From Crambe crambe (lineage: Eukaryota > Porifera > Demospongiae > Poecilosclerida > Crambeidae), in contig OZ004590.1 of NCBI GenBank assembly GCA_963924555.1, positions 3,504,501 through 3,568,500 on the forward strand: a stretch of DNA of 64,000 nt, read 5' to 3'. Positions 1 to 64,000 of this stretch are shown one piece after another. The number at the start of each line of letters is the position of its first letter. Position 1 is the first letter of the stretch. Below the pieces are notes generated by a model, which worked only from the letters and a program-made list of their open reading frames with translations, made no database searches and was not told where the DNA came from. The position numbers and the translations under genes were made by a program.

Positions 1-3000
1 TCATAAAACATAGATTATGCAAATTTTTGAATTCAATCCTTACCATCACAGTCTAAATCATCAGGTGCCAGAGTGTACCCTGTGCCACAGGAGCATTCAA
101 AAGAGCCAGCAGTGTTAATGCATGTCTGGTTACATCCTCCATTGTTGGTTTGACACTCGCCCACATCTGAAAATCACAAAACATAGATTATGCAAATTTT
201 TGAATTCAATCCTTACCAACACAGTCTAAATCATCAGGTGCCAGAGTGTACCCTGTGCCACAGGAGCATTCAAAAGAGCCAGCAGTGTTAATGCATGTCT
301 GGTTACATCCTCCATTGTTGGTTTGACACTCATCCACATCTGAAAATCACAAAATATAGATTATGCAAATTTTTGAATTCAATCCTTACCATCACAGTCT
401 AAATCATCAGCTGCCAGAGTGTACCCTGTACCACAGGAGCATTCAAAAGAGCCAGCAGTGTTAATGCATGTCTGGTTACATCCTCCATTGTTGGTTTGAC
501 ACTCGTTAACATCTGAAAAAATTACTCAACATTATTTCCATACTAATTTTGGTGCTTACCATCACAGTCTAGATTATTAGGTGCCAGTGTGTACCCCAAG
601 CTACAGGAGCATTCAAAAAAGCCAGCAGTATTATTGCATATCTGGTTACATCCTCCATTGTTGGTTTGACACTCGTCCACATCTGAAAATCACAAAACAT
701 AGATTATGCAAATTTTTGAATTCAATCCTTACCAACACAGTCTAAATCATCAGGTGCCAGAGTGTACCCTGAGCCACAGGAGCATTCAAAAGAGCCAGCA
801 GTGTTAATGCATGTCTGGTTACATCCTCCATTGTTGGTTTGACACTCATCCACATCTGAAAATCACAAAATATAGATTATGCAAATTTTTGAATTCAATC
901 CTTACCATCACAGTCTAAATCATCAGCTGCCAGAGTGTACCCTGTACCACAGGAGCATTCAAAAGAGCCAGCAGTGTTAATGCATGTCTGGTTACATCCT
1001 CCGTTGCTGGTTTGACACTCGTTAACATCTGAAAAAATTACTCAACATTATTTCCATACTAATTTTGGTGCTTACCATCACAGTCTAGATTATTAGGTGC
1101 CAGTGTGTACCCCATGCCACAGGAGCATTCAAAAAAGCCAGCAGTATTATTGCATATCTGGTTACATCCTCCATTGTTGGTTTGACACTCGTCCACATCT
1201 GAAAATCATAAAACATAGATTATGCAAATTTTTGAATTCAATCCTTACCATCACAGTCTAAATCATCAGGTGCCAGAGTGTACCCTGTGCCACAGGAGCA
1301 TTCAAAAGAGCCAGCAGTGTTAATGCATGTCTGGTTACATCCTCCATTGTTGGTTTGACACTCATCCACATCTGAAAATCACAAAACATAGATTATGCAA
1401 ATTTTTGAATTCAATCCTTACCATCACAGTCTAAATCATCAGCTGCCAGAGTGTACCCTGTGCCACAGGAGCATTCAAAAGAGCCATCAGTGTTAGTGCA
1501 TGTCTGGTTACAACCTCCATTGCTGGTTTGACACTCGTTAACATCTGAAAAAAATTACTCAACATTATTTCCATACTAATTTTGGTGCTTACCATCACAG
1601 TCTAGATTATTAGGTGCCAGTGTGTACCCCATGCTACAGGAGCATTCAAAAAAGCCAGCAGTATTATTGCATATCTGGTTACATCCTCCATTGTTGGTTT
1701 GACACTCGTCCACATCTGAAAATCATAACACATAGATTATGCAAATTTTTGAATTCAATCCTTACCATCACAGTCTAAATCATCAGGTGCCAGAGTGTAC
1801 CCTGTGCCACAGGAGCATTCAAAAGAGCCAGCAGTGTTAATGCATGTCTGGTTACATCCTCCATTGTTGGTTTGACACTCGTCCACATCTGAAAATCATA
1901 AAACATAGATTATGCAAATTTTTGAATTCAATCCTTACCATCACAGTCTAAATCATCAGCTGCCAGAGTGTACCCTGTACCACAGGAGCATTCAAAAGAG
2001 CCAGCAGTGTTAATGCATGTCTGGTTACATCCTCCATTGTTGGTTTGACACTCGTTAACATCTGAAAAAAATTACTCAACATTATTTCCATACTAATTTT
2101 GGTGCTTACCATCACAGTCTAGATTATTAGGTGCCAGTGTGTACCCCATGCCACAGGAGCATTCAAAAAAGCCAGCAGTATTATTGCATATCTGGTTACA
2201 TCCTCCATTGTTGGTTTGACACTCGTCCACATCTGAAAATCACAAAACATAGATTATGCAAATTTTTGAATTTAATTACCATCACAGTCTAAATCATCAG
2301 GTGCCAGAGTGTACCCTGAGCCACAGGAGCATTCAAAAGAGCCAGCAGTGTTAATGCATGTATGGTTACATCCTCCATTGTTGGTTTGACACTCGTCCAC
2401 ATCTGAAAATCACAAAACATAGATTATGCAAATTTTTGAATTCAATCCTTACCATCACAGTCTAAATCATCAGCTGCCAGAGTGTACCCTGTACCACAGG
2501 AGCATTCAAAAGAGCCAGCAGTGTTAATGCATGTCTGGTTACATCCTCCATTGTTGGTTTGACACTCGTTAACATCTGAAAAAAATTACTCAACATTATT
2601 TCCATACTAATTTTGGTGCTTACCATCACAGTCTAGATTATTAGGTGCCAGAGTGTACCCCATGCCACAGGAGCATTCAAAAAAGCCAGCAGTATTATTG
2701 CATATCTGGTTACATCCTCCATTGTTGGTTTGACACTCGTCCACATCTGAAAATCACAAAACATAGATTATGCAAATTTTTGAATTCAATCCTTACCATC
2801 ACAGTCTAAATCATCAGCTGCCAGAGTGTACCCTGTGCCACAGGAGCATTCAAAAGAGCCAGCAGTGTTAATGCATGTCTGGTTACATCCTCCATTGTTG
2901 GTTTGACACTCGTCCACATCTGAAAATCACAAAACATAGATTATGCAAATTTTTGAATTCAATCCTTACCATCACAGTCTAAATCATCAGCTGCCAGAGT

Positions 3001-6000
3001 GTACCCTGTACCACAGGAGCATTCAAAAGAGCCAGCAGTGTTAATGCATGTCTGGTTACATCCTCCATTTTTGGTTTGACACTCGTTAACATCTGAAAAA
3101 AATTACTCAACATTATTTCCATACTAATTTTGGTGCTTACCATCACAGTCTAGATTATTAGGTGCCAGAGTGTACCCCATGCCACAGGAGCATTCAAAAA
3201 AGCCAGCAGTATTATTGCATATCTGGTTACATCCTCCATTGTTGGTTTGACACTCGTCCACATCTGAAAATCATAAAACATAGATTATGCAAATTTTTGA
3301 ATTCAATCCTTACCATCACAGTCTAAATCATCAGCTGCCAGAGTGTACCCTGTGCCACAGGAGCATTCAAAAGAGTCAGCAGTGTTAATGCATGTCTGGT
3401 TACATCCTCCATTGTTGGTTTGACACTCGTCCACATCTGAAAATCACAAAACATAGATTATGCAAATTTTTGAATTCAATCCTTACCATTACAGTCTAAA
3501 TTATCAGCTGCCAGAGTGTACCCTGTGCCACAGGAACATTCAAAAGAGCCATCAGTGTTAGTGCATGTCTGGTTACATCCTCCATTGTCAGTGGCACATT
3601 CATTCACATCTTAATTAGTTAAAGAAACAGAACATCCGTAAGTATTGTATTCTTAAGCATCTCACTTAAGAGTTTAGTACCTGGAAGGAACCCAGCATCT
3701 CTATAAATATCCACAGCTTCCTATTATTAATAAAAACAAATCAATTTATTACATAAGACACATTAGGCTTTAATCTAACCATCACAGCTATGATCATGAC
3801 ATTGGAAGAGACAACAGTCTCACTGTTGAGTTGGGCATAAAAGGTCAGTACAGGCTTTCCATCAGTGCCATTGGTGATGTTACTCATGGGAATGGCAATA
3901 TGTTGTGGTCTCACCGTGACATTCAAGGAGCTATAATAATTGGTGAAATTCATGAAGCATAATTATTATAATTGATGATTATCCTAGGACCTTTGTGGTC
4001 CATCAAAAGTGATCAGAACACATTCATTCCTTGCACAGTATGTTGTGATGGCCATTGCAGTTGCTACACGGAATTCTTGCAGTCTTTCTGCTGTGAGCTG
4101 AACAGGAAGACAACAGAGAATAAAAGATTGTTGAGCTAGCTAACACCAACATGAATTCCTTACCTCATTGAATTGATACGTCTCTACCACAAAAGTAATT
4201 GCATTTTCTTGTCCTAACATAGGAATAACTACTTGTGGTGGTTCAATCACTTCATTATTGATGCCTTGATTGATAATCATGCAATGAATAATCTGACCTA
4301 TATAGGAATAAAATCATTTCTCACGTTCACATTCTGCATCCACCAGTTCATAGCCACCCACGCAGACACATTCAAAGGACCCATTAGTGTTCACACACTG
4401 AGTATTTGCCTGCAAGCAGATAACCGAACCTTCTAAAGCTGCCATACGACATTCATCGATATCTGCATAACATAAAGGACTTATAACCACAATGAATCAT
4501 AAGTTAATTATTATTATACACACCTTCACACATTTGTGTAGCATTTTGCAGCTGGAATCCAATATTACAGCTGCATTCAAATGATCCATCAGTATTGGTG
4601 CAGATCTGGTCACAAGGACTGAAGCGTTGGCATTCATCAATATCTTTGTAGGATGAAAGAATTTAATTACTATTGCTATTGATGAACTTTATTCATATGT
4701 ACCATGGCAAGTTGTGTTACTGCCAGTAGCCAGTTCAAATCCTATGGGACAGAAACATTCATCTTGTCCTCCAACAACAGCACAAATGTGAGAGCAGGAA
4801 TTGGCACCGCAAACTGTTTGTGCTATAAATACAATCATGATGACAGCAGAAATCAATCATTGATCTAACTGTAGGTATAGCTACATACATGATTCTATGT
4901 ATGAGATTGAAGGGGAAAAAATACTAACATTATGGGTAAAGTCCCAATATTCAACATTGCTTATAATTATGTATATAATTAGTGGAAGAGCTATCTCACA
5001 TTTCCTCCATTTATATGCTCATGAAGCATGGCACAGGCAAGTGCATGGTATTAACTGTAATTGTAGCATACGATTGCATGTCCTTCCATCCATATCAAGT
5101 GTGAATGCTGATCCACATGAGCAGTTGAATGATCCTGGAGTGTTGGTACAGCCCTGTTGACAGTCATTGACTCCACTACATTCATCAATGTCTACATATT
5201 AAGTTAATAACACTGGTAGATTTCTTTTCCCACTAATAGTGCCGATCACCTTCCCACACTAGTATTTTACTTACCTACACACACTGCACTGATGAGTGTG
5301 TAGCCAGGCTCACAACTACATTCATAGCTTCCAAATGTATTTGTGCAAATCTGATTGCACAGTGAACTATTCAGTGCACATTCATCAAGATCTAGGCAAT
5401 AATTACAGCTATATAATTATGTAGATCATACTCTATATTATGATTATCAATACCAGTGCATTTCAATCCATCTCCAGTGAATCCAGGCACACAGGATCCA
5501 CAAACTGCTCCTACACCAGGAGCTGGTACATCAAAACATTCCACTCCTTGAAAACACTCAATCTCTGTACAGCCATTCCTGTCCTCACTACAGGTATTCC
5601 CAGCATAGGCTGCAGGAGAGAAAAGCTTAAAATTGAGAAATATATATTAAATGGAGTAATTTATTGCAATATATTAGTCATGTGTATTATCTAGAGAAAT
5701 GAGTGTCCATTCCATACCTTCAGTGCATAGGCAGGTTAAGGTTTGGATGAGCTCATCTGTCATGGGAACTCCTTGCTCAGTGCACTGTCCTCCATTAAAG
5801 CAAGCACAGACATGCACAACAGGGCTGTGAAGAGTAGCAGCTCCCGAATTGTCCATAGCAATGAATGACAGTCCACCTGCTGGAGTGGTTGGAGGTGTCC
5901 ATGTGAAGGTGTACACTCCATCCCCATCATCAGAAAGGGCACCACCCTCCGGTGCTCCTCCTTCTATTGTGACATTGAAGTCACTGGTGTCATTGACTGT

Positions 6001-9000
6001 GAAGGTGTAGACATTCTTCTCTCCCACAGTCACAAGGAATATATCATCACCAGCTATATCAGGAGGGACATTGCCTGCAAGAAGTATTTATTGTAACCAT
6101 AATAGTCCTTGATAATAAGCTGATTCTCAGGTCATGACTCATTATATTTATTTATACATATGTACTCAAGCATTCTCTCATATTTCAAAGTTCATATTCA
6201 ATGGTATTGTACTGAGCACACATGTATAGTACTCATTGTCAATGAAACATAGAAATGGCTGGAGTATTGACCGAAATTCTGACTGTCTCTTCATGGTATT
6301 CGTAAGAATGTCAAGCATAGACCATTTCATTACACTAATTGTGGAATTGCACTCTAAATACTATAGGTATTTTTACTCGTCTTTCCTCTTACAATGAGTA
6401 AAAAAATTTTTTTTTCAAACTCTGCTTATTATTCTCAGCTAACATGATAAAAATTCAATAGAATTAGTTCTCATAAAATTAGCTTATGAAACAAACCACC
6501 AATGTTTCGACCAGAATACTCTAGCCTTCATCAGGGTGATACAAAAAATGCACACAGAAACGTCCTTATATAGCTACGCTCGTTATCTAGACAACGCACA
6601 TGCACAACGCCTATGGATATTATATTATAGCATGCCAATACCTGAAGTCATAAACACTATTTCCCTAAGGCTTTAAGTGTAGAAACCCAGCAACCTTGAA
6701 GTTCTAGACCTACATCCCTATTAAAACGCTACTCTTCTGAAGTTAAACCAATATGAAGCGCTTCTTTTAGAAGCAGCTCCTTCCTAGTCCTAGCTTGATC
6801 TACATGATCTCAGGTCATGACTCATTATATAAAAGTTATACTCTTGATCTTGCCTGGAGTAATCATCATCCTATATTATGGAAGGAAGCTTCAGTTGTAG
6901 ATCAAGCTAGGACTAGGAAGGAGCTGCTTCTAAAAGAAGCGCTTCATATTGGTTTAACTTCAGAAGAGCAGCGTTTTAATAGGGATGTAGGTCTAGAACT
7001 TCAAGGTTGCTGGGTTTCTACGCTTAAAGCCTTAGGGAAATAGTGTTTATGACTTCAGGTATTGGCATGCTATAATATAATATCCATAGGCGTTTGCATG
7101 TGCGTTGTCTAGATAACGAGCGTAGCTATATAAGGACGTTTCTGTGTGCATTTTTTGTATCACCCTGATGAAGGCTAGAGTATTCTGGTCGAAACGTTGG
7201 TGGTTTGTTTCATAAGCTAATTTTATGAGAACTAATTCTATTGAAAATTTTTTTTTGCTATAATTATGCTCAAATTCCTTGCTATGCTTCAAAAGTGCTC
7301 AATTAAAATAATATGCTTAGCTTGAGTCGTATTGCAATATCGTGTCACCAATACATGTGTGAGGTAGAATAAAGCTTGCAGGCTTGCAGAGAATTTATTA
7401 TGTCTGATCATGCTCAAATGTAGTTAAAGTAATTATCTCACTACCTGCTCACTTGCTCACTTTCAAATGTTGCACATCTCCCTAGTTATTTTATCTTACT
7501 GATAATATCTTGCACTCTTGTGTTCTCTTCACTGGCTTCTAGAGTTGTGTTAGCAAATTCCTCATCACCAGTTACTGCCAGATCATAGAGACACGATTCA
7601 TCATTGTTGCACATTGCTCTTTGCTCTTCAGTGAATGTAAGATTTTCGAAGGCTACTCCCACAAAGTTATGGTCACCACAGTTGTCAAATGATGTGCATA
7701 CGAATTCAGGACCGTCAATTTGACGCTTCTTCAGGACATTACTTTCTTCATGGGTATAATCTAGTGTCAGTTCATCTGAAAGCATGCGAACAACACAATT
7801 ACATAGCTAGTACACTCTACTTGATGGCTAAATGTTTACCATCAATTTCACGCTTCTTCAGGACATTACTTTCCTCATGGGTATAATCTAGTGTCAGTTC
7901 ATCTGAATTAAAGCATGCAAACAACACAATTACATAGCTAGTACACTTTACTTGATGGCTAAATGTTTACCATCAATTTCACGCTTTTTCCGACCAAAAT
8001 TTCCTCCATAGGTGAACAGGGTCTGAGCTTGAGTTATTCGATCTGAAACAATTATAATCACAAGGGAAATAAAATCCAAGCATGTGCCAATATAATCAGG
8101 ATAAGATTGAGTATGCAAGATCTGTTGGAATTACATGTATTATCACTCACGGTCATTGGGACCAGATACGTCATTGTTGGGATTGCCATCACAGTTACCC
8201 AAGTGTCCAAAGGATACTTCACAGAGGAACCGAGGAACAAATAGATTGTAATTAATATACCTGCCATGCCAAGTTGCAGTGATTCGGATATTGAGAACTT
8301 TAATATTTGCAGTCATTGAGTTGCGATTTAGTGTGATTTGTACACGATCATTGTTCACAGTGTTCACTTGTTGAACTGAAGGTATTGTCTGAAGGAGCAC
8401 TGCTTGATCATTATGAACAAACTGTAATCAATAGAATAATGACATTTTAGCATTGCAGTCAGCTTCTCAAGTGATCACTTGCTTATTGCACACGCGCATA
8501 ACTGTTGTATATTCACCAATGGTTGGTCACTTTCAGCATTTTGGTGCTGAGGCAAAAATCAGCACATTATCTGAATATTTTTAACCTTTATTACTGAAGT
8601 ACATACATGGATTATGATTCTATTAATTTTATGGCTATCAACCCTGTTAGAATCAGACTTACCTGATAGCCATATACCCCTGGCACACCAAATGCCAAAG
8701 CTACAGTAGTTGTGGCAGGCCATCCTCTGGGACCAAGTCTACCCTGCAGATGAAACACTTCACTGCCCCGTGGGGTAGTAACTCCAAAAAGAGTGTATTC
8801 TCCTTCTGCTCTAAATGTATAATGGCGTTCATCAAATGATGTGTAATGAGGATCACCCCAACCACCACAACCTAAAAAATTGAGGAATTATAAATCAATG
8901 TAAAATGGATAATCAATGGTGGAGTCCTTGAGTTATTAATAGCTTACTTCCTGTTCCCCCTTTTTCACTTTGAACTTCAATGATGGGACGTTTATTTGTG

Positions 9001-12000
9001 TATCTATCACACAACGAAGTGTTACAGCAGTTAGCCTTGTATACAGAAATGTCAAAGTTAATGCTGGAAGGGGGTAGAAGGTTAGTAAGTCGTCCTGCAT
9101 TAAGTCCAGTCCTGATAAGTGGTCTGGGAGAAAGAACATCATTATAATATAGTGAACTCTCTTTAGTTGAACTCCCTTTAGTTGGTTCTCAGAAACAAGC
9201 CTACCTCTCTAATCAGTACTATAATAAAACTCTCTGATTTTCCAAGGTGGCCAGCTAGGTTATTCAAGTTATATTAGCTATACATATAGAGAGCATTTTC
9301 CCTTACCTACTGATGATATTCATGTCATAGCAACAAATGCTAACAAACACATAGCCTTCAACCCCAGAAGGTATGAATGTATTCTTAGATCGATGACAGT
9401 CACCTGTTTGTAACGAAAATGGTTCAAACTCTGGACTGAGATCAAGTTTAATTCCAGTCGGAGGACACTTTGGAAGTGTGGCATTCCACCTACTGCCATT
9501 TGAATCTCGCAGATCATTGTTAACATCCCTAAATGCAGTGTTATCAGCTGCGGCAATAGCTAGACAAAGACCTTTTGCCATTTGTGTAGCTGCATCTGCA
9601 GGACATTCACCAGATGGACTTCCATTTCGTTGAACTATTTGTCGTTTTCGTCTCCTTCTAATATTTGGAATCATGTACCTAGTACACGATATGATTTGAC
9701 CAATATCTGGAAGTCCATTGGCTGGATGGTTGTTAAAAAAGTTTCCACCTGAATTGTATCCAACAATAGCTGTTTCAGATCCTTGACCACTCCATTGGAT
9801 CTCTCCACAAGTGAAGGAGAAGACATAGAAAGAACGGACTGTATCAGTAATGATGGCTCCCTGGAATGTGTTGGTCTGCATAAGGAAAAAAATGAGTCAA
9901 GATACAGTACATAACTCTACTTGATGCACAATCTTCAAATGAATACTGATGGGCCTCACTGATGGACTCACTGGCTACAGCTATACCTTACCTTGCTCAA
10001 GTATTCCTCATCAATACCCTCATGATTATCAGACCCATGAGGGTGAGGATGCACTTCATCCCATTGTGCCACCAGCACCCAACTTGGTTGGTACAGAGTT
10101 TCATTTTCACCAATGAAACGGTCATTGATGTAAGTGGATGCTTCATCCATTATCCTGTCACCAAGAGTCGAGGAACCTCTTACAATAGGAACATATCTGA
10201 CCGTTCCTGCTCTGCGGATGTCAACATCACTCCAGAATGGACTGAGGACATGTCCCTGTCTTGTGGGGAGATAAGTGGTTGGATAACGATTGGGGTGGGA
10301 AAATTTCCATGGAGCATTAAATGAGAATGCTCCGTTTTCATTGACCTACGTATGTTTGAATAGTAATTATTAATTTATTTTATTTTATTTTCACTCACAA
10401 AAACTTGTGTGACTTCTTCAGCACCATATATTAGACCTCCAGGCACAAAAATTGGGGGAGAATTGGAATCTTGCATTCTGGGAAGTTCCTGAAGACCAGG
10501 GATTCCAGTAAGGTTATAAAATGGCAGAAACGCATCGAAAACAACTTCTGATGAATTGACGGAAACTAAATAGTGACAACAATGCAGCAATAAAGAATTG
10601 GACCCCACAACATGTAGTAATCACCAGGCATCATACATTTTCTAACAGCCTGCCCACCTTAACAAAACAGGTTATGGAGTATCAAAATTAATTACAGCAC
10701 TACAGGCTGTTCTTAGTATTAGCTATGAATGAATTACCGTTAGTAGTTTGTTCATGAGGTTCAAGATTAATATTGGTGAGGTAGGCATATCCAAGGTTTG
10801 GTTCAGTATTCCATCCATAAGCAACAACAGATAGGACTCCATTTTCTTCTGAGTGTGATACGACATGAGTTCCAGCTGCAACAGAGAAGGTACATCCATA
10901 ACCAACAATGTCATCATTGATAGTGTTATAAATATTGTTCCATGTGCATCCAAGAGGAATGCCATCCAGATGTATCCATGAAGCATTAAAGTGAGTAGCT
11001 TGCACTGTAACTGTGATGAAACTGGTTTGAAAATCAGAGAGCAAGTTCAGGAAAGTTGAATCATTTACATGTCTGGATGTTGGGGAAATGATAGCTAGAG
11101 TAGGATCTCCTACATTATCTTCGTTATGACCAGGAGCCATCTGTACCACAAATATAGGACTACTAGCAGTCAGATAGCAATAGGAATTGCTAGGAAAGGA
11201 GATGGAGAGACCAGTTCCTGCTGTTGGGTTTAGCTGAATCATGTTTTCTCCCATGCCACACCTGTAGGCTATCATGGTGGAATCTATCGATGTTACAAGC
11301 TTGTAATACTGGTTAGCTGTCCTTCCACCAAGTGGGGCCAGCAGAAATAACTGTCCCCAGTTGAATGTTGGTGGGATGTGGATGTAAATTGGCTCACAGA
11401 AATCTGTTGTACTGGGAATTTGAGCACACTGATGTCCAGTGATGATAGTGAGAGGCTTGTCTGAGACAATCTTGGTGCCTGTCAAGTCTAAAAGACTGGA
11501 GAATCCAAGTGTCTGAAGGCTATGGAGAGTGACATTGTGAGTGGCACCAGCTGCTACCTGAACTAGAGTGCTGTCACTTTGAGCATCTTGAGGGAGACTG
11601 ACAGTTTGTGTGGGAGTTATGCTAACAGATGTTATATTTCGATTACCAACAAGCAGAACATTACTTCTTCGATCAGTTACACTTGCAGATGATCCAGTGT
11701 AATCAGTTGACATAACATAGTACACATAATCTCCTCCATTTGGCAATTCAACATTTGGATGCACGGGATAAGAACCATAGCCGAGCAGGAAGGCAAATTC
11801 ACCAAAAAAATTGTAATTTATGGTCACTAGGACATAAACAGGGTTTTGACCAGTTGCACGAACTCTTATTCCTTTCATTCGATCATCCATTCCACCAGAG
11901 GCCACTTGGAATGTATTGCTCACTATGATGGCAGCTGGACTGCTGGAATTCACAGTCCCAGCTGCAATTTCCCCTTCTCTTGACTCAATGGTGTAGTCAG

Positions 12001-13245
12001 CTTGGTTGGAAGGTGTCCCTATCATGAGGTTATAACGAGGTGATTGACCAGTTGGGGTGAGAGGAATCCCGAATATGAAATCCATCCCAACTGAGTTCGC
12101 TGCAGGAAATTGGAACAATAATAATTATACTAGGTACGTACATATTGCATATTGGACATGTAAATTATGTGAGCCCACACATTAGCTATAGCTATTATTG
12201 TTAGTGGGAAAAAATTGCCTTATCATGGATGGTTGCTTATGCATACATACTAATTATAAGCATGAGCAGTTCAAAAATGTTGCATTTCTACAGCTTGAAT
12301 ACCAGTGGCATGGTTCAATTATTCGGCAATTCTTCTACAGTTGTTTGCAGAATAAATGGCATGCATCAGGCAGGGATAGGTGGTGGCCTTGAAGTATTTG
12401 TGGCTTGGAATGTTTTCATAGCCCTATTGTTCTTAGCTACTAGCTATTCCAGAGCCGCTGCCCATCTCTGCCTTATGCTGTAGTAAGTGTATGAACTCAT
12501 CCAGGAATAGATATTGTCCATTACTTCTGACAGAGAGCAGTTAAAAGGTAGGATTAGCTGGCATCTCTATGGTAATAGTAGCTATAAATGATTAATAACT
12601 AATATGCAGTACAATTATCATGCAAGCCTATGCTGTATACAGTGAAACCTCCTTTATCTGGGTAGCTTGGTAACCTTCAGGGCATGCCATAACTCTTATT
12701 TACTCATAACTCCTTTAAAGTATTTACGATTGATATCTGCAGGAAAAGGATAAAGACACAGTCAAAACCCTTCTTTGTGATGCAAACCATCATTGAAATC
12801 TGAATTATGCAAACCCACTTATTAATAATTAATTGCTATAAGTTGTCTTTGCTAACTGCCCACTAGTTAATAAGGGTTGAAGTTATTTCACACACACACA
12901 CACATTCAATGGAGGCTCGAGTGTGGCCACTAGCTATTTATGCACAGTTTGCATGTACTCAATTATATCACCTTCTTCTGGTATGCACATGAGCCCTTAC
13001 GTAGTAGCACAGTGTGCATTCGGCTACTATTTGAGACAGGCAACTAAATGGGGGCAGTGTCTGATCACGGATATTAGGTGATTAATAATTATGTAGCTAA
13101 AGCATCAGTTGACATAACTGTCTCCCACTACTCTATACATCAACTCTTTTATTTACTAAACTCTGAAGGTAGCATTATTATGCTCCCATCACATGACAAT
13201 TTTGTTTTCTCTTATAGCTATGTAAGTGTCTGGTTATGAAAATTA

Positions 13246-13298
<53 letters not shown>

Positions 13299-13923
13299 TG
13301 CACGCACGCACGCACACACACACACATACACATTAATTAAATCGAGCATAATCTGAAGCTACCTGAATGTGACATGCAGTCTGGATATAATGGAACAACT
13401 TTGTTTGCTTACTTTTTGAGTCACATAGTCATCCTTTTTTTCCACAGAAACTACACACTACACACTGCTACACACTAGCTCCACGTGTGTTTTTTTTCAG
13501 TTTTGTAATTGTACCCCCTGAGGAAGGCCTGAGGACCAGGCCAAAATGTCGGATGTGATAAGAATTTTTTAAGCTAGTATCTAGAAAAGTTTTGATGTGG
13601 TAAAATTATATTCTCCCCCAAATAAAAATTCCTATAGCTAGATGGAACCCTGTTAGAGCACACATATCTTATTCAGCCTTTTCTTTAATTGTAACACTGA
13701 TGGATCCTATCAAGAGCAGTGATATCATAAGACCTATGTACAGTGAGCAATTGAGAATCAGAAGCTTTCATAATAAGTATTATGAGCAGGTGCACAAGAA
13801 TTTTTAATTGAATATGGGGGTGCTCAAGCTTAAAAAGATCAACTCACTAGGTTCATTCTGTGCTGACACTCCTCCAAACACAAACAGAAAATGGAGCAGG
13901 ATTTTCACTGATACTCGAAGCAT
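1..13923 (-). CDS. Secreted mucin-like mosaic protein (IgGFc-binding/NIDO/AMOP/VWD/EGF), 3' end outside window
   Basis: Gene-level model of 43 exons. It starts at a signal-peptide ATG (13921-13923, reverse) and runs off the left edge. Domain order is signal peptide, IgGFc-binding-like, NIDO, AMOP, VWD, linker with dibasic sites, beta-rich segment, six EGF-like domains, an unassigned segment, then a cbEGF array of 21 exons. Exon lengths sum to 7,654 nt and phases match at every junction, giving at least 2,551 residues. NIDO-AMOP-VWD is the core of MUC4/SUSD2-type proteins, and IgGFc-binding domains occur in mucus proteins. An extracellular matrix or mucus-layer role is inferred. Whether the protein ends in a membrane anchor cannot be seen, because the C-terminus is missing. 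Individual blocks are listed below. Confidence 0.85.
44..3436. repeat. 517-bp higher-order tandem repeat (three EGF exons per unit)
   Basis: Exons of one class (CTAGATTATTAGGTGCC on the plus strand, with a distinct TTTTGGTGCTTACC flank) begin at 560, 1076, 1593, 2110, 2624 and 3141, a spacing of 514-517 bp. Between them sit two other classes in fixed order, distinguished by their intron flanks (GTTAACATCTGAAAAA versus GTCCACATCTGAAAATCA). The unit amplified is therefore a three-exon block, not the single exon. Confidence 0.93.
44..3609 (-). CDS. Tandem array of 21 calcium-binding EGF exons
   Basis: Each exon is exactly 123 bp, enters and leaves in phase 1, and encodes one cbEGF of the form [16 protein letters not shown]...[20 protein letters not shown], with six Cys and the D-x-D-E-C calcium motif. 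Exons: 44-166, 217-339, 390-512, 560-682, 733-855, 906-1028, 1076-1198, 1249-1371, 1422-1544, 1593-1715, 1766-1888, 1939-2061, 2110-2232, 2280-2402, 2453-2575, 2624-2746, 2797-2919, 2970-3092, 3141-3263, 3314-3436, 3487-3609. Introns are about 47-50 bp with GT-AG ends. The array probably continues past position 1. Rigid calcium-stabilised EGF rods are typical of fibrillin- and Notch-like extracellular proteins. No single ORF reveals this array because of the tiny introns. Confidence 0.93.
3681..4213 (-). CDS. Unassigned segment between EGF blocks of the mucin-like protein
   Basis: Four exons, 4164-4213, 3991-4097, 3780-3930 and 3681-3720, with phases 1-0, 0-2, 2-0 and 0-1 that fit together. 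They encode about 115 residues including [20 protein letters not shown], a pair of Cys in TYCARNEC, and a stretch with hydrophobic beta-like runs and NIT/NVT glycosylation sites. I do not recognise a named domain. A SEA-like or other small alpha/beta module is possible from size and position between EGFs, but no SEA cleavage motif is visible. The 3991 donor (GTCCTA) is weak, so this exon boundary is the least certain. Confidence 0.6.
4325..5609 (-). CDS. Six EGF-like domain exons of the mucin-like protein
   Basis: Exons 5454-5609, 5275-5391, 5072-5191, 4703-4822, 4524-4643 and 4325-4462, all phase 1-1. The N-terminal one is a longer Cys-rich EGF with [16 protein letters not shown] and GFTGDGLKC. 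The next ones read [31 protein letters not shown], a non-calcium type ([11 protein letters not shown]), [15 protein letters not shown] and [16 protein letters not shown]. Unlike the array downstream these are divergent from one another, so they are older and not recently amplified. Confidence 0.88.
5718..6074 (-). CDS. Beta-rich segment with EGF-like end
   Basis: One 357-bp phase 1-1 exon following the VWD module. It encodes a beta-strand-rich stretch ([19 protein letters not shown], then [13 protein letters not shown] and [10 protein letters not shown]) ending in an EGF-like half, [13 protein letters not shown]...LTCLCTEG. The first part resembles cadherin- or Ig-fold-like repeats, but I cannot name the family. 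Confidence 0.75.
6453..7245. mobile_element. Long foldback element in intron, arms about 350 bp
   Basis: 6453-6803 is an inverted copy of 6897-7245 with a loop of about 90 bp. Each arm carries the motif CTGATGA-N19-GAAAC (plus-strand copy at 7165-7195, reverse copy at 6504-6534). A partial third copy lies at 55090-55280. The loop contains TCAGGTCATGACTCATTATA, which also occurs at about 6129, just left of the element. It occupies the intron 6075-7499 of the mucin-like gene. Penelope-like retroelement terminal sequence is a possible origin. Confidence 0.75.
7500..8042 (-). CDS. Post-VWD linker exons with dibasic/furin-like sites, including a duplicated exon
   Basis: Exons 7971-8042, 7840-7902 and 7500-7775, phase 1-1. 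The first contains [17 protein letters not shown], with RKKR a consensus furin-type site (7981-7992). The second encodes [20 protein letters not shown]. The third begins with the same 18 residues and then KKRQID, followed by [10 protein letters not shown] and CLYDLAVTG, which match the segment after VWD in MUC4-like proteins. The second exon is thus a recent duplicate of the start of the third, adding one extra basic site. Confidence 0.82.
8151..8871 (-). CDS. VWD domain (two exons)
   Basis: Exons 8663-8871 and 8151-8421. The N-terminal half begins [19 protein letters not shown], the classic GDPH-type VWD start. The C-terminal half has [15 protein letters not shown] and ends [20 protein letters not shown], the calcium-binding GxCGNxNxxxxND-type loop. 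A GDPH motif is an acid-sensitive autocleavage site in MUC2, MUC4 and MUC5AC-type proteins, so cleavage here is possible, but this is inferred only from the motif. The domain lies directly after AMOP, as in MUC4. Confidence 0.9.
8948..9875 (-). CDS. End of NIDO, furin-like site and AMOP domain
   Basis: Exons 9307-9875 and 8948-9123. The first starts with the last NIDO strands ([20 protein letters not shown], then [10 protein letters not shown]) and continues with RRRRKRQ (9642-9659), a strong polybasic furin-type site. AMOP follows: [15 protein letters not shown], then CCYD split across the intron from [30 protein letters not shown] and NKRP. The CC, C-x2-Y and RP landmarks match the AMOP family. 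Junction phase is 2. Proteolysis between NIDO and AMOP would give a two-chain protein. This is inferred from the site only. Confidence 0.87.
9992..10565 (-). CDS. NIDO domain (nidogen-type), main part
   Basis: Exons 10399-10565 and 9992-10345. They encode [17 protein letters not shown] and [18 protein letters not shown], then [19 protein letters not shown], the diagnostic NIDO SPFWxDVDxRxxGxVxYR pattern, then [11 protein letters not shown]. Phase 1-0 then 0-0 fits the flanking exons. NIDO occurs in nidogen, MUC4, SUSD2 and alpha-tectorin and is extracellular. Confidence 0.92.
10738..12099 (-). CDS. IgGFc-binding-like domain in one 1362-bp exon
   Basis: About 454 residues without introns, phase 1-1. 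Characteristic segments are [40 protein letters not shown], and a C-terminal [14 protein letters not shown]...[10 protein letters not shown] beta-sandwich pattern, as in the N-terminal domain of IgG Fc-binding protein (FCGBP) and relatives common in marine invertebrates. There are many N-x-S/T sites. The domain name is historical, and IgG binding is not implied in a sponge-like animal. Its position immediately after the signal peptide is as expected. Confidence 0.9.
12100..13847 (-). other. First intron of the mucin-like gene
   Basis: 1.75 kb between the signal exon and the IgGFc-binding exon. It holds a CA microsatellite (13250-13330), a small hairpin at 13518-13555 (CCTGAGGAAGGCCTGAGGAC followed by the complementary CAGGCC), and otherwise AT-rich sequence. 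I see no exon in it. Confidence 0.6.
13250..13330. repeat. (CA)n microsatellite
   Basis: Uninterrupted CA dinucleotides from about 13250, followed by CGCA variants up to about 13330. Confidence 0.95.
13848..13923 (-). CDS. First coding exon, signal peptide of the mucin-like protein
   Basis: ATG at 13921-13923 (reverse) opens [18 protein letters not shown] followed by VSAQNEP: a basic start, a hydrophobic core and an SA-Q cleavage-like end. The donor GTGAGT lies at 13842-13847. The exon ends in phase 1 and joins the phase-1 IgGFc-binding exon to read QNEPTNSVG. It is clearly related to the first exon of the GPCR gene (60818-60896). Confidence 0.88.
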
Positions 13924-15175
13924 GATCAAGCTTGGCCTACACTATAGCACAGTGCCTGCTAATTTTCCTGAACCACATTTTTGAGCACAGAAGTGAAAAT
14001 GGGAGTGTGTTAGTTACACCACTCAATAAGGGCATAGTAAATTCCTGCAGTTGCATGGGCCATTAGGCATAGCACATACAATCAAGATAGCTCGATTAAG
14101 AGGTGTATTGTGATGCCCAGTCAGACCCAAGTATATGTATAGCTGACAGCAAGCCTCCCACCTTTCCCCTGACCTCTGCTCACCACTGGTGAGAATAAAA
14201 TCTATGGGGATATTGAAATGTGCTATTATAGTCTTGTCTATCACCCTCAGAGTCCTACAACTGACTCATTATATGTGTAATATGACAATGGAACCTGGAT
14301 ACATTTGGGACCCAGCCTTTTCCACTTATTTGATTAGCATTGAGCGTGCGCATGATGACAAAAATGCGCATGCGTACGACTTTGCCCGCAAAATTCAAAA
14401 ATTGAAGAGGCCATCTTGGATTACAGCTGCAATATGTAGATAATGGTTTCTAGTGCATCTACAAGTAGTAGTCAGCTTCTCCCAGGCTGAAGCAAGACTT
14501 GGAAAGATGATGTTGGTCTCTGGCCTAGCACAATGTAGGAATGTTTTTCACCCAGCCCGAAGGATTGGAGAACAACGAATGCTGGGTGATGTGCTTGATA
14601 GAGATAGGCAGTGATGTAACCAAAACCTCAATAAAAGTCACATATCAGAGTTACTGTACCTAATCTTAAAAAGGAGTTAAAAGTATCTCAGGATTAAGTG
14701 AGTTGTTATTTACTATCCAAACCCTATAGCCCTCCCACTCCATCAAAGTACTGAAGGTAGCCATTTCTGATGTGTATAGCTATAATTATACATCATCTAA
14801 TAGCTAGGATCTCCTAACAGTAACTGATGGTACTGTAGCTAATTTCATTTATTCAATTGCTTTACCAGATGATACTCACATTCAAAAGCTAGATGAAGCA
14901 GTGAGACTTTCCTTAGTGTCTTCCTTTTGTGATGTAAACTTTATCATTAGTGTAGAAAGAACAGCTATAACCTAAATACCAAAGAAAGGTAATGCTAAGA
15001 CTTGTGTGTGTCAATATCAGATCCATTTGTATAACTGCCAATTGCAATTAATATACTTTATAGAAAATATTATAAGAATAAGAGTGCACTACTGGACTAT
15101 ACGTAGCTGTGATTACACAATGTACTACAAAGTAATGATAGGATTAAAAAGTGAAAGTTACATGTTTAAAAATCG
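13924..15175. other. Intergenic sequence
   Basis: About 1.25 kb upstream of the mucin-like gene with only short spurious ORFs, AT-rich. The promoter of the mucin-like gene should lie here, but I see no distinctive motif. Confidence 0.5.
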
Positions 15176-15409
15176 TCATTCATTTTTCAAATTGCTCCTT
15201 CCAATTGCCGATTTATTTTGTATAACGTCATTTTCTGGATTTGGCATTTCTTGAGGAGCTTCATTATTTTCTGGTACATAATAAACAATGTTAAATACTG
15301 TTCCTTTCTTTCCATCGTCACTTGAAGGAACATGTTTTGTTACTTTAATTTCTTCCAAGCTATCTTCATCAGCATAAATAATATTAGTTGCACTGAAGCA
15401 TTCTGGTTC
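15176..15409 (-). pseudogene. Possible C-terminal tail exon near the EGF fragment
   Basis: An open segment ending at a stop at 15176. It encodes a hydrophilic, acidic/polar stretch including LEEIKVTKHVPSSDDGKKG and NEAPQEMPNPENDV, preceded by an acceptor-like TTAAAG. It would suit a cytoplasmic tail. However, its open frame is phase 0 while the EGF exons leave in phase 1, and joining them in phase 1 meets a stop within nine codons. There is no transmembrane segment between. It may be a relic or unrelated. Confidence 0.3.
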
Positions 15410-16542
15410 CTTTAACCATTAACTTCTAAACTTTATACGTTTGAAGTTTAATTCTTATCATCAGAGTCCAGATCGTCCACTGCTAGTGTGTACCCTATGC
15501 CACAGGAACATTCGAATGAGCTATATGTGTTAGTGCAGGTCTGGTTACACCCTCCATTGCTGGTTTCACAATCATCGATATCTATAAACCATTAACTTCT
15601 AAACTTTATACGTTTGAAATTTAGTTCTTACCATCACAGTCCAGATCGTCCACTGCTAGTGTGCACCCTGTGCCGCAGGAACATTCAAATGAGCCATACA
15701 TGTTAGTGCATGTCTGGTTACATCCTCCATTGTTGGTCTGACACTCATGGACATCTATAATAATGAATTTAAAAATTTTATACATTTGAAGTTAATTCTT
15801 ACCATCACAGCCAAGATTATCCATTGCTAGTGTGTATCCTATGCCACAGGAACATTCAAATGAGCCATACGTGTTAATGCATGTCTGGTTACATCCTCCA
15901 TTGCTGGTTTGACACTCGTCAACTTCTATAAACCATGAACTTAGAAATTCTATAATATTATTGGAGGTTTAATTCTTACCATCACAGTCCAGATTGTCCT
16001 CTGCTAGTGAGTACCCTATGCCACAGGAACATTCAAATGAACCATACGTGTTAGTGCATGTCTGGTTACACCCTCCATTGCTGGTTTGACATTCATCGAC
16101 ATCTATAAACGTATCATGAACTTCAAAATTCTATAATACTTTATAGTCTGGTAGTTGAAGGGTTGAACACGGAAAAAAATTGAAGAAAAATAATTTTGGT
16201 ACCATTAGAAAGCAAATTTTTTGTAGAATAACATATCCAAAATCCTCTCAAATCCTCCTTGGGGAAACTTTTTTATGTGCAATAATATTCTTATGCATCA
16301 AAATGCGATGTCCACGAAAATTAAAATTTTTGCTCCTTATAAGAAATGTATTGCGTAAATATTCACCGCGAAATTAAATAGTAAGGAAAATGCTTGTGTT
16401 AATGAAGGTGTTGACCTCTATAACATGACTCTGCAATTTTTTTGGCCATGTGGCCATGTGTAGAGCAGCTGGAAATTTCAAGACCATGTGCCTAGCTTTG
16501 TAAGCTTCAAGATTTATTGTTCTGCAACCAATTTGTATAGCT

Positions 16543-17100
16543 ATGGCTGAAGGGCACCTTGCTAGTAGTGCCTTCAAGAAGGATTACTGTGTAATATGTA
16601 AGCTAGGTTTTGAAAATGCAAAGCCAGTCTATGTGACTAAGAAGGGAATATCGACACTTATCGATTATAGTGAAAAACATGGGAGAGATGATCTTCATAC
16701 CTACCTGAATCAATGTATAAGTGCTGATCCTATTGAAGCTGTACTAGTACATCCTAACTGCCGTAGAGATTTTACTGACAAAAAAAGGCTAGGGCTTCAT
16801 GGTCATATTTTAGATGGTGAAGTACCCTGTGCAAAGAGATTGCGGTCCAGTTTTTTATCCTTTAACTGGAAGGAAGACTGTATGCTCTGCATTAAATCTG
16901 CCATATTTGATACTCGACATCCAGAGAGACATCAAGTACACAAAGTATCCACTATCCCCATGCGCTGCAATCTTCTAGAATGCTGTAAGGAAAGAGGAGA
17001 CCAATGGGCGTCTGAGGTTGAAAATCGCCTCCAGGGATGTATTGATTTAGTTGCAGCAGAGGCAATGTATCATGATAGCTGTTTAACGAAATTAAGCTGA
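16543..17100 (+). CDS. Transposon-borne Cys/His-rich protein, N-terminal part
   Basis: 185 codons from ATG 16543. Paired cysteines in DYCVICKLGF, VHPNCRRDF, DCMLCIKSA and CNLLECCKERGDQW, plus a terminal YHDSCLTKL, suggest zinc-binding modules. The layout resembles the widespread mobile-element-associated metazoan proteins that pair an N-terminal CxxC region with a C-terminal CXC domain. A donor-like CTGCAG|GTCAGT just after the stop and an acceptor TATACAG before 17853 suggest that this ORF may splice to the CXC ORF across the nested MITE, or be frameshifted relative to it. DNA binding is inferred. Confidence 0.6.
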   Translation: MAEGHLASSAFKKDYCVICKLGFENAKPVYVTKKGISTLIDYSEKHGRDDLHTYLNQCISADPIEAVLVHPNCRRDFTDKKRLGLHGHILDGEVPCAKRLRSSFLSFNWKEDCMLCIKSAIFDTRHPERHQVHKVSTIPMRCNLLECCKERGDQWASEVENRLQGCIDLVAAEAMYHDSCLTKLS

Positions 17101-17164
17101 AGAGAGATCACAAGAAGAAGAAAACTGCAGGTCAGTGAATACCAACAAAGTCCACGCATATTAA

Positions 17165-17803
17165 CAAGGGCGTATCGACCCGCCGAAGGCGGGGAGAGGG
17201 CATGCAACTCCCATACAGGCTGTATAGCCACCGAAATGCTGCAGGTTACTAAAAATAGATTTCAGTGCGCATGCGATGACGCGTTGTGAGCTCATGAATT
17301 AAATCAGCTGACTATTATCATATGACGTAACTACACCAGCTAGCACTACAAGTACTATAGTATAGCCCTACAGATCGAGATGGAGTCACCAGAACTCCGC
17401 AAGGAATGTGTTGAAGAAGTAGAAGGACTGTGGAACCTATTTGTACTTCAATCTGTTCGTCAGAAGTTGCTGACTAAGTTTGCTTCTCCAGCTGTAGCCT
17501 CAACGGCGGAAGTAGGCTCGTTAAGCTCAATCTTTCAGTTATCAATTCCTGGTCTAATTCGAAATTTGCCTCAGCCATGCATGCTTTCAAAGGACTGTGG
17601 CTTTGGAGTTGAAAGCCGGCCGGCCGGCTAGCTGTTTGCGCGCGCGTGTGCGGTATACTGTACTAGGCTAGGTACGTACTAGTGATGAAATGTGACGCCA
17701 AACCACAATCTATTTTTAGTAACCTCCAGCATTTCAGTGGCTATACAGCCTGTATAGGAGTTGCATGCCCTCTCCCCGCCTTCGGCGGGTCGATACGCCC
17801 TTG
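17165..17803. mobile_element. Nested 639-bp TIR element (MITE), copy 1
   Basis: The ends CAAGGGCGTATCGACCCGCC and the inverse GGCGGGTCGATACGCCCTTG are long inverted repeats, about 95-110 bp through the CAGCATTT-GGTGGCTATACAG segment. A 7-bp target duplication ATATTAA is at 17158-17164 and 17804-17810. A second copy is at 62057-62686 in the opposite internal orientation. The internal ORF at 17380-17631 (starting MESPELRKECVEEVEGLW) looks passenger-derived and is only 83 codons. A 7-8 bp duplication suggests hAT-like mobilisation. Confidence 0.9.
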
Positions 17804-17874
17804 ATATTAACCACTTTGATCACTTGTAATCATTATTCTCGCTTCTATATACAGGTAGACATCAAGATGAAGGA

Positions 17875-18696
17875 ATGCTGCAATGGTTCAAACTTCTTAT
17901 TCAATGGTTAGAATCAGAATCTGGTGCAGAATTGTACACTCTTACGGAGCTGCATTCTAAAATGATTGAATTATCTGATGGATCTGGTGTTTACACGATC
18001 AAGAGGATGAAGCAAAAGCTACAAGAACACTACAAAGAGTACATATTCTTTGCAAATGTTGAGGGTCGTGAGAATGTTGTCTGCTTTAGAAACATGGCAA
18101 AGTACATCATTAATGAAAAGTGGCATTCATCAAGGAACAGCATGGAGGATGAAGCTGGGTGGATAGTAACTACTGCAGCAAAAATTATAAGAGATGAAAT
18201 CCGAGATAAAAAATATGACTGCAAATCTTATCCAACCAATGAAGACATTACTTTTATTGGTCAAGGCAGTAAGTGGATTCCTCATCATCTACAAACATTC
18301 CTCAGAATTATTGAAGTGAAGCAGAACAGCATTGGGCATGCTCTTGTACAATCATCTCGGCCAAGATCGGTGATAGCACCAACAATGTTCGGTGTGGGCA
18401 TTGAAATGGACCATGTTTTTGGCCTTAATCCAACACTGTGGGGGTGGAAGCTAGAAGGCTTAATACTACATCCAGTCATGACTGATATAGAACCAGCACC
18501 AGAAAGCTTGCTGAAATTTGTTCGTTGCAAGTGTAAGCTTTCAACCAGAAATCCATGTGGTAACAATACTTGTTCTTGTCGTAAGCATGGATTAAAGTGT
18601 GTCACAGCATGTGGCGATTGCAGGGGAGAAAGTTGTAGAAATGCTGAAGAAACTGTTTATGACGATACTGACATAGATATTTCCGAATTCATATGA
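17875..18696 (+). CDS. Transposon-borne protein with C-terminal CXC (tesmin/TSO1-like) domain
   Basis: 273 codons. The C-terminal part reads KFVRCKCKLSTRNPC, NNTCSCRKHGLKCVTACGDC and ESCRN, matching the Cys pattern of CXC domains, which bind zinc and DNA. The rest is alpha-helical with no transposase triad that I can identify. ATG 17875 is only the first in frame. The true N-terminus is probably spliced from the upstream ORF. Confidence 0.7.
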   Translation: MLQWFKLLIQWLESESGAELYTLTELHSKMIELSDGSGVYTIKRMKQKLQEHYKEYIFFANVEGRENVVCFRNMAKYIINEKWHSSRNSMEDEAGWIVTTAAKIIRDEIRDKKYDCKSYPTNEDITFIGQGSKWIPHHLQTFLRIIEVKQNSIGHALVQSSRPRSVIAPTMFGVGIEMDHVFGLNPTLWGWKLEGLILHPVMTDIEPAPESLLKFVRCKCKLSTRNPCGNNTCSCRKHGLKCVTACGDCRGESCRNAEETVYDDTDIDISEFI

Positions 18697-19876
18697 GAGC
18701 CAACATTATATTATTATTATAGCTATAATACAGTAACCCAATTTAATTTTTGAGTCAAATTTTGTATTAACTACATTTCTTATGATAGCATTAATTTTTT
18801 TTCGGATATCACATTTTTTGGGAACTTAGAAAATGCCAGAAACCAATTATTTCACATAAAAATGTTTCCCCAAGGAGGATTTGAGAGGATTTTGGATATG
18901 TCATTCTACAAAAAATTTGCTTTCTAATGGTACCAAAATTGGCTTTCTTCGATTTTTTTCCGGGTTCACCCCTTTTCGTAGCTTCAACTACCAGACTATT
19001 ATTAGAGATTTAATTCTTACCATCACAGTCAAGATTGTCCACTGCTAGTGTGAACCCTATGCCACAGGAACATTCAAATGAGCCATACGTGTTAGTGCAT
19101 GTCTGGTTACACTCTCCATTGCTGGTTTGACACTCATCAGCATCTATTAACCATGAACAGAACTTCAAAAATATTATACATTTGACATTAAATCCTTACC
19201 ATCACATTCTAGATTGTCCGCTGCTAGTGTGTACCCTATGCCACAGGAACATTCATATGAGCCGTACATATTAGAGCATGTCTGGTTACATCCTCCATTG
19301 TTGGTTTGACACTCATCAACATCTATAAACATTGAACTCAAAATTCTATAATATTTTTGGAGGTTTAATTCTTACCATCTACAATTTAGGTATCAAAAGA
19401 TAGCCCATTGAAAACTTATTCAGAATCCTGATGGCTGTAATAGATCATTAAAGCAGGTGTCCAATTAGTCTGGCGTCGCTAGCCCTGGTCTGGGCTGGCG
19501 ACGCCAACTAGTGTCCAATAATCAGATGAAAATATCAGACAGCTACCAGTTTATGGCAGAGTTTTCTAGTTATGATTGTCAAAGTTGGAAGACAGGAAAT
19601 TCTTTCCTTCCCCTATCTGTGTCTCCACCAAGCTTCAAATACCACTGCAATAGCTACAAACCTGAACTTATGTAAGGCACTACTTTTAGGTATAATCTAT
19701 ATTCAGAGGGCAAACTTCCAGATTCAATGTAATCAGCACCTTCTGAATATAACATGCCCAAAGTTTCAAGTCCCAAAAATAAATGGTACTATCGTTACCG
19801 CTAGTTTTTTTTGTGAAGCCAGTCAGTTGTGTGAATTTTTAAATCTAGTTCATCTAAGTTGACATAAATTTTTGTT

Positions 19877-20033
19877 ACACGTGACAGTCGAGGGTATAGA
19901 AATCAAACGCTTTCTACTTTTGAAAAAAAATAATTCAAAAGGCAGAAATGTTTATTGTAAAGCATCAAAAGTAAATTTTGACTAAAACGTGAATAACATT
20001 AATTTTGATTTCTACCTCGACTGTCACATGTGT
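19877..20033. mobile_element. Small MITE with TIRs of about 30 bp
   Basis: ACACGTGACAGTCGAGGGTA continuing to ATAGAAATCAAA at the left is inverted at the right (TTTTGATTTCTACC, then TCGACTGTCACATGTGTA), with a mismatch or two and about 95 bp between. Confidence 0.7.
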
Positions 20034-20212
20034 ATCTATCACTGTAAAGGTAGTTATTAACTGGCAGAATTTGGTCTTTGGATTCTGAATTCTAGATTTC
20101 ACACAATTAGGCCATAATTTTGATGTTTATCATCACAAGATTTTCAGATATCCATGAGGGAGGGATTTTAATATTCAATAATCGAAAAACTAAGTAAGAA
20201 GAAAAGTAGAGA

Positions 20213-21032
20213 TGGCTGTGTGCAGTTCAAAAAAATTCAGCAACAAGTGAGTGAACTTCAGTCAAGTAGGGTAGGTGTGGGTATTATGAGTCAGCTAAGT
20301 ATTGTTGCTCTTTTCTTGGAAATGGACTATCTTAGAATCCTGAAAATTGCTCCAGATATAAAATAGGTTATGTAGAACTAATGTGTGGAGAAAGTAATAA
20401 AAATATTGCATCTTGCAGATAGGAGGCATGATCTTACATGACACACTCGGGAAGGTATTATGAGTCATAGGTATGAATTATGAGTCGCTGGCTTGATTTT
20501 TGCCTCTAAGAATTGATAATGTAGCTAAGATTTCTACAAAACAAAAATAATAACCTTAAATTACTTTAAAATTCATTTTTTACTCCATCTTGTAGCATCA
20601 TTGGTTCCCTGCGCTTTTTTTATTCAGATTGGTCACGATTATACCCAATTTTTAAACTTCTTATTTAAGATTATGTTTATGCATGAATAAGGCATTTTTC
20701 TGGATGATTTTATTTGATCAAAAGACCAAAAAAATTATTAAGTTTTCATATCTAAAGTATCAACTCTTGTAGATTATTATCAAGTAGTGAACCCATAATA
20801 GGGACTGACTCATAATACCCACACCTACATACCCTATCCCCTTACCCATCACCAATATTGCCAAACTACGAGCTATTTTTCACTTCCATGACAGGCCACA
20901 ATGAGATATAAAGGGAGTGCATAGTTAGCTCGTAGTTTGGTAATATTGGTGATGGTGGTGATGGGTAAGGGGATACTTGACTGAAGTTCACTTTCTTGTT
21001 GCTGAACTTTTTTGAACCACACACAACCATCC
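20213..21032. mobile_element. Foldback element, about 820 bp, with secondary hairpin
   Basis: The left end (GTGTGCAGTTCAAAAAAATT, then CAGCAACAAG and GAACTTCAGTCAAGTA) is inverted at 20960-21031. Inside, 20835-20875 and 20925-20970 (GGTGATGGGTAAGGGGATA and its complement) form another hairpin. The sequence right of it (21090-21230, CAACTGGATGCTGTGATC) recurs at 58160-58290. Confidence 0.7.
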
Positions 21033-21522
21033 ATTTTTCCTTTAATTGTTCATCACCTTTTTTGATGTAATCCTCTATTATTTTATTATAGGCAACTGGA
21101 TGCTGTGATCTTGCTATCCAAGTCAATCGTAGCTATGTAGTTCATTGGATAATATTGTATGAGCCAAATTGAATCTGATCTGGAAGGGCTAATGGCTTAG
21201 CTATACAGTTTATAATAAAAATTACCATTGACATGGATATCATGATTTTTTAAAGTGTTATGCATGTACCTGATTAGTATTGCATCAAGGCTTGATTCAT
21301 AACCAGACTAGTGCCTAGAGTTTATGTTCTGAGCATCGAGAGACCAATATCAAGAGAGAAAGCTAAGGTCAAGATCCAAGAATCACGTGTACGGGGGTGG
21401 GACATGAAAATGTCTGCCATGTTGTAGGTTGAAAGCTAGCAAGTTGGAAAATGACTTGCTATTTTTTAACATGTCAAATAAAGGCAGGGGCTGATCCAGG
21501 TAGGGGTTTAAGGGACCTGGTC

Positions 21523-21547
21523 CCCCCCCCCCCCCCCCCCCCCCCCC
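21523..21547. repeat. Poly-C tract
   Basis: About 25 consecutive C residues on the plus strand. It creates a meaningless glycine-rich ORF on the minus strand. Confidence 0.95.
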
Positions 21548-21907
21548 TTTTCCATTACCATTAGCCACAGTATACTCACTGCAAGGTGCAATAGCTGTAG
21601 ATAACTATCTAGGCCCAGAAAAAATTTTAGGTGCAAATATGTCAAAAATGATCTAAGTCTACCTTCTCTACTACCAACAAATTAATTTGCAACTGAACTT
21701 GGATAAACTATCAGTTTCATCTGTGTGAATGTGCAGCACCATTAGGTTATTCAAAGCATGACTCACTGTAGTTCTCAGGTAAGGACAATCCATACATTTG
21801 AGAATGCTAGTCTCTGAGTGCAAATTTAGAAATCACATGTGCAACCATGGTTCGCCATGCTTTCTTAAATCAGCTAGGCTATGTACGTAATTACAACTTC
21901 ATTACTC

Positions 21908-22135
21908 TAATTAGTGGGTGGATGAATACCACATAACTTGCAGCTCTAGAGTAATGAAGTGTGAAATTGAAATTGTTGCAAGTTATGTGGTATTCATCCA
22001 CCCACTAATTAGAGTAATGAAGTATGAAATTGCTGCAAGTTATGTGGTATTCATCCACCCACTAATTAGAGTAATGAAGTATGAAATTGCTGCAAGTTAT
22101 GTGGTATTCATCCACCTACTAATGGATGGATGAAT
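21908..22135. repeat. 57-bp minisatellite with an inverted first unit
   Basis: Units of GAGTAATGAAGTATGAAATT followed by GCTGCAAGTTATGTGG and TATTCATCCACCCACTAATTA repeat about three times. The left edge (21908-21947) carries part of the unit in inverted orientation, so the locus can form a hairpin. The unit is a multiple of three, which explains the repetitive short ORF seen here. Confidence 0.88.
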
Positions 22136-23965
22136 ACATTATTGTTTTTTAGTGTGACAGGATGTGGAATAATTTACACAGTCTTATGGGTGAACACTTG
22201 CTAGCACCTAAACCTAAAAACTGCCCTAAAGGACTGTTGAATATCAGACCCAGTGATATGCATCTGATGGGTTTTTACAATGTGTTGCTTATGAATAATT
22301 ATCATTTGAGAGGGACCCATTTCATCCCTGGAGTCTCCACTACAGTTTTCAGGGTTTTGAAATAATTAATTTTGTTTATGTTCACTGAAATCCAACATCT
22401 TACTTCAGAGTTGACCATACATAGCTAATCAGGGGGCCATGGTGCAAGCACACAGCCCCCTCTTTCCAAAAACTCTGGATCAGCCCCTGAAAGGATTATA
22501 GCGCAGTCAATTTTGAGTAGTGTGGTATAAAAATTATAGCATTTGAATGAACCATTTCTGAAATGAGTTGTTTGATGATGATGATGAACGACCAGATGGA
22601 AATGGCGATTTTAGAGGTCGCTGTAAAATGATACTGCTTTATCTTCTGTTCTTCATACTTGAGTCCTAGCACATTGAAGATTTAGGAGTTGCTGATAGTA
22701 GGAGGGAAGTATTCAGGAGTCATGAAGTGTTAGTCCAATGGAGCAATCTGTGCCATCCCTACTTAGAGAGTACTATCGTACTCTCTGATATCATGACCAA
22801 GTTCACTTGTATTTCGTCTGAAATGCTTCACATAATTTGATGAAGGCAGTGACAAAAAAAAAAAAATCTCAGTATTAGCTAAGTCTGCTTGCCTAATCAG
22901 TCCCAGACAGACTTCAAGGCTCACTTTCACAATATTCATGATTTTTGAGTAACTAGCTATTTGCTATGTCAAGCAGTTTATAATTAAGATGGTTCCCCTA
23001 AAGAAGGAAAAGGAGTACTCAAATGATTATTATTCTGAAAGATGATATGCCTACTGCAATGTGACAGTCCCTTGTGTCTTAAGTAGTTGAATATCAAATT
23101 ATAGCTCCATATGCCTATAGATAACACACCTGAGACATTCAGAAGTTGCAACGTGCTGCTAGCTATAGATAACATACACCAAAGAGGCAAAGAAAGGAAC
23201 CAGTTATTTGTAAGTGACCAGAATCAGAGAGCTAGCAGCTATTTACATATTACCAGTTTTTCAGCCCCTCCTTGCCACATCTGCTAAAGTATGTATGCAA
23301 TGTTACTTTGGTGTGTCATCGATGGTTGCCATAGTAAAGGTTGTCATAGCAATAGCTGTTAGACTATTAAAGTGCAAGTGTGGTAAAGACTATTAAAGTG
23401 CAAGTGTCACTATTAAAGCACAAGTGTGGTAAAGACAAATGTGGTAGCTACTGACTCACTTCCTAAACATTATGCTCTAAGCTATAGATGTCTATTATCT
23501 GCTGCTGCTTTACTTACACAGTGTGTTTCTGCTGATTATTGTTGCTGAAATAGAATTTATAGCTACCAATTAATACTGATACTCATAAGTAATGTTCCTA
23601 GATATATTTTCATATAAAGAAACACAGAAGTATTATTTCACTAACGACCTAACAGGGCTAGGGTAAGGGTCGCCGATATTACGTAGTCCGCGCGCGCACG
23701 TACGTAACTTCTGTAGGCTGCCTGAGAAAGAGAAGAATTTTGGTCCAGTTGTTGTTTGTTTTTGTTTTTCAGGTTGTGCCCTTATCGGAGGTTCCAGTAG
23801 CAAAAAGCTTATGCAATCATAAAGATTCCATCAGACCATTTCCTACAACAGCTGCAAAACTATAAACAAAAAATTGCTAGCTAACAATTAATTGTGTCAT
23901 TCAACAATTATTATTATAGTTATAGCTACAGTGGCTGCTATATCTATAGTTGTAGAATTATCTAG

Positions 23966-25037
23966 CTACTGTATATCTACAGAGTCTTCTTCATGCTGCA
24001 TTTCAAAAAATACGTTGTTTGTTCCAGCAATGCCATTGAAATCCAAATTCATAGAGTTGCTAAAGATATCAATGCCCTGAGAATCTCTTGCTGCAAGTTC
24101 CATGTCTCCAAGCATTGCACCAGTATTCTCTATGACATCATTCGAATCCATGGTTGTGGGAGATTGTGTTTTTTCACTAACCCAGACAATATTGAAGTGC
24201 TCAGACTCACGGGTCTTGTTAACCCAGAGAACATTGAAGTTATCCCGGGTCTTGCTGGGATTGTTATCTTCTTTGGGCAGTGGCTGGATTTCGATCAAGT
24301 CAAGACCTTCAGTAGAAATAGAACTCATTCTGGCAGAAGGATTGAATAGAGTCAGTTGAATTTGTTCTGTTTTGGCACCCTTTAAAGATTGCTGGTAAGG
24401 ATCTTTAGAAGTAGATGTGTCATAAAGGAAACAACTCTCCTCAGGATGCAGAGATAAGTCCACATCCTCCTCTTCTATAGCAGAACTTTCTCGTCCTTGT
24501 TTTGTGACCTTCTGGAATGTGCTATTGCTGTATCCATAGGAAGTGGACAAGGAAGTGCGTTTGGAGGATGAACCCGTTAGTCCACTGCTGCTAACATTGC
24601 TGTGCTGCTTTGGTTTTTTCTTGGCTCGAGTGAATGACACTTTGTGGCATGTAATAACATAAATCCATGTCTTCCACTCCTTACGTACTTCATCTGAACG
24701 TACGCAGTGCACTAAGAAAATCCAAAGTCCTTGGAAACCAGTTAGAAAGATAAAAATAGCTTGCAGTGTAGTAGAAATGGCAATGATCCTGATGCTTGAC
24801 GTGGCAGCCAGTCCCACGCCCCATCCCAGCCCAAAGAGAATAGACAGGATCAAAGCGATGATGAAGTTTTGCTTGAATTTTGACTGCATCGATTTTTGTT
24901 TTCTGGGAATTTCGCTAGTCTTCTTCTTGAAGAGAAGAGAAACTAAGATCCAAATGAAAATGCCCCAGTTTAGAATGTATATGATTCCGAAAGGAGCAAT
25001 CAAGCCTCCGTAGAAGGGTCCACCAATAGAACGACAG
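23966..25037 (-). CDS. GPCR TM5-TM7 and cytoplasmic tail (last exon)
   Basis: The exon enters in phase 2 with [20 protein letters not shown]; this Cys is the conserved second-extracellular-loop cysteine. TM5 follows ([20 protein letters not shown]), then TM6 ([20 protein letters not shown]) and TM7 ([20 protein letters not shown]), ending in the typical [15 protein letters not shown]. The tail of roughly 200 residues is Ser/Thr-rich ([19 protein letters not shown]) with acidic clusters and ends EEDSVDIQ. It has no obvious PDZ ligand. The stop is at 23966-23968. Confidence 0.93.
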
Positions 25038-27098
25038 CTGTCAGATAGAGATGATAGCATGAATAGGTAGCCATATTATATAAGAGAGCTACCAATATAT
25101 AATTATGAAAAGGTACAATTTGGAGCAAAATCAAAAAGACAGCTAACAAACTGTTATTTTTGAATGAAAGTGAATGAAAGTGGACCCAAATAGGCTTCAT
25201 GCATGAAGTTGAAATTTTTAACAAAATTGTACCTTTTCCTAAGTTAATGCCATTACTTATGGTAGTTGATATAATTATGACTACTGCATCAGACAGTAGC
25301 TAATTGCAGTATACTCACAATTTGGTTGATTCGTCACTGTAATAATAGTTCCTCCAGTTAGGAGCTATGCTGGCCACGACAATGAAGATAGGAACAACTG
25401 GATTTGATAAAAGGATGCATCACTATAGTACACTTGCTATGTAGGGATGTTTTATCCTTGATATGATGTATAGCTATCATCATTTCTATAAAACCATGCA
25501 CTGCCTAATAAATATGATACTATAATCCTTGTGATGTATGAACTAACACATTTCTATGTATGTTTGAGTCATATCAACTATAGTCTATTTGCATTCACCT
25601 TGCACATTGATCATTCACTATAACTGCTATAACTTTCTCAATTCTTAACCAAATTTCCATCAACAGAGAGCTGATTATCCACTCTCTCTGCTGTTATTTA
25701 ATATTTGGTTAAGAATTGAGAAAGGTATAGCAGTTATAGTGAATGATCAAGGTGCAAGGTGAATGCAAATAGACTTTGTTTGTTGTTATTAATATGTTGT
25801 AAGTTGATATGTAGCAATTCACTGTAAGAATGAATGTGTGTACTGCACACTAAATTGTCCCAATACACACACCAAAAACAAAAACAGTGTGTGTATTGGG
25901 ACAAAATGGTGTGCAGTAAACATTTTGTTTTTACTTATCTTACACTACAGTGGTTTGTAGCTAGCTCATAATTATGATTGATATGGTAAAAAGAATATCT
26001 CCAATAAATGGTGATAAGTATAGCTATACCCGCAAATCACCATTTCTGCAGACATCCTGCATAGAACACGGTAGACTGGTGCACTCTCAGATTCGGCTGT
26101 TTATTTGGCCATAATCACCAGGACTACCGTGTTCTAACTGTTATATATCCCCAGGGCACATGATTTCATTGGTCGGTCCGTAGTTTTAGCTAGCTACCCT
26201 TGGTTACAAAACAAAATGAAAACTCCTGCCATGGCTAGCTGTCCCAGGATGTGCATGCGGTTATTCAAATGCCAACTCTACAGAGCCTAGTGCTCTCAAG
26301 CCCATTCGACGACTACAAGGCTCAACTCGAACTCCTCCCATGCCCACCACACCCAGAGTTTGCTAGCGACAGTGAACTAGCTTAGCTAGCGGAAGATATG
26401 ACACCAAAAATGGGCCTTAGATAAGGAAAATAGCGAAATTTCCTTGTGATCCAGTAGCTACCAGATGACTTCTTCACCACATGCCACACCATGTGCATTA
26501 TACTTATTATTCTGAAGCACGCAAAATTACTTCATTTTCATTGTCTGTATACATGTGACACCTCAGCTAGCTATGATGTCTTTTAAGTTTCTGCTAGGAC
26601 TGTGGCTCACTGTGGGACCTCTTTTATAGCTAGCTAGATACTGTATATATGATAATGATGACATTGACAATAATTTTACTCACTCCAGGCAATGAGTCCA
26701 GCTTTAAGGACATATCTGTTCTCCAACCATTGAGGTATCCCCAAGACTATGACTAGTTTCATGAAGAGATTAATAGCCTCCACTGCCATCATAGAGAATG
26801 CTACCAGGAGAAAGTAATGGAGAAGAGCCCCTGCTGTGGCACAGACCTCTGGCACAGTATCGATGAATGAGGAGAAGTGGTAACTGACAATGTACATGAC
26901 ATATGTTCCAATGAAGGCAAGAGACAAGTTTATCAAGAGTTGTCCTGGCTCTGATCCTCGTAGCTTCCTGAAACGCAACAAATACAAGAATGAAATTTAC
27001 CCCATTACGATTAAAGGTTATACGTAGCTACACTTGGCAACCACTGAGCCAAAAGATAGAAATACCTGTACAAAAATATTTTTTTTCCTTTTGGGGGT

Positions 27099-27131
<33 letters not shown>

Positions 27132-30100
27132 GAGCGGACATTCATATGAAAGTAAGGAGGGGCTAAAACAGAAGTAAAAAGTGGGTGGAGTTACATTCTC
27201 AATGGGAAATGAGGTGTTGCCATTCAATACTATATCATATTTTACTAACATAATCAAAAGTGTTCCTCATGGTCAGCTCTTAATGAAGCACATCAGAGTT
27301 GTTTTTTTTTTAAGTCACATATAAACTTTATCAGAGAGTGCGGTAGCACTCTCTAAGTAGGGATGGCAGGTCAAAGTCCATAGGACAGTATAAACTAAAA
27401 ACTCTTCTTTCTCTTCTACCCTTACTCTACAGGTTCTCAGAAGGCTACAGTGAATTATTATATCTACAAAGAAGAGAGGAGAATGTTCAAAAGCCAAAAA
27501 TTCATTCGCCAACATAAGAAAAAAACGAGTTCTAAAATTGACTTTTCGTTCTTTTTCTTTATCAGAGAGTGCGCTAGCACTCTCTAAGTAGGGATGGCGG
27601 GTCAAAGGTCATAAGACTGTATGAACTAAAAACTCTTCTTTCTCTTCTACCCTTGCTCTACAGGTTCTCAGAAGGCTACAGTGAATTATTACATCTACAA
27701 AGAAGAGAGGAGAATGTTCCAAAACCAAAAATTCATTCGCTAACATAAGAAAAAAACGATGTCTAAAATTGACTTTTGTTCTTTTTCTTTATAATAATAA
27801 TAATAATAAGGATAATAAATATAAGATCGACGTACCGGCTTACTGGCTATAGTCATCAAAATTCTGCTTTGGCCATCTGTTAGAGCGGCACCTAGAGGCT
27901 GATCTTTTGCTATTAGTTTTGACTAAGGCTCTACTTCACTATTCGAGCACTCGGAACACTAGCCAATCTTTCGACGCCATTTTGAAGCGCACGTCGGTAG
28001 GGGGCGGGGCTTATGGGCGGAGCCACGTAAGCTTCTCAGTTTAATCGTTTAGGTAGCTAATTTTATTCTTATCTGATGATGTTCCAGTCACTCCTACAGT
28101 ACAGATGCTCATCTTATAGTAGTATTATAGCCAGTACTTGGCTGTAGTGCCTCAGTTGAAGTGACGGTCACTACTGCCATTCAATTCTTTACATACACAA
28201 ACTTACATTCAACTTCAAGCAATAAGAAAAAAGGATGGAAACAAGTGAGCGCAAAAAATTTCTTCTAAATAAAAAGGTTAAGTAGGGATAGCTTAAAATC
28301 TAGCTGGGCTATAATAATGTACTGCAGCCTCATATGAAAACAATCCCTACTTTTACAACTGCCATAGCTAGCTATAAGTAGTGGATGTAAATGTAGGGAT
28401 TGTTTTCATATGAGGCTGCAGTACATTATTATAGCCCAGCTAGATTTTAAGCTATCCCTACTTAACCTTTTTATTTAGAAGAAATTTTTTGCGCTCACTT
28501 GTAATAATAATAATAAGGATAATAATAATAATAAGATCGACGTACCGACTTACTGGCTATAGTCATCAAAATTCTGCTTTGGCCATCTGTTAGAGCGGCA
28601 CCTAGAGGCTGATCTTTTGCTATTAGTTTTGACTAAGGCTCTACTTCACTATTCGATAGCACTCGGAACACAGCTGCTAATCTTTCTACGCCATTTTGAA
28701 GGGGGCGGGGCTTATGGGCGGAGCCACGTAAGCTTAAGTTTAGCTATAGCCAAGGTCTTCATTCATTATCTGATGATGTTCCAGTCACTCCTTGCTGAAT
28801 TACAGTACAGATGCTCATCCTATAGTAGCATTATAGCCAGTACTTTGCTGTAGTGTAGTCAGCTCACTTCACCATGCCATGTACATGTCATTTACATTGC
28901 TGTTGCTGTAAAGTTTTATATCAACAAAACTTAAATAGCTAAACAAATTCTTCAACCAGAGACACTGTATGTACCTACAAAAGAGGTTTATGTAGAGCTG
29001 GCTTTGTATAGTACTGTACTGTAGCCTCCCTCATTCAACTTCAAACACTAAGAAAAAGGATAGAAACAAGTGAGCGTAAAAAATAAAAAGGTTAAGTAGG
29101 GATAGCCTAAAATCTAGCTGGGCTATCTATAATGTGCTGCAGCCTCGTATGAAAAAAATCTTCGCGACATTACCTCATAAAAGGGGTGGGGCAATTAATA
29201 GCAGTTCTCCTCATATAACACCTGCACAGGATGTGGCCATTTGATGGCATCCACTATTATGATCACTACACCAAATGCATAAACTCCCCATACTCCTCCC
29301 TCAAGCAAGACATACGTACCATCTCAATAATTATTTCAGTGATCACATATGTAACAATTAGCTAATGCTGTTCACTTTTTAAAATGTTCACTCCTTTCAG
29401 TACTCCATTACACTGCAGATGATCATCCTTCAAACTCTCCTCCCTGAACAGAATGAAATACTGATCATTAAATAAATTCAGTTCAATCAAGGAAGCCTTT
29501 AGTGTCTATCAATTTTCATAATCACAAAGAAAAAGAATGCAAACAAGTGAATGCAAAAAATTTCTTCGAAATAAAAATGTGAAGTAGGGATGCTATTATA
29601 ACTGCAGCTTCATTATGAAAACCAAGTAGTGCAGCATCGAAGCAGTATGGCCCAAAAATCTAGCTGGAATATGTATTATAACTGCATGCAAGAGAGTGAA
29701 CTTAGTGAAGTGACCCTTACCCATCATCAAGTACAAGATACTATTCCTACTTCACTCCCATGATCAAGGGCCAAGGGAGTGAAGTAGGAATAGTATCTCG
29801 TACTTGATGATGGGTAAGGGTCACTTCACTAAGTTCACTCTCTTGCATGCAGTTATAATACATATTCCAGCTAGATTTTTGGGCCATACTGCTTCGATGC
29901 TGCACTACTTGGTTTTCATAATGAAGCTGCAGTTATAATAGCATCCCTACTTCACATTTTTATTTCGAAGAAATTTTTTGCATTCACTTGTAGGGAAAGG
30001 GTTAGGCAAGCCTGTATACAGAAGTGAACTAAAAGGCAGCACAGCAAAAACACGAGCTATATTATGTGAATTAATACCAACATAATTATTATAGCCATGT

Positions 30101-31008
30101 GCTTGCTCAGTGCATTTTATTTAGCTATAAGCAGTTAGCAACTCACCAGGCATTCCTGATCATATTTAAGTTACTGTTTGCTGTCTTATAAAGCTTTAAA
30201 GTTTAACATAGTATTTAATTAGCTTCCTAGACTCTGGGTGTTTTGCTCCCCAGACAGACTTAACTACTACTTTGCAATGTAACATAGGGCCTGAATGTGA
30301 GATAGCTCAACACAAGAAGATATGTGACCTGATGTGAGAATTCCCTCAAGCTCCTTTCTCATGCACATTCAGGCACTGCACCTTTGTAGGAAACAAGCAC
30401 TTACACTGCAGAATCAGCCTGTCTGGGGAGCAAAATGGAATGTGCTTGCTTAACTACACCTCACAGTCAGAACTATAGATTTTTCTATTTTTCTCCTGCC
30501 ATGATGTAGCTCAGCTAATGTACACCTACTTTGAAATGGCATAAGTCAGAATAGTGAGTGTCAGACAAACGATGGAAACAATCGCTCCAATGTAAGAAAA
30601 AGCTTTCAGGAAATCTTCTACTGGTGTTGGTGGTGTGCTGGTTCCCCTCACAGGGTTAGGATCCTGCATGTCAACAGCCAAATAGTAGTTTTTTACTTGA
30701 CCATACTTCATTTTTCCATTCACTGACTTACCAAGAGGATGGCAAAGTTGGTGAGGTGATCACATTGGCATGTCACCAGCGTGTCATTTTCTTCAACCAC
30801 ACTGCAGCCACTGGTTGACCAATCCCCAAATCCATCTACAATTGAGAAAATCACAACAATAAGTAGCCACTGCATGCATTGTATCAGGGTTTCATAAAGG
30901 TTTTTTTACAGGAGAGGGGAAACCATCTGAGTGATGGATATTTTGCATGAACACACCCACTCACACCAAAACAGTCTGGCTACACAGCCTCTTCCAAGCA
31001 AGTCTGAT

Positions 31009-31039
<31 letters not shown>

Positions 31040-34000
31040 GACATTACATACCATCTGCTCCAAAATCCCAGAAGTTACAACTAGAATTGGTGCCATTCTC
31101 AACTGAGGGTTTCTTCAGGAAAGTGATAAGAATAGGATCAAGAAGATTTTCTACCCTCTTATTGTTGGAGAGAGAAGCAGCCATAACAATACTCCCAACC
31201 TCTAGATTGTTCTTCTCCCTCTTCACAAACAAAGTATCGGTCAGGTAAACTGAGTTGGTAATCCTTGGAGGAGCAGATGTTCCATTTGATAGAGCTGCTG
31301 AGTCATTAAAGATGGTGGCAGGTATGCTGAGAAAGGCGGTGAAATTTGGAGTCTTCTTAAGGCTGATGGCATTTATGTCAATAGTCTGATCCTGGTTGAA
31401 GTCAAAGCTCTCCCCAAAGTTAGCACTGAAGTCCTGTCCAGTGAATGCATTCTGATCAACTTCCAGTACAGAAATAGCAAACGATGTCAGAGGAATAACC
31501 ACTGAGGTCTTATTTTCTGGGAGAGGAATCCTTTCTGCCACACCCTCAACCACACTCAGGATTCTATAATGTATTCATATGTACATATACGTGTGTACAA
31601 ATCAACTCACTGATCTGCTGCAGCTATGCTTACCTAGCAGAAGTATTTGATGTCTCTTGGCTCTGTTGAATTTCTTCTTCATTAATATGTAGTAGGTTGT
31701 CCACAACAGTTAAAAAGCTCTCAGAAACCTAAAGGTATCATAGAAGAAGAGAGTAGCTACTAATGGCTACTGATGCATGAATAAAAGTAACTAGCTAGTT
31801 TGACGCATGTTTATTGCAATTTTTGGAAGAGCGTGTGGGCATCACAAGTATAGTTGATGCTAGAGCTCCCAGACCAAAAAAAAAAAGAAAAGAAGAAAAG
31901 CTGGGCTGGCGACACCAGACTAGAAAGCCTCATCATTTAGCAATAAGTTAATTGTGCTGGTGCTACATTATCAGAATAGGCGTCAGAAATGGGGGTACTA
32001 CCCCCATTTTTTTTACAATGTTCCCTGAGAAAGTTGCTCTGCCAGATACACACATACGAACTATGGTCATGGGCATGGTCTGGACGTGTGTATGATCTAC
32101 TGTTGTGCAGCTCTAAATATAGACAGAGCTCCTTGCTCAGAAGATTAAGAAGGAGGAAGGGACAGTAAACAATGTTTGCCAGCAGTTCAGCACCCCCATT
32201 CTCAAACACCTTCCTACACCTATATATTTTTACAGAAACAGGCAGGACCAAGAATTTGGTCAGAGTCAGTTGCAATTATTATAAGGCATCTTCAAACCAC
32301 AAACTCAGAGACCACAAGCACCCTAGGCTTAGCTTGTTCAGACATCAGCTAGTCTGCATGGTGACTTCACATTCATGCCACTATTGACTCCTTACATTGC
32401 TGTTCAACTGTGTGTTCTCAGAGACTGTTTCCAACAGACTGGTGGTGATTTCAATATCCACAGCACCTAAATTATCTTCATTGCTTGTGATGTTACCCAA
32501 AGTACTGATAGCTTCTTCTGGTTCATCAAGCAGCTATTATGATGATTAGCATGTAAAAATTCAAGTGATCAGATTTTGATTGACTTACATTTGCCACTTG
32601 ACAGAGTCTTCGAGTGGTGCTAGTGAAATTGCAACCTGAGACCATGGCAGTATCCCAGAATGCTCCTGTGGAGAATGACCCCTTGCACACACGGTAAGCT
32701 GTCCTATTAACAGAACTTCCTGTAACAGCAGAGAGATTACCACAAGGACAGCCAAGGGTTAGATTTGTGCCAATGTCTGTCTCAGACCACTCCAAAGTTA
32801 CACTTAGCCCATTGGGCTCCAGAGGTGGAAGAATGGTCTCACCTTCCTCACAGCCATCTGGAAAGTCTATATCATAGCACCTATCACTCTATTTAATTAT
32901 GACACTGTACCAAATCTTTCCACACTTTCCACTATGATGTCAATTTCAGTCGCAGTGATTTCCAATCGCAACATCAACTGCTGAGTGAGGTCTGGACTAC
33001 CTCCCTGTGGAGCAAGTATGGTGATAAGAATAGGGATGCTGGTGTTTTCAGTGCCATTAAGCGCAGTTGCCCTGGTGATGGAGTAGATGGTAGCATTTCC
33101 AAGAGCCACTCCACTGAGACGACTGGAAATCTATAGTAAAGTGAGAGAGGAATGTATTGGTTCACTTCATGTCCCCTTTATTCATTCCATTCTCTCACCA
33201 TGTTTACTAGCTGATCCGACTCATCTTCACTGGCTCGCTTACTTCTCTTCTGAGTTCTTCTCACAATACTCCTGTACTGTGCAATACCTGTACGTAGTAT
33301 GTAGTTAAATCAGCAACTATAAGAGGTAATGCATGCTCAGGACATGTACTAACTCCTCTGCTGGCTTCTACAAGTGACATAATACCTTTGATGTTGATAA
33401 CTATTTCATTAGATTGATCAATAGCAATCGTTTTTGGATCATTTGGGTCAAAATTAGAAGCATTGCAGTGATATGAGCCTCGATCCATGAGACCGAATTC
33501 CTTGATGATCAGTATGTGTCTGTTTTCTCCCTGGAGCAGCCTGCCATCTTTGAACCAGGTGATATTGGGTTCTGGGTCTCCTTCTGCCTCACATGTCAGA
33601 TTAACTGACGTTAACAACTCAGGAAAGGATTCCAGAATTGGATCAGCAATAATGACTGCTTTTTCAAAATTCTTTCTTTCTGAAGATGTATGAGAATTTG
33701 AAGTAGATTGCCACACATGACAGATTGATAATCAATCAAACATGCAAATTGTTATGAAAACCACTCACCTTCGGTGCAGTTAACTCCTCTCCATCTCATG
33801 GGGTCACAGGTACAGAGATAACCAGATGTTTGACTGGAACAAACACCTCCATTTCTACAGGGCATTGGCTTGCAGTAATCAATAGGTTCTGTAAAGAGCA
33901 CAATAGTGACCAGTTCATTCATTTTGATAAGTCACACGAAAACAACAATCTACTGACCCACCTGGCACAACATTCAACTCAAAGATGGAGGAAGAAACTG

Positions 34001-37000
34001 ATGTGCCTCTGTCAATGTTGAAAGGGTCTACTCTGCATAAATACTCCCCTGCATCTCTTGGCCTCACACCAGCAACGATCAAGGTGCTGTTCCAAGCCTT
34101 CGTGACATGGGAGCGGTAGGTGGAGTCTATAACAGTGGTGGACACGATGTGTCTGCTGGAGGGGAGAACCAAAGTGTCATTGTGGAGCCACACAATGTGA
34201 GGGAGAGGGAAACCGTCTGCTATGCATGTAAAAGTGGCTGAAGAGTCCTCAATGGTTTCATTCCCACTGTATGATTCATTCAGCAAGATAGGCTCCACTG
34301 TATTGTCAGGAAGAGAGTGCAATAAAGATGTAGAGGTTTGTTGGTATGCAAAATCCAAACATTCAGATAGGTTATGTAGCTACTTGGAGTTACTTACCAT
34401 GGACCACCAGTTGGAGTGTGGTACTACTTGTTCCTGCCTCATTAGTGGCATTGAAGGTGAAGAGCCCAGCATCAAAGAAGTTCAAGTCAGAGATGGTTAA
34501 CATTCTAAGATCCTCACTCAACTGATATTTAGTGTTATTGCTACCCAGTGATGTAATATCAAACTGCTCCATAGTGATCAGGTCAACATATGTCCATGTA
34601 ATGTTTTCCAGTTGGACAGGAGGAGTAGCTCGGCTTATGGAGAACCCAATTTCAATTTCAGAAGGGCTTCCATCTCTTGTTTCCACACCGATTGGCTGGC
34701 TCTCAATAGGAGTGACTTGTGGAAGAACTGTATACAGGGAGAGATGCATAAAACTCTACTGCTGTCCAATAGTAAACTCACCAAAGACAACAAGTGAAAT
34801 ATCAGAAGTTTTGCCTCTCCCATACTGATTAGACACATCACAACTATACAGGCCAGAGTCTTGCTCCAGAACTCTCAGTATGGTCAGCATTTGTGAGATG
34901 TTTGCTATGGAGCCAAGATCTGTGAAGGTGCTTTCCAGTGTGTACCTGAGTGGTTGTGCTGTGACGATGGGCTGACCGTTACGCAGCCATTGGATGGAGG
35001 GCAGAGGATCAGCAAGGAAGGAACACACAAATGAGACAGATCCAGTCTCAAGGATGATGAAGTCTGCACCTTCTTCCCGTATATTATCTCCCCTCAGTTT
35101 CAAATCCAGAGATAAAGGAGCACCTAAGGATTCATGACACATGCAGCCCATAACATAACACATGTGCACATAATTATTTTTGTTTAATAGTATTCTTACT
35201 GGTGACATTAAGGTATGCAGTGGCAGTGGAGTTTCCAGCTGGGTTAGAAGCCATGAGAGTGTAGTTTCCCTCACTCTCATAGATATCTGCTGTCTCAATG
35301 TTGAAGCTAAGGGTCTCCAATGAAAAGTTGAAAGAAGGAGTATCACCATCATATCTCATGAAATTGGGCAAGATATAATTTGGGATCACCATGGGAACAT
35401 CTTCAGATATTCTAAATGCAATGGTAATAGTTTTTGTTCCATTCACAACCACCACTGGATGCTGCAAAGGATCAACTTTAGGTGCTCCTGTCAAATTAGC
35501 AAGGTTAATTACAGATTATATACATAGCTGTAGGTACCAACTTACGTCGTACAAATAAATTGAAATTCCTTGAAACAGATGCTGGCAATAGCCCCATGAC
35601 TTGGTTACTGGCATTGCAAGTGTACAAGCCACTGTCATTTAGCTGCACGCTGTTTAGTTCTAAGGTTAAGGTGGAGTTTCGTAGATTACTATTCAAGTCA
35701 AGTGTGGTGGACTTCAGTAAGATGTCCTCCTTCAGCCATGTAACTACGAGTCTATGAGAGGCTGACACCACACATGAAAAAGATAAGCTGTCACCAACGT
35801 TCACTTCAGTGATGTTAGCAGAAGAGGCCATAATAGATACTGGGGCTATAATTTATTATAAAAATGAACTCTATTGAGCTGGGTCTGGGTCTATTAACTT
35901 ACTGAACACAGTTAAACTTGCTGTAGCTTGAATGCTCCTCACCAGAAATGGAGAGGCAGCTTTGCAGGTGTAAGTGCCTGAGTCGGTGGTTACTGGGTCA
36001 GAAAAGATGAGATTGTAATGGAATATGCCATTTCTAGCCTCTATGAGACTAGTTAGTGTAAAATTTTCGCTGTTCTTGGTCCAAAACAAAGTCAGATTCG
36101 AGGATGATGCTGCAGAACAGTTGAGGGAAAGTGGACTGCCCCTCAATGTCACCATGCTCACAGGAACTTCAACAAAGGTTGGATCTAGATGATCATGAAA
36201 GCATCTACGTATTATAGCTATCACAAGATGACTTCCAGCATACCATTAGCCTCAAAGTAAAGCCTTGCACTTCCCTCGGAGATAGCTCCAATCAAGTTTC
36301 GGACTCCATTCGCTGCCTGACAAATATAGCGTCCCGCAGCACTGACACTCACACTTTTGATGACGAGGGTGGAAGAGGTGGTAATATAGTCCTCTCCTGA
36401 GGTTGTCGTAGTGATATTGTAAGTGTCTCCAGATGAGATCGGGACAGTAGTGTTTGGCTCCAAGTAACTCCAGATCACATTGGCTGCTGGTATGGCTTCA
36501 AATTGGCAGTTTAAAACGATGCTAGCTGGACTAAATAATGCCTGATCAAAGGGTCCCGTCAGCAGGTTGGGAGGTGCTGCAGATGATTAAGGTATATTGT
36601 CACATAGCATGACATAATTGAAAGCACAAAACTCACATGTGAATATCAATCGAGTATAGTTGGATGAAATAGTTGAAGATTGTCCATGAATAGTTTCTCC
36701 CTCAGCTAAGCAGTGGTAGGAGCCTGAGATGTTCAAGGTAGCTGGACCAATGGTTATGCTTGAGTGGACAGTGTAGAAGTTCAGGACAGATGTAGATATA
36801 GCAATAACTGGTGATTCATTGTCCAATAACATAACTCCATTCATGATCCAACTGAGGACTGGGATTGGAGAACCAGTTACGGTACAGTCAAACGTGATGG
36901 TTTCTCCAGCAGGAAGCATGATTTCTTCAGGAACAGGGTGGATGGTAAATACTGGTGGACCTGCAGATTCAGAATCAAGTTAGCTATAACAGTCCTGCGG

Positions 37001-40000
37001 AGGTAGGAAGGAGTAAGGCTCAGTCTCAAAAGTACAGCTGCAAACGCCCATGCAACCTATAATGCTGTATGTCTTAAGGAATTTCATGTGCATATAAATA
37101 TGAAATCAATTTATAAACTGGCCTTACAGCTTCATACTCCCCTGGAATTAGGCAGGCGTGAATTTACGTACTTACTGGGGGTGCTCAGATTGAAATATCG
37201 CATATCAACATTTGAAAAGTTCTGGGAGCTGGAAGATAGAGAGTTTGAGGCAGCACAAGAGTATTCTCCCATGGAGGACAGCTGAACATCACATAACTCG
37301 AGGATTGATGTCACACGTAAAGGCTGGTATACAACAGCGGTGATATTTATTCCTGCTGTTGTTGATAGCAGGAGAGAATCATTCTTAAACCAGCCAATCA
37401 TTGGTAGGGGGTAACCCCTGGCTGTGCAGGTGACAGACACACTATCACTAATATTAGCAATATGGTTTCTGGGATAGAAGACCAGCAAAGATGGCACTGT
37501 AGTGAAGCAAAAATCCTCAACTTATTAGTGGAGTTTCACATTCCACTTACCATAAACTGTGATCGTTGCCTGAGCCATGTCAGAGCCCAAGGAATTGTTG
37601 GCCAAGCATGTGTAGATTCCCGAATGTGAAGGTTGAATAGCTGGCAGAGTTAGGGTACTGTTTATCACCCCCTCACTCTCTCTGAACTGCTGCTCTATGA
37701 GTGTGGTGTTATCTGCGAAGAGATGTATGAGGGGTCCACTTTCCTCCCTGACCCTAAACCAGGACACTTGAGGACGAGGGGAGCCAGAGATCGAGCAGGA
37801 GAGCACTACTTCGATAGACTCACCCACAGTCTGGCTGAGAGGAGGGAGAGTAATGTTGGGAGCAGCTACAAGAGGGAGGAAAGTGTGTTTAGAAGGTATG
37901 TACTTGGTGGATATAAGTTGCTTAGTGTAATATTATTTCAGTGAGTGTGTGAAGTGCAAGAGAAGTGGGTACCATACACAAGTGGTAAGGAGTGGTTTAT
38001 ACTATATGTGATACTATAACGTCTGATCTCTCCATTGGGCATCCTCGGTTCTGATCAAGTTACAATTATACCGTACAGCAAGATAAATTCGGTGGGGATA
38101 AAAATTCGGTAATTTCGTTAATCAATCTATTTATCGAAAATTTTTCTATCGAATTTTTTTCCAAATGAAGCCACCGTTTAGACGTTCGTACATTCAACTA
38201 CGCAGTGTACGGCACTATACGTAACTTACCTAACCTTCTGGTCCACTTTCTTCTTAGCTAGCTAGATTCCATCAATTAAGATCGCGAAGAGGGCTATACC
38301 TGAAGAAATGAAGACCAAAAATAGCATGCAAGCCAAGTGAAAAGGAGATTCAGCAGCTGTGAAGCGAAGTCCGTAGCACATGCGCTAAAATAATTGTACT
38401 GTACGTACCGAATTAAAGACTACCGTAATTCTTCATCTGTATTGTTTGATGATTAATGAAATATTTTATCTCTGAAAAAAAAACCTGCTGTACGGTAGAA
38501 TGGAAGGATATAGCTATTGCTGTGACATTGGTAGGAGGTGAAGGGGCTGCATTAAATGGACAAGGATGAAGGCAAATAATAATTGACATATTAAAACATT
38601 ATACAAGTAAGGGAAAAAACATTTCTGTAAAATGAAAAAAATGTAGGGATGACCATTGCTCAAAAAAGTAAGGAAACAAGGGTAGGTATGAAACGGAAGG
38701 ATGCATTGGATAGCTTCAAAGTATTAAATGTATGTATACGTAGGGATTGTCGGCTGGATATGCAGAACAAAGATTGATCCTATTTGCATCCTTGTTTCCT
38801 TACTTTTTGAGCAATGTACTGTGCTACGTAGTGCCTCCTTTTACATCAACTCTTTTGAGGATTGACGAGTGCAAAAGATCATAGCTGGTAGAATTTGGAG
38901 TGGATTTATCCAGAAATCATAGCTGTAGCTTGAGTGGTTCGAGAGATATGCATGGTTGTCTAAGAGGAATAACAACAATAGAGAAGAAGAAGAATCCAGC
39001 AATTTACCTGCTTGCCGTATTTCTGAGCTTCCTGGTCCTGAAACTTAGTCTGCACTTTGTAGTAGGCTCTAGTCGGCCGGATAATCAAGTAGCTTTTATT
39101 AAGTCTAAGTGGTGGAACTAGAACTTCACCTTTGTACTAGCCTATATGCAGTATTCGCATCATCCCTACATAGAGAGATCTACCGCTCTCTCTGATGATA
39201 CGATACCCTCAAAGTTATCGATGCATTCGATTTGGGCCACTATTAATTAACCATACACCATAATTTATGGTGCTTAATTTTGAGAAGCATAATTGTTTTC
39301 GCAGATATACGGTGTCTTGATCTATAACCTAAAGCTACATGACTACAGTGCTATAACAGCCTGACTGTATCGCAGGCTTAATTCAGGGAGGGGCGAGGGG
39401 CGGGGTGACTTCATCACCATTCATTTCAGGTCGAGGGATAATGCTCGGATTGGTCCCATAATCAACCATGGGGGCTATAGAAGGAGTAATTTTATGTGAT
39501 CAAGTCTTATTTAACTAGTTCAGTGATGATGTTATACCAATGATAACACCAACTATAACATCCCTCTCAATAATAATATCCATAACAACATCACTAACAA
39601 CATATCCTTCTTCAATAACAACAAAATTCTTCTCATTGGTGAACAATAACAATGACATCCTTGCTCAGTGCTTATAAAGTGAAGCTTACTTGGTCTACTT
39701 GGAGTCGTGAAGTTGATCATAATCGCTGGCCCTGTCCCGGCTAGTGTCTCAGCACGGATCCCCACGAAATAGTTGGAGTTGCCGGTCAAGTTGGACAGTG
39801 TGAAGTTGGTGGAGTCAGTGTACTCCATCATCTACAATAGCATGTGCATCAAGAGCAAAAATTAATAGTCAGGAGCCATGTATGGTAAGGGGTCATTGGT
39901 CATCCAATGGTAAGTGGTCATCACATGCACAGTTATTGAGGGACCAAGGTCAGCACTCCCTTGCATATGGTAAAGGGTTGTCAATTTATTCATATGGTAA

Positions 40001-42320
40001 GTGGTCATCATTGTAATAAACACAGCATTGCCATGGTACTTACTTGGTTCCCAATCTCCACACGTCTGTAATTGATGCTGTATTGAAGAATATTCCCAAA
40101 TGTCTGTCGAGGTTGGTCCCAAGTCAACAAGACAGTATCATGTCCTTGGGAGAAGTGCATGAGGTTAACTGGGGCTTCAGGAACTATAAAAGAAGTAGAG
40201 GGAGAGAGGGAAAGGAAGGGAGGGGGAGGGAGAGAGGGAGGGAGAGAGGGAAAGGAAGGGAAGGGGGAGAAGGAGGGAGAGAGAGAGAGAGAGAGAGGGA
40301 GGGAGAGAGGGAGGGAGGAAGGGAGGGGGAGGGAGCCGAGAGAGAGAGAGAGGGAGGGAGAGAGGGAGGGAAGGGAGGAGAGGAAAGTAGTGTGAAGGAG
40401 GGAAAGATCAAAGAAATAAGGACCTGCTAAAATTCTAAATCATGAATTACTTCCTTCCAATGTGATGTTATCAACACCCACGGAGAATGGTCCCACATCT
40501 TCAGTGTTCACTGCTGCCACTTGAACCCTGTACCGAGTGAAAGGATCCAAACCTGTTACGAAGAAGAAAACCTTCATTTATGAGTTCAGGACCAATTTTA
40601 ATCAGCAGGGTTCATTGGTGGTACTCACTATGGACAAGTCTCAGTGCAATAATACTAATACTAACCCGTGAGGTCAAAGTTCAAGTCCACACTTGAAGTG
40701 CTATTTATCTGGTTGCTGTCGTCAGCATCCAAGTTAGTCAAGTTGATGATATAGCCAGTAATCTCTCCATTGCGTTCAATAGCCGGCAGTTCCCTCCAGC
40801 TGACTGAAGCAGTGGTATTGGAAGTGATCAGAAAGTTAGTAATATTAACAGCTCTTCCTGGCACTGAAAAAACAAAAATCACATAAGAAGCAAGTTTAAA
40901 ATAAAGTCACCATGAACTTTTTAAATTTCAATGGAAAGACTTACGAGCAGGGGGAGTACGTACAGTGACCTCTGACCCTGGTCCACTGCCGACGTTCGTA
41001 CTGGCATTGACACGAATGGTGTAATTAGCGAACTCCTGCAGACCCTCCAGTACTACCATGGTGATGGTGCCCCCAGTTCTTTCTTCCCGAGACTCCGTAT
41101 CGAAGCTTCCTCTGTAAGTGATGCTGTATTCCCGGAGGACTCCATTTTGATCCTCAAAGTCCGGCTCTCTCCAGCTGACTCTTAGCGTTGTTGCATTAAG
41201 AGGAGTGGCACTGAGGTTATTGGGTGCGGCTGATGGTGCTGGAAGTGCAAAATAAACAAACAAACAAACAAATAAACAACAACAATGTCTTCCAGTCACC
41301 AAGCAACAGATTCTGGTGCATATTGATTAATAATTATTAACCTTATAGTGTTACATAAGTCATAGTGTCATAGTAGCTAATCATGATGTGCTAGTGATAG
41401 AAGATTACATAATCGTGATTCTTATTCTCTTTACCTGCTTCAAGTGTGGAGACATCAAGAGAAGCTGTAGGTCCCTCTCCTGCAGATGTCCGAGCTCCAA
41501 TCGTGAATGTGAAATTATCGTTCTCATTAAGCTCGTCAAATGTGTGGGATAATCCGTCACCAGAATACACGGTAACTGTTCCACCTTGATACCTGATAAT
41601 GTAGTCTGTAATGATGCCATTGGGTACTGTGGGCTCATTCCAAGCCAGAGTGATGGAGGTAGCAGTGACACTGCTGTTCCTAAAGTTCTGTGGAGGGTCA
41701 CCAGGTGCTGCAAAAATCATGGAAGGAAAAAAACAAACAAAAAAACAAACAAACTAAGTCATATTTCCATTCACCTTGCCCCTTGATCATTCTATTATAA
41801 CTTTCTCAATTCTTGACCAAAATTCAAACTTTGAATACCATCAGAAAGACTGGATGATCAGCTCTCTGTTGATGCATTAAACAAGAAATTTGGTTAAGAA
41901 TTGAGAAAGTTATAGCAGTTATAGTGAATGATCAAGGAACAAATAGAATTTTATTAGTCAGGTGTCCTCAATACAGAGTATATGGTCCATAATTTTGCTT
42001 ACTGCTTTCATTGGTCATGACAATGACATTGCTTTCATTTCCAACTTGAACCGTAATAGCCGACAGAAAGATCGAGTAATTCGTAAATGGCTTCAGATCT
42101 TCGAGAGTTCTCTCAAAGATGCTACCACTAATGTCGACCATGGATGAGTTGCTTGGACCGAGCTCTGTTATGAAATATCTGATTCTGTAGTTGCGTATCA
42201 TCCCATTAGGCATTGCAGGAGCTGTCCAAGTGAGTGTAATGCTGGATGAAGTCGTCCTTACTGGCTCATTGATGCTGGGAACAGATGGAGCTATGGGGAA
42301 AATAAGGATGTTATTAAACA

Positions 42321-42378
<58 letters not shown>

Positions 42379-45300
42379 CTGCTGAGTTCCACCACAGGAT
42401 TATAAACTAACAATAATTGTATATACCACATACCTATTTCGCTGGTTTGGACTATGAGTGGGTCACTTGGTTGACCGATACCAGCTCCAGTGAATGCATG
42501 TATGATGATGGTGTAGTTTGTGAATGGATCCAAGCCTGTTAGCTGTCTAATTCTTCCCAAAACATCACTTACTTCCAAAGTGATATTGTTTGAACTTTCA
42601 TCATTAGTTTCATAATAAGCGATATTGTAACGTCTGATCTCTCCATTGGGAATGCTCGGTTCTGACCAAGTAACAGTAATAGAATTGAAAGATATAGCTG
42701 TTACCGTGACATTAGTAGGAGGTGAAGGGGCTGCATAAGTGGACAAGTATGAAGGCAAAATAATAACTTGATATGATCATTAAAACATACAGAGGTGCAG
42801 CACCACAGAGAGAGGTGCAGCACCACAATGTGCATGGTATTCAACCACTGCTCTGATCAATTTCACCAGGGAGAACCCTATTCCCACCCCTCCTCCCTCC
42901 CTCCTTCCCCCCCCCCCCCATCCATGTTAGTGAGATTGAGCGTGGACCATTCACCATTGGTACCAAATTTCTTGGAATTCCTGGAACTGCATAATGAAGA
43001 AGAAAAATGTTCAAGTTCCTATCATATACCAAAGAAAGAAGTACAGCAGGTGTTTGAAATCAGTACAAATCCATCAAATGTAAGGTCAACTACAATTGGT
43101 CCTTCCCCCTCAAGGTTTAAATTCCACTACTCACCATCTTGATCAGTCGGGACCGTTGAAGGATTAGAAGGAACTCCCATTCCAGCATCAGTAGTAGCTG
43201 AAACTTCACAAGTATAATTCGTAAATGGAACTAAATTGTCTAGAAGAGTTGACATCATCATTGTATCAGTAATCGAGACTGTGATGTTGGTTTCTTGATC
43301 TCTGTTGCAGACGATTGTATAGTTCCGAATGATGCCATTTGCAGGGTTGGGGGCGGTCCAAGAGGCTTGGAGCTGCCTCCGTGGGTTACTGACCGAGCGG
43401 GACAGCATAAAGTTCCGGGGGGCTGAGGGAGCTGGAGAAATAAAAGACAATTGTTATACCTACTGCTAGAGTTTGTACACAGTTGCATTTCTGGAGATAA
43501 TAACTAGCAAAAGGATTGTCAGGGTTCTCCCCAAATGATTATACTTATTAACAAATGCCTAACTGTCAAAGCTTTGAATACTGACCATTCATTTTTCTTA
43601 TCAATGAGATTGATGTAAGAGCAAGTTCTTTAGTCGAACTAGCTAAAGTCCATGATACAGGTTTTAATTGAGAGAGCTAGGACAGATATGATTGTTTCTG
43701 TTCTTAGGCTTATAGTTAGCCACCTACTGTACATAGGGCTAGGCTAGGGCTAGGGCTAGGGCTAGGTATATATGTACCTGCTTGTGCTGTGGTGATTAAA
43801 CTTGCATCGAATATTGTTCCATTGTGAATAACAAAAGGGTGGACTCCAAATGAATATGCTCTGATCATAAACGAGTAAGATGTGTGAGGCAAGAGACCAT
43901 CAATAATAACGGTTTGTGTTTGATTATCATTATCTACTTCCAGCGTAATATTTCGCATTCCTGCCAAGTTGCCAGATAGTCTGTAGGTAATGATATAGCC
44001 CTGTATAGCACCTTGAGGCATTTGAGGGTACCCCCAAGTCAACATAACTGCAGTGGAGTTAACGACTCCAAGTGAAACATTTGTTGGAACACTGGAAGCA
44101 GCTGGATCTGTACTGACAGATCTTACTTCCACATCACCTTCTCCAATTCTTGTAAAAGCAGAAACTGTGACTTCATAAGTTGTGAAGGGAGTAAGACCTC
44201 CTATGGTTATGTACATGGTTGTAATGTTCAGATCATCTGTGATGTTGATTTCTTGTGCTCCTTCTTGGACCGATGCATAGAGGACTCTGTAGCGAAGGAG
44301 GTTTCCATTGGTCAATGCTGGTGTGGACCATGTGACTTCAATAGTCGTGGAGTTGAGTTCATTCACTGCAAGATTCCTCACTGGACCAGGAGCTGATAGA
44401 AAATGTTACTGAAATACATACATATGTAAGGATGCCTCTCAAATCAAGAGAGCATTTTTTTTTTCTGGTCTAAAAATTTTCCCATTAGAATTATTACAAT
44501 AATTATTATAACATTCTTTATTTCAGAATAATATTTTAGGTGGGAAAACTAGACTGCCTGACCTCAACTTGCCACAAAGGTTACATACACACAAAATGAG
44601 CTGGAAATTTAATTACATACTGCTTATACACGCTAAGTATGCTACAAGTTGAATGCTTTAATACTTACTGCTTTCAATCACGCAAATAATCAACTTTTAC
44701 AATGCTCTCAAAACAAAGCCCTGTATCGAATCAATACTTACTGCTTTCATCCGTGGTTACTTCTCTGCTACTCCTAGAACCTTCTTCAATAGTAATGGCT
44801 GACAGAGTGACCAAGTAAGTAGTGAATGGGTTTAGACCAGTAACGGTGAATTCAAACACTGAAGAATTAACCACAAAATTGGCACTGGAGTTAACTGTGA
44901 TATTGTAATTGCGGATTAGTCCATTGGGCATTTCAGGAACTGTCCACATCAACAAAATGGTGGATGGACTAGGGCTCATAGCAGAAGTGATGGCTGGGGC
45001 AGAAGGAGCTGAAATAGGACAAAATAAAGTAGAAAGAAAATAGTATATCATAGTTATTATCATCATTATCACATCTCTGAAGTTTAATGCCCTTGTTTTC
45101 GTGACAGTCTTAAGTAGAAATCAGATATACGCACTCTCATCTTTTAACCTTTGGCTCTCCATAACTCATGACTACTAGTGGCCATGGTCTGGAAATTTGG
45201 TGTAGAGATAGTCTAACCATTATAGAACACATGACAGAAGTTTAGAACTAATTCATCAGAAATAATTCAAGCTAATTGATTTCTCCTTTAGACCGTCACA

Positions 45301-48300
45301 TAATCAATTTTTAAAATCAATCCATAAATATTTCACACTGGCTATAATGATACAATGTCATTGTGCATGGGAAACTGCTGTACATTATACCTGTTTCATT
45401 GGTTTGGACTGTGACTGGATCACTTGGTTGACCGATACCAGCTCCAGTGAATGCATATACGATGATGGTGTAGCTTGTGAATGGATCCAAGTTCCTCAGT
45501 TGCTGAGTTCTTCTGAAAACATCACTCACTTCCAAAGTGATACTGTTTGAACTTTCATCATTTGTTTCATAATAAGTGATATTGTAACGTCTGATCTCTC
45601 CATTGGGCATGCTCGGTTCTGACCAAGTAACAGTAATAGAATTGAAAGATACAGCTGTTGCCATGACGTTGGTAGGAGGTGAAGGGGCTATAAAAACAAA
45701 ATCAATTGAAGTAATTCTTTAGAAGGGCGAAGGGCCTTTCTTATTGGGGGGGGGGGGGGGGGGGGGTGTGGTGCAAGAGAAATGTGGACGGCTGATGGCT
45801 GGGTACCATACACAAGTTGTAAGGAGTGATTTATACCTGTTTCGTCGGTTTGCACTGTGACTGGGTCACTTGGTTGACCGATACCAGCTCCAGTGAATGC
45901 ATGTATGATGATGGTGTAGTTTGTGAATGGATCCAAGTCCATCAGTTGCTGAGTTCTTCCCAAAACATCATTCACTTCCAAAGTGATATTGTTTGAACTT
46001 CTATCATTTGTTTCATAATAAGTGATATTGTAACGTCTGATCTCTCCATTGGGCATGCTCGGTTCTGACCAAGTTACAATAATAGAATTAAAGGATACAG
46101 CTGTTGCCATGACATTGGTAGGAGCTGAAGGGGCTATAAAAACAAAATTAATTGAATTAATTCGGCCTTTCTTAAGAGGGGGTGGGGGAGGGGGTGTGGT
46201 GCAAGAGAAGTGTGGACGACTGGGTACCATACACAAGTGGTAAGGAGTTGTTTACACTATATACCTGTTTCGTTGGTTTGGACTGTGACTGGGTCACTTG
46301 GTTGACCGATACCAGCTCCAGTGAATGCATATACGATGATGGTGTAGCTTGTGAATGGATCCAAGTTCCTCAGTTGCTGAGTTCTTCTGAAAACATCACT
46401 CACTTCCAAAGTGATACTGTTTGAACTTTCATCATTTGTTTCATAATAAGTGATATTGTAACGTCTGATCTCTCCATTGGGCATGCTCGGTTCTGACCAA
46501 GTAACAGTAATAGAATTGAAAGATACAGCTGTTGCCATGACGTTGGTAGGAGGTGAAGGGGCTATAAAAACAAAATCAATTGAAGTAATTCTTTAGAAGG
46601 GCGAAGGGCCTTTCTTATTGGGGGGGGGGGGGGGGGGGGGGTGTGGTGCAAGAGAAATGTGGACGGCTGATAGCTGGGTACCATACACAAGTTGTAAGGA
46701 GTGATTTATACCTGTTTCGTCGGTTTGCACTGTGACTGGGTCACTTGGTTGACCGATACCAGCTCCAGTGAATGCATGTATGATGATGGTGTAGTTTGTG
46801 AATGGATCCAAGTCCATCAGTTGCTGAGTTCTTCCCAAAACATCACTCACTTCCAAAGTGATACTGTTTGAACTTTCATCATTTGTTTCATAATAAGTGA
46901 TATTGTAACGTCTGATCTCTCCATTGGGCATGCTCGGTTCTGACCAAGTAACAGTAATAGAATTGAAAGATACAGCTGTTGCCATGACGTTGGTAGGAGG
47001 TGAAGGGGCTATAAAAACAAAATCAATTGAAGTAATTCTTTAGAAGGGCGAAGGGCCATTCTTATTGGGGGGGGGGGGGGGGGGGGTGTGGTGCAAGAGA
47101 AATGTGGACGGCTGATGGCTGGGTACCATACACAAGTTGTAAGGAGTGATTTATACCTGTTTCGTCGGTTTGCACTGTGACTGGGTCACTTGGTTGACCG
47201 ATACCAGCTCCAGTGAATGCATGTATGATGATGGTGTAGTTTGTGAATGGATCCAAGTCCATCAGTTGCTGAGTTCTTCCCAAAACATCATTCACTTCCA
47301 AAGTGATATTGTTTGAACTTCTATCATTTGTTTCATAATAAGTGATATTGTAACGTCTGATCTCTCCATTGGGCATGCTCGGTTCTGACCAAGTTACAAT
47401 AATAGAATTAAAGGATACAGCTGTTGCCATGACATTGGTAGGAGCTGAAGGGGCTATAAAAACAAAATTAATTGAATTAATTCGGCCTTTCTTAAGAGGG
47501 GGTGGGGGAGGGGGTGTGGTGCAAGAGAAGTGTGGACGACTGGGTACCATACACAAGTGGTAAGGAGTTGTTTACACTATATACCTGTTTCGTTGGTTTG
47601 GACTGTGACTGGGTCACTTGGTTGACCGATACCAGCTCCAGTGAATGCATATACGATGATGGTGTAGCTTGTGAATGGATCCAAGTTCCTCAGTTGCTGA
47701 GTTCTTCTGAAAACATCACTCACTTCCAAAGTGATACTGTTTGAACTTTCATCATTTGTTTCATAATAAGTGATATTGTAACGTCTGATCTCTCCATTGG
47801 GCATGCTCGGTTCTGACCAAGTAACAGTAATAGAATTGAAAGATACAGCTGTTGCCATGACGTTGGTAGGAGGTGAAGGGGCTATAAAAACAAAATCAAT
47901 TGAAGTAATTCTTTAGAAGGGCGAAGGGCCTTTCTTATTGGGGGGGGGGGGGGGGGGGGGGGGTGTGGTGCAAGAGAAATGTGGACGGCTGATGGCTGGG
48001 TACCATACACAAGTTGTAAGGAGTGATTTATACCTGTTTCGTCGGTTTGCACTGTGACTGGGTCACTTGGTTGACCGATACCAGCTCCAGTGAATGCATG
48101 TATGATGATGGTGTAGTTTGTGAATGGATCCAAGTCCATCAGTTGCTGAGTTCTTCCCAAAACATCATTCACTTCCAAAGTGATATTGTTTGAACTTCTA
48201 TCATTTGTTTCATAATAAGTGATATTGTAACGTCTGATCTCTCCATTGGGCATGCTCGGTTCTGACCAAGTTACAATAATAGAATTAAAGGATACAGCTG

Positions 48301-51300
48301 TTGCCATGACATTGGTAGGAGCTGAAGGGGCTATAAAAACAAAATTAATTGAATTAATTCGGCCTTTCTTAAGAGGGGGTGGGGGAGGGGGTGTGGTGCA
48401 AGAGAAGTGTGGACGACTGGGTACCATACACAAGTGGTAAGGAGTTGTTTACACTATATACCTGTTTCGTTGGTTTGGACTGTGACTGGGTCACTTGGTT
48501 GACCGATACCAGCTCCAGTGAATGCATGTACGATGATGGTGTAGTTTGTGAATGGATCCAAGCCTGTTAGCTGTTCAGTTCTTCCTGAAATATCACTCAC
48601 TTCCAAAGTGATATTGTTTGAACTTCCATCATTTGTTTTATAATAAGTGATATTGTAACGTCTGATCTCTTCATTGGGCATGCTCGGTTCTGACCAAGTA
48701 ACAGTAATAGAATTGAAAGATACAGCTGTTGCCATGACGTTGGTAGGAGGTGAAGGGGCTATAAAAACAAAATCAATTGAAGTAATTCTTTAGAAGGGCG
48801 AAGGGCCTTTCTTATTGGGGGGGGGGGGGGGGGGGGGGGGGTGTGGTGCAAGAGAAATGTGGACGGCTGATAGCTGGGTACCATACACAAGTTGTAAGGA
48901 GTGATTTATACCTGTTTCGTCGGTTTGCACTGTGACTGGGTCACTTGGTTGACCGATACCAGCTCCAGTGAATGCATGTATGATGATGGTGTAGTTTGTG
49001 AATGGATCCAAGTCCATCAGTTGCTGAGTTCTTCCCAAAACATCACTCACTTCCAAAGTGATACTGTTTGAACTTTCATCATTTGTTTCATAATAAGTGA
49101 TATTGTAACGTCTGATCTCTCCATTGGGCATGCTCGGTTCTGACCAAGTAACAGTAATAGAATTGAAAGATACAGCTGTTGCCATGACGTTGGTAGGAGG
49201 TGAAGGGGCTATAAAAACAAAATCAATTGAAGTAATTCTTTAGAAGGGCGAAGGGCCTTTCTTATTGGGGGGGGGGGGGGGGGGGGTGTGGTGCAAGAGA
49301 AATGTGGACGGCTGATGGCTGGGTACCATACACAAGTTGTAAGGAGTGATTTATACCTGTTTCGTCGGTTTGCACTGTGACTGGGTCACTTGGTTGACCG
49401 ATACCAGCTCCAGTGAATGCATGTATGATGATGGTGTAGTTTGTGAATGGATCCAAGTCCATCAGTTGCTGAGTTCTTCCCAAAACATCATTCACTTCCA
49501 AAGTGATATTGTTTGAACTTCTATCATTTGTTTCATAATAAGTGATATTGTAACGTCTGATCTCTCCATTGGGCATGCTCGGTTCTGACCAAGTTACAAT
49601 AATAGAATTAAAGGATACAGCTGTTGCCATGACATTGGTAGGAGCTGAAGGGGCTATAAAAACAAAATTAATTGAATTAATTCGGCCTTTCTTAAGAGGG
49701 GGTGGGGGAGGGGGTGTGGTGCAAGAGAAGTGTGGACGACTGGGTACCATACACAAGTGGTAAGGAGTTGTTTACACTATATACCTGTTTCGTTGGTTTG
49801 GACTGTGACTGGGTCACTTGGTTGACCGATACCAGCTCCAGTGAATGCATATACGATGATGGTGTAGCTTGTGAATGGATCCAAGTTCCTCAGTTGCTGA
49901 GTTCTTCTGAAAACATCACTCACTTCCAAAGTGATACTGTTTGAACTTTCATCATTTGTTTCATAATAAGTGATATTGTAACGTCTGATCTCTCCATTGG
50001 GCATGCTCGGTTCTGACCAAGTAACAGTAATAGAATTGAAAGATACAGCTGTTGCCATGACGTTGGTAGGAGGTGAAGGGGCTATAAAAACAAAATCAAT
50101 TGAAGTAATTCTTTAGAAGGGCGAAGGGCCTTTCTTATTGGGGGGGGGGGGGGGGGGGGGGTGTGGTGCAAGAGAAATGTGGACGGCTGATGGCTGGGTA
50201 CCATACACAAGTTGTAAGGAGTGATTTATACCTGTTTCGTCGGTTTGCACTGTGACTGGGTCACTTGGTTGACCGATACCAGCTCCAGTGAATGCATGTA
50301 TGATGATGGTGTAGTTTGTGAATGGATCCAAGTCCATCAGTTGCTGAGTTCTTCCCAAAACATCATTCACTTCCAAAGTGATATTGTTTGAACTTCTATC
50401 ATTTGTTTCATAATAAGTGATATTGTAACGTCTGATCTCTCCATTGGGCATGCTCGGTTCTGACCAAGTTACAATAATAGAATTAAAGGATACAGCTGTT
50501 GCCATGACATTGGTAGGAGCTGAAGGGGCTATAAAAACAAAATTAATTGAATTAATTCGGCCTTTCTTAAGAGGGGGTGGGGGAGGGGGTGTGGTGCAAG
50601 AGAAGTGTGGACGACTGGGTACCATACACAAGTGGTAAGGAGTTGTTTACACTATATACCTGTTTCGTTGGTTTGGACTGTGACTGGGTCACTTGGTTGA
50701 CCGATACCAGCTCCAGTGAATGCATGTACGATGATGGTGTAGTTTGTGAATGGATCCAAGCCTGTTAGCTGTTCAGTTCTTCCTGAAATATCACTCACTT
50801 CCAAAGTGATATTGTTTGAACTTCCATCATTTGTTTTATAATAAGTGATATTGTAACGTCTGATCTCTTCATTGGGCATGCTCGGTTCTGACCAAGTAAC
50901 AGTAATAGAATTGAAAGATACAGCTGTTGCCATGACATTGGTAGGAGGTGAAGGGGCTATAAAAACAAAATCAATTGAAGTAATTCTTTAGAAGGGCGAA
51001 GGGCCTTTCTTATTGGGGGGGGGGGGGGGGGGGGGGGTGTGGTGCAAGAGAAATGTGGACAGCTGATGGCTGGGTACCATACACAAGTTGTAAGGAGTGG
51101 TTTATACCTGTTTCGTTGGTTTGCACTGTGACTGGGTCACTTGGTTGACCGATACCAGCTCCAGTGAATGCATGTATGATGATGGTGTAGTTTGTGAATG
51201 GATCCAAGTCCATCAGTTGCTGAGTTCTTCCCAAAACATCATTCACTTCCAAAGTGATATTGTTTGAACTTCCATCATTTGTTTTATAATAAGTGATATT

Positions 51301-54300
51301 GTAACGTCTGATCTCTCCATTGGGCATGCTCGGTTCTGACCAAGTTACAGTAATAGAATTAAAGGATACAGCTGTTGCCATGACATTGGTAGGAGCTGAA
51401 GGGGCTATAAAAACAAAATTAATTGAATTAATTCAGCCTTTCTTAAGAGGGGGTGGGGGAGGGGGTGTGGTGCAAGAGAAGTGTGGACGACTGGGTACCA
51501 TACACAAGTGGTAAGGAGTGGTTTACACTATATACCTGTTTCGTTGGTTTGGACTGTGACTGGGTCACTTGGTTGACCAATACCAGCTCCAGCGAATGCA
51601 TGTACGATGATGGTGTAGTTTGTGAATGGATCCAAGTCTGTTAGCTGTTGACTTCTTCCCGAAATATCACTCACTTCCAAAGTGATATTGTTTGAACTTC
51701 CATCATTTGTTTTATAATAAGTGATATTGTAACGTCTGATCTCTCCATTGGGCATGCTCGGTTCTGACCAAGTTACAGTAATAGTATTGAAGGATATAGC
51801 CGTTGCCATGATATTGGTAGGAGGTGAAGGGGCTATGGAAATATCCAAAATCATCATAACAAGTTGAACTGAATTAAAGCAGGGCCTTTCTTGTAATCAT
51901 GTGTGTGTGTGTGTGTGTGTGTGTGTGGGAGGGGGTGTGGTGAGCATGGACCGGGTACCATGCAACTATACATAATATGTGAAAGTGGTAATTACCTGTT
52001 TCGTTGGTTTGGACTATGACTGGGTCACTTGGTTGACCGATACCAGCTCCAGTGAATGCATGTACGATGATGGTGTAGTTTGTGAATGGATCCAAGCCTG
52101 TCAGCTGTTCAGTTCTTCCTGAAATATCACTCACTTCCAAAGTGATATTGTTTGAACTTCCATTATTTGTTTTATAATAAGTGATATTGTAACGTCTGAT
52201 CTCTCCATTGGGCATGCTTGATTCTGACCAAGTAACGGTGATAGTATTGAAAGATACAGATGTTGCCATGACATTGGTAGGTGGTGAAGGGGCTATAGAA
52301 ATATCCAAGATCAAAGGCCTTTCTAGTAAGTGTACATAGGGGGTGTGGTGCGGTGTGGACTGGGTACCATGTGACTATACATTAATCATGTGGAAGTGGT
52401 AAGGAGTGATTTATGCCACATACCTGTTTCGTTGGTTTGGACTGTAAGTGGGTCACTTGGTTGACCGATACCAGCTCCAGTGAATGCATGTACGATGATG
52501 GTATAGTTTATGAATGGATCCAAGTTCATCAGTTGCTGAGTTCTTCCCAAAACATCACTCACTTCCAAAGTGATATTGTTTGAACTTCCATCATTTGTTT
52601 TATAATAAGTGATATTGTAACGTCTGATCTCTCCATTGGGCATGCTCGGTTCTGACCAAGTAATAGTAATAGTATCGAAGGATACAGCCGTTGGCACGAC
52701 ATTGGTAGGAGGTGAAGGGGCTATGGAATATTGTAAATAATTGAATCAATTTTAAAAGGCCTTTTAGGGTGTGGTTAGATGGGGGAGTAAAAGAAAGATG
52801 GAGTGTGGACTGAGTTCTACACAGAGTGATTTATCCTCATATCCAGGCCCACTTCTTTCACATGGCAGTAGTTTTCCACTGCCCTGCGAGAAAAGTGGGC
52901 TTGGGTACAAGGCTATGAGTGATTATACCTGTTTCATTGGTTTGGACTATAAGTGGGTCACTTGGTTGACCGATACCAGCTCCAGTGAATGCATGTATGA
53001 TGATGGTGTAGTTGGTGAATGGATCCAAGTCTGTCAGCTGTTGAGTTCTTCCCGAAACATCACTCACTTCCAAAGTGATATTGTCTGAACTTCCATCATT
53101 TGTTTCATAATAAGTGATATTGTAACGCCCGATCTCTCCATTGGGCATGCTCGGTTCTGACCAAGTAACGGTGATAGTATTGAAGGACACAGCTGTTGCC
53201 ATGACGTTGATAGGAGCTGAAGGTGCTGTATCAAATTGTTGAAACAGAACAAAAGTAAAAGTCTCAGAGGGAAATGCACTGTAGTCTAAAATTGCATGAT
53301 ATGAAACTTTCATGGAGTAGATTTTTTAATGGACTCATGGTCTTTAAAATTTTCACACTATAAATTAAATTGAAAAAGGTACATGGTGAGATTAAGTGAT
53401 GAAACATTAGCTTACTGGTATCACAGATTCACAGTCACCTAATAATAATACGTACCATCCTGATCAGTTGTAGCATTCGTCATGGCAGCCATTCCCGAAC
53501 CAGCACCAGTCACGGCTACCACTTCAAACATATACTCGGTAAAGGGCTCCAATGCATCTAGATTAAGGCTAGTTCCCATGGTGATATTTGTAAAGTTGAT
53601 TGCACTTCTGGTTGTCAGGATGTAGTGCTGAATGATTCCATTTCTCTGTGCTGGTTCCATCCATGCCAGAGAGATTGATCGTGGACCATTCACTGTAGCA
53701 GTGAAACTCCTAGGAATCCCAGGGGCTGTGAGAGAAAAGGGAAAAGAAAATGAAGTCAGTGAGTCAGTTTTATACAGCAACATAAAACAAGAAACTAAAG
53801 TAAGCATCTCATTACAGGGAGACAGGTTTCACTGTATACGTAGGTGCTGTTGGAACATGGCAGAGTGGCCTTAATAGAGAGGGTGGTCTGATTAGACAGG
53901 TTTCACTGTAGGTGGAATAGGTGCTGTTGGGACATGGTGGAGTGACCTTAATAGAGAGGTGGTCTCATTACAGGGTGGTCTGATTAGACAGGTTTCACTG
54001 TAGCTGGAATAGGTGCTGTTGGGACATGATGGAGTGGTCCAATTAGACAGGTTTGACTGAATTAGTTAACTTGTCTGACCTGCTTCTGCAGTGGTAGCAT
54101 CAGAAGAGGCGGAGTCAGGACCCTCTCCAGCACTTGTATTGGCCGAGATGACACACGCATAATTTGTGAATGGCATCAAGTCCTCCAGCAGTTCAGTTCC
54201 ATCAACACTGGAGGAATCCAGCACCAAAATGACTTCAGATCCATTGCACTTGATGGTGAAGTTTCTGATAATTCCATTGGTGGGATCTGGTTCGTCCCAT

Positions 54301-56588
54301 GAGGCCATCAGCGTGTCTGCAGATCCGATATTTGTGAGGTTAAAATTCCTAGGAGCTGATGGGGCTAGAAAAAGAAGCATTACACATGATTATCACTTTG
54401 ACAGAAATAATGGCAGAAAAGAATCATTTCACAGCAGTGTTATTCACTGCTAACTAAAATAATTATTCATAACACAGTGACAGAAAGAGTCAGTCACAGC
54501 AGTCACATAAAAGAAATAATCATTCTGACAGGAGTACTGACAGAGAGAAATTATTAAGCCAAAATAAAGTCTGAATCACTGATAGTTCTGATAGTTACAG
54601 TGTGTACGCATGCTTACCATCTTCAACAGTTCTCTCCAAATCAGCAGTAGAAGCATTTCCCATACCTCCATTAGTTGCAGCAAATACTGAGCACTGGTAG
54701 AGCGTAAAAGGGTCGAGACCACTCAAAGTTAAAGACAGAGATATAGTTTGATTGTCAGGGTCTTGAAGCTCGTGTGAGCTTCCATTACAGGTGACTGTGT
54801 AGCTCTGTATGATGCCATTGGCAGACGAGGGGATGGTCCAGGAGGCCAAAAGTCCTTGTGGATTACCAGCTAATGGAGACAGTGAAAAATTCTGAGGGGA
54901 GGATGGAGCTGGAGACAAGAGACAGAGAGAAAAATAAACAAAAAAACAAGCAAATAAACAACAATCTTGTAATACTCAATAGTATTATGGACCTGATACG
55001 AGTGTATAACCTGTTTATTTTAGCATGTGTCCATTGGCCACAGTCCTACGTATGTATGTATCATTAGACTCAAACTTTCAAATAACGTCATGTTCAATAG
55101 AATTAGTTCTCATAAAATTACCTTATGAAATAAACCACCAACGTTTCGACCAGAATACTCTAGCCTTCATCAGGGTGATACAAAAAAAAAAAAAAAAATG
55201 CACACAGAAACGTCCTTATATAGCTACGCTCGTTATCTAGACAACGCACATGAATTTTTATCATGTTAGCTGAGAATAATAAGCAGAGTTTGAAAGTCAT
55301 GTTGCTGTTATTTTAAGCTTCTCTGATTCATGATAACAGAAGACTTGCTGGAGAAGGAAAACATCAAAGTGTTTCTGAAAAACGCACATCAGAGAAAGCT
55401 AAACTAACAAAACATCTGCTCTTTAAAAAAAAACACACAACAATTTCAGCTATTTGAGTGTCTGTAAGCTGTTAAAAACAACTTGATATGCGACCAATAA
55501 TAAGTAGAAATCTACAGCCACTCCTATGTACATTAGTTATAAAATCTTTCACTTTCCTGTGAGTGTATTTTCTGTATTGTGACAGTTCACAGTTAAAGAT
55601 TGAAATATCATTCCTAGCTTAACTGTTTCTCAAGCATTATGATGAAAAATTTCTTATCATAACGTTTCTATAACGGTTGGACTATGCATCTCTACGCTGA
55701 ATTTTCAGCACTGGGAGACTGACTATCATTACTCCATGTACATGTTGCTCAATTCATGAAAAAGTCGTCAATTTTTTTATCTCTATTACTGGGACCATCA
55801 CAAAAATTAATGATTACCTTCTTCTATGGTCTGTTGACTCATTTCCTGTGTCTCCTCCCCACAACCAACTTCACTGCATGCCTGCACTGATACTAAATAC
55901 ACCGTGAAAGGCTGGAGGTTGGCAATTGTCAGGGAGAGTTCATCCGGTCCTGTTCTCAGCTCTGTGATGGTACTGTCCGTGTCTTGCCTGTAGGACACCG
56001 TGTAATTGACTGAGGGGGCATTGAGACGGCTTGGCTGCATCCAGGAGACACTCAAAGTCCCTGCTCCCTGAGGGGTGACGGATAAGGACAGAGGTACAAG
56101 GGGAACTGCAGTGGACAGAGAGATGGTCAAGATCATAAGGAGTTGATTGAATTGATTTTACTTACTTCCAATGTCGGTAGTGAAACTCTGACTCGCTGTG
56201 GTTCCAGCAATTGTGTCATTGTTGGTAAAGGGTTGCACTCTGACAGAATAATTGGCAAACGGTCTCAGGTTGGTGAAGTTTGCTTCAGTTGTCAGTGCAT
56301 CCACGTCAGGAGCTGTCTCTGTGAAGTCAGTACTATTGGTCAAGATGACTTGGTACGAGGATATCACTCCATTGGGGTCAGCTGGGGTATTCCAGGTCAC
56401 AAGGGCAGAGGTATTCGTTGTGGTGACCATGAGGTTCTGTGGCTCACTAGATACTGTGTTAATCATAAAATAAACCAGTTATTGTCTTTTCTTATCTGGT
56501 AGGGGAGAGGGAGGGGGAGGGAGGGGAGAGGGAGGGGGGAGGAAGGAGGGGGAGGAGGAGGAGGGGAGAGGGGGGAGGAAGTGGGAGG

Positions 56589-56629
<41 letters not shown>

Positions 56630-58638
56630 CACTATTGTCTTGGCCTCATGTGAAGCCTTCTCCTCCTCCCGCCCTCCTTCCTTCATATGAATGTGTTCTA
56701 TTCTTACCAGTACAACCTAAACTATCATTTGCCAGAATATACCCTCTGCCACAGAAACAATCGAAAGAGCCAACAGCGTTATTGCACGTTTGATTGCATC
56801 CTCCATTGTTTGTTTGACACTCATCCACATCTGAAAAAAACACATTACTTATGTAGCTACAAATGTGTTCTTAAATTCAATTCTTACCAGCACAGCCTAA
56901 ACTATCATTTGCCAGAATATACCCTATACCACAGAAACAAGTAAAAGAGCCAGCAGTGTTAGTGCATGTCTGATTGCATCCTCCATTGTTTGTTTGACAC
57001 TCATCCACATCTGAAAAAACACATTACTTATGTAGCTACAAATGTGTTCTTAAATTCAATTCTTACCAGCACAGCCTAAACTATCATTTGCCAGAATATA
57101 CCCTATACCACAGAAACAAGTAAAAGAGCCAGCAGTGTTAGTGCATGTCTGATTGCATCCTCCATTGTTTGTTTGACACTCGTCTACATCTGAAAAACAC
57201 TTAATTACTTACATGCTACATAATGTGTTATTAAATCTTACCAGTACAGCTTTGATTATTATTTGCCAGAATATATCCTGTGCCACAGGAACATTCGAAA
57301 GAGCCAACAGTGTTAGTGCATATCTGATTGCATCCTCCATTGTCATTTAGACACTCGTCCTGATCTGGAAATTACAATTTTTGTATTATTTGAAAGTTTC
57401 AATTCAATTCTTACCATTGCAATCTAGACCGTCATCAGCCAGAGTATACCCTATACCACAGGAACAATTAAAAGAGCCAGCTGTGTTATTGCATGTTTGA
57501 TTGCATCCTCCATTGTTGGTTTGACACTCATCCACATCTTAATGTCAAAAAAATATAATATATGTTAATATTTTGATTCAATTCTTACCATTACAGTCTA
57601 GACCATCATCTGCCAGAATATACCCTGTGTCACAGGAACAACTAAAAGAATCGATAGTGTTAGTACATGTCTGATTGCAACCTCCATTGTTGATTAGACA
57701 CTCATCCTCATCTGTAAATCACAATTTTTTATTTATCGAAAGTTTCAATTCAATTCTTAATTACCATCACAGTCTATTGGACTTAACAAAAGCTACTGCG
57801 AATTCTTGTTTACTAGAATATTGGACTCCATGTATTATTAATACGGAGAACCAAATTTAAACTACTGCATTGGAGTAGAGTTTGTTATTCTGTCACCATT
57901 TTTTTTTGTTATTTCAAAGCTATTACGTATAGGGATTGTAGGCTATATACAGAACAACCCATTTCATCACTACTCTTTCAAGCCACAAACTATGGTAGCT
58001 TCAGATAATATAGTGCGGGATTGTTGGCTGGATATGCAGAATAAAGATCGACCTCATTTCATACCTACCCTCTTACTTGAGCAATGGTCATCCCTATACT
58101 CTTTTCATTTCACAGAAATGCATTTCCTTCTTTGTATTTTATGCTCTATTATTATATTATAGGCAACTGGATGCTGTAATCCTGCCATCAAAGTTAAAGT
58201 TCACGTATTGTAGCTATGTAGTTCATTGGAGGTTTCATCGTAATCTTGTATGATTTGGAAGGACTAATGCTATCTATACAGTTTATAATAAAGATTCAGC
58301 TCAGGAGTTGTGCACAGTCAGCAATCTTCGGAAGGAAGGACGCGAATATAACACGATAATTATTCGAAAGAAGTGTTGGAAATTTTTCCAGTGCAACTCC
58401 TGCGGATACCTGGAGTAGTTCTTTGGCTGATGTGCACCCTGGACCGTACAGTGCCTCTTCTTTTTCCTATGATCACTACTCGCAATCATTACATTACACG
58501 TCTGTCTGTCCCTACCCTTGTACCTTTTTGACAATGGGTCATCCTCATACTGTTTTCATTTCGCTGAAATGTTTCCCCCTCAATCCTATAGTGATTAGCC
58601 TCAGGCAGCACATGCACAAGTCAGTTGAGTGTGTGTGT

Positions 58639-58669
<31 letters not shown>

Positions 58670-60896
58670 GGTGTGTGTGCACGCGCGCATGTGGTGTGTG
58701 TATGTTACAAGGGTAGGGACAGATGATGGTGTCAATCTTGTTCTGTATATCCAGCCAACAGTACAATCCCTACATAATTATATGTCACACTCAAGCCATA
58801 AGCTATGGTAGCTTCTGTATGTTAAATGTAGGAGCTCTTTTTTCTATAATATGTATGCAGGGACAGTTTCTTGAGTATGTATAGCCGCGTAGTTCTCCTG
58901 GCAAGCTCCTTGACATAGCAATGTTATGATCAGGTCCACCATGCTGCCAGTAGCAATTAGAAAAGCAGATCGAGTGCTTTGTTTTATGCAATAGCCAGGG
59001 TTTATACCCAAGGGGGGCACACCCACACTTTTACCTAACCACACCCTTTCACGCCTACTTATGTATTGTATTATTGGATGCATTTATTACCTGCACTATG
59101 CAAAGGAAGCTATACCAGCTCTATCTATGCCTACCTTTAGAGCTGGTACCTATTCCCTTAAATTGTTTTGCAAAAAAATGGCTTTTAGGCTCAACTATAT
59201 GACTATTGCAATGATGGAAGAAGTACTCAATGCAGATGGTAGGTCCATTGTTGCTGGATAGATTAGATAATCAAAATAGAAAGGATTATGCCTTGTAGCT
59301 ATTCAGTAAAAACACTTGTGTTATATGAGATGCATTTCCGGTATTCTTTGTTATAGCAAAAGTTTGCTGCATGGACGAGCTAAAAGCACAGTGCATGGGT
59401 GGGTTGCAGCACACTCTAACTTTATGCGATTTAAAGTTCAAGCAGCTTCGTTGATCTTTGGGCTGGGCATGACACAATACTGCAGATTAATATAATTATC
59501 TAGAAACTCCATGGTAACCCCATTGTATTTCTTGATGATGGAAGTATTTCCCCTCACCTGTATTACAGCATAATTATTTGAGGCATGGGATTCTGAATGT
59601 CAAGTGCTATTTGAGTCGGTTATCTGTGAATGCAGAGCCTAATATGATGCAATGCTAAACAAACAACCATTACATGTGCAGTCATGCATCCAATGCATGT
59701 AGCAATGCAATGATATTGTGGACAGGTAAACTCCCACTCTTTTTTATAATATAAAAGCTTGGGGACTGAATGGACAAGAGCCATGGATGAATCCTGCCTA
59801 GCTGTTTCAGGTTTTCAAGCAACAGGGAGATGTCCAGTATATGTGAATGACTTCACAAGTCCTGAACCAAATTAGCTGCAGCAACGTATAGCCTGTATAC
59901 GTATGTAAAATATATAATCCAGCTCCAAAGCAAAAGACCATTCCACATTAAATTTAAAACCAGTGGGGCCAAATTTTAACACCCCAGTGATGTTTCATTC
60001 CTCATTCCATCAAGCTTCTGTGATGTTTCTCCTGAGGCTCAATATTAATTGATCAGATGACCTGTCATGCAAATATTGGTCCTCCCAAAAATAGTTATCC
60101 ATCTTGCTGACATCGATATAGCTAGATGGCCCACTCTCTTTTGGGAAGATGGGCTATGTTGGGCTATGTACAGTCTATTGAGGGAGGGGAGCAAAATACT
60201 ACCTGACACTTCCATTAGTTACATAGCTAATAAGTTATTGACTGCATACATCCACACCCATCACTGGCTTAAAGCTTAACATACATCTGCATGCATGCAA
60301 CCTATAGCTGTGGCTGACTGTTAAATTTTTAAACTCTAATTCACAATTAAATTTTAAGTAAACTCAATTGAATCATAACATTCTTATGGCTGATACTTAG
60401 CTAATGCATTTTCTGAGGCAATTAAACTCTGAATTTTGCTTCACTTGTGTGTGTGTAGGAGGTGGGGAGGGAGGTTTCCCCTTGAGGCTATCTTGTTTCA
60501 GCTTGGACCACAGGATGTATATGTAGCTAATGCTCTATAGGACTATTTTAACGACTGGTAGGTTTACTAGGCATTTTCCTTAGATTTCCTAGCTATCATC
60601 TTTGCAGACTTATTTTGCTAAAGCAGAGGGGGTGCAGAGTGCTAGCATAGATCACAGCTAGAGTCCTTTGCTATAACCAGAAACATAAATTCCATATTAA
60701 ATATAATGGCTGGTCTTCACCATCAGCTACTGAAATTGAGAAGAGCATTAATTTATCTAAATATCGAACCTTCAGATGACTCAGTGTAGAGTGGGATGAC
60801 GGTTGAGTTCAACTCACCACTTCCACTCTGTGCCGACACTCTTCCACCATACAGCAGTGCAAACACAAACAGACAATGGAGTAGGACTTTCCCCAT
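23966..60896 (-). CDS. Giant adhesion-type GPCR (EGF6-FN3x33-Ig10-EGF-Ig-HRM-GAIN/GPS-7TM)
   Basis: Gene-level model of 64 exons over 36.9 kb, read right to left. Exon lengths sum to 17,079 nt, divisible by three, predicting about 5,692 residues. The extracellular domains lie in symmetric phase-1 exons. The GAIN-GPS-7TM core places it among adhesion GPCRs (class B2), which are autoproteolysed at the GPS and signal through a tethered agonist. Ig plus an RSKR site before GAIN recalls ADGRF5 (GPR116), and the size rivals ADGRV1, but FN3-rich ectodomains are not typical of vertebrate members. A cell-surface adhesion or recognition receptor is the inference. Two genes, with a split between the Ig and FN3 blocks, cannot be excluded without transcripts, but phase 1 is conserved across that 1.8-kb intron. 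Blocks follow. Confidence 0.8.
25319..25397 (-). CDS. GPCR TM4 exon
   Basis: 79 bp, phase 1 to 2, encoding [20 protein letters not shown]. It joins the preceding exon as AWIVPIFIVV, matching the W-x-(V/I)-P TM4 pattern of adhesion GPCRs. Donor GTGAGT. Confidence 0.9.
25398..26683 (-). other. Intron between TM3 and TM4 exons
   Basis: 1.29 kb. It contains a foldback at 25583-25774 (GTCTATTTGCATTCACCTT inverted at its right end; a relative lies at 41760-41945), a perfect-looking hairpin at about 25842-25918 (TTGTCCCAATACACACAC and its complement), and a small element at 26056-26135 bounded by AGAACACGGTAG and CTACCGTGTTCT. No exon seen. Confidence 0.7.
26684..26967 (-). CDS. GPCR TM2-TM3 exon
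   Basis: 284 bp, phase 2 to 1. It reads [20 protein letters not shown] (first loop and TM2), then [20 protein letters not shown] with the conserved TM3 Cys and the LLHYF motif, then [14 protein letters not shown]. These are signature residues of adhesion GPCRs. Confidence 0.95.
27101..27130. repeat. Poly-G tract in intron
   Basis: About 30 consecutive G residues on the plus strand (poly-C in the transcript), next to GGGGGTGG. Quadruplex formation is plausible. Confidence 0.93.
27330..27790. repeat. Tandem duplicate of a unit of about 230 bp starting with an AGAGAGTGC palindrome
   Basis: 27330-27556 and 27558-27786 match closely (TATCAGAGAGTGCGGTAGCA, then CTCTCTAAGTAGGGATGGC and an AAACTCTTCTTTCTCTTCTA segment). 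An inverted copy lies at 62870-63075. Confidence 0.85.
27815..28740. repeat. Dispersed repeat present twice (27815-28040, 28515-28740)
   Basis: Both copies run from ATAAGATCGACGTACCG through CTGGCTATAGTCATCAAAAT and TAGAGCGGCACCTAGAGG to GGGGCGGGGCTTATGGGCGG. A partial inverted copy is at 62705-62860. TAA microsatellites precede both copies. Confidence 0.85.
28242..28501. mobile_element. Foldback element with 109-bp arms
   Basis: Arms 28242-28350 and 28393-28501 are inverted copies of equal length (CAAGTGAGCGCAAAAAATTT at the outer end), with a 42-bp loop. A single diverged arm occurs at 29060-29160. Confidence 0.9.
29544..29990. mobile_element. Foldback element with 216-bp arms
   Basis: Arms 29544-29759 and 29775-29990 are inverted copies of equal length with only a 15-bp loop. 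The outer ends CAAGTGAATGCAAAAAATTT relate it to the 28242 element. Confidence 0.92.
30241..30435. mobile_element. 195-bp element with 17-bp inverted ends
   Basis: TTTTGCTCCCCAGACAG at 30241-30257 is inverted at 30419-30435. No target duplication is evident. Confidence 0.6.
30530..30663 (-). CDS. GPCR stalk after GPS and TM1
   Basis: 134 bp, phase 0 to 2. It encodes [20 protein letters not shown] and then TM1, [20 protein letters not shown], ending YAIS. The (L/F)SYIG...S(L/I)VCL(L/T)LTI pattern is a hallmark of adhesion-GPCR TM1. Confidence 0.95.
30732..30835 (-). CDS. GPS motif exon
   Basis: 104 bp, phase 1 to 0: [18 protein letters not shown], then [16 protein letters not shown]. The four conserved GPS cysteines are supplied jointly with the preceding exon (CNFWDF). 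The cleavage tripeptide H-L-T (codons at 30750-30758) is intact, so autoproteolysis between L and T, freeing the TNFAILL tethered agonist, is expected. Confidence 0.96.
31052..32533 (-). CDS. GAIN domain exons
   Basis: Exons 32396-32533 ([20 protein letters not shown], helical subdomain A), 31634-31728 ([20 protein letters not shown]) and 31052-31563 (subdomain [57 protein letters not shown], then [11 protein letters not shown]). This is the standard GAIN layout ending in the first GPS cysteine-W-D-F. Phases 1-1, 1-0 and 2-1 depend on the boundaries chosen, and the total keeps frame. Confidence 0.9.
31729..32395 (-). other. Intron within GAIN
   Basis: 667 bp. 31850-31925 contains an imperfect hairpin (GAGCTCCCAGACC...GGCTGGCGACACCAGACTAG) related to the GC-rich hairpin near 19470. 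No exon seen. Confidence 0.55.
32589..32857 (-). CDS. Hormone-receptor-motif-like (HRM) exon
   Basis: 269 bp, phase 1-0. It reads [38 protein letters not shown] and [17 protein letters not shown]. Trp, then CPxG, xRxC, G-(A)-FW, C and LC spacing matches HormR domains, which commonly precede GAIN. The phase entering GAIN relies on the acceptor at 32533. Confidence 0.75.
32911..33287 (-). CDS. Furin-like site and pre-HRM module
   Basis: Exon 33199-33287 encodes [24 protein letters not shown] (33235-33246) is a consensus furin site. Exon 32911-33130 encodes [32 protein letters not shown]-like beta strands and [20 protein letters not shown]. The second exon may be a SEA-like fold, as in GPR116 where a SEA domain with furin-type cleavage sits between Ig and GAIN regions, but I cannot confirm it. 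Confidence 0.7.
33386..33888 (-). CDS. EGF domain followed by Ig domain 11
   Basis: Exon 33769-33888 is a non-calcium EGF ([20 protein letters not shown], then [14 protein letters not shown]). Exon 33386-33679 is an Ig-like domain: [43 protein letters not shown]. Both are phase 1-1. Confidence 0.9.
33962..37865 (-). CDS. Ten Ig-like domain exons
   Basis: One Ig per exon, phase 1-1: Ig1 37551-37865, Ig2 37176-37496, Ig3 36637-36960, Ig4 36244-36576, Ig5 35903-36184, Ig6 35546-35845, Ig7 35200-35487, Ig8 34782-35123, Ig9 34398-34727, Ig10 33962-34297. Most show the C...W...D-x-G-x-Y-x-C signature, e.g. [18 protein letters not shown] with [11 protein letters not shown] in Ig1. Ig7 and Ig9 keep the fold pattern ([32 protein letters not shown]) but lack both disulfide cysteines. 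Domains are divergent, so this block is old and stable compared with the FN3 array. Confidence 0.92.
38012..38558 (-). pseudogene. FN3 exon fragments split by a MITE
   Basis: 38012-38068 matches the middle of the array exons (ACGTCTGATCTCTCCATTGG on the plus strand) and 38498-38558 matches their 5' end (GGATATAGCTATTGC...GGTAGGAGGTGAAGGGGCT). The insertion separates them. The 3' third of the exon is also missing. Not part of the predicted protein. Confidence 0.85.
38071..38495. mobile_element. 425-bp Tc1/mariner-like MITE with TA duplication
   Basis: Starts CCGTACAGCAAG and ends CCTGCTGTACGG, inverted ends flanked by TA at 38069-38070 and 38496-38497. No coding capacity. It lies exactly within the dead FN3 exon. 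Confidence 0.88.
39690..43431 (-). CDS. C-terminal FN3 block (FN3-27 and FN3-29 to FN3-34)
   Basis: Exons 43135-43431 (FN3-27), 42434-42730 (29), 42003-42290 (30), 41435-41707 (31), 40945-41238 (32), 40666-40863 plus 40451-40552 (33, split by an intron) and 40044-40183 plus 39690-39831 (34, split). FN3 landmarks are seen in each: the conserved W of the B strand (e.g. [15 protein letters not shown]), the Y of the C strand, and the L-x-P-x-T-x-Y segment ([15 protein letters not shown]). FN3-29 belongs to the array sequence family, the others are diverged. I use number 28 for the broken copy at 42919-42985. Confidence 0.88.
40197..40400. repeat. GA-rich low-complexity tract
   Basis: Purine-rich GGGAGGGAGAGAGA sequence of about 200 bp within the intron following FN3-33. 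It yields spurious ORFs on both strands. Confidence 0.95.
42317..42379. repeat. CAG/CAA trinucleotide repeat
   Basis: About 9 CAG followed by about 12 CAA units, in the intron between FN3-29 and FN3-30. Its poly-Cys or poly-Ser/Asn translations are not protein. Confidence 0.93.
42919..42985 (-). pseudogene. Truncated FN3 exon (FN3-28)
   Basis: After a normal acceptor it encodes [20 protein letters not shown] and W, matching FN3-5 ([20 protein letters not shown]), then breaks into a C-rich tract at 42909-42919. The second half of the domain and the donor are absent. Inclusion would disrupt the frame, so it is probably skipped. Confidence 0.8.
43736..43767. repeat. GGGCTA hexamer repeat
   Basis: Four to five GGGCTA units next to the donor of the FN3-25/26 exon. 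Confidence 0.85.
43778..45008 (-). CDS. FN3-24 and the two-domain exon FN3-25/26
   Basis: Exon 44742-45008 encodes FN3-24 ([20 protein letters not shown]). Exon 43778-44392 (615 bp) encodes two FN3 domains without an intron ([20 protein letters not shown], then [20 protein letters not shown]), the only such fusion in the gene. Loss of one intron, or retro-processing of one junction, would explain it. Phase 1-1. Confidence 0.88.
45391..51404 (-). CDS. Tandem array of 14 nearly identical FN3 exons (FN3-10 to FN3-23)
   Basis: Every exon is 297 bp, phase 1-1: 51108-51404, 50660-50956, 50232-50528, 49785-50081, 49357-49653, 48912-49208, 48462-48758, 48034-48330, 47585-47881, 47157-47453, 46712-47008, 46265-46561, 45837-46133, 45391-45687. 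The shared core is [20 protein letters not shown] with YNITYY and [15 protein letters not shown]. Each domain carries several N-glycosylation sites. Four variant types (W, Y, X, Z) occur in the N-to-C order Y', W, Y, X, Y, Z, W, Y, X, Y, Z, X, Y, X. All exons are open and spliceable. Confidence 0.93.
45747..51040. repeat. Poly-G tracts phased with the FN3 array introns
   Basis: Runs of about 18-25 G on the plus strand at about 45747, 46620, 47067, 47941, 48817, 49267, 50140 and 51015. The alternating introns carry GGGGGTGGGGGAGGGGG instead (46178, 47498, 48375, 49698, 50573, 51448). In the transcript these are C-rich tracts in the middle of introns of about 130-150 nt. Confidence 0.93.
47010..50973. 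repeat. 2.2-kb higher-order repeat of the FN3 array
   Basis: Sequence at about 47010-48775 recurs 2,200 bp further on (49210-50973), apart from a few substitutions and poly-G length changes. The repeat unit is five FN3 exons (W-Y-X-Y-Z). A second, shorter offset of 1,320 bp (three exons) relates 45690-46590 to 47010-47910. Confidence 0.9.
51536..53225 (-). CDS. FN3-6 to FN3-9, array-family domains
   Basis: Exons 52929-53225, 52424-52720, 51996-52292 and 51536-51832, each 297 bp and phase 1-1. Same family as the array ([20 protein letters not shown]) but with more substitutions, and the introns lack the poly-G tract (a GT microsatellite at 51900-51927 occupies one). They look like older members at the N-terminal edge of the expansion. 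Confidence 0.92.
53456..56453 (-). CDS. FN3-1 to FN3-5, N-terminal diverged FN3 domains
   Basis: Exons 56166-56453 (FN3-1: [20 protein letters not shown]), 55818-56105 (2: [20 protein letters not shown]), 54618-54908 (3), 54080-54364 (4) and 53456-53725 (5: [20 protein letters not shown]). All phase 1-1 with FN3 W and Y landmarks. Domain 1 joins the last EGF exon in phase 1. Confidence 0.9.
53815..54060. repeat. Tandem repeat of about 85 bp in intron
   Basis: AGACAGGTTTCACTGTA and GTGCTGTTGGGACATGG segments recur about three times with indels between FN3-4 and FN3-5. Confidence 0.8.
54909..55817 (-). other. Intron between FN3-2 and FN3-3
   Basis: 909 bp. 55090-55300 is a partial, single-arm copy of the 6453-7245 foldback element, interrupted by an A-tract. 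No exon seen. Confidence 0.7.
56495..56625. repeat. GA-rich low-complexity tract
   Basis: GGGGAGAGGGAGG followed by a (GA)n run, in the intron between the EGF and FN3 blocks. Confidence 0.93.
56708..57711 (-). CDS. Six cbEGF exons of the GPCR
   Basis: 123-bp phase 1-1 exons 57589-57711, 57415-57537, 57242-57364, 57067-57189, 56888-57010 and 56708-56830. Typical sequence: [35 protein letters not shown]. They belong to the same exon family as the array at 44-3609. The exons at 56888 and 57067 are nearly identical, flanking introns included, a recent duplication. The first one reads [12 protein letters not shown]. Confidence 0.92.
57712..60817 (-). other. First intron of the GPCR gene
   Basis: 3.1 kb. 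At 57773-57784 a seventh EGF exon survives only as its last dozen bases (CCATCACAGTCT) after its donor, then joins repeat sequence (ACTTAACAAAAGCTACTG, also near 63770). Other contents are foldback-like repeats at 57920-58110 and 58480-58790 with CGGCTGGATATGCAGAAC-type motifs shared with 38740, the 58160-58290 copy of the 21090 repeat, and a GT microsatellite (58626-58682). I see no coding exon. Confidence 0.65.
60818..60896 (-). CDS. First coding exon, signal peptide of the GPCR
   Basis: ATG at 60894-60896 (reverse) gives [18 protein letters not shown] then RVSAQSGS, a classical signal peptide with a likely cut near VSA-Q. The 79-nt exon ends in phase 1 at GTGAGT and joins the first EGF exon as SGSDEDEC. 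It is homologous to the signal exon at 13848-13923. Assignment to this gene rests on phase, orientation and absence of a nearer candidate. Confidence 0.78.
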
Positions 60897-62056
60897 GATG
60901 AACTATTATCTATGCTAAAGCTATGGATCCACACAGAAAATATAATTTTGCCTGTGTGTTAGCTAGCTAATTGCTATAGCCACTGTAATGCGAGACATTG
61001 TTTCACACCACGCCCACACAAAATTTACTCAACTCTATAACAACTATCTTGGCGTGCCTACTCACAGTGTAGCAATTACGAATAAACCTCAAGTGAGGCA
61101 TGAAAGAGCCCAACCAAAAACAAAAAAAAAATTATATAGCTAGCTAGCTACCAAGTACGATAAAAATAATATCTGCTCTTACATGCACTTCTATAGCTTC
61201 ATTCTTGACTTCCCATCTCTCAGCACTTACTTCTCTTTACTGTACTGTATACATGTACTAGTCTTATTGTATTATTCGAATTATTTGGTAGCTAATTATA
61301 ATCATGTGACCCATGCATGATAGCAATGAGATTGATCATGGCATCATTATAGGTATTGTTGTTATTACCAAAATTTCACAGTTAACATCGGTGCTGCGCT
61401 GCAGTGTATTTATAATGATGTAATGACTTACATAAGTGCTATAAAATTTTGAGATTGTTACATTGTTAAAGATTTGTTTTCTTAAGGGTGCAGGCACACT
61501 CCGCCCACGCATGGTTGCTAGGGAAAATTAACTTAAAAACTATTCATGATAGAAATTCCTAACTTGCACCACATTATTAAGTATCAGAATAGTCACAAAA
61601 AATAAAGGAGGACCAATCAAAATGACTGATGTTATGACTGATTCCATTCTCAAGGTAAACTGCGTTACATCTCAATGACCACTTGGAATCAATGGCTGAT
61701 TTTTGATATACAGCTTCTTATACTTATTGCCATAAAAATTACATTTAGTTTTTATCAATTCACATTCTACTTTTTAATTTATCCATATAGGATCTAGTGT
61801 CCTGCACATTCTGTACTAGCTATAAACTAAAGCAAAATGTAACTTTTTAGACCTTATCAAGTAGTTGCCATATGCAAAATATTGGCTCATTCCCATGCAT
61901 AGTTCCTGAGTTGCAATGACTTGTTCATTATTCATGCTAGCATGGATTTTATATGTGCCAAAGCAGCAGCTGCTATTGTGTTTACTATCTGTTATTTTAG
62001 CGCGGTAGTGTTTGTGGTTAATTAGTGCTAGTACTAGCGCATGCCTTGGTTACTAT
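60897..62056. other. Upstream region of the GPCR gene
   Basis: About 1.2 kb, AT-rich. No ORF or repeat that I can support. It should contain the promoter. I see no convincing TATA or initiator to single out. Confidence 0.5.
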
Positions 62057-62686
62057 CAAGGACGTATCGACCCGCCGAAGGCGGGGAGAGGGCATGCAAC
62101 TCCTATACAGGCTGTATAGCCACCGAAATGCTGGAGGTTACTAAAAATAGATTGCGGTTTGGCGTCACATTTCATCACTAAGTATACCGCACACGCGCGC
62201 GCAAACAGCTAGCCGGCCGGCCGGCTTTCAACTCCAAAGCCACAGTCCTTTGAAAGCATGCATGGCTGAGGCAAATTTCGAATTAGACCAGGAATTGATA
62301 ACTAAAAGATTGAGCTTAACGAGCCTACTTCCGCCGTTGAGGCTACAGCTGGAGAAGCAAACTTAGTCAGCAACTTCTGACGAACAGATTGAAGTACAAA
62401 TAGGTTCTACAGTCCTTCTACTTCTTCAACACATTCCTTGCGGAGTTCTGGTGACTCCATCTCGATCTGTAGGGCTACACTATAGTACTTGTAGTGCTAG
62501 CTGGTGTAGCTACGTCATATGATAATGGTCAGCTGATTTAATTCATGAGCTCACCACGCGTCATCGCATGAGCGCGTATAGCGCACTGAAATCTATTTTT
62601 AGTAACCTGCAGCATTTCGGTGGCTATACAGCCTGTATGGGAGTTGCATGCCCTCTCCCGGCCTTCGGCGGGTCGATACGCCCTTG
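62057..62686. mobile_element. 630-bp TIR element (MITE), copy 2
   Basis: Same family as 17165-17803, with the internal sequence inverted between the long terminal repeats. Target duplication TTACTAT at 62050-62056 and 62687-62693. Few substitutions relative to copy 1. Confidence 0.9.
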
Positions 62687-62699
62687 TTACTATGTGCCT

Positions 62700-63075
62700 G
62701 CACCCTTAAGCTACATGTAGAGCCTTAGTCAAAACTAGTACCAAAAGATCAGCTTCTAGGTGCCGCTCCAACAGATGGCCAAAACAGAATTTTAATGACT
62801 ATAGCCAGTAAGTCAGGGCATTGATCTTATATTTATTATCCTTAACAGAACAAATTTAAGTCAACTTTAGACATGTTTTTTTCTTATGTTAGCGAATGAC
62901 TTCTTGGTTGTTGAACATTCTCCTCTCTTCTTTGTAGATGTAATACTTCACTGTAGCCTTCTGAGAACCTGTAGAGCAAGGGTAGAAGAGAAAGAAGAGT
63001 TTTTAGTTTATACAGTCTTATGACCTTTGACCTGCCATCCCTACTTAGAGAGTGCTAGCGCACTCTGATATAATA
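62700..63075. repeat. Inverted copy of GPCR-intron repeats
   Basis: 62705-62860 is inverse to part of 27815-28040, and 62870-63075 is inverse to the 27330-27790 unit, ending in the AGAGAGTGCTAGCGCACTCT palindrome and ATCCCTAC. Confidence 0.85.
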
Positions 63076-63672
63076 TATTTACAATTTCAATGAGTCATGA
63101 CCTGAGAGTCAGCTTGCTCGCTGCATGCCCTTGCTGCAATTACGTATATTAGGTTAATCAGCCATTCTGGCACTGAGCCATTTCAGCACGCTACAATTTT
63201 TAAAGGTGTGGATGTTTTTTTATGGAAGGTGAATTTCATGTCAGTGAGTCAGAATTGAGTAGCTATATCAGTCACTGCGGATAAAAGCAAATGCACACTG
63301 CTGTTGACTCTGATCCAATAAGTATGGGTGAAACATTGCAAATCCCCATGTCAAACACATCTCATGCTGTTCAGTGTGCTTGGGAATGATCCGTAGATCC
63401 TGCTTTAGGTAATGGTCCAAGGAGTTATTATGTTATCCATATGAACATAAACCTGCATAGTAGCAGTAGCTAGTGTATCATACGTATTTGGCCATTACAT
63501 GAACGATCCTGTGCTATTATTCCCTCAGTCCTATATCAGTTGGTAAAAGAGGAGGCACAAGGAGAAATCCAAGTGAGGCAAGAGAAGTACCAAGATAAAT
63601 GATCTCCAGCCATTTTGAAGTCTTTGTGGTCTCTAAAAACATGCACAGTCATATTTCTGGTGCTCTACTGTA

Positions 63673-64000
63673 TCAGAGAGTGCGGTAGCACTCTCTATGT
63701 AGGGATGACTCGGACGGCCGCGCGCGCCGCCTATAGACTAATACAAAAGTGAAATTCTAGTTCCCCCACTTAGACCTAACAAAAGCTACTGTGAATGATT
63801 ATCCAGCCTACTACATCCTACTACAATGTGCAGACCAAGTTTCAGGACCAGAGAGCTTACCGTTTCAGAAATACGGCAAGCAGGTAAATCGCTGGATTCT
63901 TCTTCTTCTCTATTACTATTCTTCTTCTTAGACAACCATATCTCTCGAACCACTCAAGCTACAGCTATGATTTCTGGATAAATCCACTCCAAATTCTACG
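63673..64000. repeat. Palindrome and inverted copy of the 38885-39115 repeat
   Basis: 63673-63710 is another TATCAGAGAGTGCGGTAGCA-type palindrome. 63770-64000 is the inverse of 38885-39115 (TCTCGAACCACTCAAGCTAC, then ATAAATCCACTCCAAATTCT). The element runs off the window. Confidence 0.82.

Follow-up and report, generated by a model that had tools for sequence, protein, structure and literature searches.

A predicted giant adhesion GPCR of the sponge Crambe crambe with an FN3 rod apparently copied from a receptor tyrosine phosphatase gene

On the minus strand of a 64,000-nt stretch of Crambe crambe DNA (the window, contig OZ004590.1, C13:3504501-3568500), we identified a gene, hereafter gene A, which is probably one continuous adhesion receptor with a rod copied from a phosphatase. 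Its domains are arranged in the order signal peptide, six EGF, 33 FN3 and one broken FN3, ten Ig, EGF, Ig, HRM, GAIN/GPS, and 7TM. If all of them belong to one gene, the product would be a class B2 adhesion GPCR of approximately 5,700 residues. A search of the genome (143 Mb, 119 contigs) with one FN3 unit revealed a second array on contig C11, with up to 93% identity, and comparison of the two sequences makes it nearly certain that the FN3 block of gene A and the ectodomain encoded by a receptor tyrosine phosphatase gene there arose by copying, the phosphatase very likely being the source. The first-pass annotation of the window, which was made without a genome to search, missed both this phosphatase origin and the changing stalks of the receptor family.

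Gene model and domain architecture

A semi-Markov exon search recovered gene A as a single minus-strand gene from 60896 to 23966. The coding score of this search had been trained beforehand on 36 stretches chosen by hand from the same region, and in this respect the search was not blind. The uncurated model had 68 exons and 17,757 nt, and a search with a looser penalty yielded 108 exons, was over-split, overran both gene ends, and was discarded. After curation based on splice context and homology, gene A comprises 65 exons (17,178 nt, 5,725 amino acids) with no internal stops and GT-AG at all introns. Both gene ends and the exons of the first-pass annotation (64 exons, 17,079 nt) were recovered. 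Without the broken FN3 exon (42986-42867) the model has 64 exons and 17,058 nt, and with a doubtful linker exon (39474-39418) it has 66 exons and 17,235 nt. Two candidate exons were rejected: 27162-27034, because the exon ending at 30530 joins the one starting at 26967 directly and in phase, and 39609-39538, which is GTT-rich and intronic and has a C11 counterpart of different length. In addition, one exon start was cut back from 53285 to 53225, and the donor of exon 1 that the first search had placed at 60770 was replaced (table 1).

Introns 1–54 of gene A are of phase 1, with the sole exception of intron 41, located within an FN3 domain. The matching of phases had previously been taken as a sign of one gene. 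This sign is weak, since any two phase-1 blocks would join in frame.

Table 1. Parts of gene A and their positions in the window.
Feature	Position	Strand	Evidence and remarks
Exon 1, signal peptide (26 residues)	60818..60896	-	Donor placed by homology to tandem genes B and C
Six EGF_CA exons, all phase 1-1	56708..57711	-	Pfam EGF_CA, 6 stretches, E 4.4e-34
FN3 block, a duplicate, introns included, of part of the C11 phosphatase ectodomain	39405..56684	-	blastn to C11:1135529-1120972
Five FN3 exons	53456..56453	-	98.2-99.6% identity to C11; Pfam fn3, 5 stretches
18 young FN3 exons, one domain each	45391..53225	-	Pfam fn3 in 18/18
Ten FN3 domains and the broken FN3 exon (42986-42867)	39690..45008	-	Pfam fn3, 10 stretches; more diverged half
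Intron between FN3 and Ig blocks	37866..39404	-	Holds repeats, broken FN3 scraps, truncated-exon edge, and signal-peptide-like ORF 38381-38300
Ten Ig exons	33962..37865	-	Collinear with C19 paralogue
Single EGF exon between Ig10 and Ig11	33769..33888	-	hEGF E 7.7e-4, under its cut-off; matched in gene B, C19, and four C1 copies
Eleventh Ig exon	33386..33679	-	Pfam Ig_2 best stretch
Linker exon, furin-like site RSKR↓ASEDE	33199..33287	-	Basic site in gene B and C19 too
HRM exon	32589..32857	-	PF02793 at E 0.027, below curated cut-off
GAIN/GPS exons, cleavage tripeptide HL↓T, then TNFAILL	30732..32533	-	Pfam GPS E 1.1e-14; ADGRG6, ADGRG2, and ADGRL3 alignments
7TM exons and long cytoplasmic tail	23966..30663	-	Pfam 7tm_2 E 1.3e-23, positions 4-250 of 250

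Pfam reproduced the domain order and counts that had been proposed from the letters alone (6 EGF, 33 fn3, Ig blocks, GPS, and 7tm_2), with HRM being weak. The fn3 count is the sum of the 5 and 10 stretches in the outer parts of the block and the 18 young exons. I-set matched 10 stretches across the ten Ig exons plus the eleventh Ig exon. HRM of gene A was absent from the Pfam matches at E 0.01, and a profile of the HRM exon had no match among solved structures at E up to 10. When PF02793 was applied at E up to 1, six of the seven paralogous HRM exons were matched, including that of gene A (best E 8.5e-7). The reading that gene A has no HRM was set aside, because its own exon falls under the cut-off but the paralogous exons score better. 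In the linker exon, RSKR↓ASEDE is presumably a furin site, judged by the furin consensus, and the relatives have RTRR↓ASEDE (gene B) and RRRR↓ATEDE (C19) at this position.

Gene A contains features of a class B2 adhesion GPCR, namely 7tm_2 and a GAIN domain with GPS and the H-L-T/S tripeptide (HLTNF at residue 5195 of the product). Together with ADGRG6 as closest solved relative, these features agree with the class assigned in the first pass. Read by eye, the H-L-T of the GPS and the 7TM loop cysteines reported then are present, as are the TM3 cysteine and the TM6/TM7 motifs. The 7TM region is encoded by exons 30663-30530, 26967-26684, 25397-25319, and 25037-23966, the last of which includes the tail. 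No Pfam match to Y_phosphatase, the cytoplasmic PTP domain, was found in gene A.

The FN3 block and its putative phosphatase donor

The FN3 exons of gene A from 56453 to 39690 are collinear, exon by exon, with C11:1135270-1121264. Both edges of the duplication can be read from the DNA itself. The 5' breakpoint (56684) lies in intron 7, approximately 24 nt past the last EGF exon, and the 3' breakpoint (39405) falls in the middle of an exon of the C11 gene, at the place where PTP_tm begins. Beyond this point the C11 gene encodes PTP_tm (E 3.9e-9), a membrane helix, and Y_phosphatase (E 3.8e-55) with an SAGVGR motif. Because the C11 exon continues into PTP_tm, the copied block appears to be a phosphatase receptor's rod that was truncated at the membrane-proximal domain. 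The donor looks like an R3-type receptor tyrosine phosphatase.

The exons in C11:1140370-1121264 read mostly as FN3 by eye, amid low-complexity false exons, and extra copies of PTP exons are located downstream of the donor's phosphatase exons. Outside C11, the best match of the phosphatase part by E-value showed 54% identity, and short pieces reached 58% at most (88 of 368 candidates scored). Many PTP-domain exons with 29-58% identity to the donor are present on C12, C9, and C13:3.59-3.86 Mb, and those on C13 adjoin the adhesion GPCR cluster. Downstream of the donor, C11:1117517-1087864 contains repeated NHL-like pieces mixed with partial second copies of phosphatase exons, as seen by eye.

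Copying very likely proceeded from the phosphatase to the GPCR. If the FN3 array had instead been born in the GPCR and then been copied to the phosphatase, the larger young array of gene A (18 units and one apart, vs. eight and one apart in C11) would be easily understood. However, such a reverse direction is highly improbable given three observations. The copy on C13 ends inside an exon that C11 extends into PTP_tm, a domain of phosphatase receptors. The GPCR paralogues have no FN3 match: used as queries against the fetched paralogue stretches (C13, C19, and C1), the FN3 exons of gene A gave no match at E 1e-4. Moreover, a decaying fragment of the same phosphatase is located at C13:3576299-3572700, 7-11 kb upstream of gene A exon 1. 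This fragment contains the first FN3 exons of the phosphatase and two later ones; three frame-breaking gaps were found in its six exons, and a 9-nt loss removes a conserved tryptophan.

The divergence between gene A and C11 changes along the block. Up to exon 17 it is 0-3.4% over the exons and introns compared (5% in one exon); in exons 31-42 the exons are 3-9% and the introns 7-28% diverged, with dS of 5-19%. This pattern fits an older copy that would later have been partly overwritten or recopied, followed by growth of the array. Units 50956-49208 match units 48758-47008 one-to-one at 100% (rounded), forming a higher-order repeat of five units and about 2.2 kb. It is likely that the number of FN3 units differs among individuals.

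Twenty-one of the 35 FN3-block exons were compared with C11, leaving out 13 array exons that lack a one-to-one partner and the broken exon. Over 5,820 aligned nt these exons contain no frameshift and one in-frame gap, vs. 32 frame-breaking gaps in 3,672 aligned nt of 17 introns of the block. Under neutrality, about 25 frame-breaking changes would be expected in the compared exons on one branch. The dN/dS of these exons is 0.49, which may reflect constraint on C11 only, and the near-identical 5' half of the block offers little power for a selection test. Intact FN3 frames suit a fused receptor and a secreted EGF-FN3 protein alike.

Receptor paralogues and the probable continuity of gene A

Paralogues of the GAIN-7TM region were detected in the tandem gene B on C13, on C19, and in four copies on C1. 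Gene B matches gene A at 76-97% per exon, and at 54% in the last exon, which includes the tail. The C19 paralogue (6343291-6331504) has the exons of gene A from the first Ig onward, in the same order, whereas C1:4808460-4869621 contains four Ig-EGF-Ig-HRM-GAIN-7TM cores on both strands (29-74% per exon), with some exons not found in each. This core is common to gene B, C19, and the four C1 copies, and by such comparisons the receptor family reads as one constant core with changing stalks.

Gene B spans positions 1-13,923 of the window and C13:3489407-3504500, with its signal peptide at C13:3518423-3518348. Its upstream exons match IgGFc_binding (E 5.1e-44), NIDO (E 1.3e-26), and mucin-4-like (E 2.3e-10) domains in Pfam, and these are followed by 31 consecutive EGF exons (counted from the exon list) and then by Ig-Ig-EGF-Ig-HRM-GAIN-7TM. 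Gene B would thus be another giant mosaic stalk on an adhesion GPCR, with its one-gene status itself a model, because the exon search split it (3508484/3508453) and missed its signal exon. The flanks of the FN3 block, searched against the EGF-to-Ig intron of gene B for an empty insertion site, gave no match among the best 14 listed, and this intron is unlike them by eye.

Other features were observed around these genes. The start of a gene C was recognized at C13:3487931-3485644, with a kindred signal peptide, EGF exons, and an IgGFc_binding-like exon (by likeness to that of gene B). Six EGF exons, unassigned to either gene, occupy 15,466-19,332 of the window, where they separate the 3' end of gene A from the signal exon of gene B. 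In the intron between TM exons of gene B, ORF stretches at C13:3496467-3492548 resemble an LTR retroelement by eye.

One transcript across the whole of gene A is the favoured reading. A single frame-consistent model and a homologous signal peptide, both predicted from genomic DNA, would link the ectodomain modules to the 7TM region. Pairwise blastn of 400-450-nt pieces revealed homology of exon 1 among the three genes (A-B 1.3e-8, A-C 1.5e-12, and B-C 7.7e-11). With a signal exon homologous to the heads of genes B and C, gene A resembles gene B at both of its ends. All 23 exons (6,566 nt) of the Ig-7TM half keep an open frame in the model; if this half had been non-functional from the older duplication onward, roughly 34 frame-breaking indels would be expected, at a rate taken from nine introns, some of them of low complexity. 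In 14 core exons aligned with gene B no frame-breaking gap was found inside the exons, and a lone gap at the very end of an exon proved to be an artefact of an end placed one base too far. The long EGF/FN3/Ig ectodomain on an adhesion GPCR described in the first-pass annotation is present as far as the domains are concerned, and probably as one gene.

It is also conceivable, although unlikely, that the FN3 insertion split the receptor into two genes, one for a secreted EGF6-FN3x33 protein that ends in the truncated linker exon and one for a shorter Ig-HRM-GAIN-7TM receptor that starts from a repeat-borne exon at 38381-38300. C11 and C19 have the two halves as separate genes; on the other hand, the C19 counterpart of the first Ig exon is an internal exon. 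Transcripts ending between the FN3 and Ig blocks had been named earlier as evidence against one gene, and in the DNA the truncated linker exon, read on, does meet a stop at 39385, with an AATAAA at 39100. However, this stop lies just beyond the breakpoint, outside the sequence of the donor exon, where an early stop is expected by chance.

A separate start upstream of the Ig exons had likewise been named, and a signal-peptide-like exon indeed occurs there. Exon 38381-38300 encodes a fair signal peptide of 27 residues with a phase-1 donor. Of 1,000 random windows of equal size on the opposite strand, only 14 contained an exon at least as good on both measures, so that mere chance was set aside as an explanation. 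Looser signal-peptide-like exons are nevertheless common (40% and 16% of 400 windows), and the source of this one is a dispersed repeat. The 191-nt stretch around the ORF was listed at 40 places including itself, the others with 79-92% identity (40 of 131 candidates scored), which means that the ORF lies within a repeat having at least 39 other places. In addition, its peptide is unlike the signal peptides of genes A, B, and C by eye, and only 6.8% of the donors of gene A score below its donor.

A single gene A would also be compatible with splicing of the FN3 block, whole or as cassettes, into some isoforms only, which would yield short and long receptors. The odds of such splicing overlap with those of the continuous receptor; we consider it quite possible while leaning against it. 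Among the inner and outer introns of the block, intron 41 is the only one that is not of phase 1, and thus exon 7 (EGF) could be spliced in frame to the first Ig exon, or most combinations of FN3 exons could be retained in frame. The broken exon could also be skipped without loss of frame. However, all 33 domains have open frames, which suggests that most of them are used.

Proposed origin and comparison with known receptors

Taking gene A as one continuous receptor, we propose that the ancestral receptor comprised a signal peptide, EGF and/or Ig exons, EGF, Ig, HRM, GAIN, and 7TM. The FN3 exons of an R3-like receptor tyrosine phosphatase gene would have been duplicated into the phase-1 intron that separated the EGF from the Ig exons of this receptor. 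With phase 1 at both of its ends, the block could be spliced into the receptor without a frame break. The truncated last exon is probably skipped, the exon ending at 39690 being joined to that starting at 37865. The FN3 array would then have expanded by tandem duplication of units of one to five exons. Such an insert would greatly lengthen the rod and bring with it the recognition surface of the phosphatase.

GAIN self-cleavage and signalling through a tethered agonist are general adhesion GPCR behaviour, and the gene A receptor would likewise cleave itself, signal, and have a ligand. The EGF-FN3-Ig rod may bind its ligand at a distance. GAIN would cleave itself at HL↓T, and pull or shedding would expose TNFAILL, which resembles known tethered-agonist peptides, as the agonist of the 7TM region. 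If furin cuts RSKR↓ASEDE between the last Ig and HRM, the rod could be either shed or held by contact. The role in surface recognition or self/non-self discrimination suggested in the first pass is not supported as stated.

Over GAIN and 7TM, the best solved relatives of gene A are ADGRG6 and ADGRG2 (E 1.5e-49 and 5.4e-46). ADGRG6 has an HRM before GAIN and a furin site; it also has CUB, pentraxin, and SEA domains, none of which had a Pfam match in gene A, and it is several-fold smaller than the gene A product. ADGRV1 (VLGR1) is a giant adhesion GPCR with a long repetitive rod before GAIN-7TM, the rod consisting of Calx-beta. Gene A belongs to a similar size class and also has a rod, which is instead rich in FN3: no Calx-beta was matched by Pfam in the four scanned pieces of gene A or the 18 young units.

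In the sponge Amphimedon queenslandica, EGF, fn3, Ig, HRM, and GPS domains are listed for adhesion GPCRs in a figure legend (Figure 4 of PMC4302439), and thus the architecture, which had been thought undescribed, is not wholly so. The Amphimedon set and gene A share 7tm_2, GPS, HRM, and extracellular EGF, fn3, and Ig domains; the legend gives these for the whole set rather than for single receptors, and no mention of copying from another receptor class was found in the passages on this set (PMC4302439). In R3 receptor tyrosine phosphatases, FN3 domains are reported to be encoded mostly by one exon apiece, flanked by phase-1 introns, and one sponge sequence is known (PMC5336234). These phosphatases have an ectodomain of FN3 repeats only and a single cytoplasmic PTP domain, whereas in gene A the same rod sits on a 7TM region. 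Gene duplication and domain shuffling have been suggested as a possible source of adhesion GPCR stalks in choanoflagellates and animals (PMC12716839); compared with the shuffling outlined there, the donor and the breakpoints of the event in gene A can be named and its divergence can be measured. In the open-licence literature, which was covered partly by title and the start of the abstract, we found no description of a GPCR that had acquired its rod from a phosphatase. FN3, Ig, EGF, and HRM domains are already on record for sponge adhesion GPCRs; new here are the size, the identification of a donor, and an array that is growing.

Exon shuffling via phase-1 introns is a textbook source of animal receptor stalks, and it is mostly inferred from ancient products. 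Here, a single genome contains the donor and the recipient, the breakpoints on either side, a sibling fragment in decay, and insert-free receptor copies, so that insertion, retention, and later growth are directly testable. Gene A would represent an exon-shuffling event that can be traced to its source, in which exons and introns were copied together, and a natural domain swap in which a phosphatase and a GPCR share the same rod. A more speculative idea, which we put forward tentatively, is that the same recognition surface is wired to two outputs, phosphotyrosine removal (C11) and G-protein signalling (gene A), that both receptors share a ligand, for which they compete or which they read jointly, and that the FN3 array is still expanding, with rod length depending on the individual. 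If this is true, rod length would likewise vary between individuals through the EGF array of the neighbouring gene.
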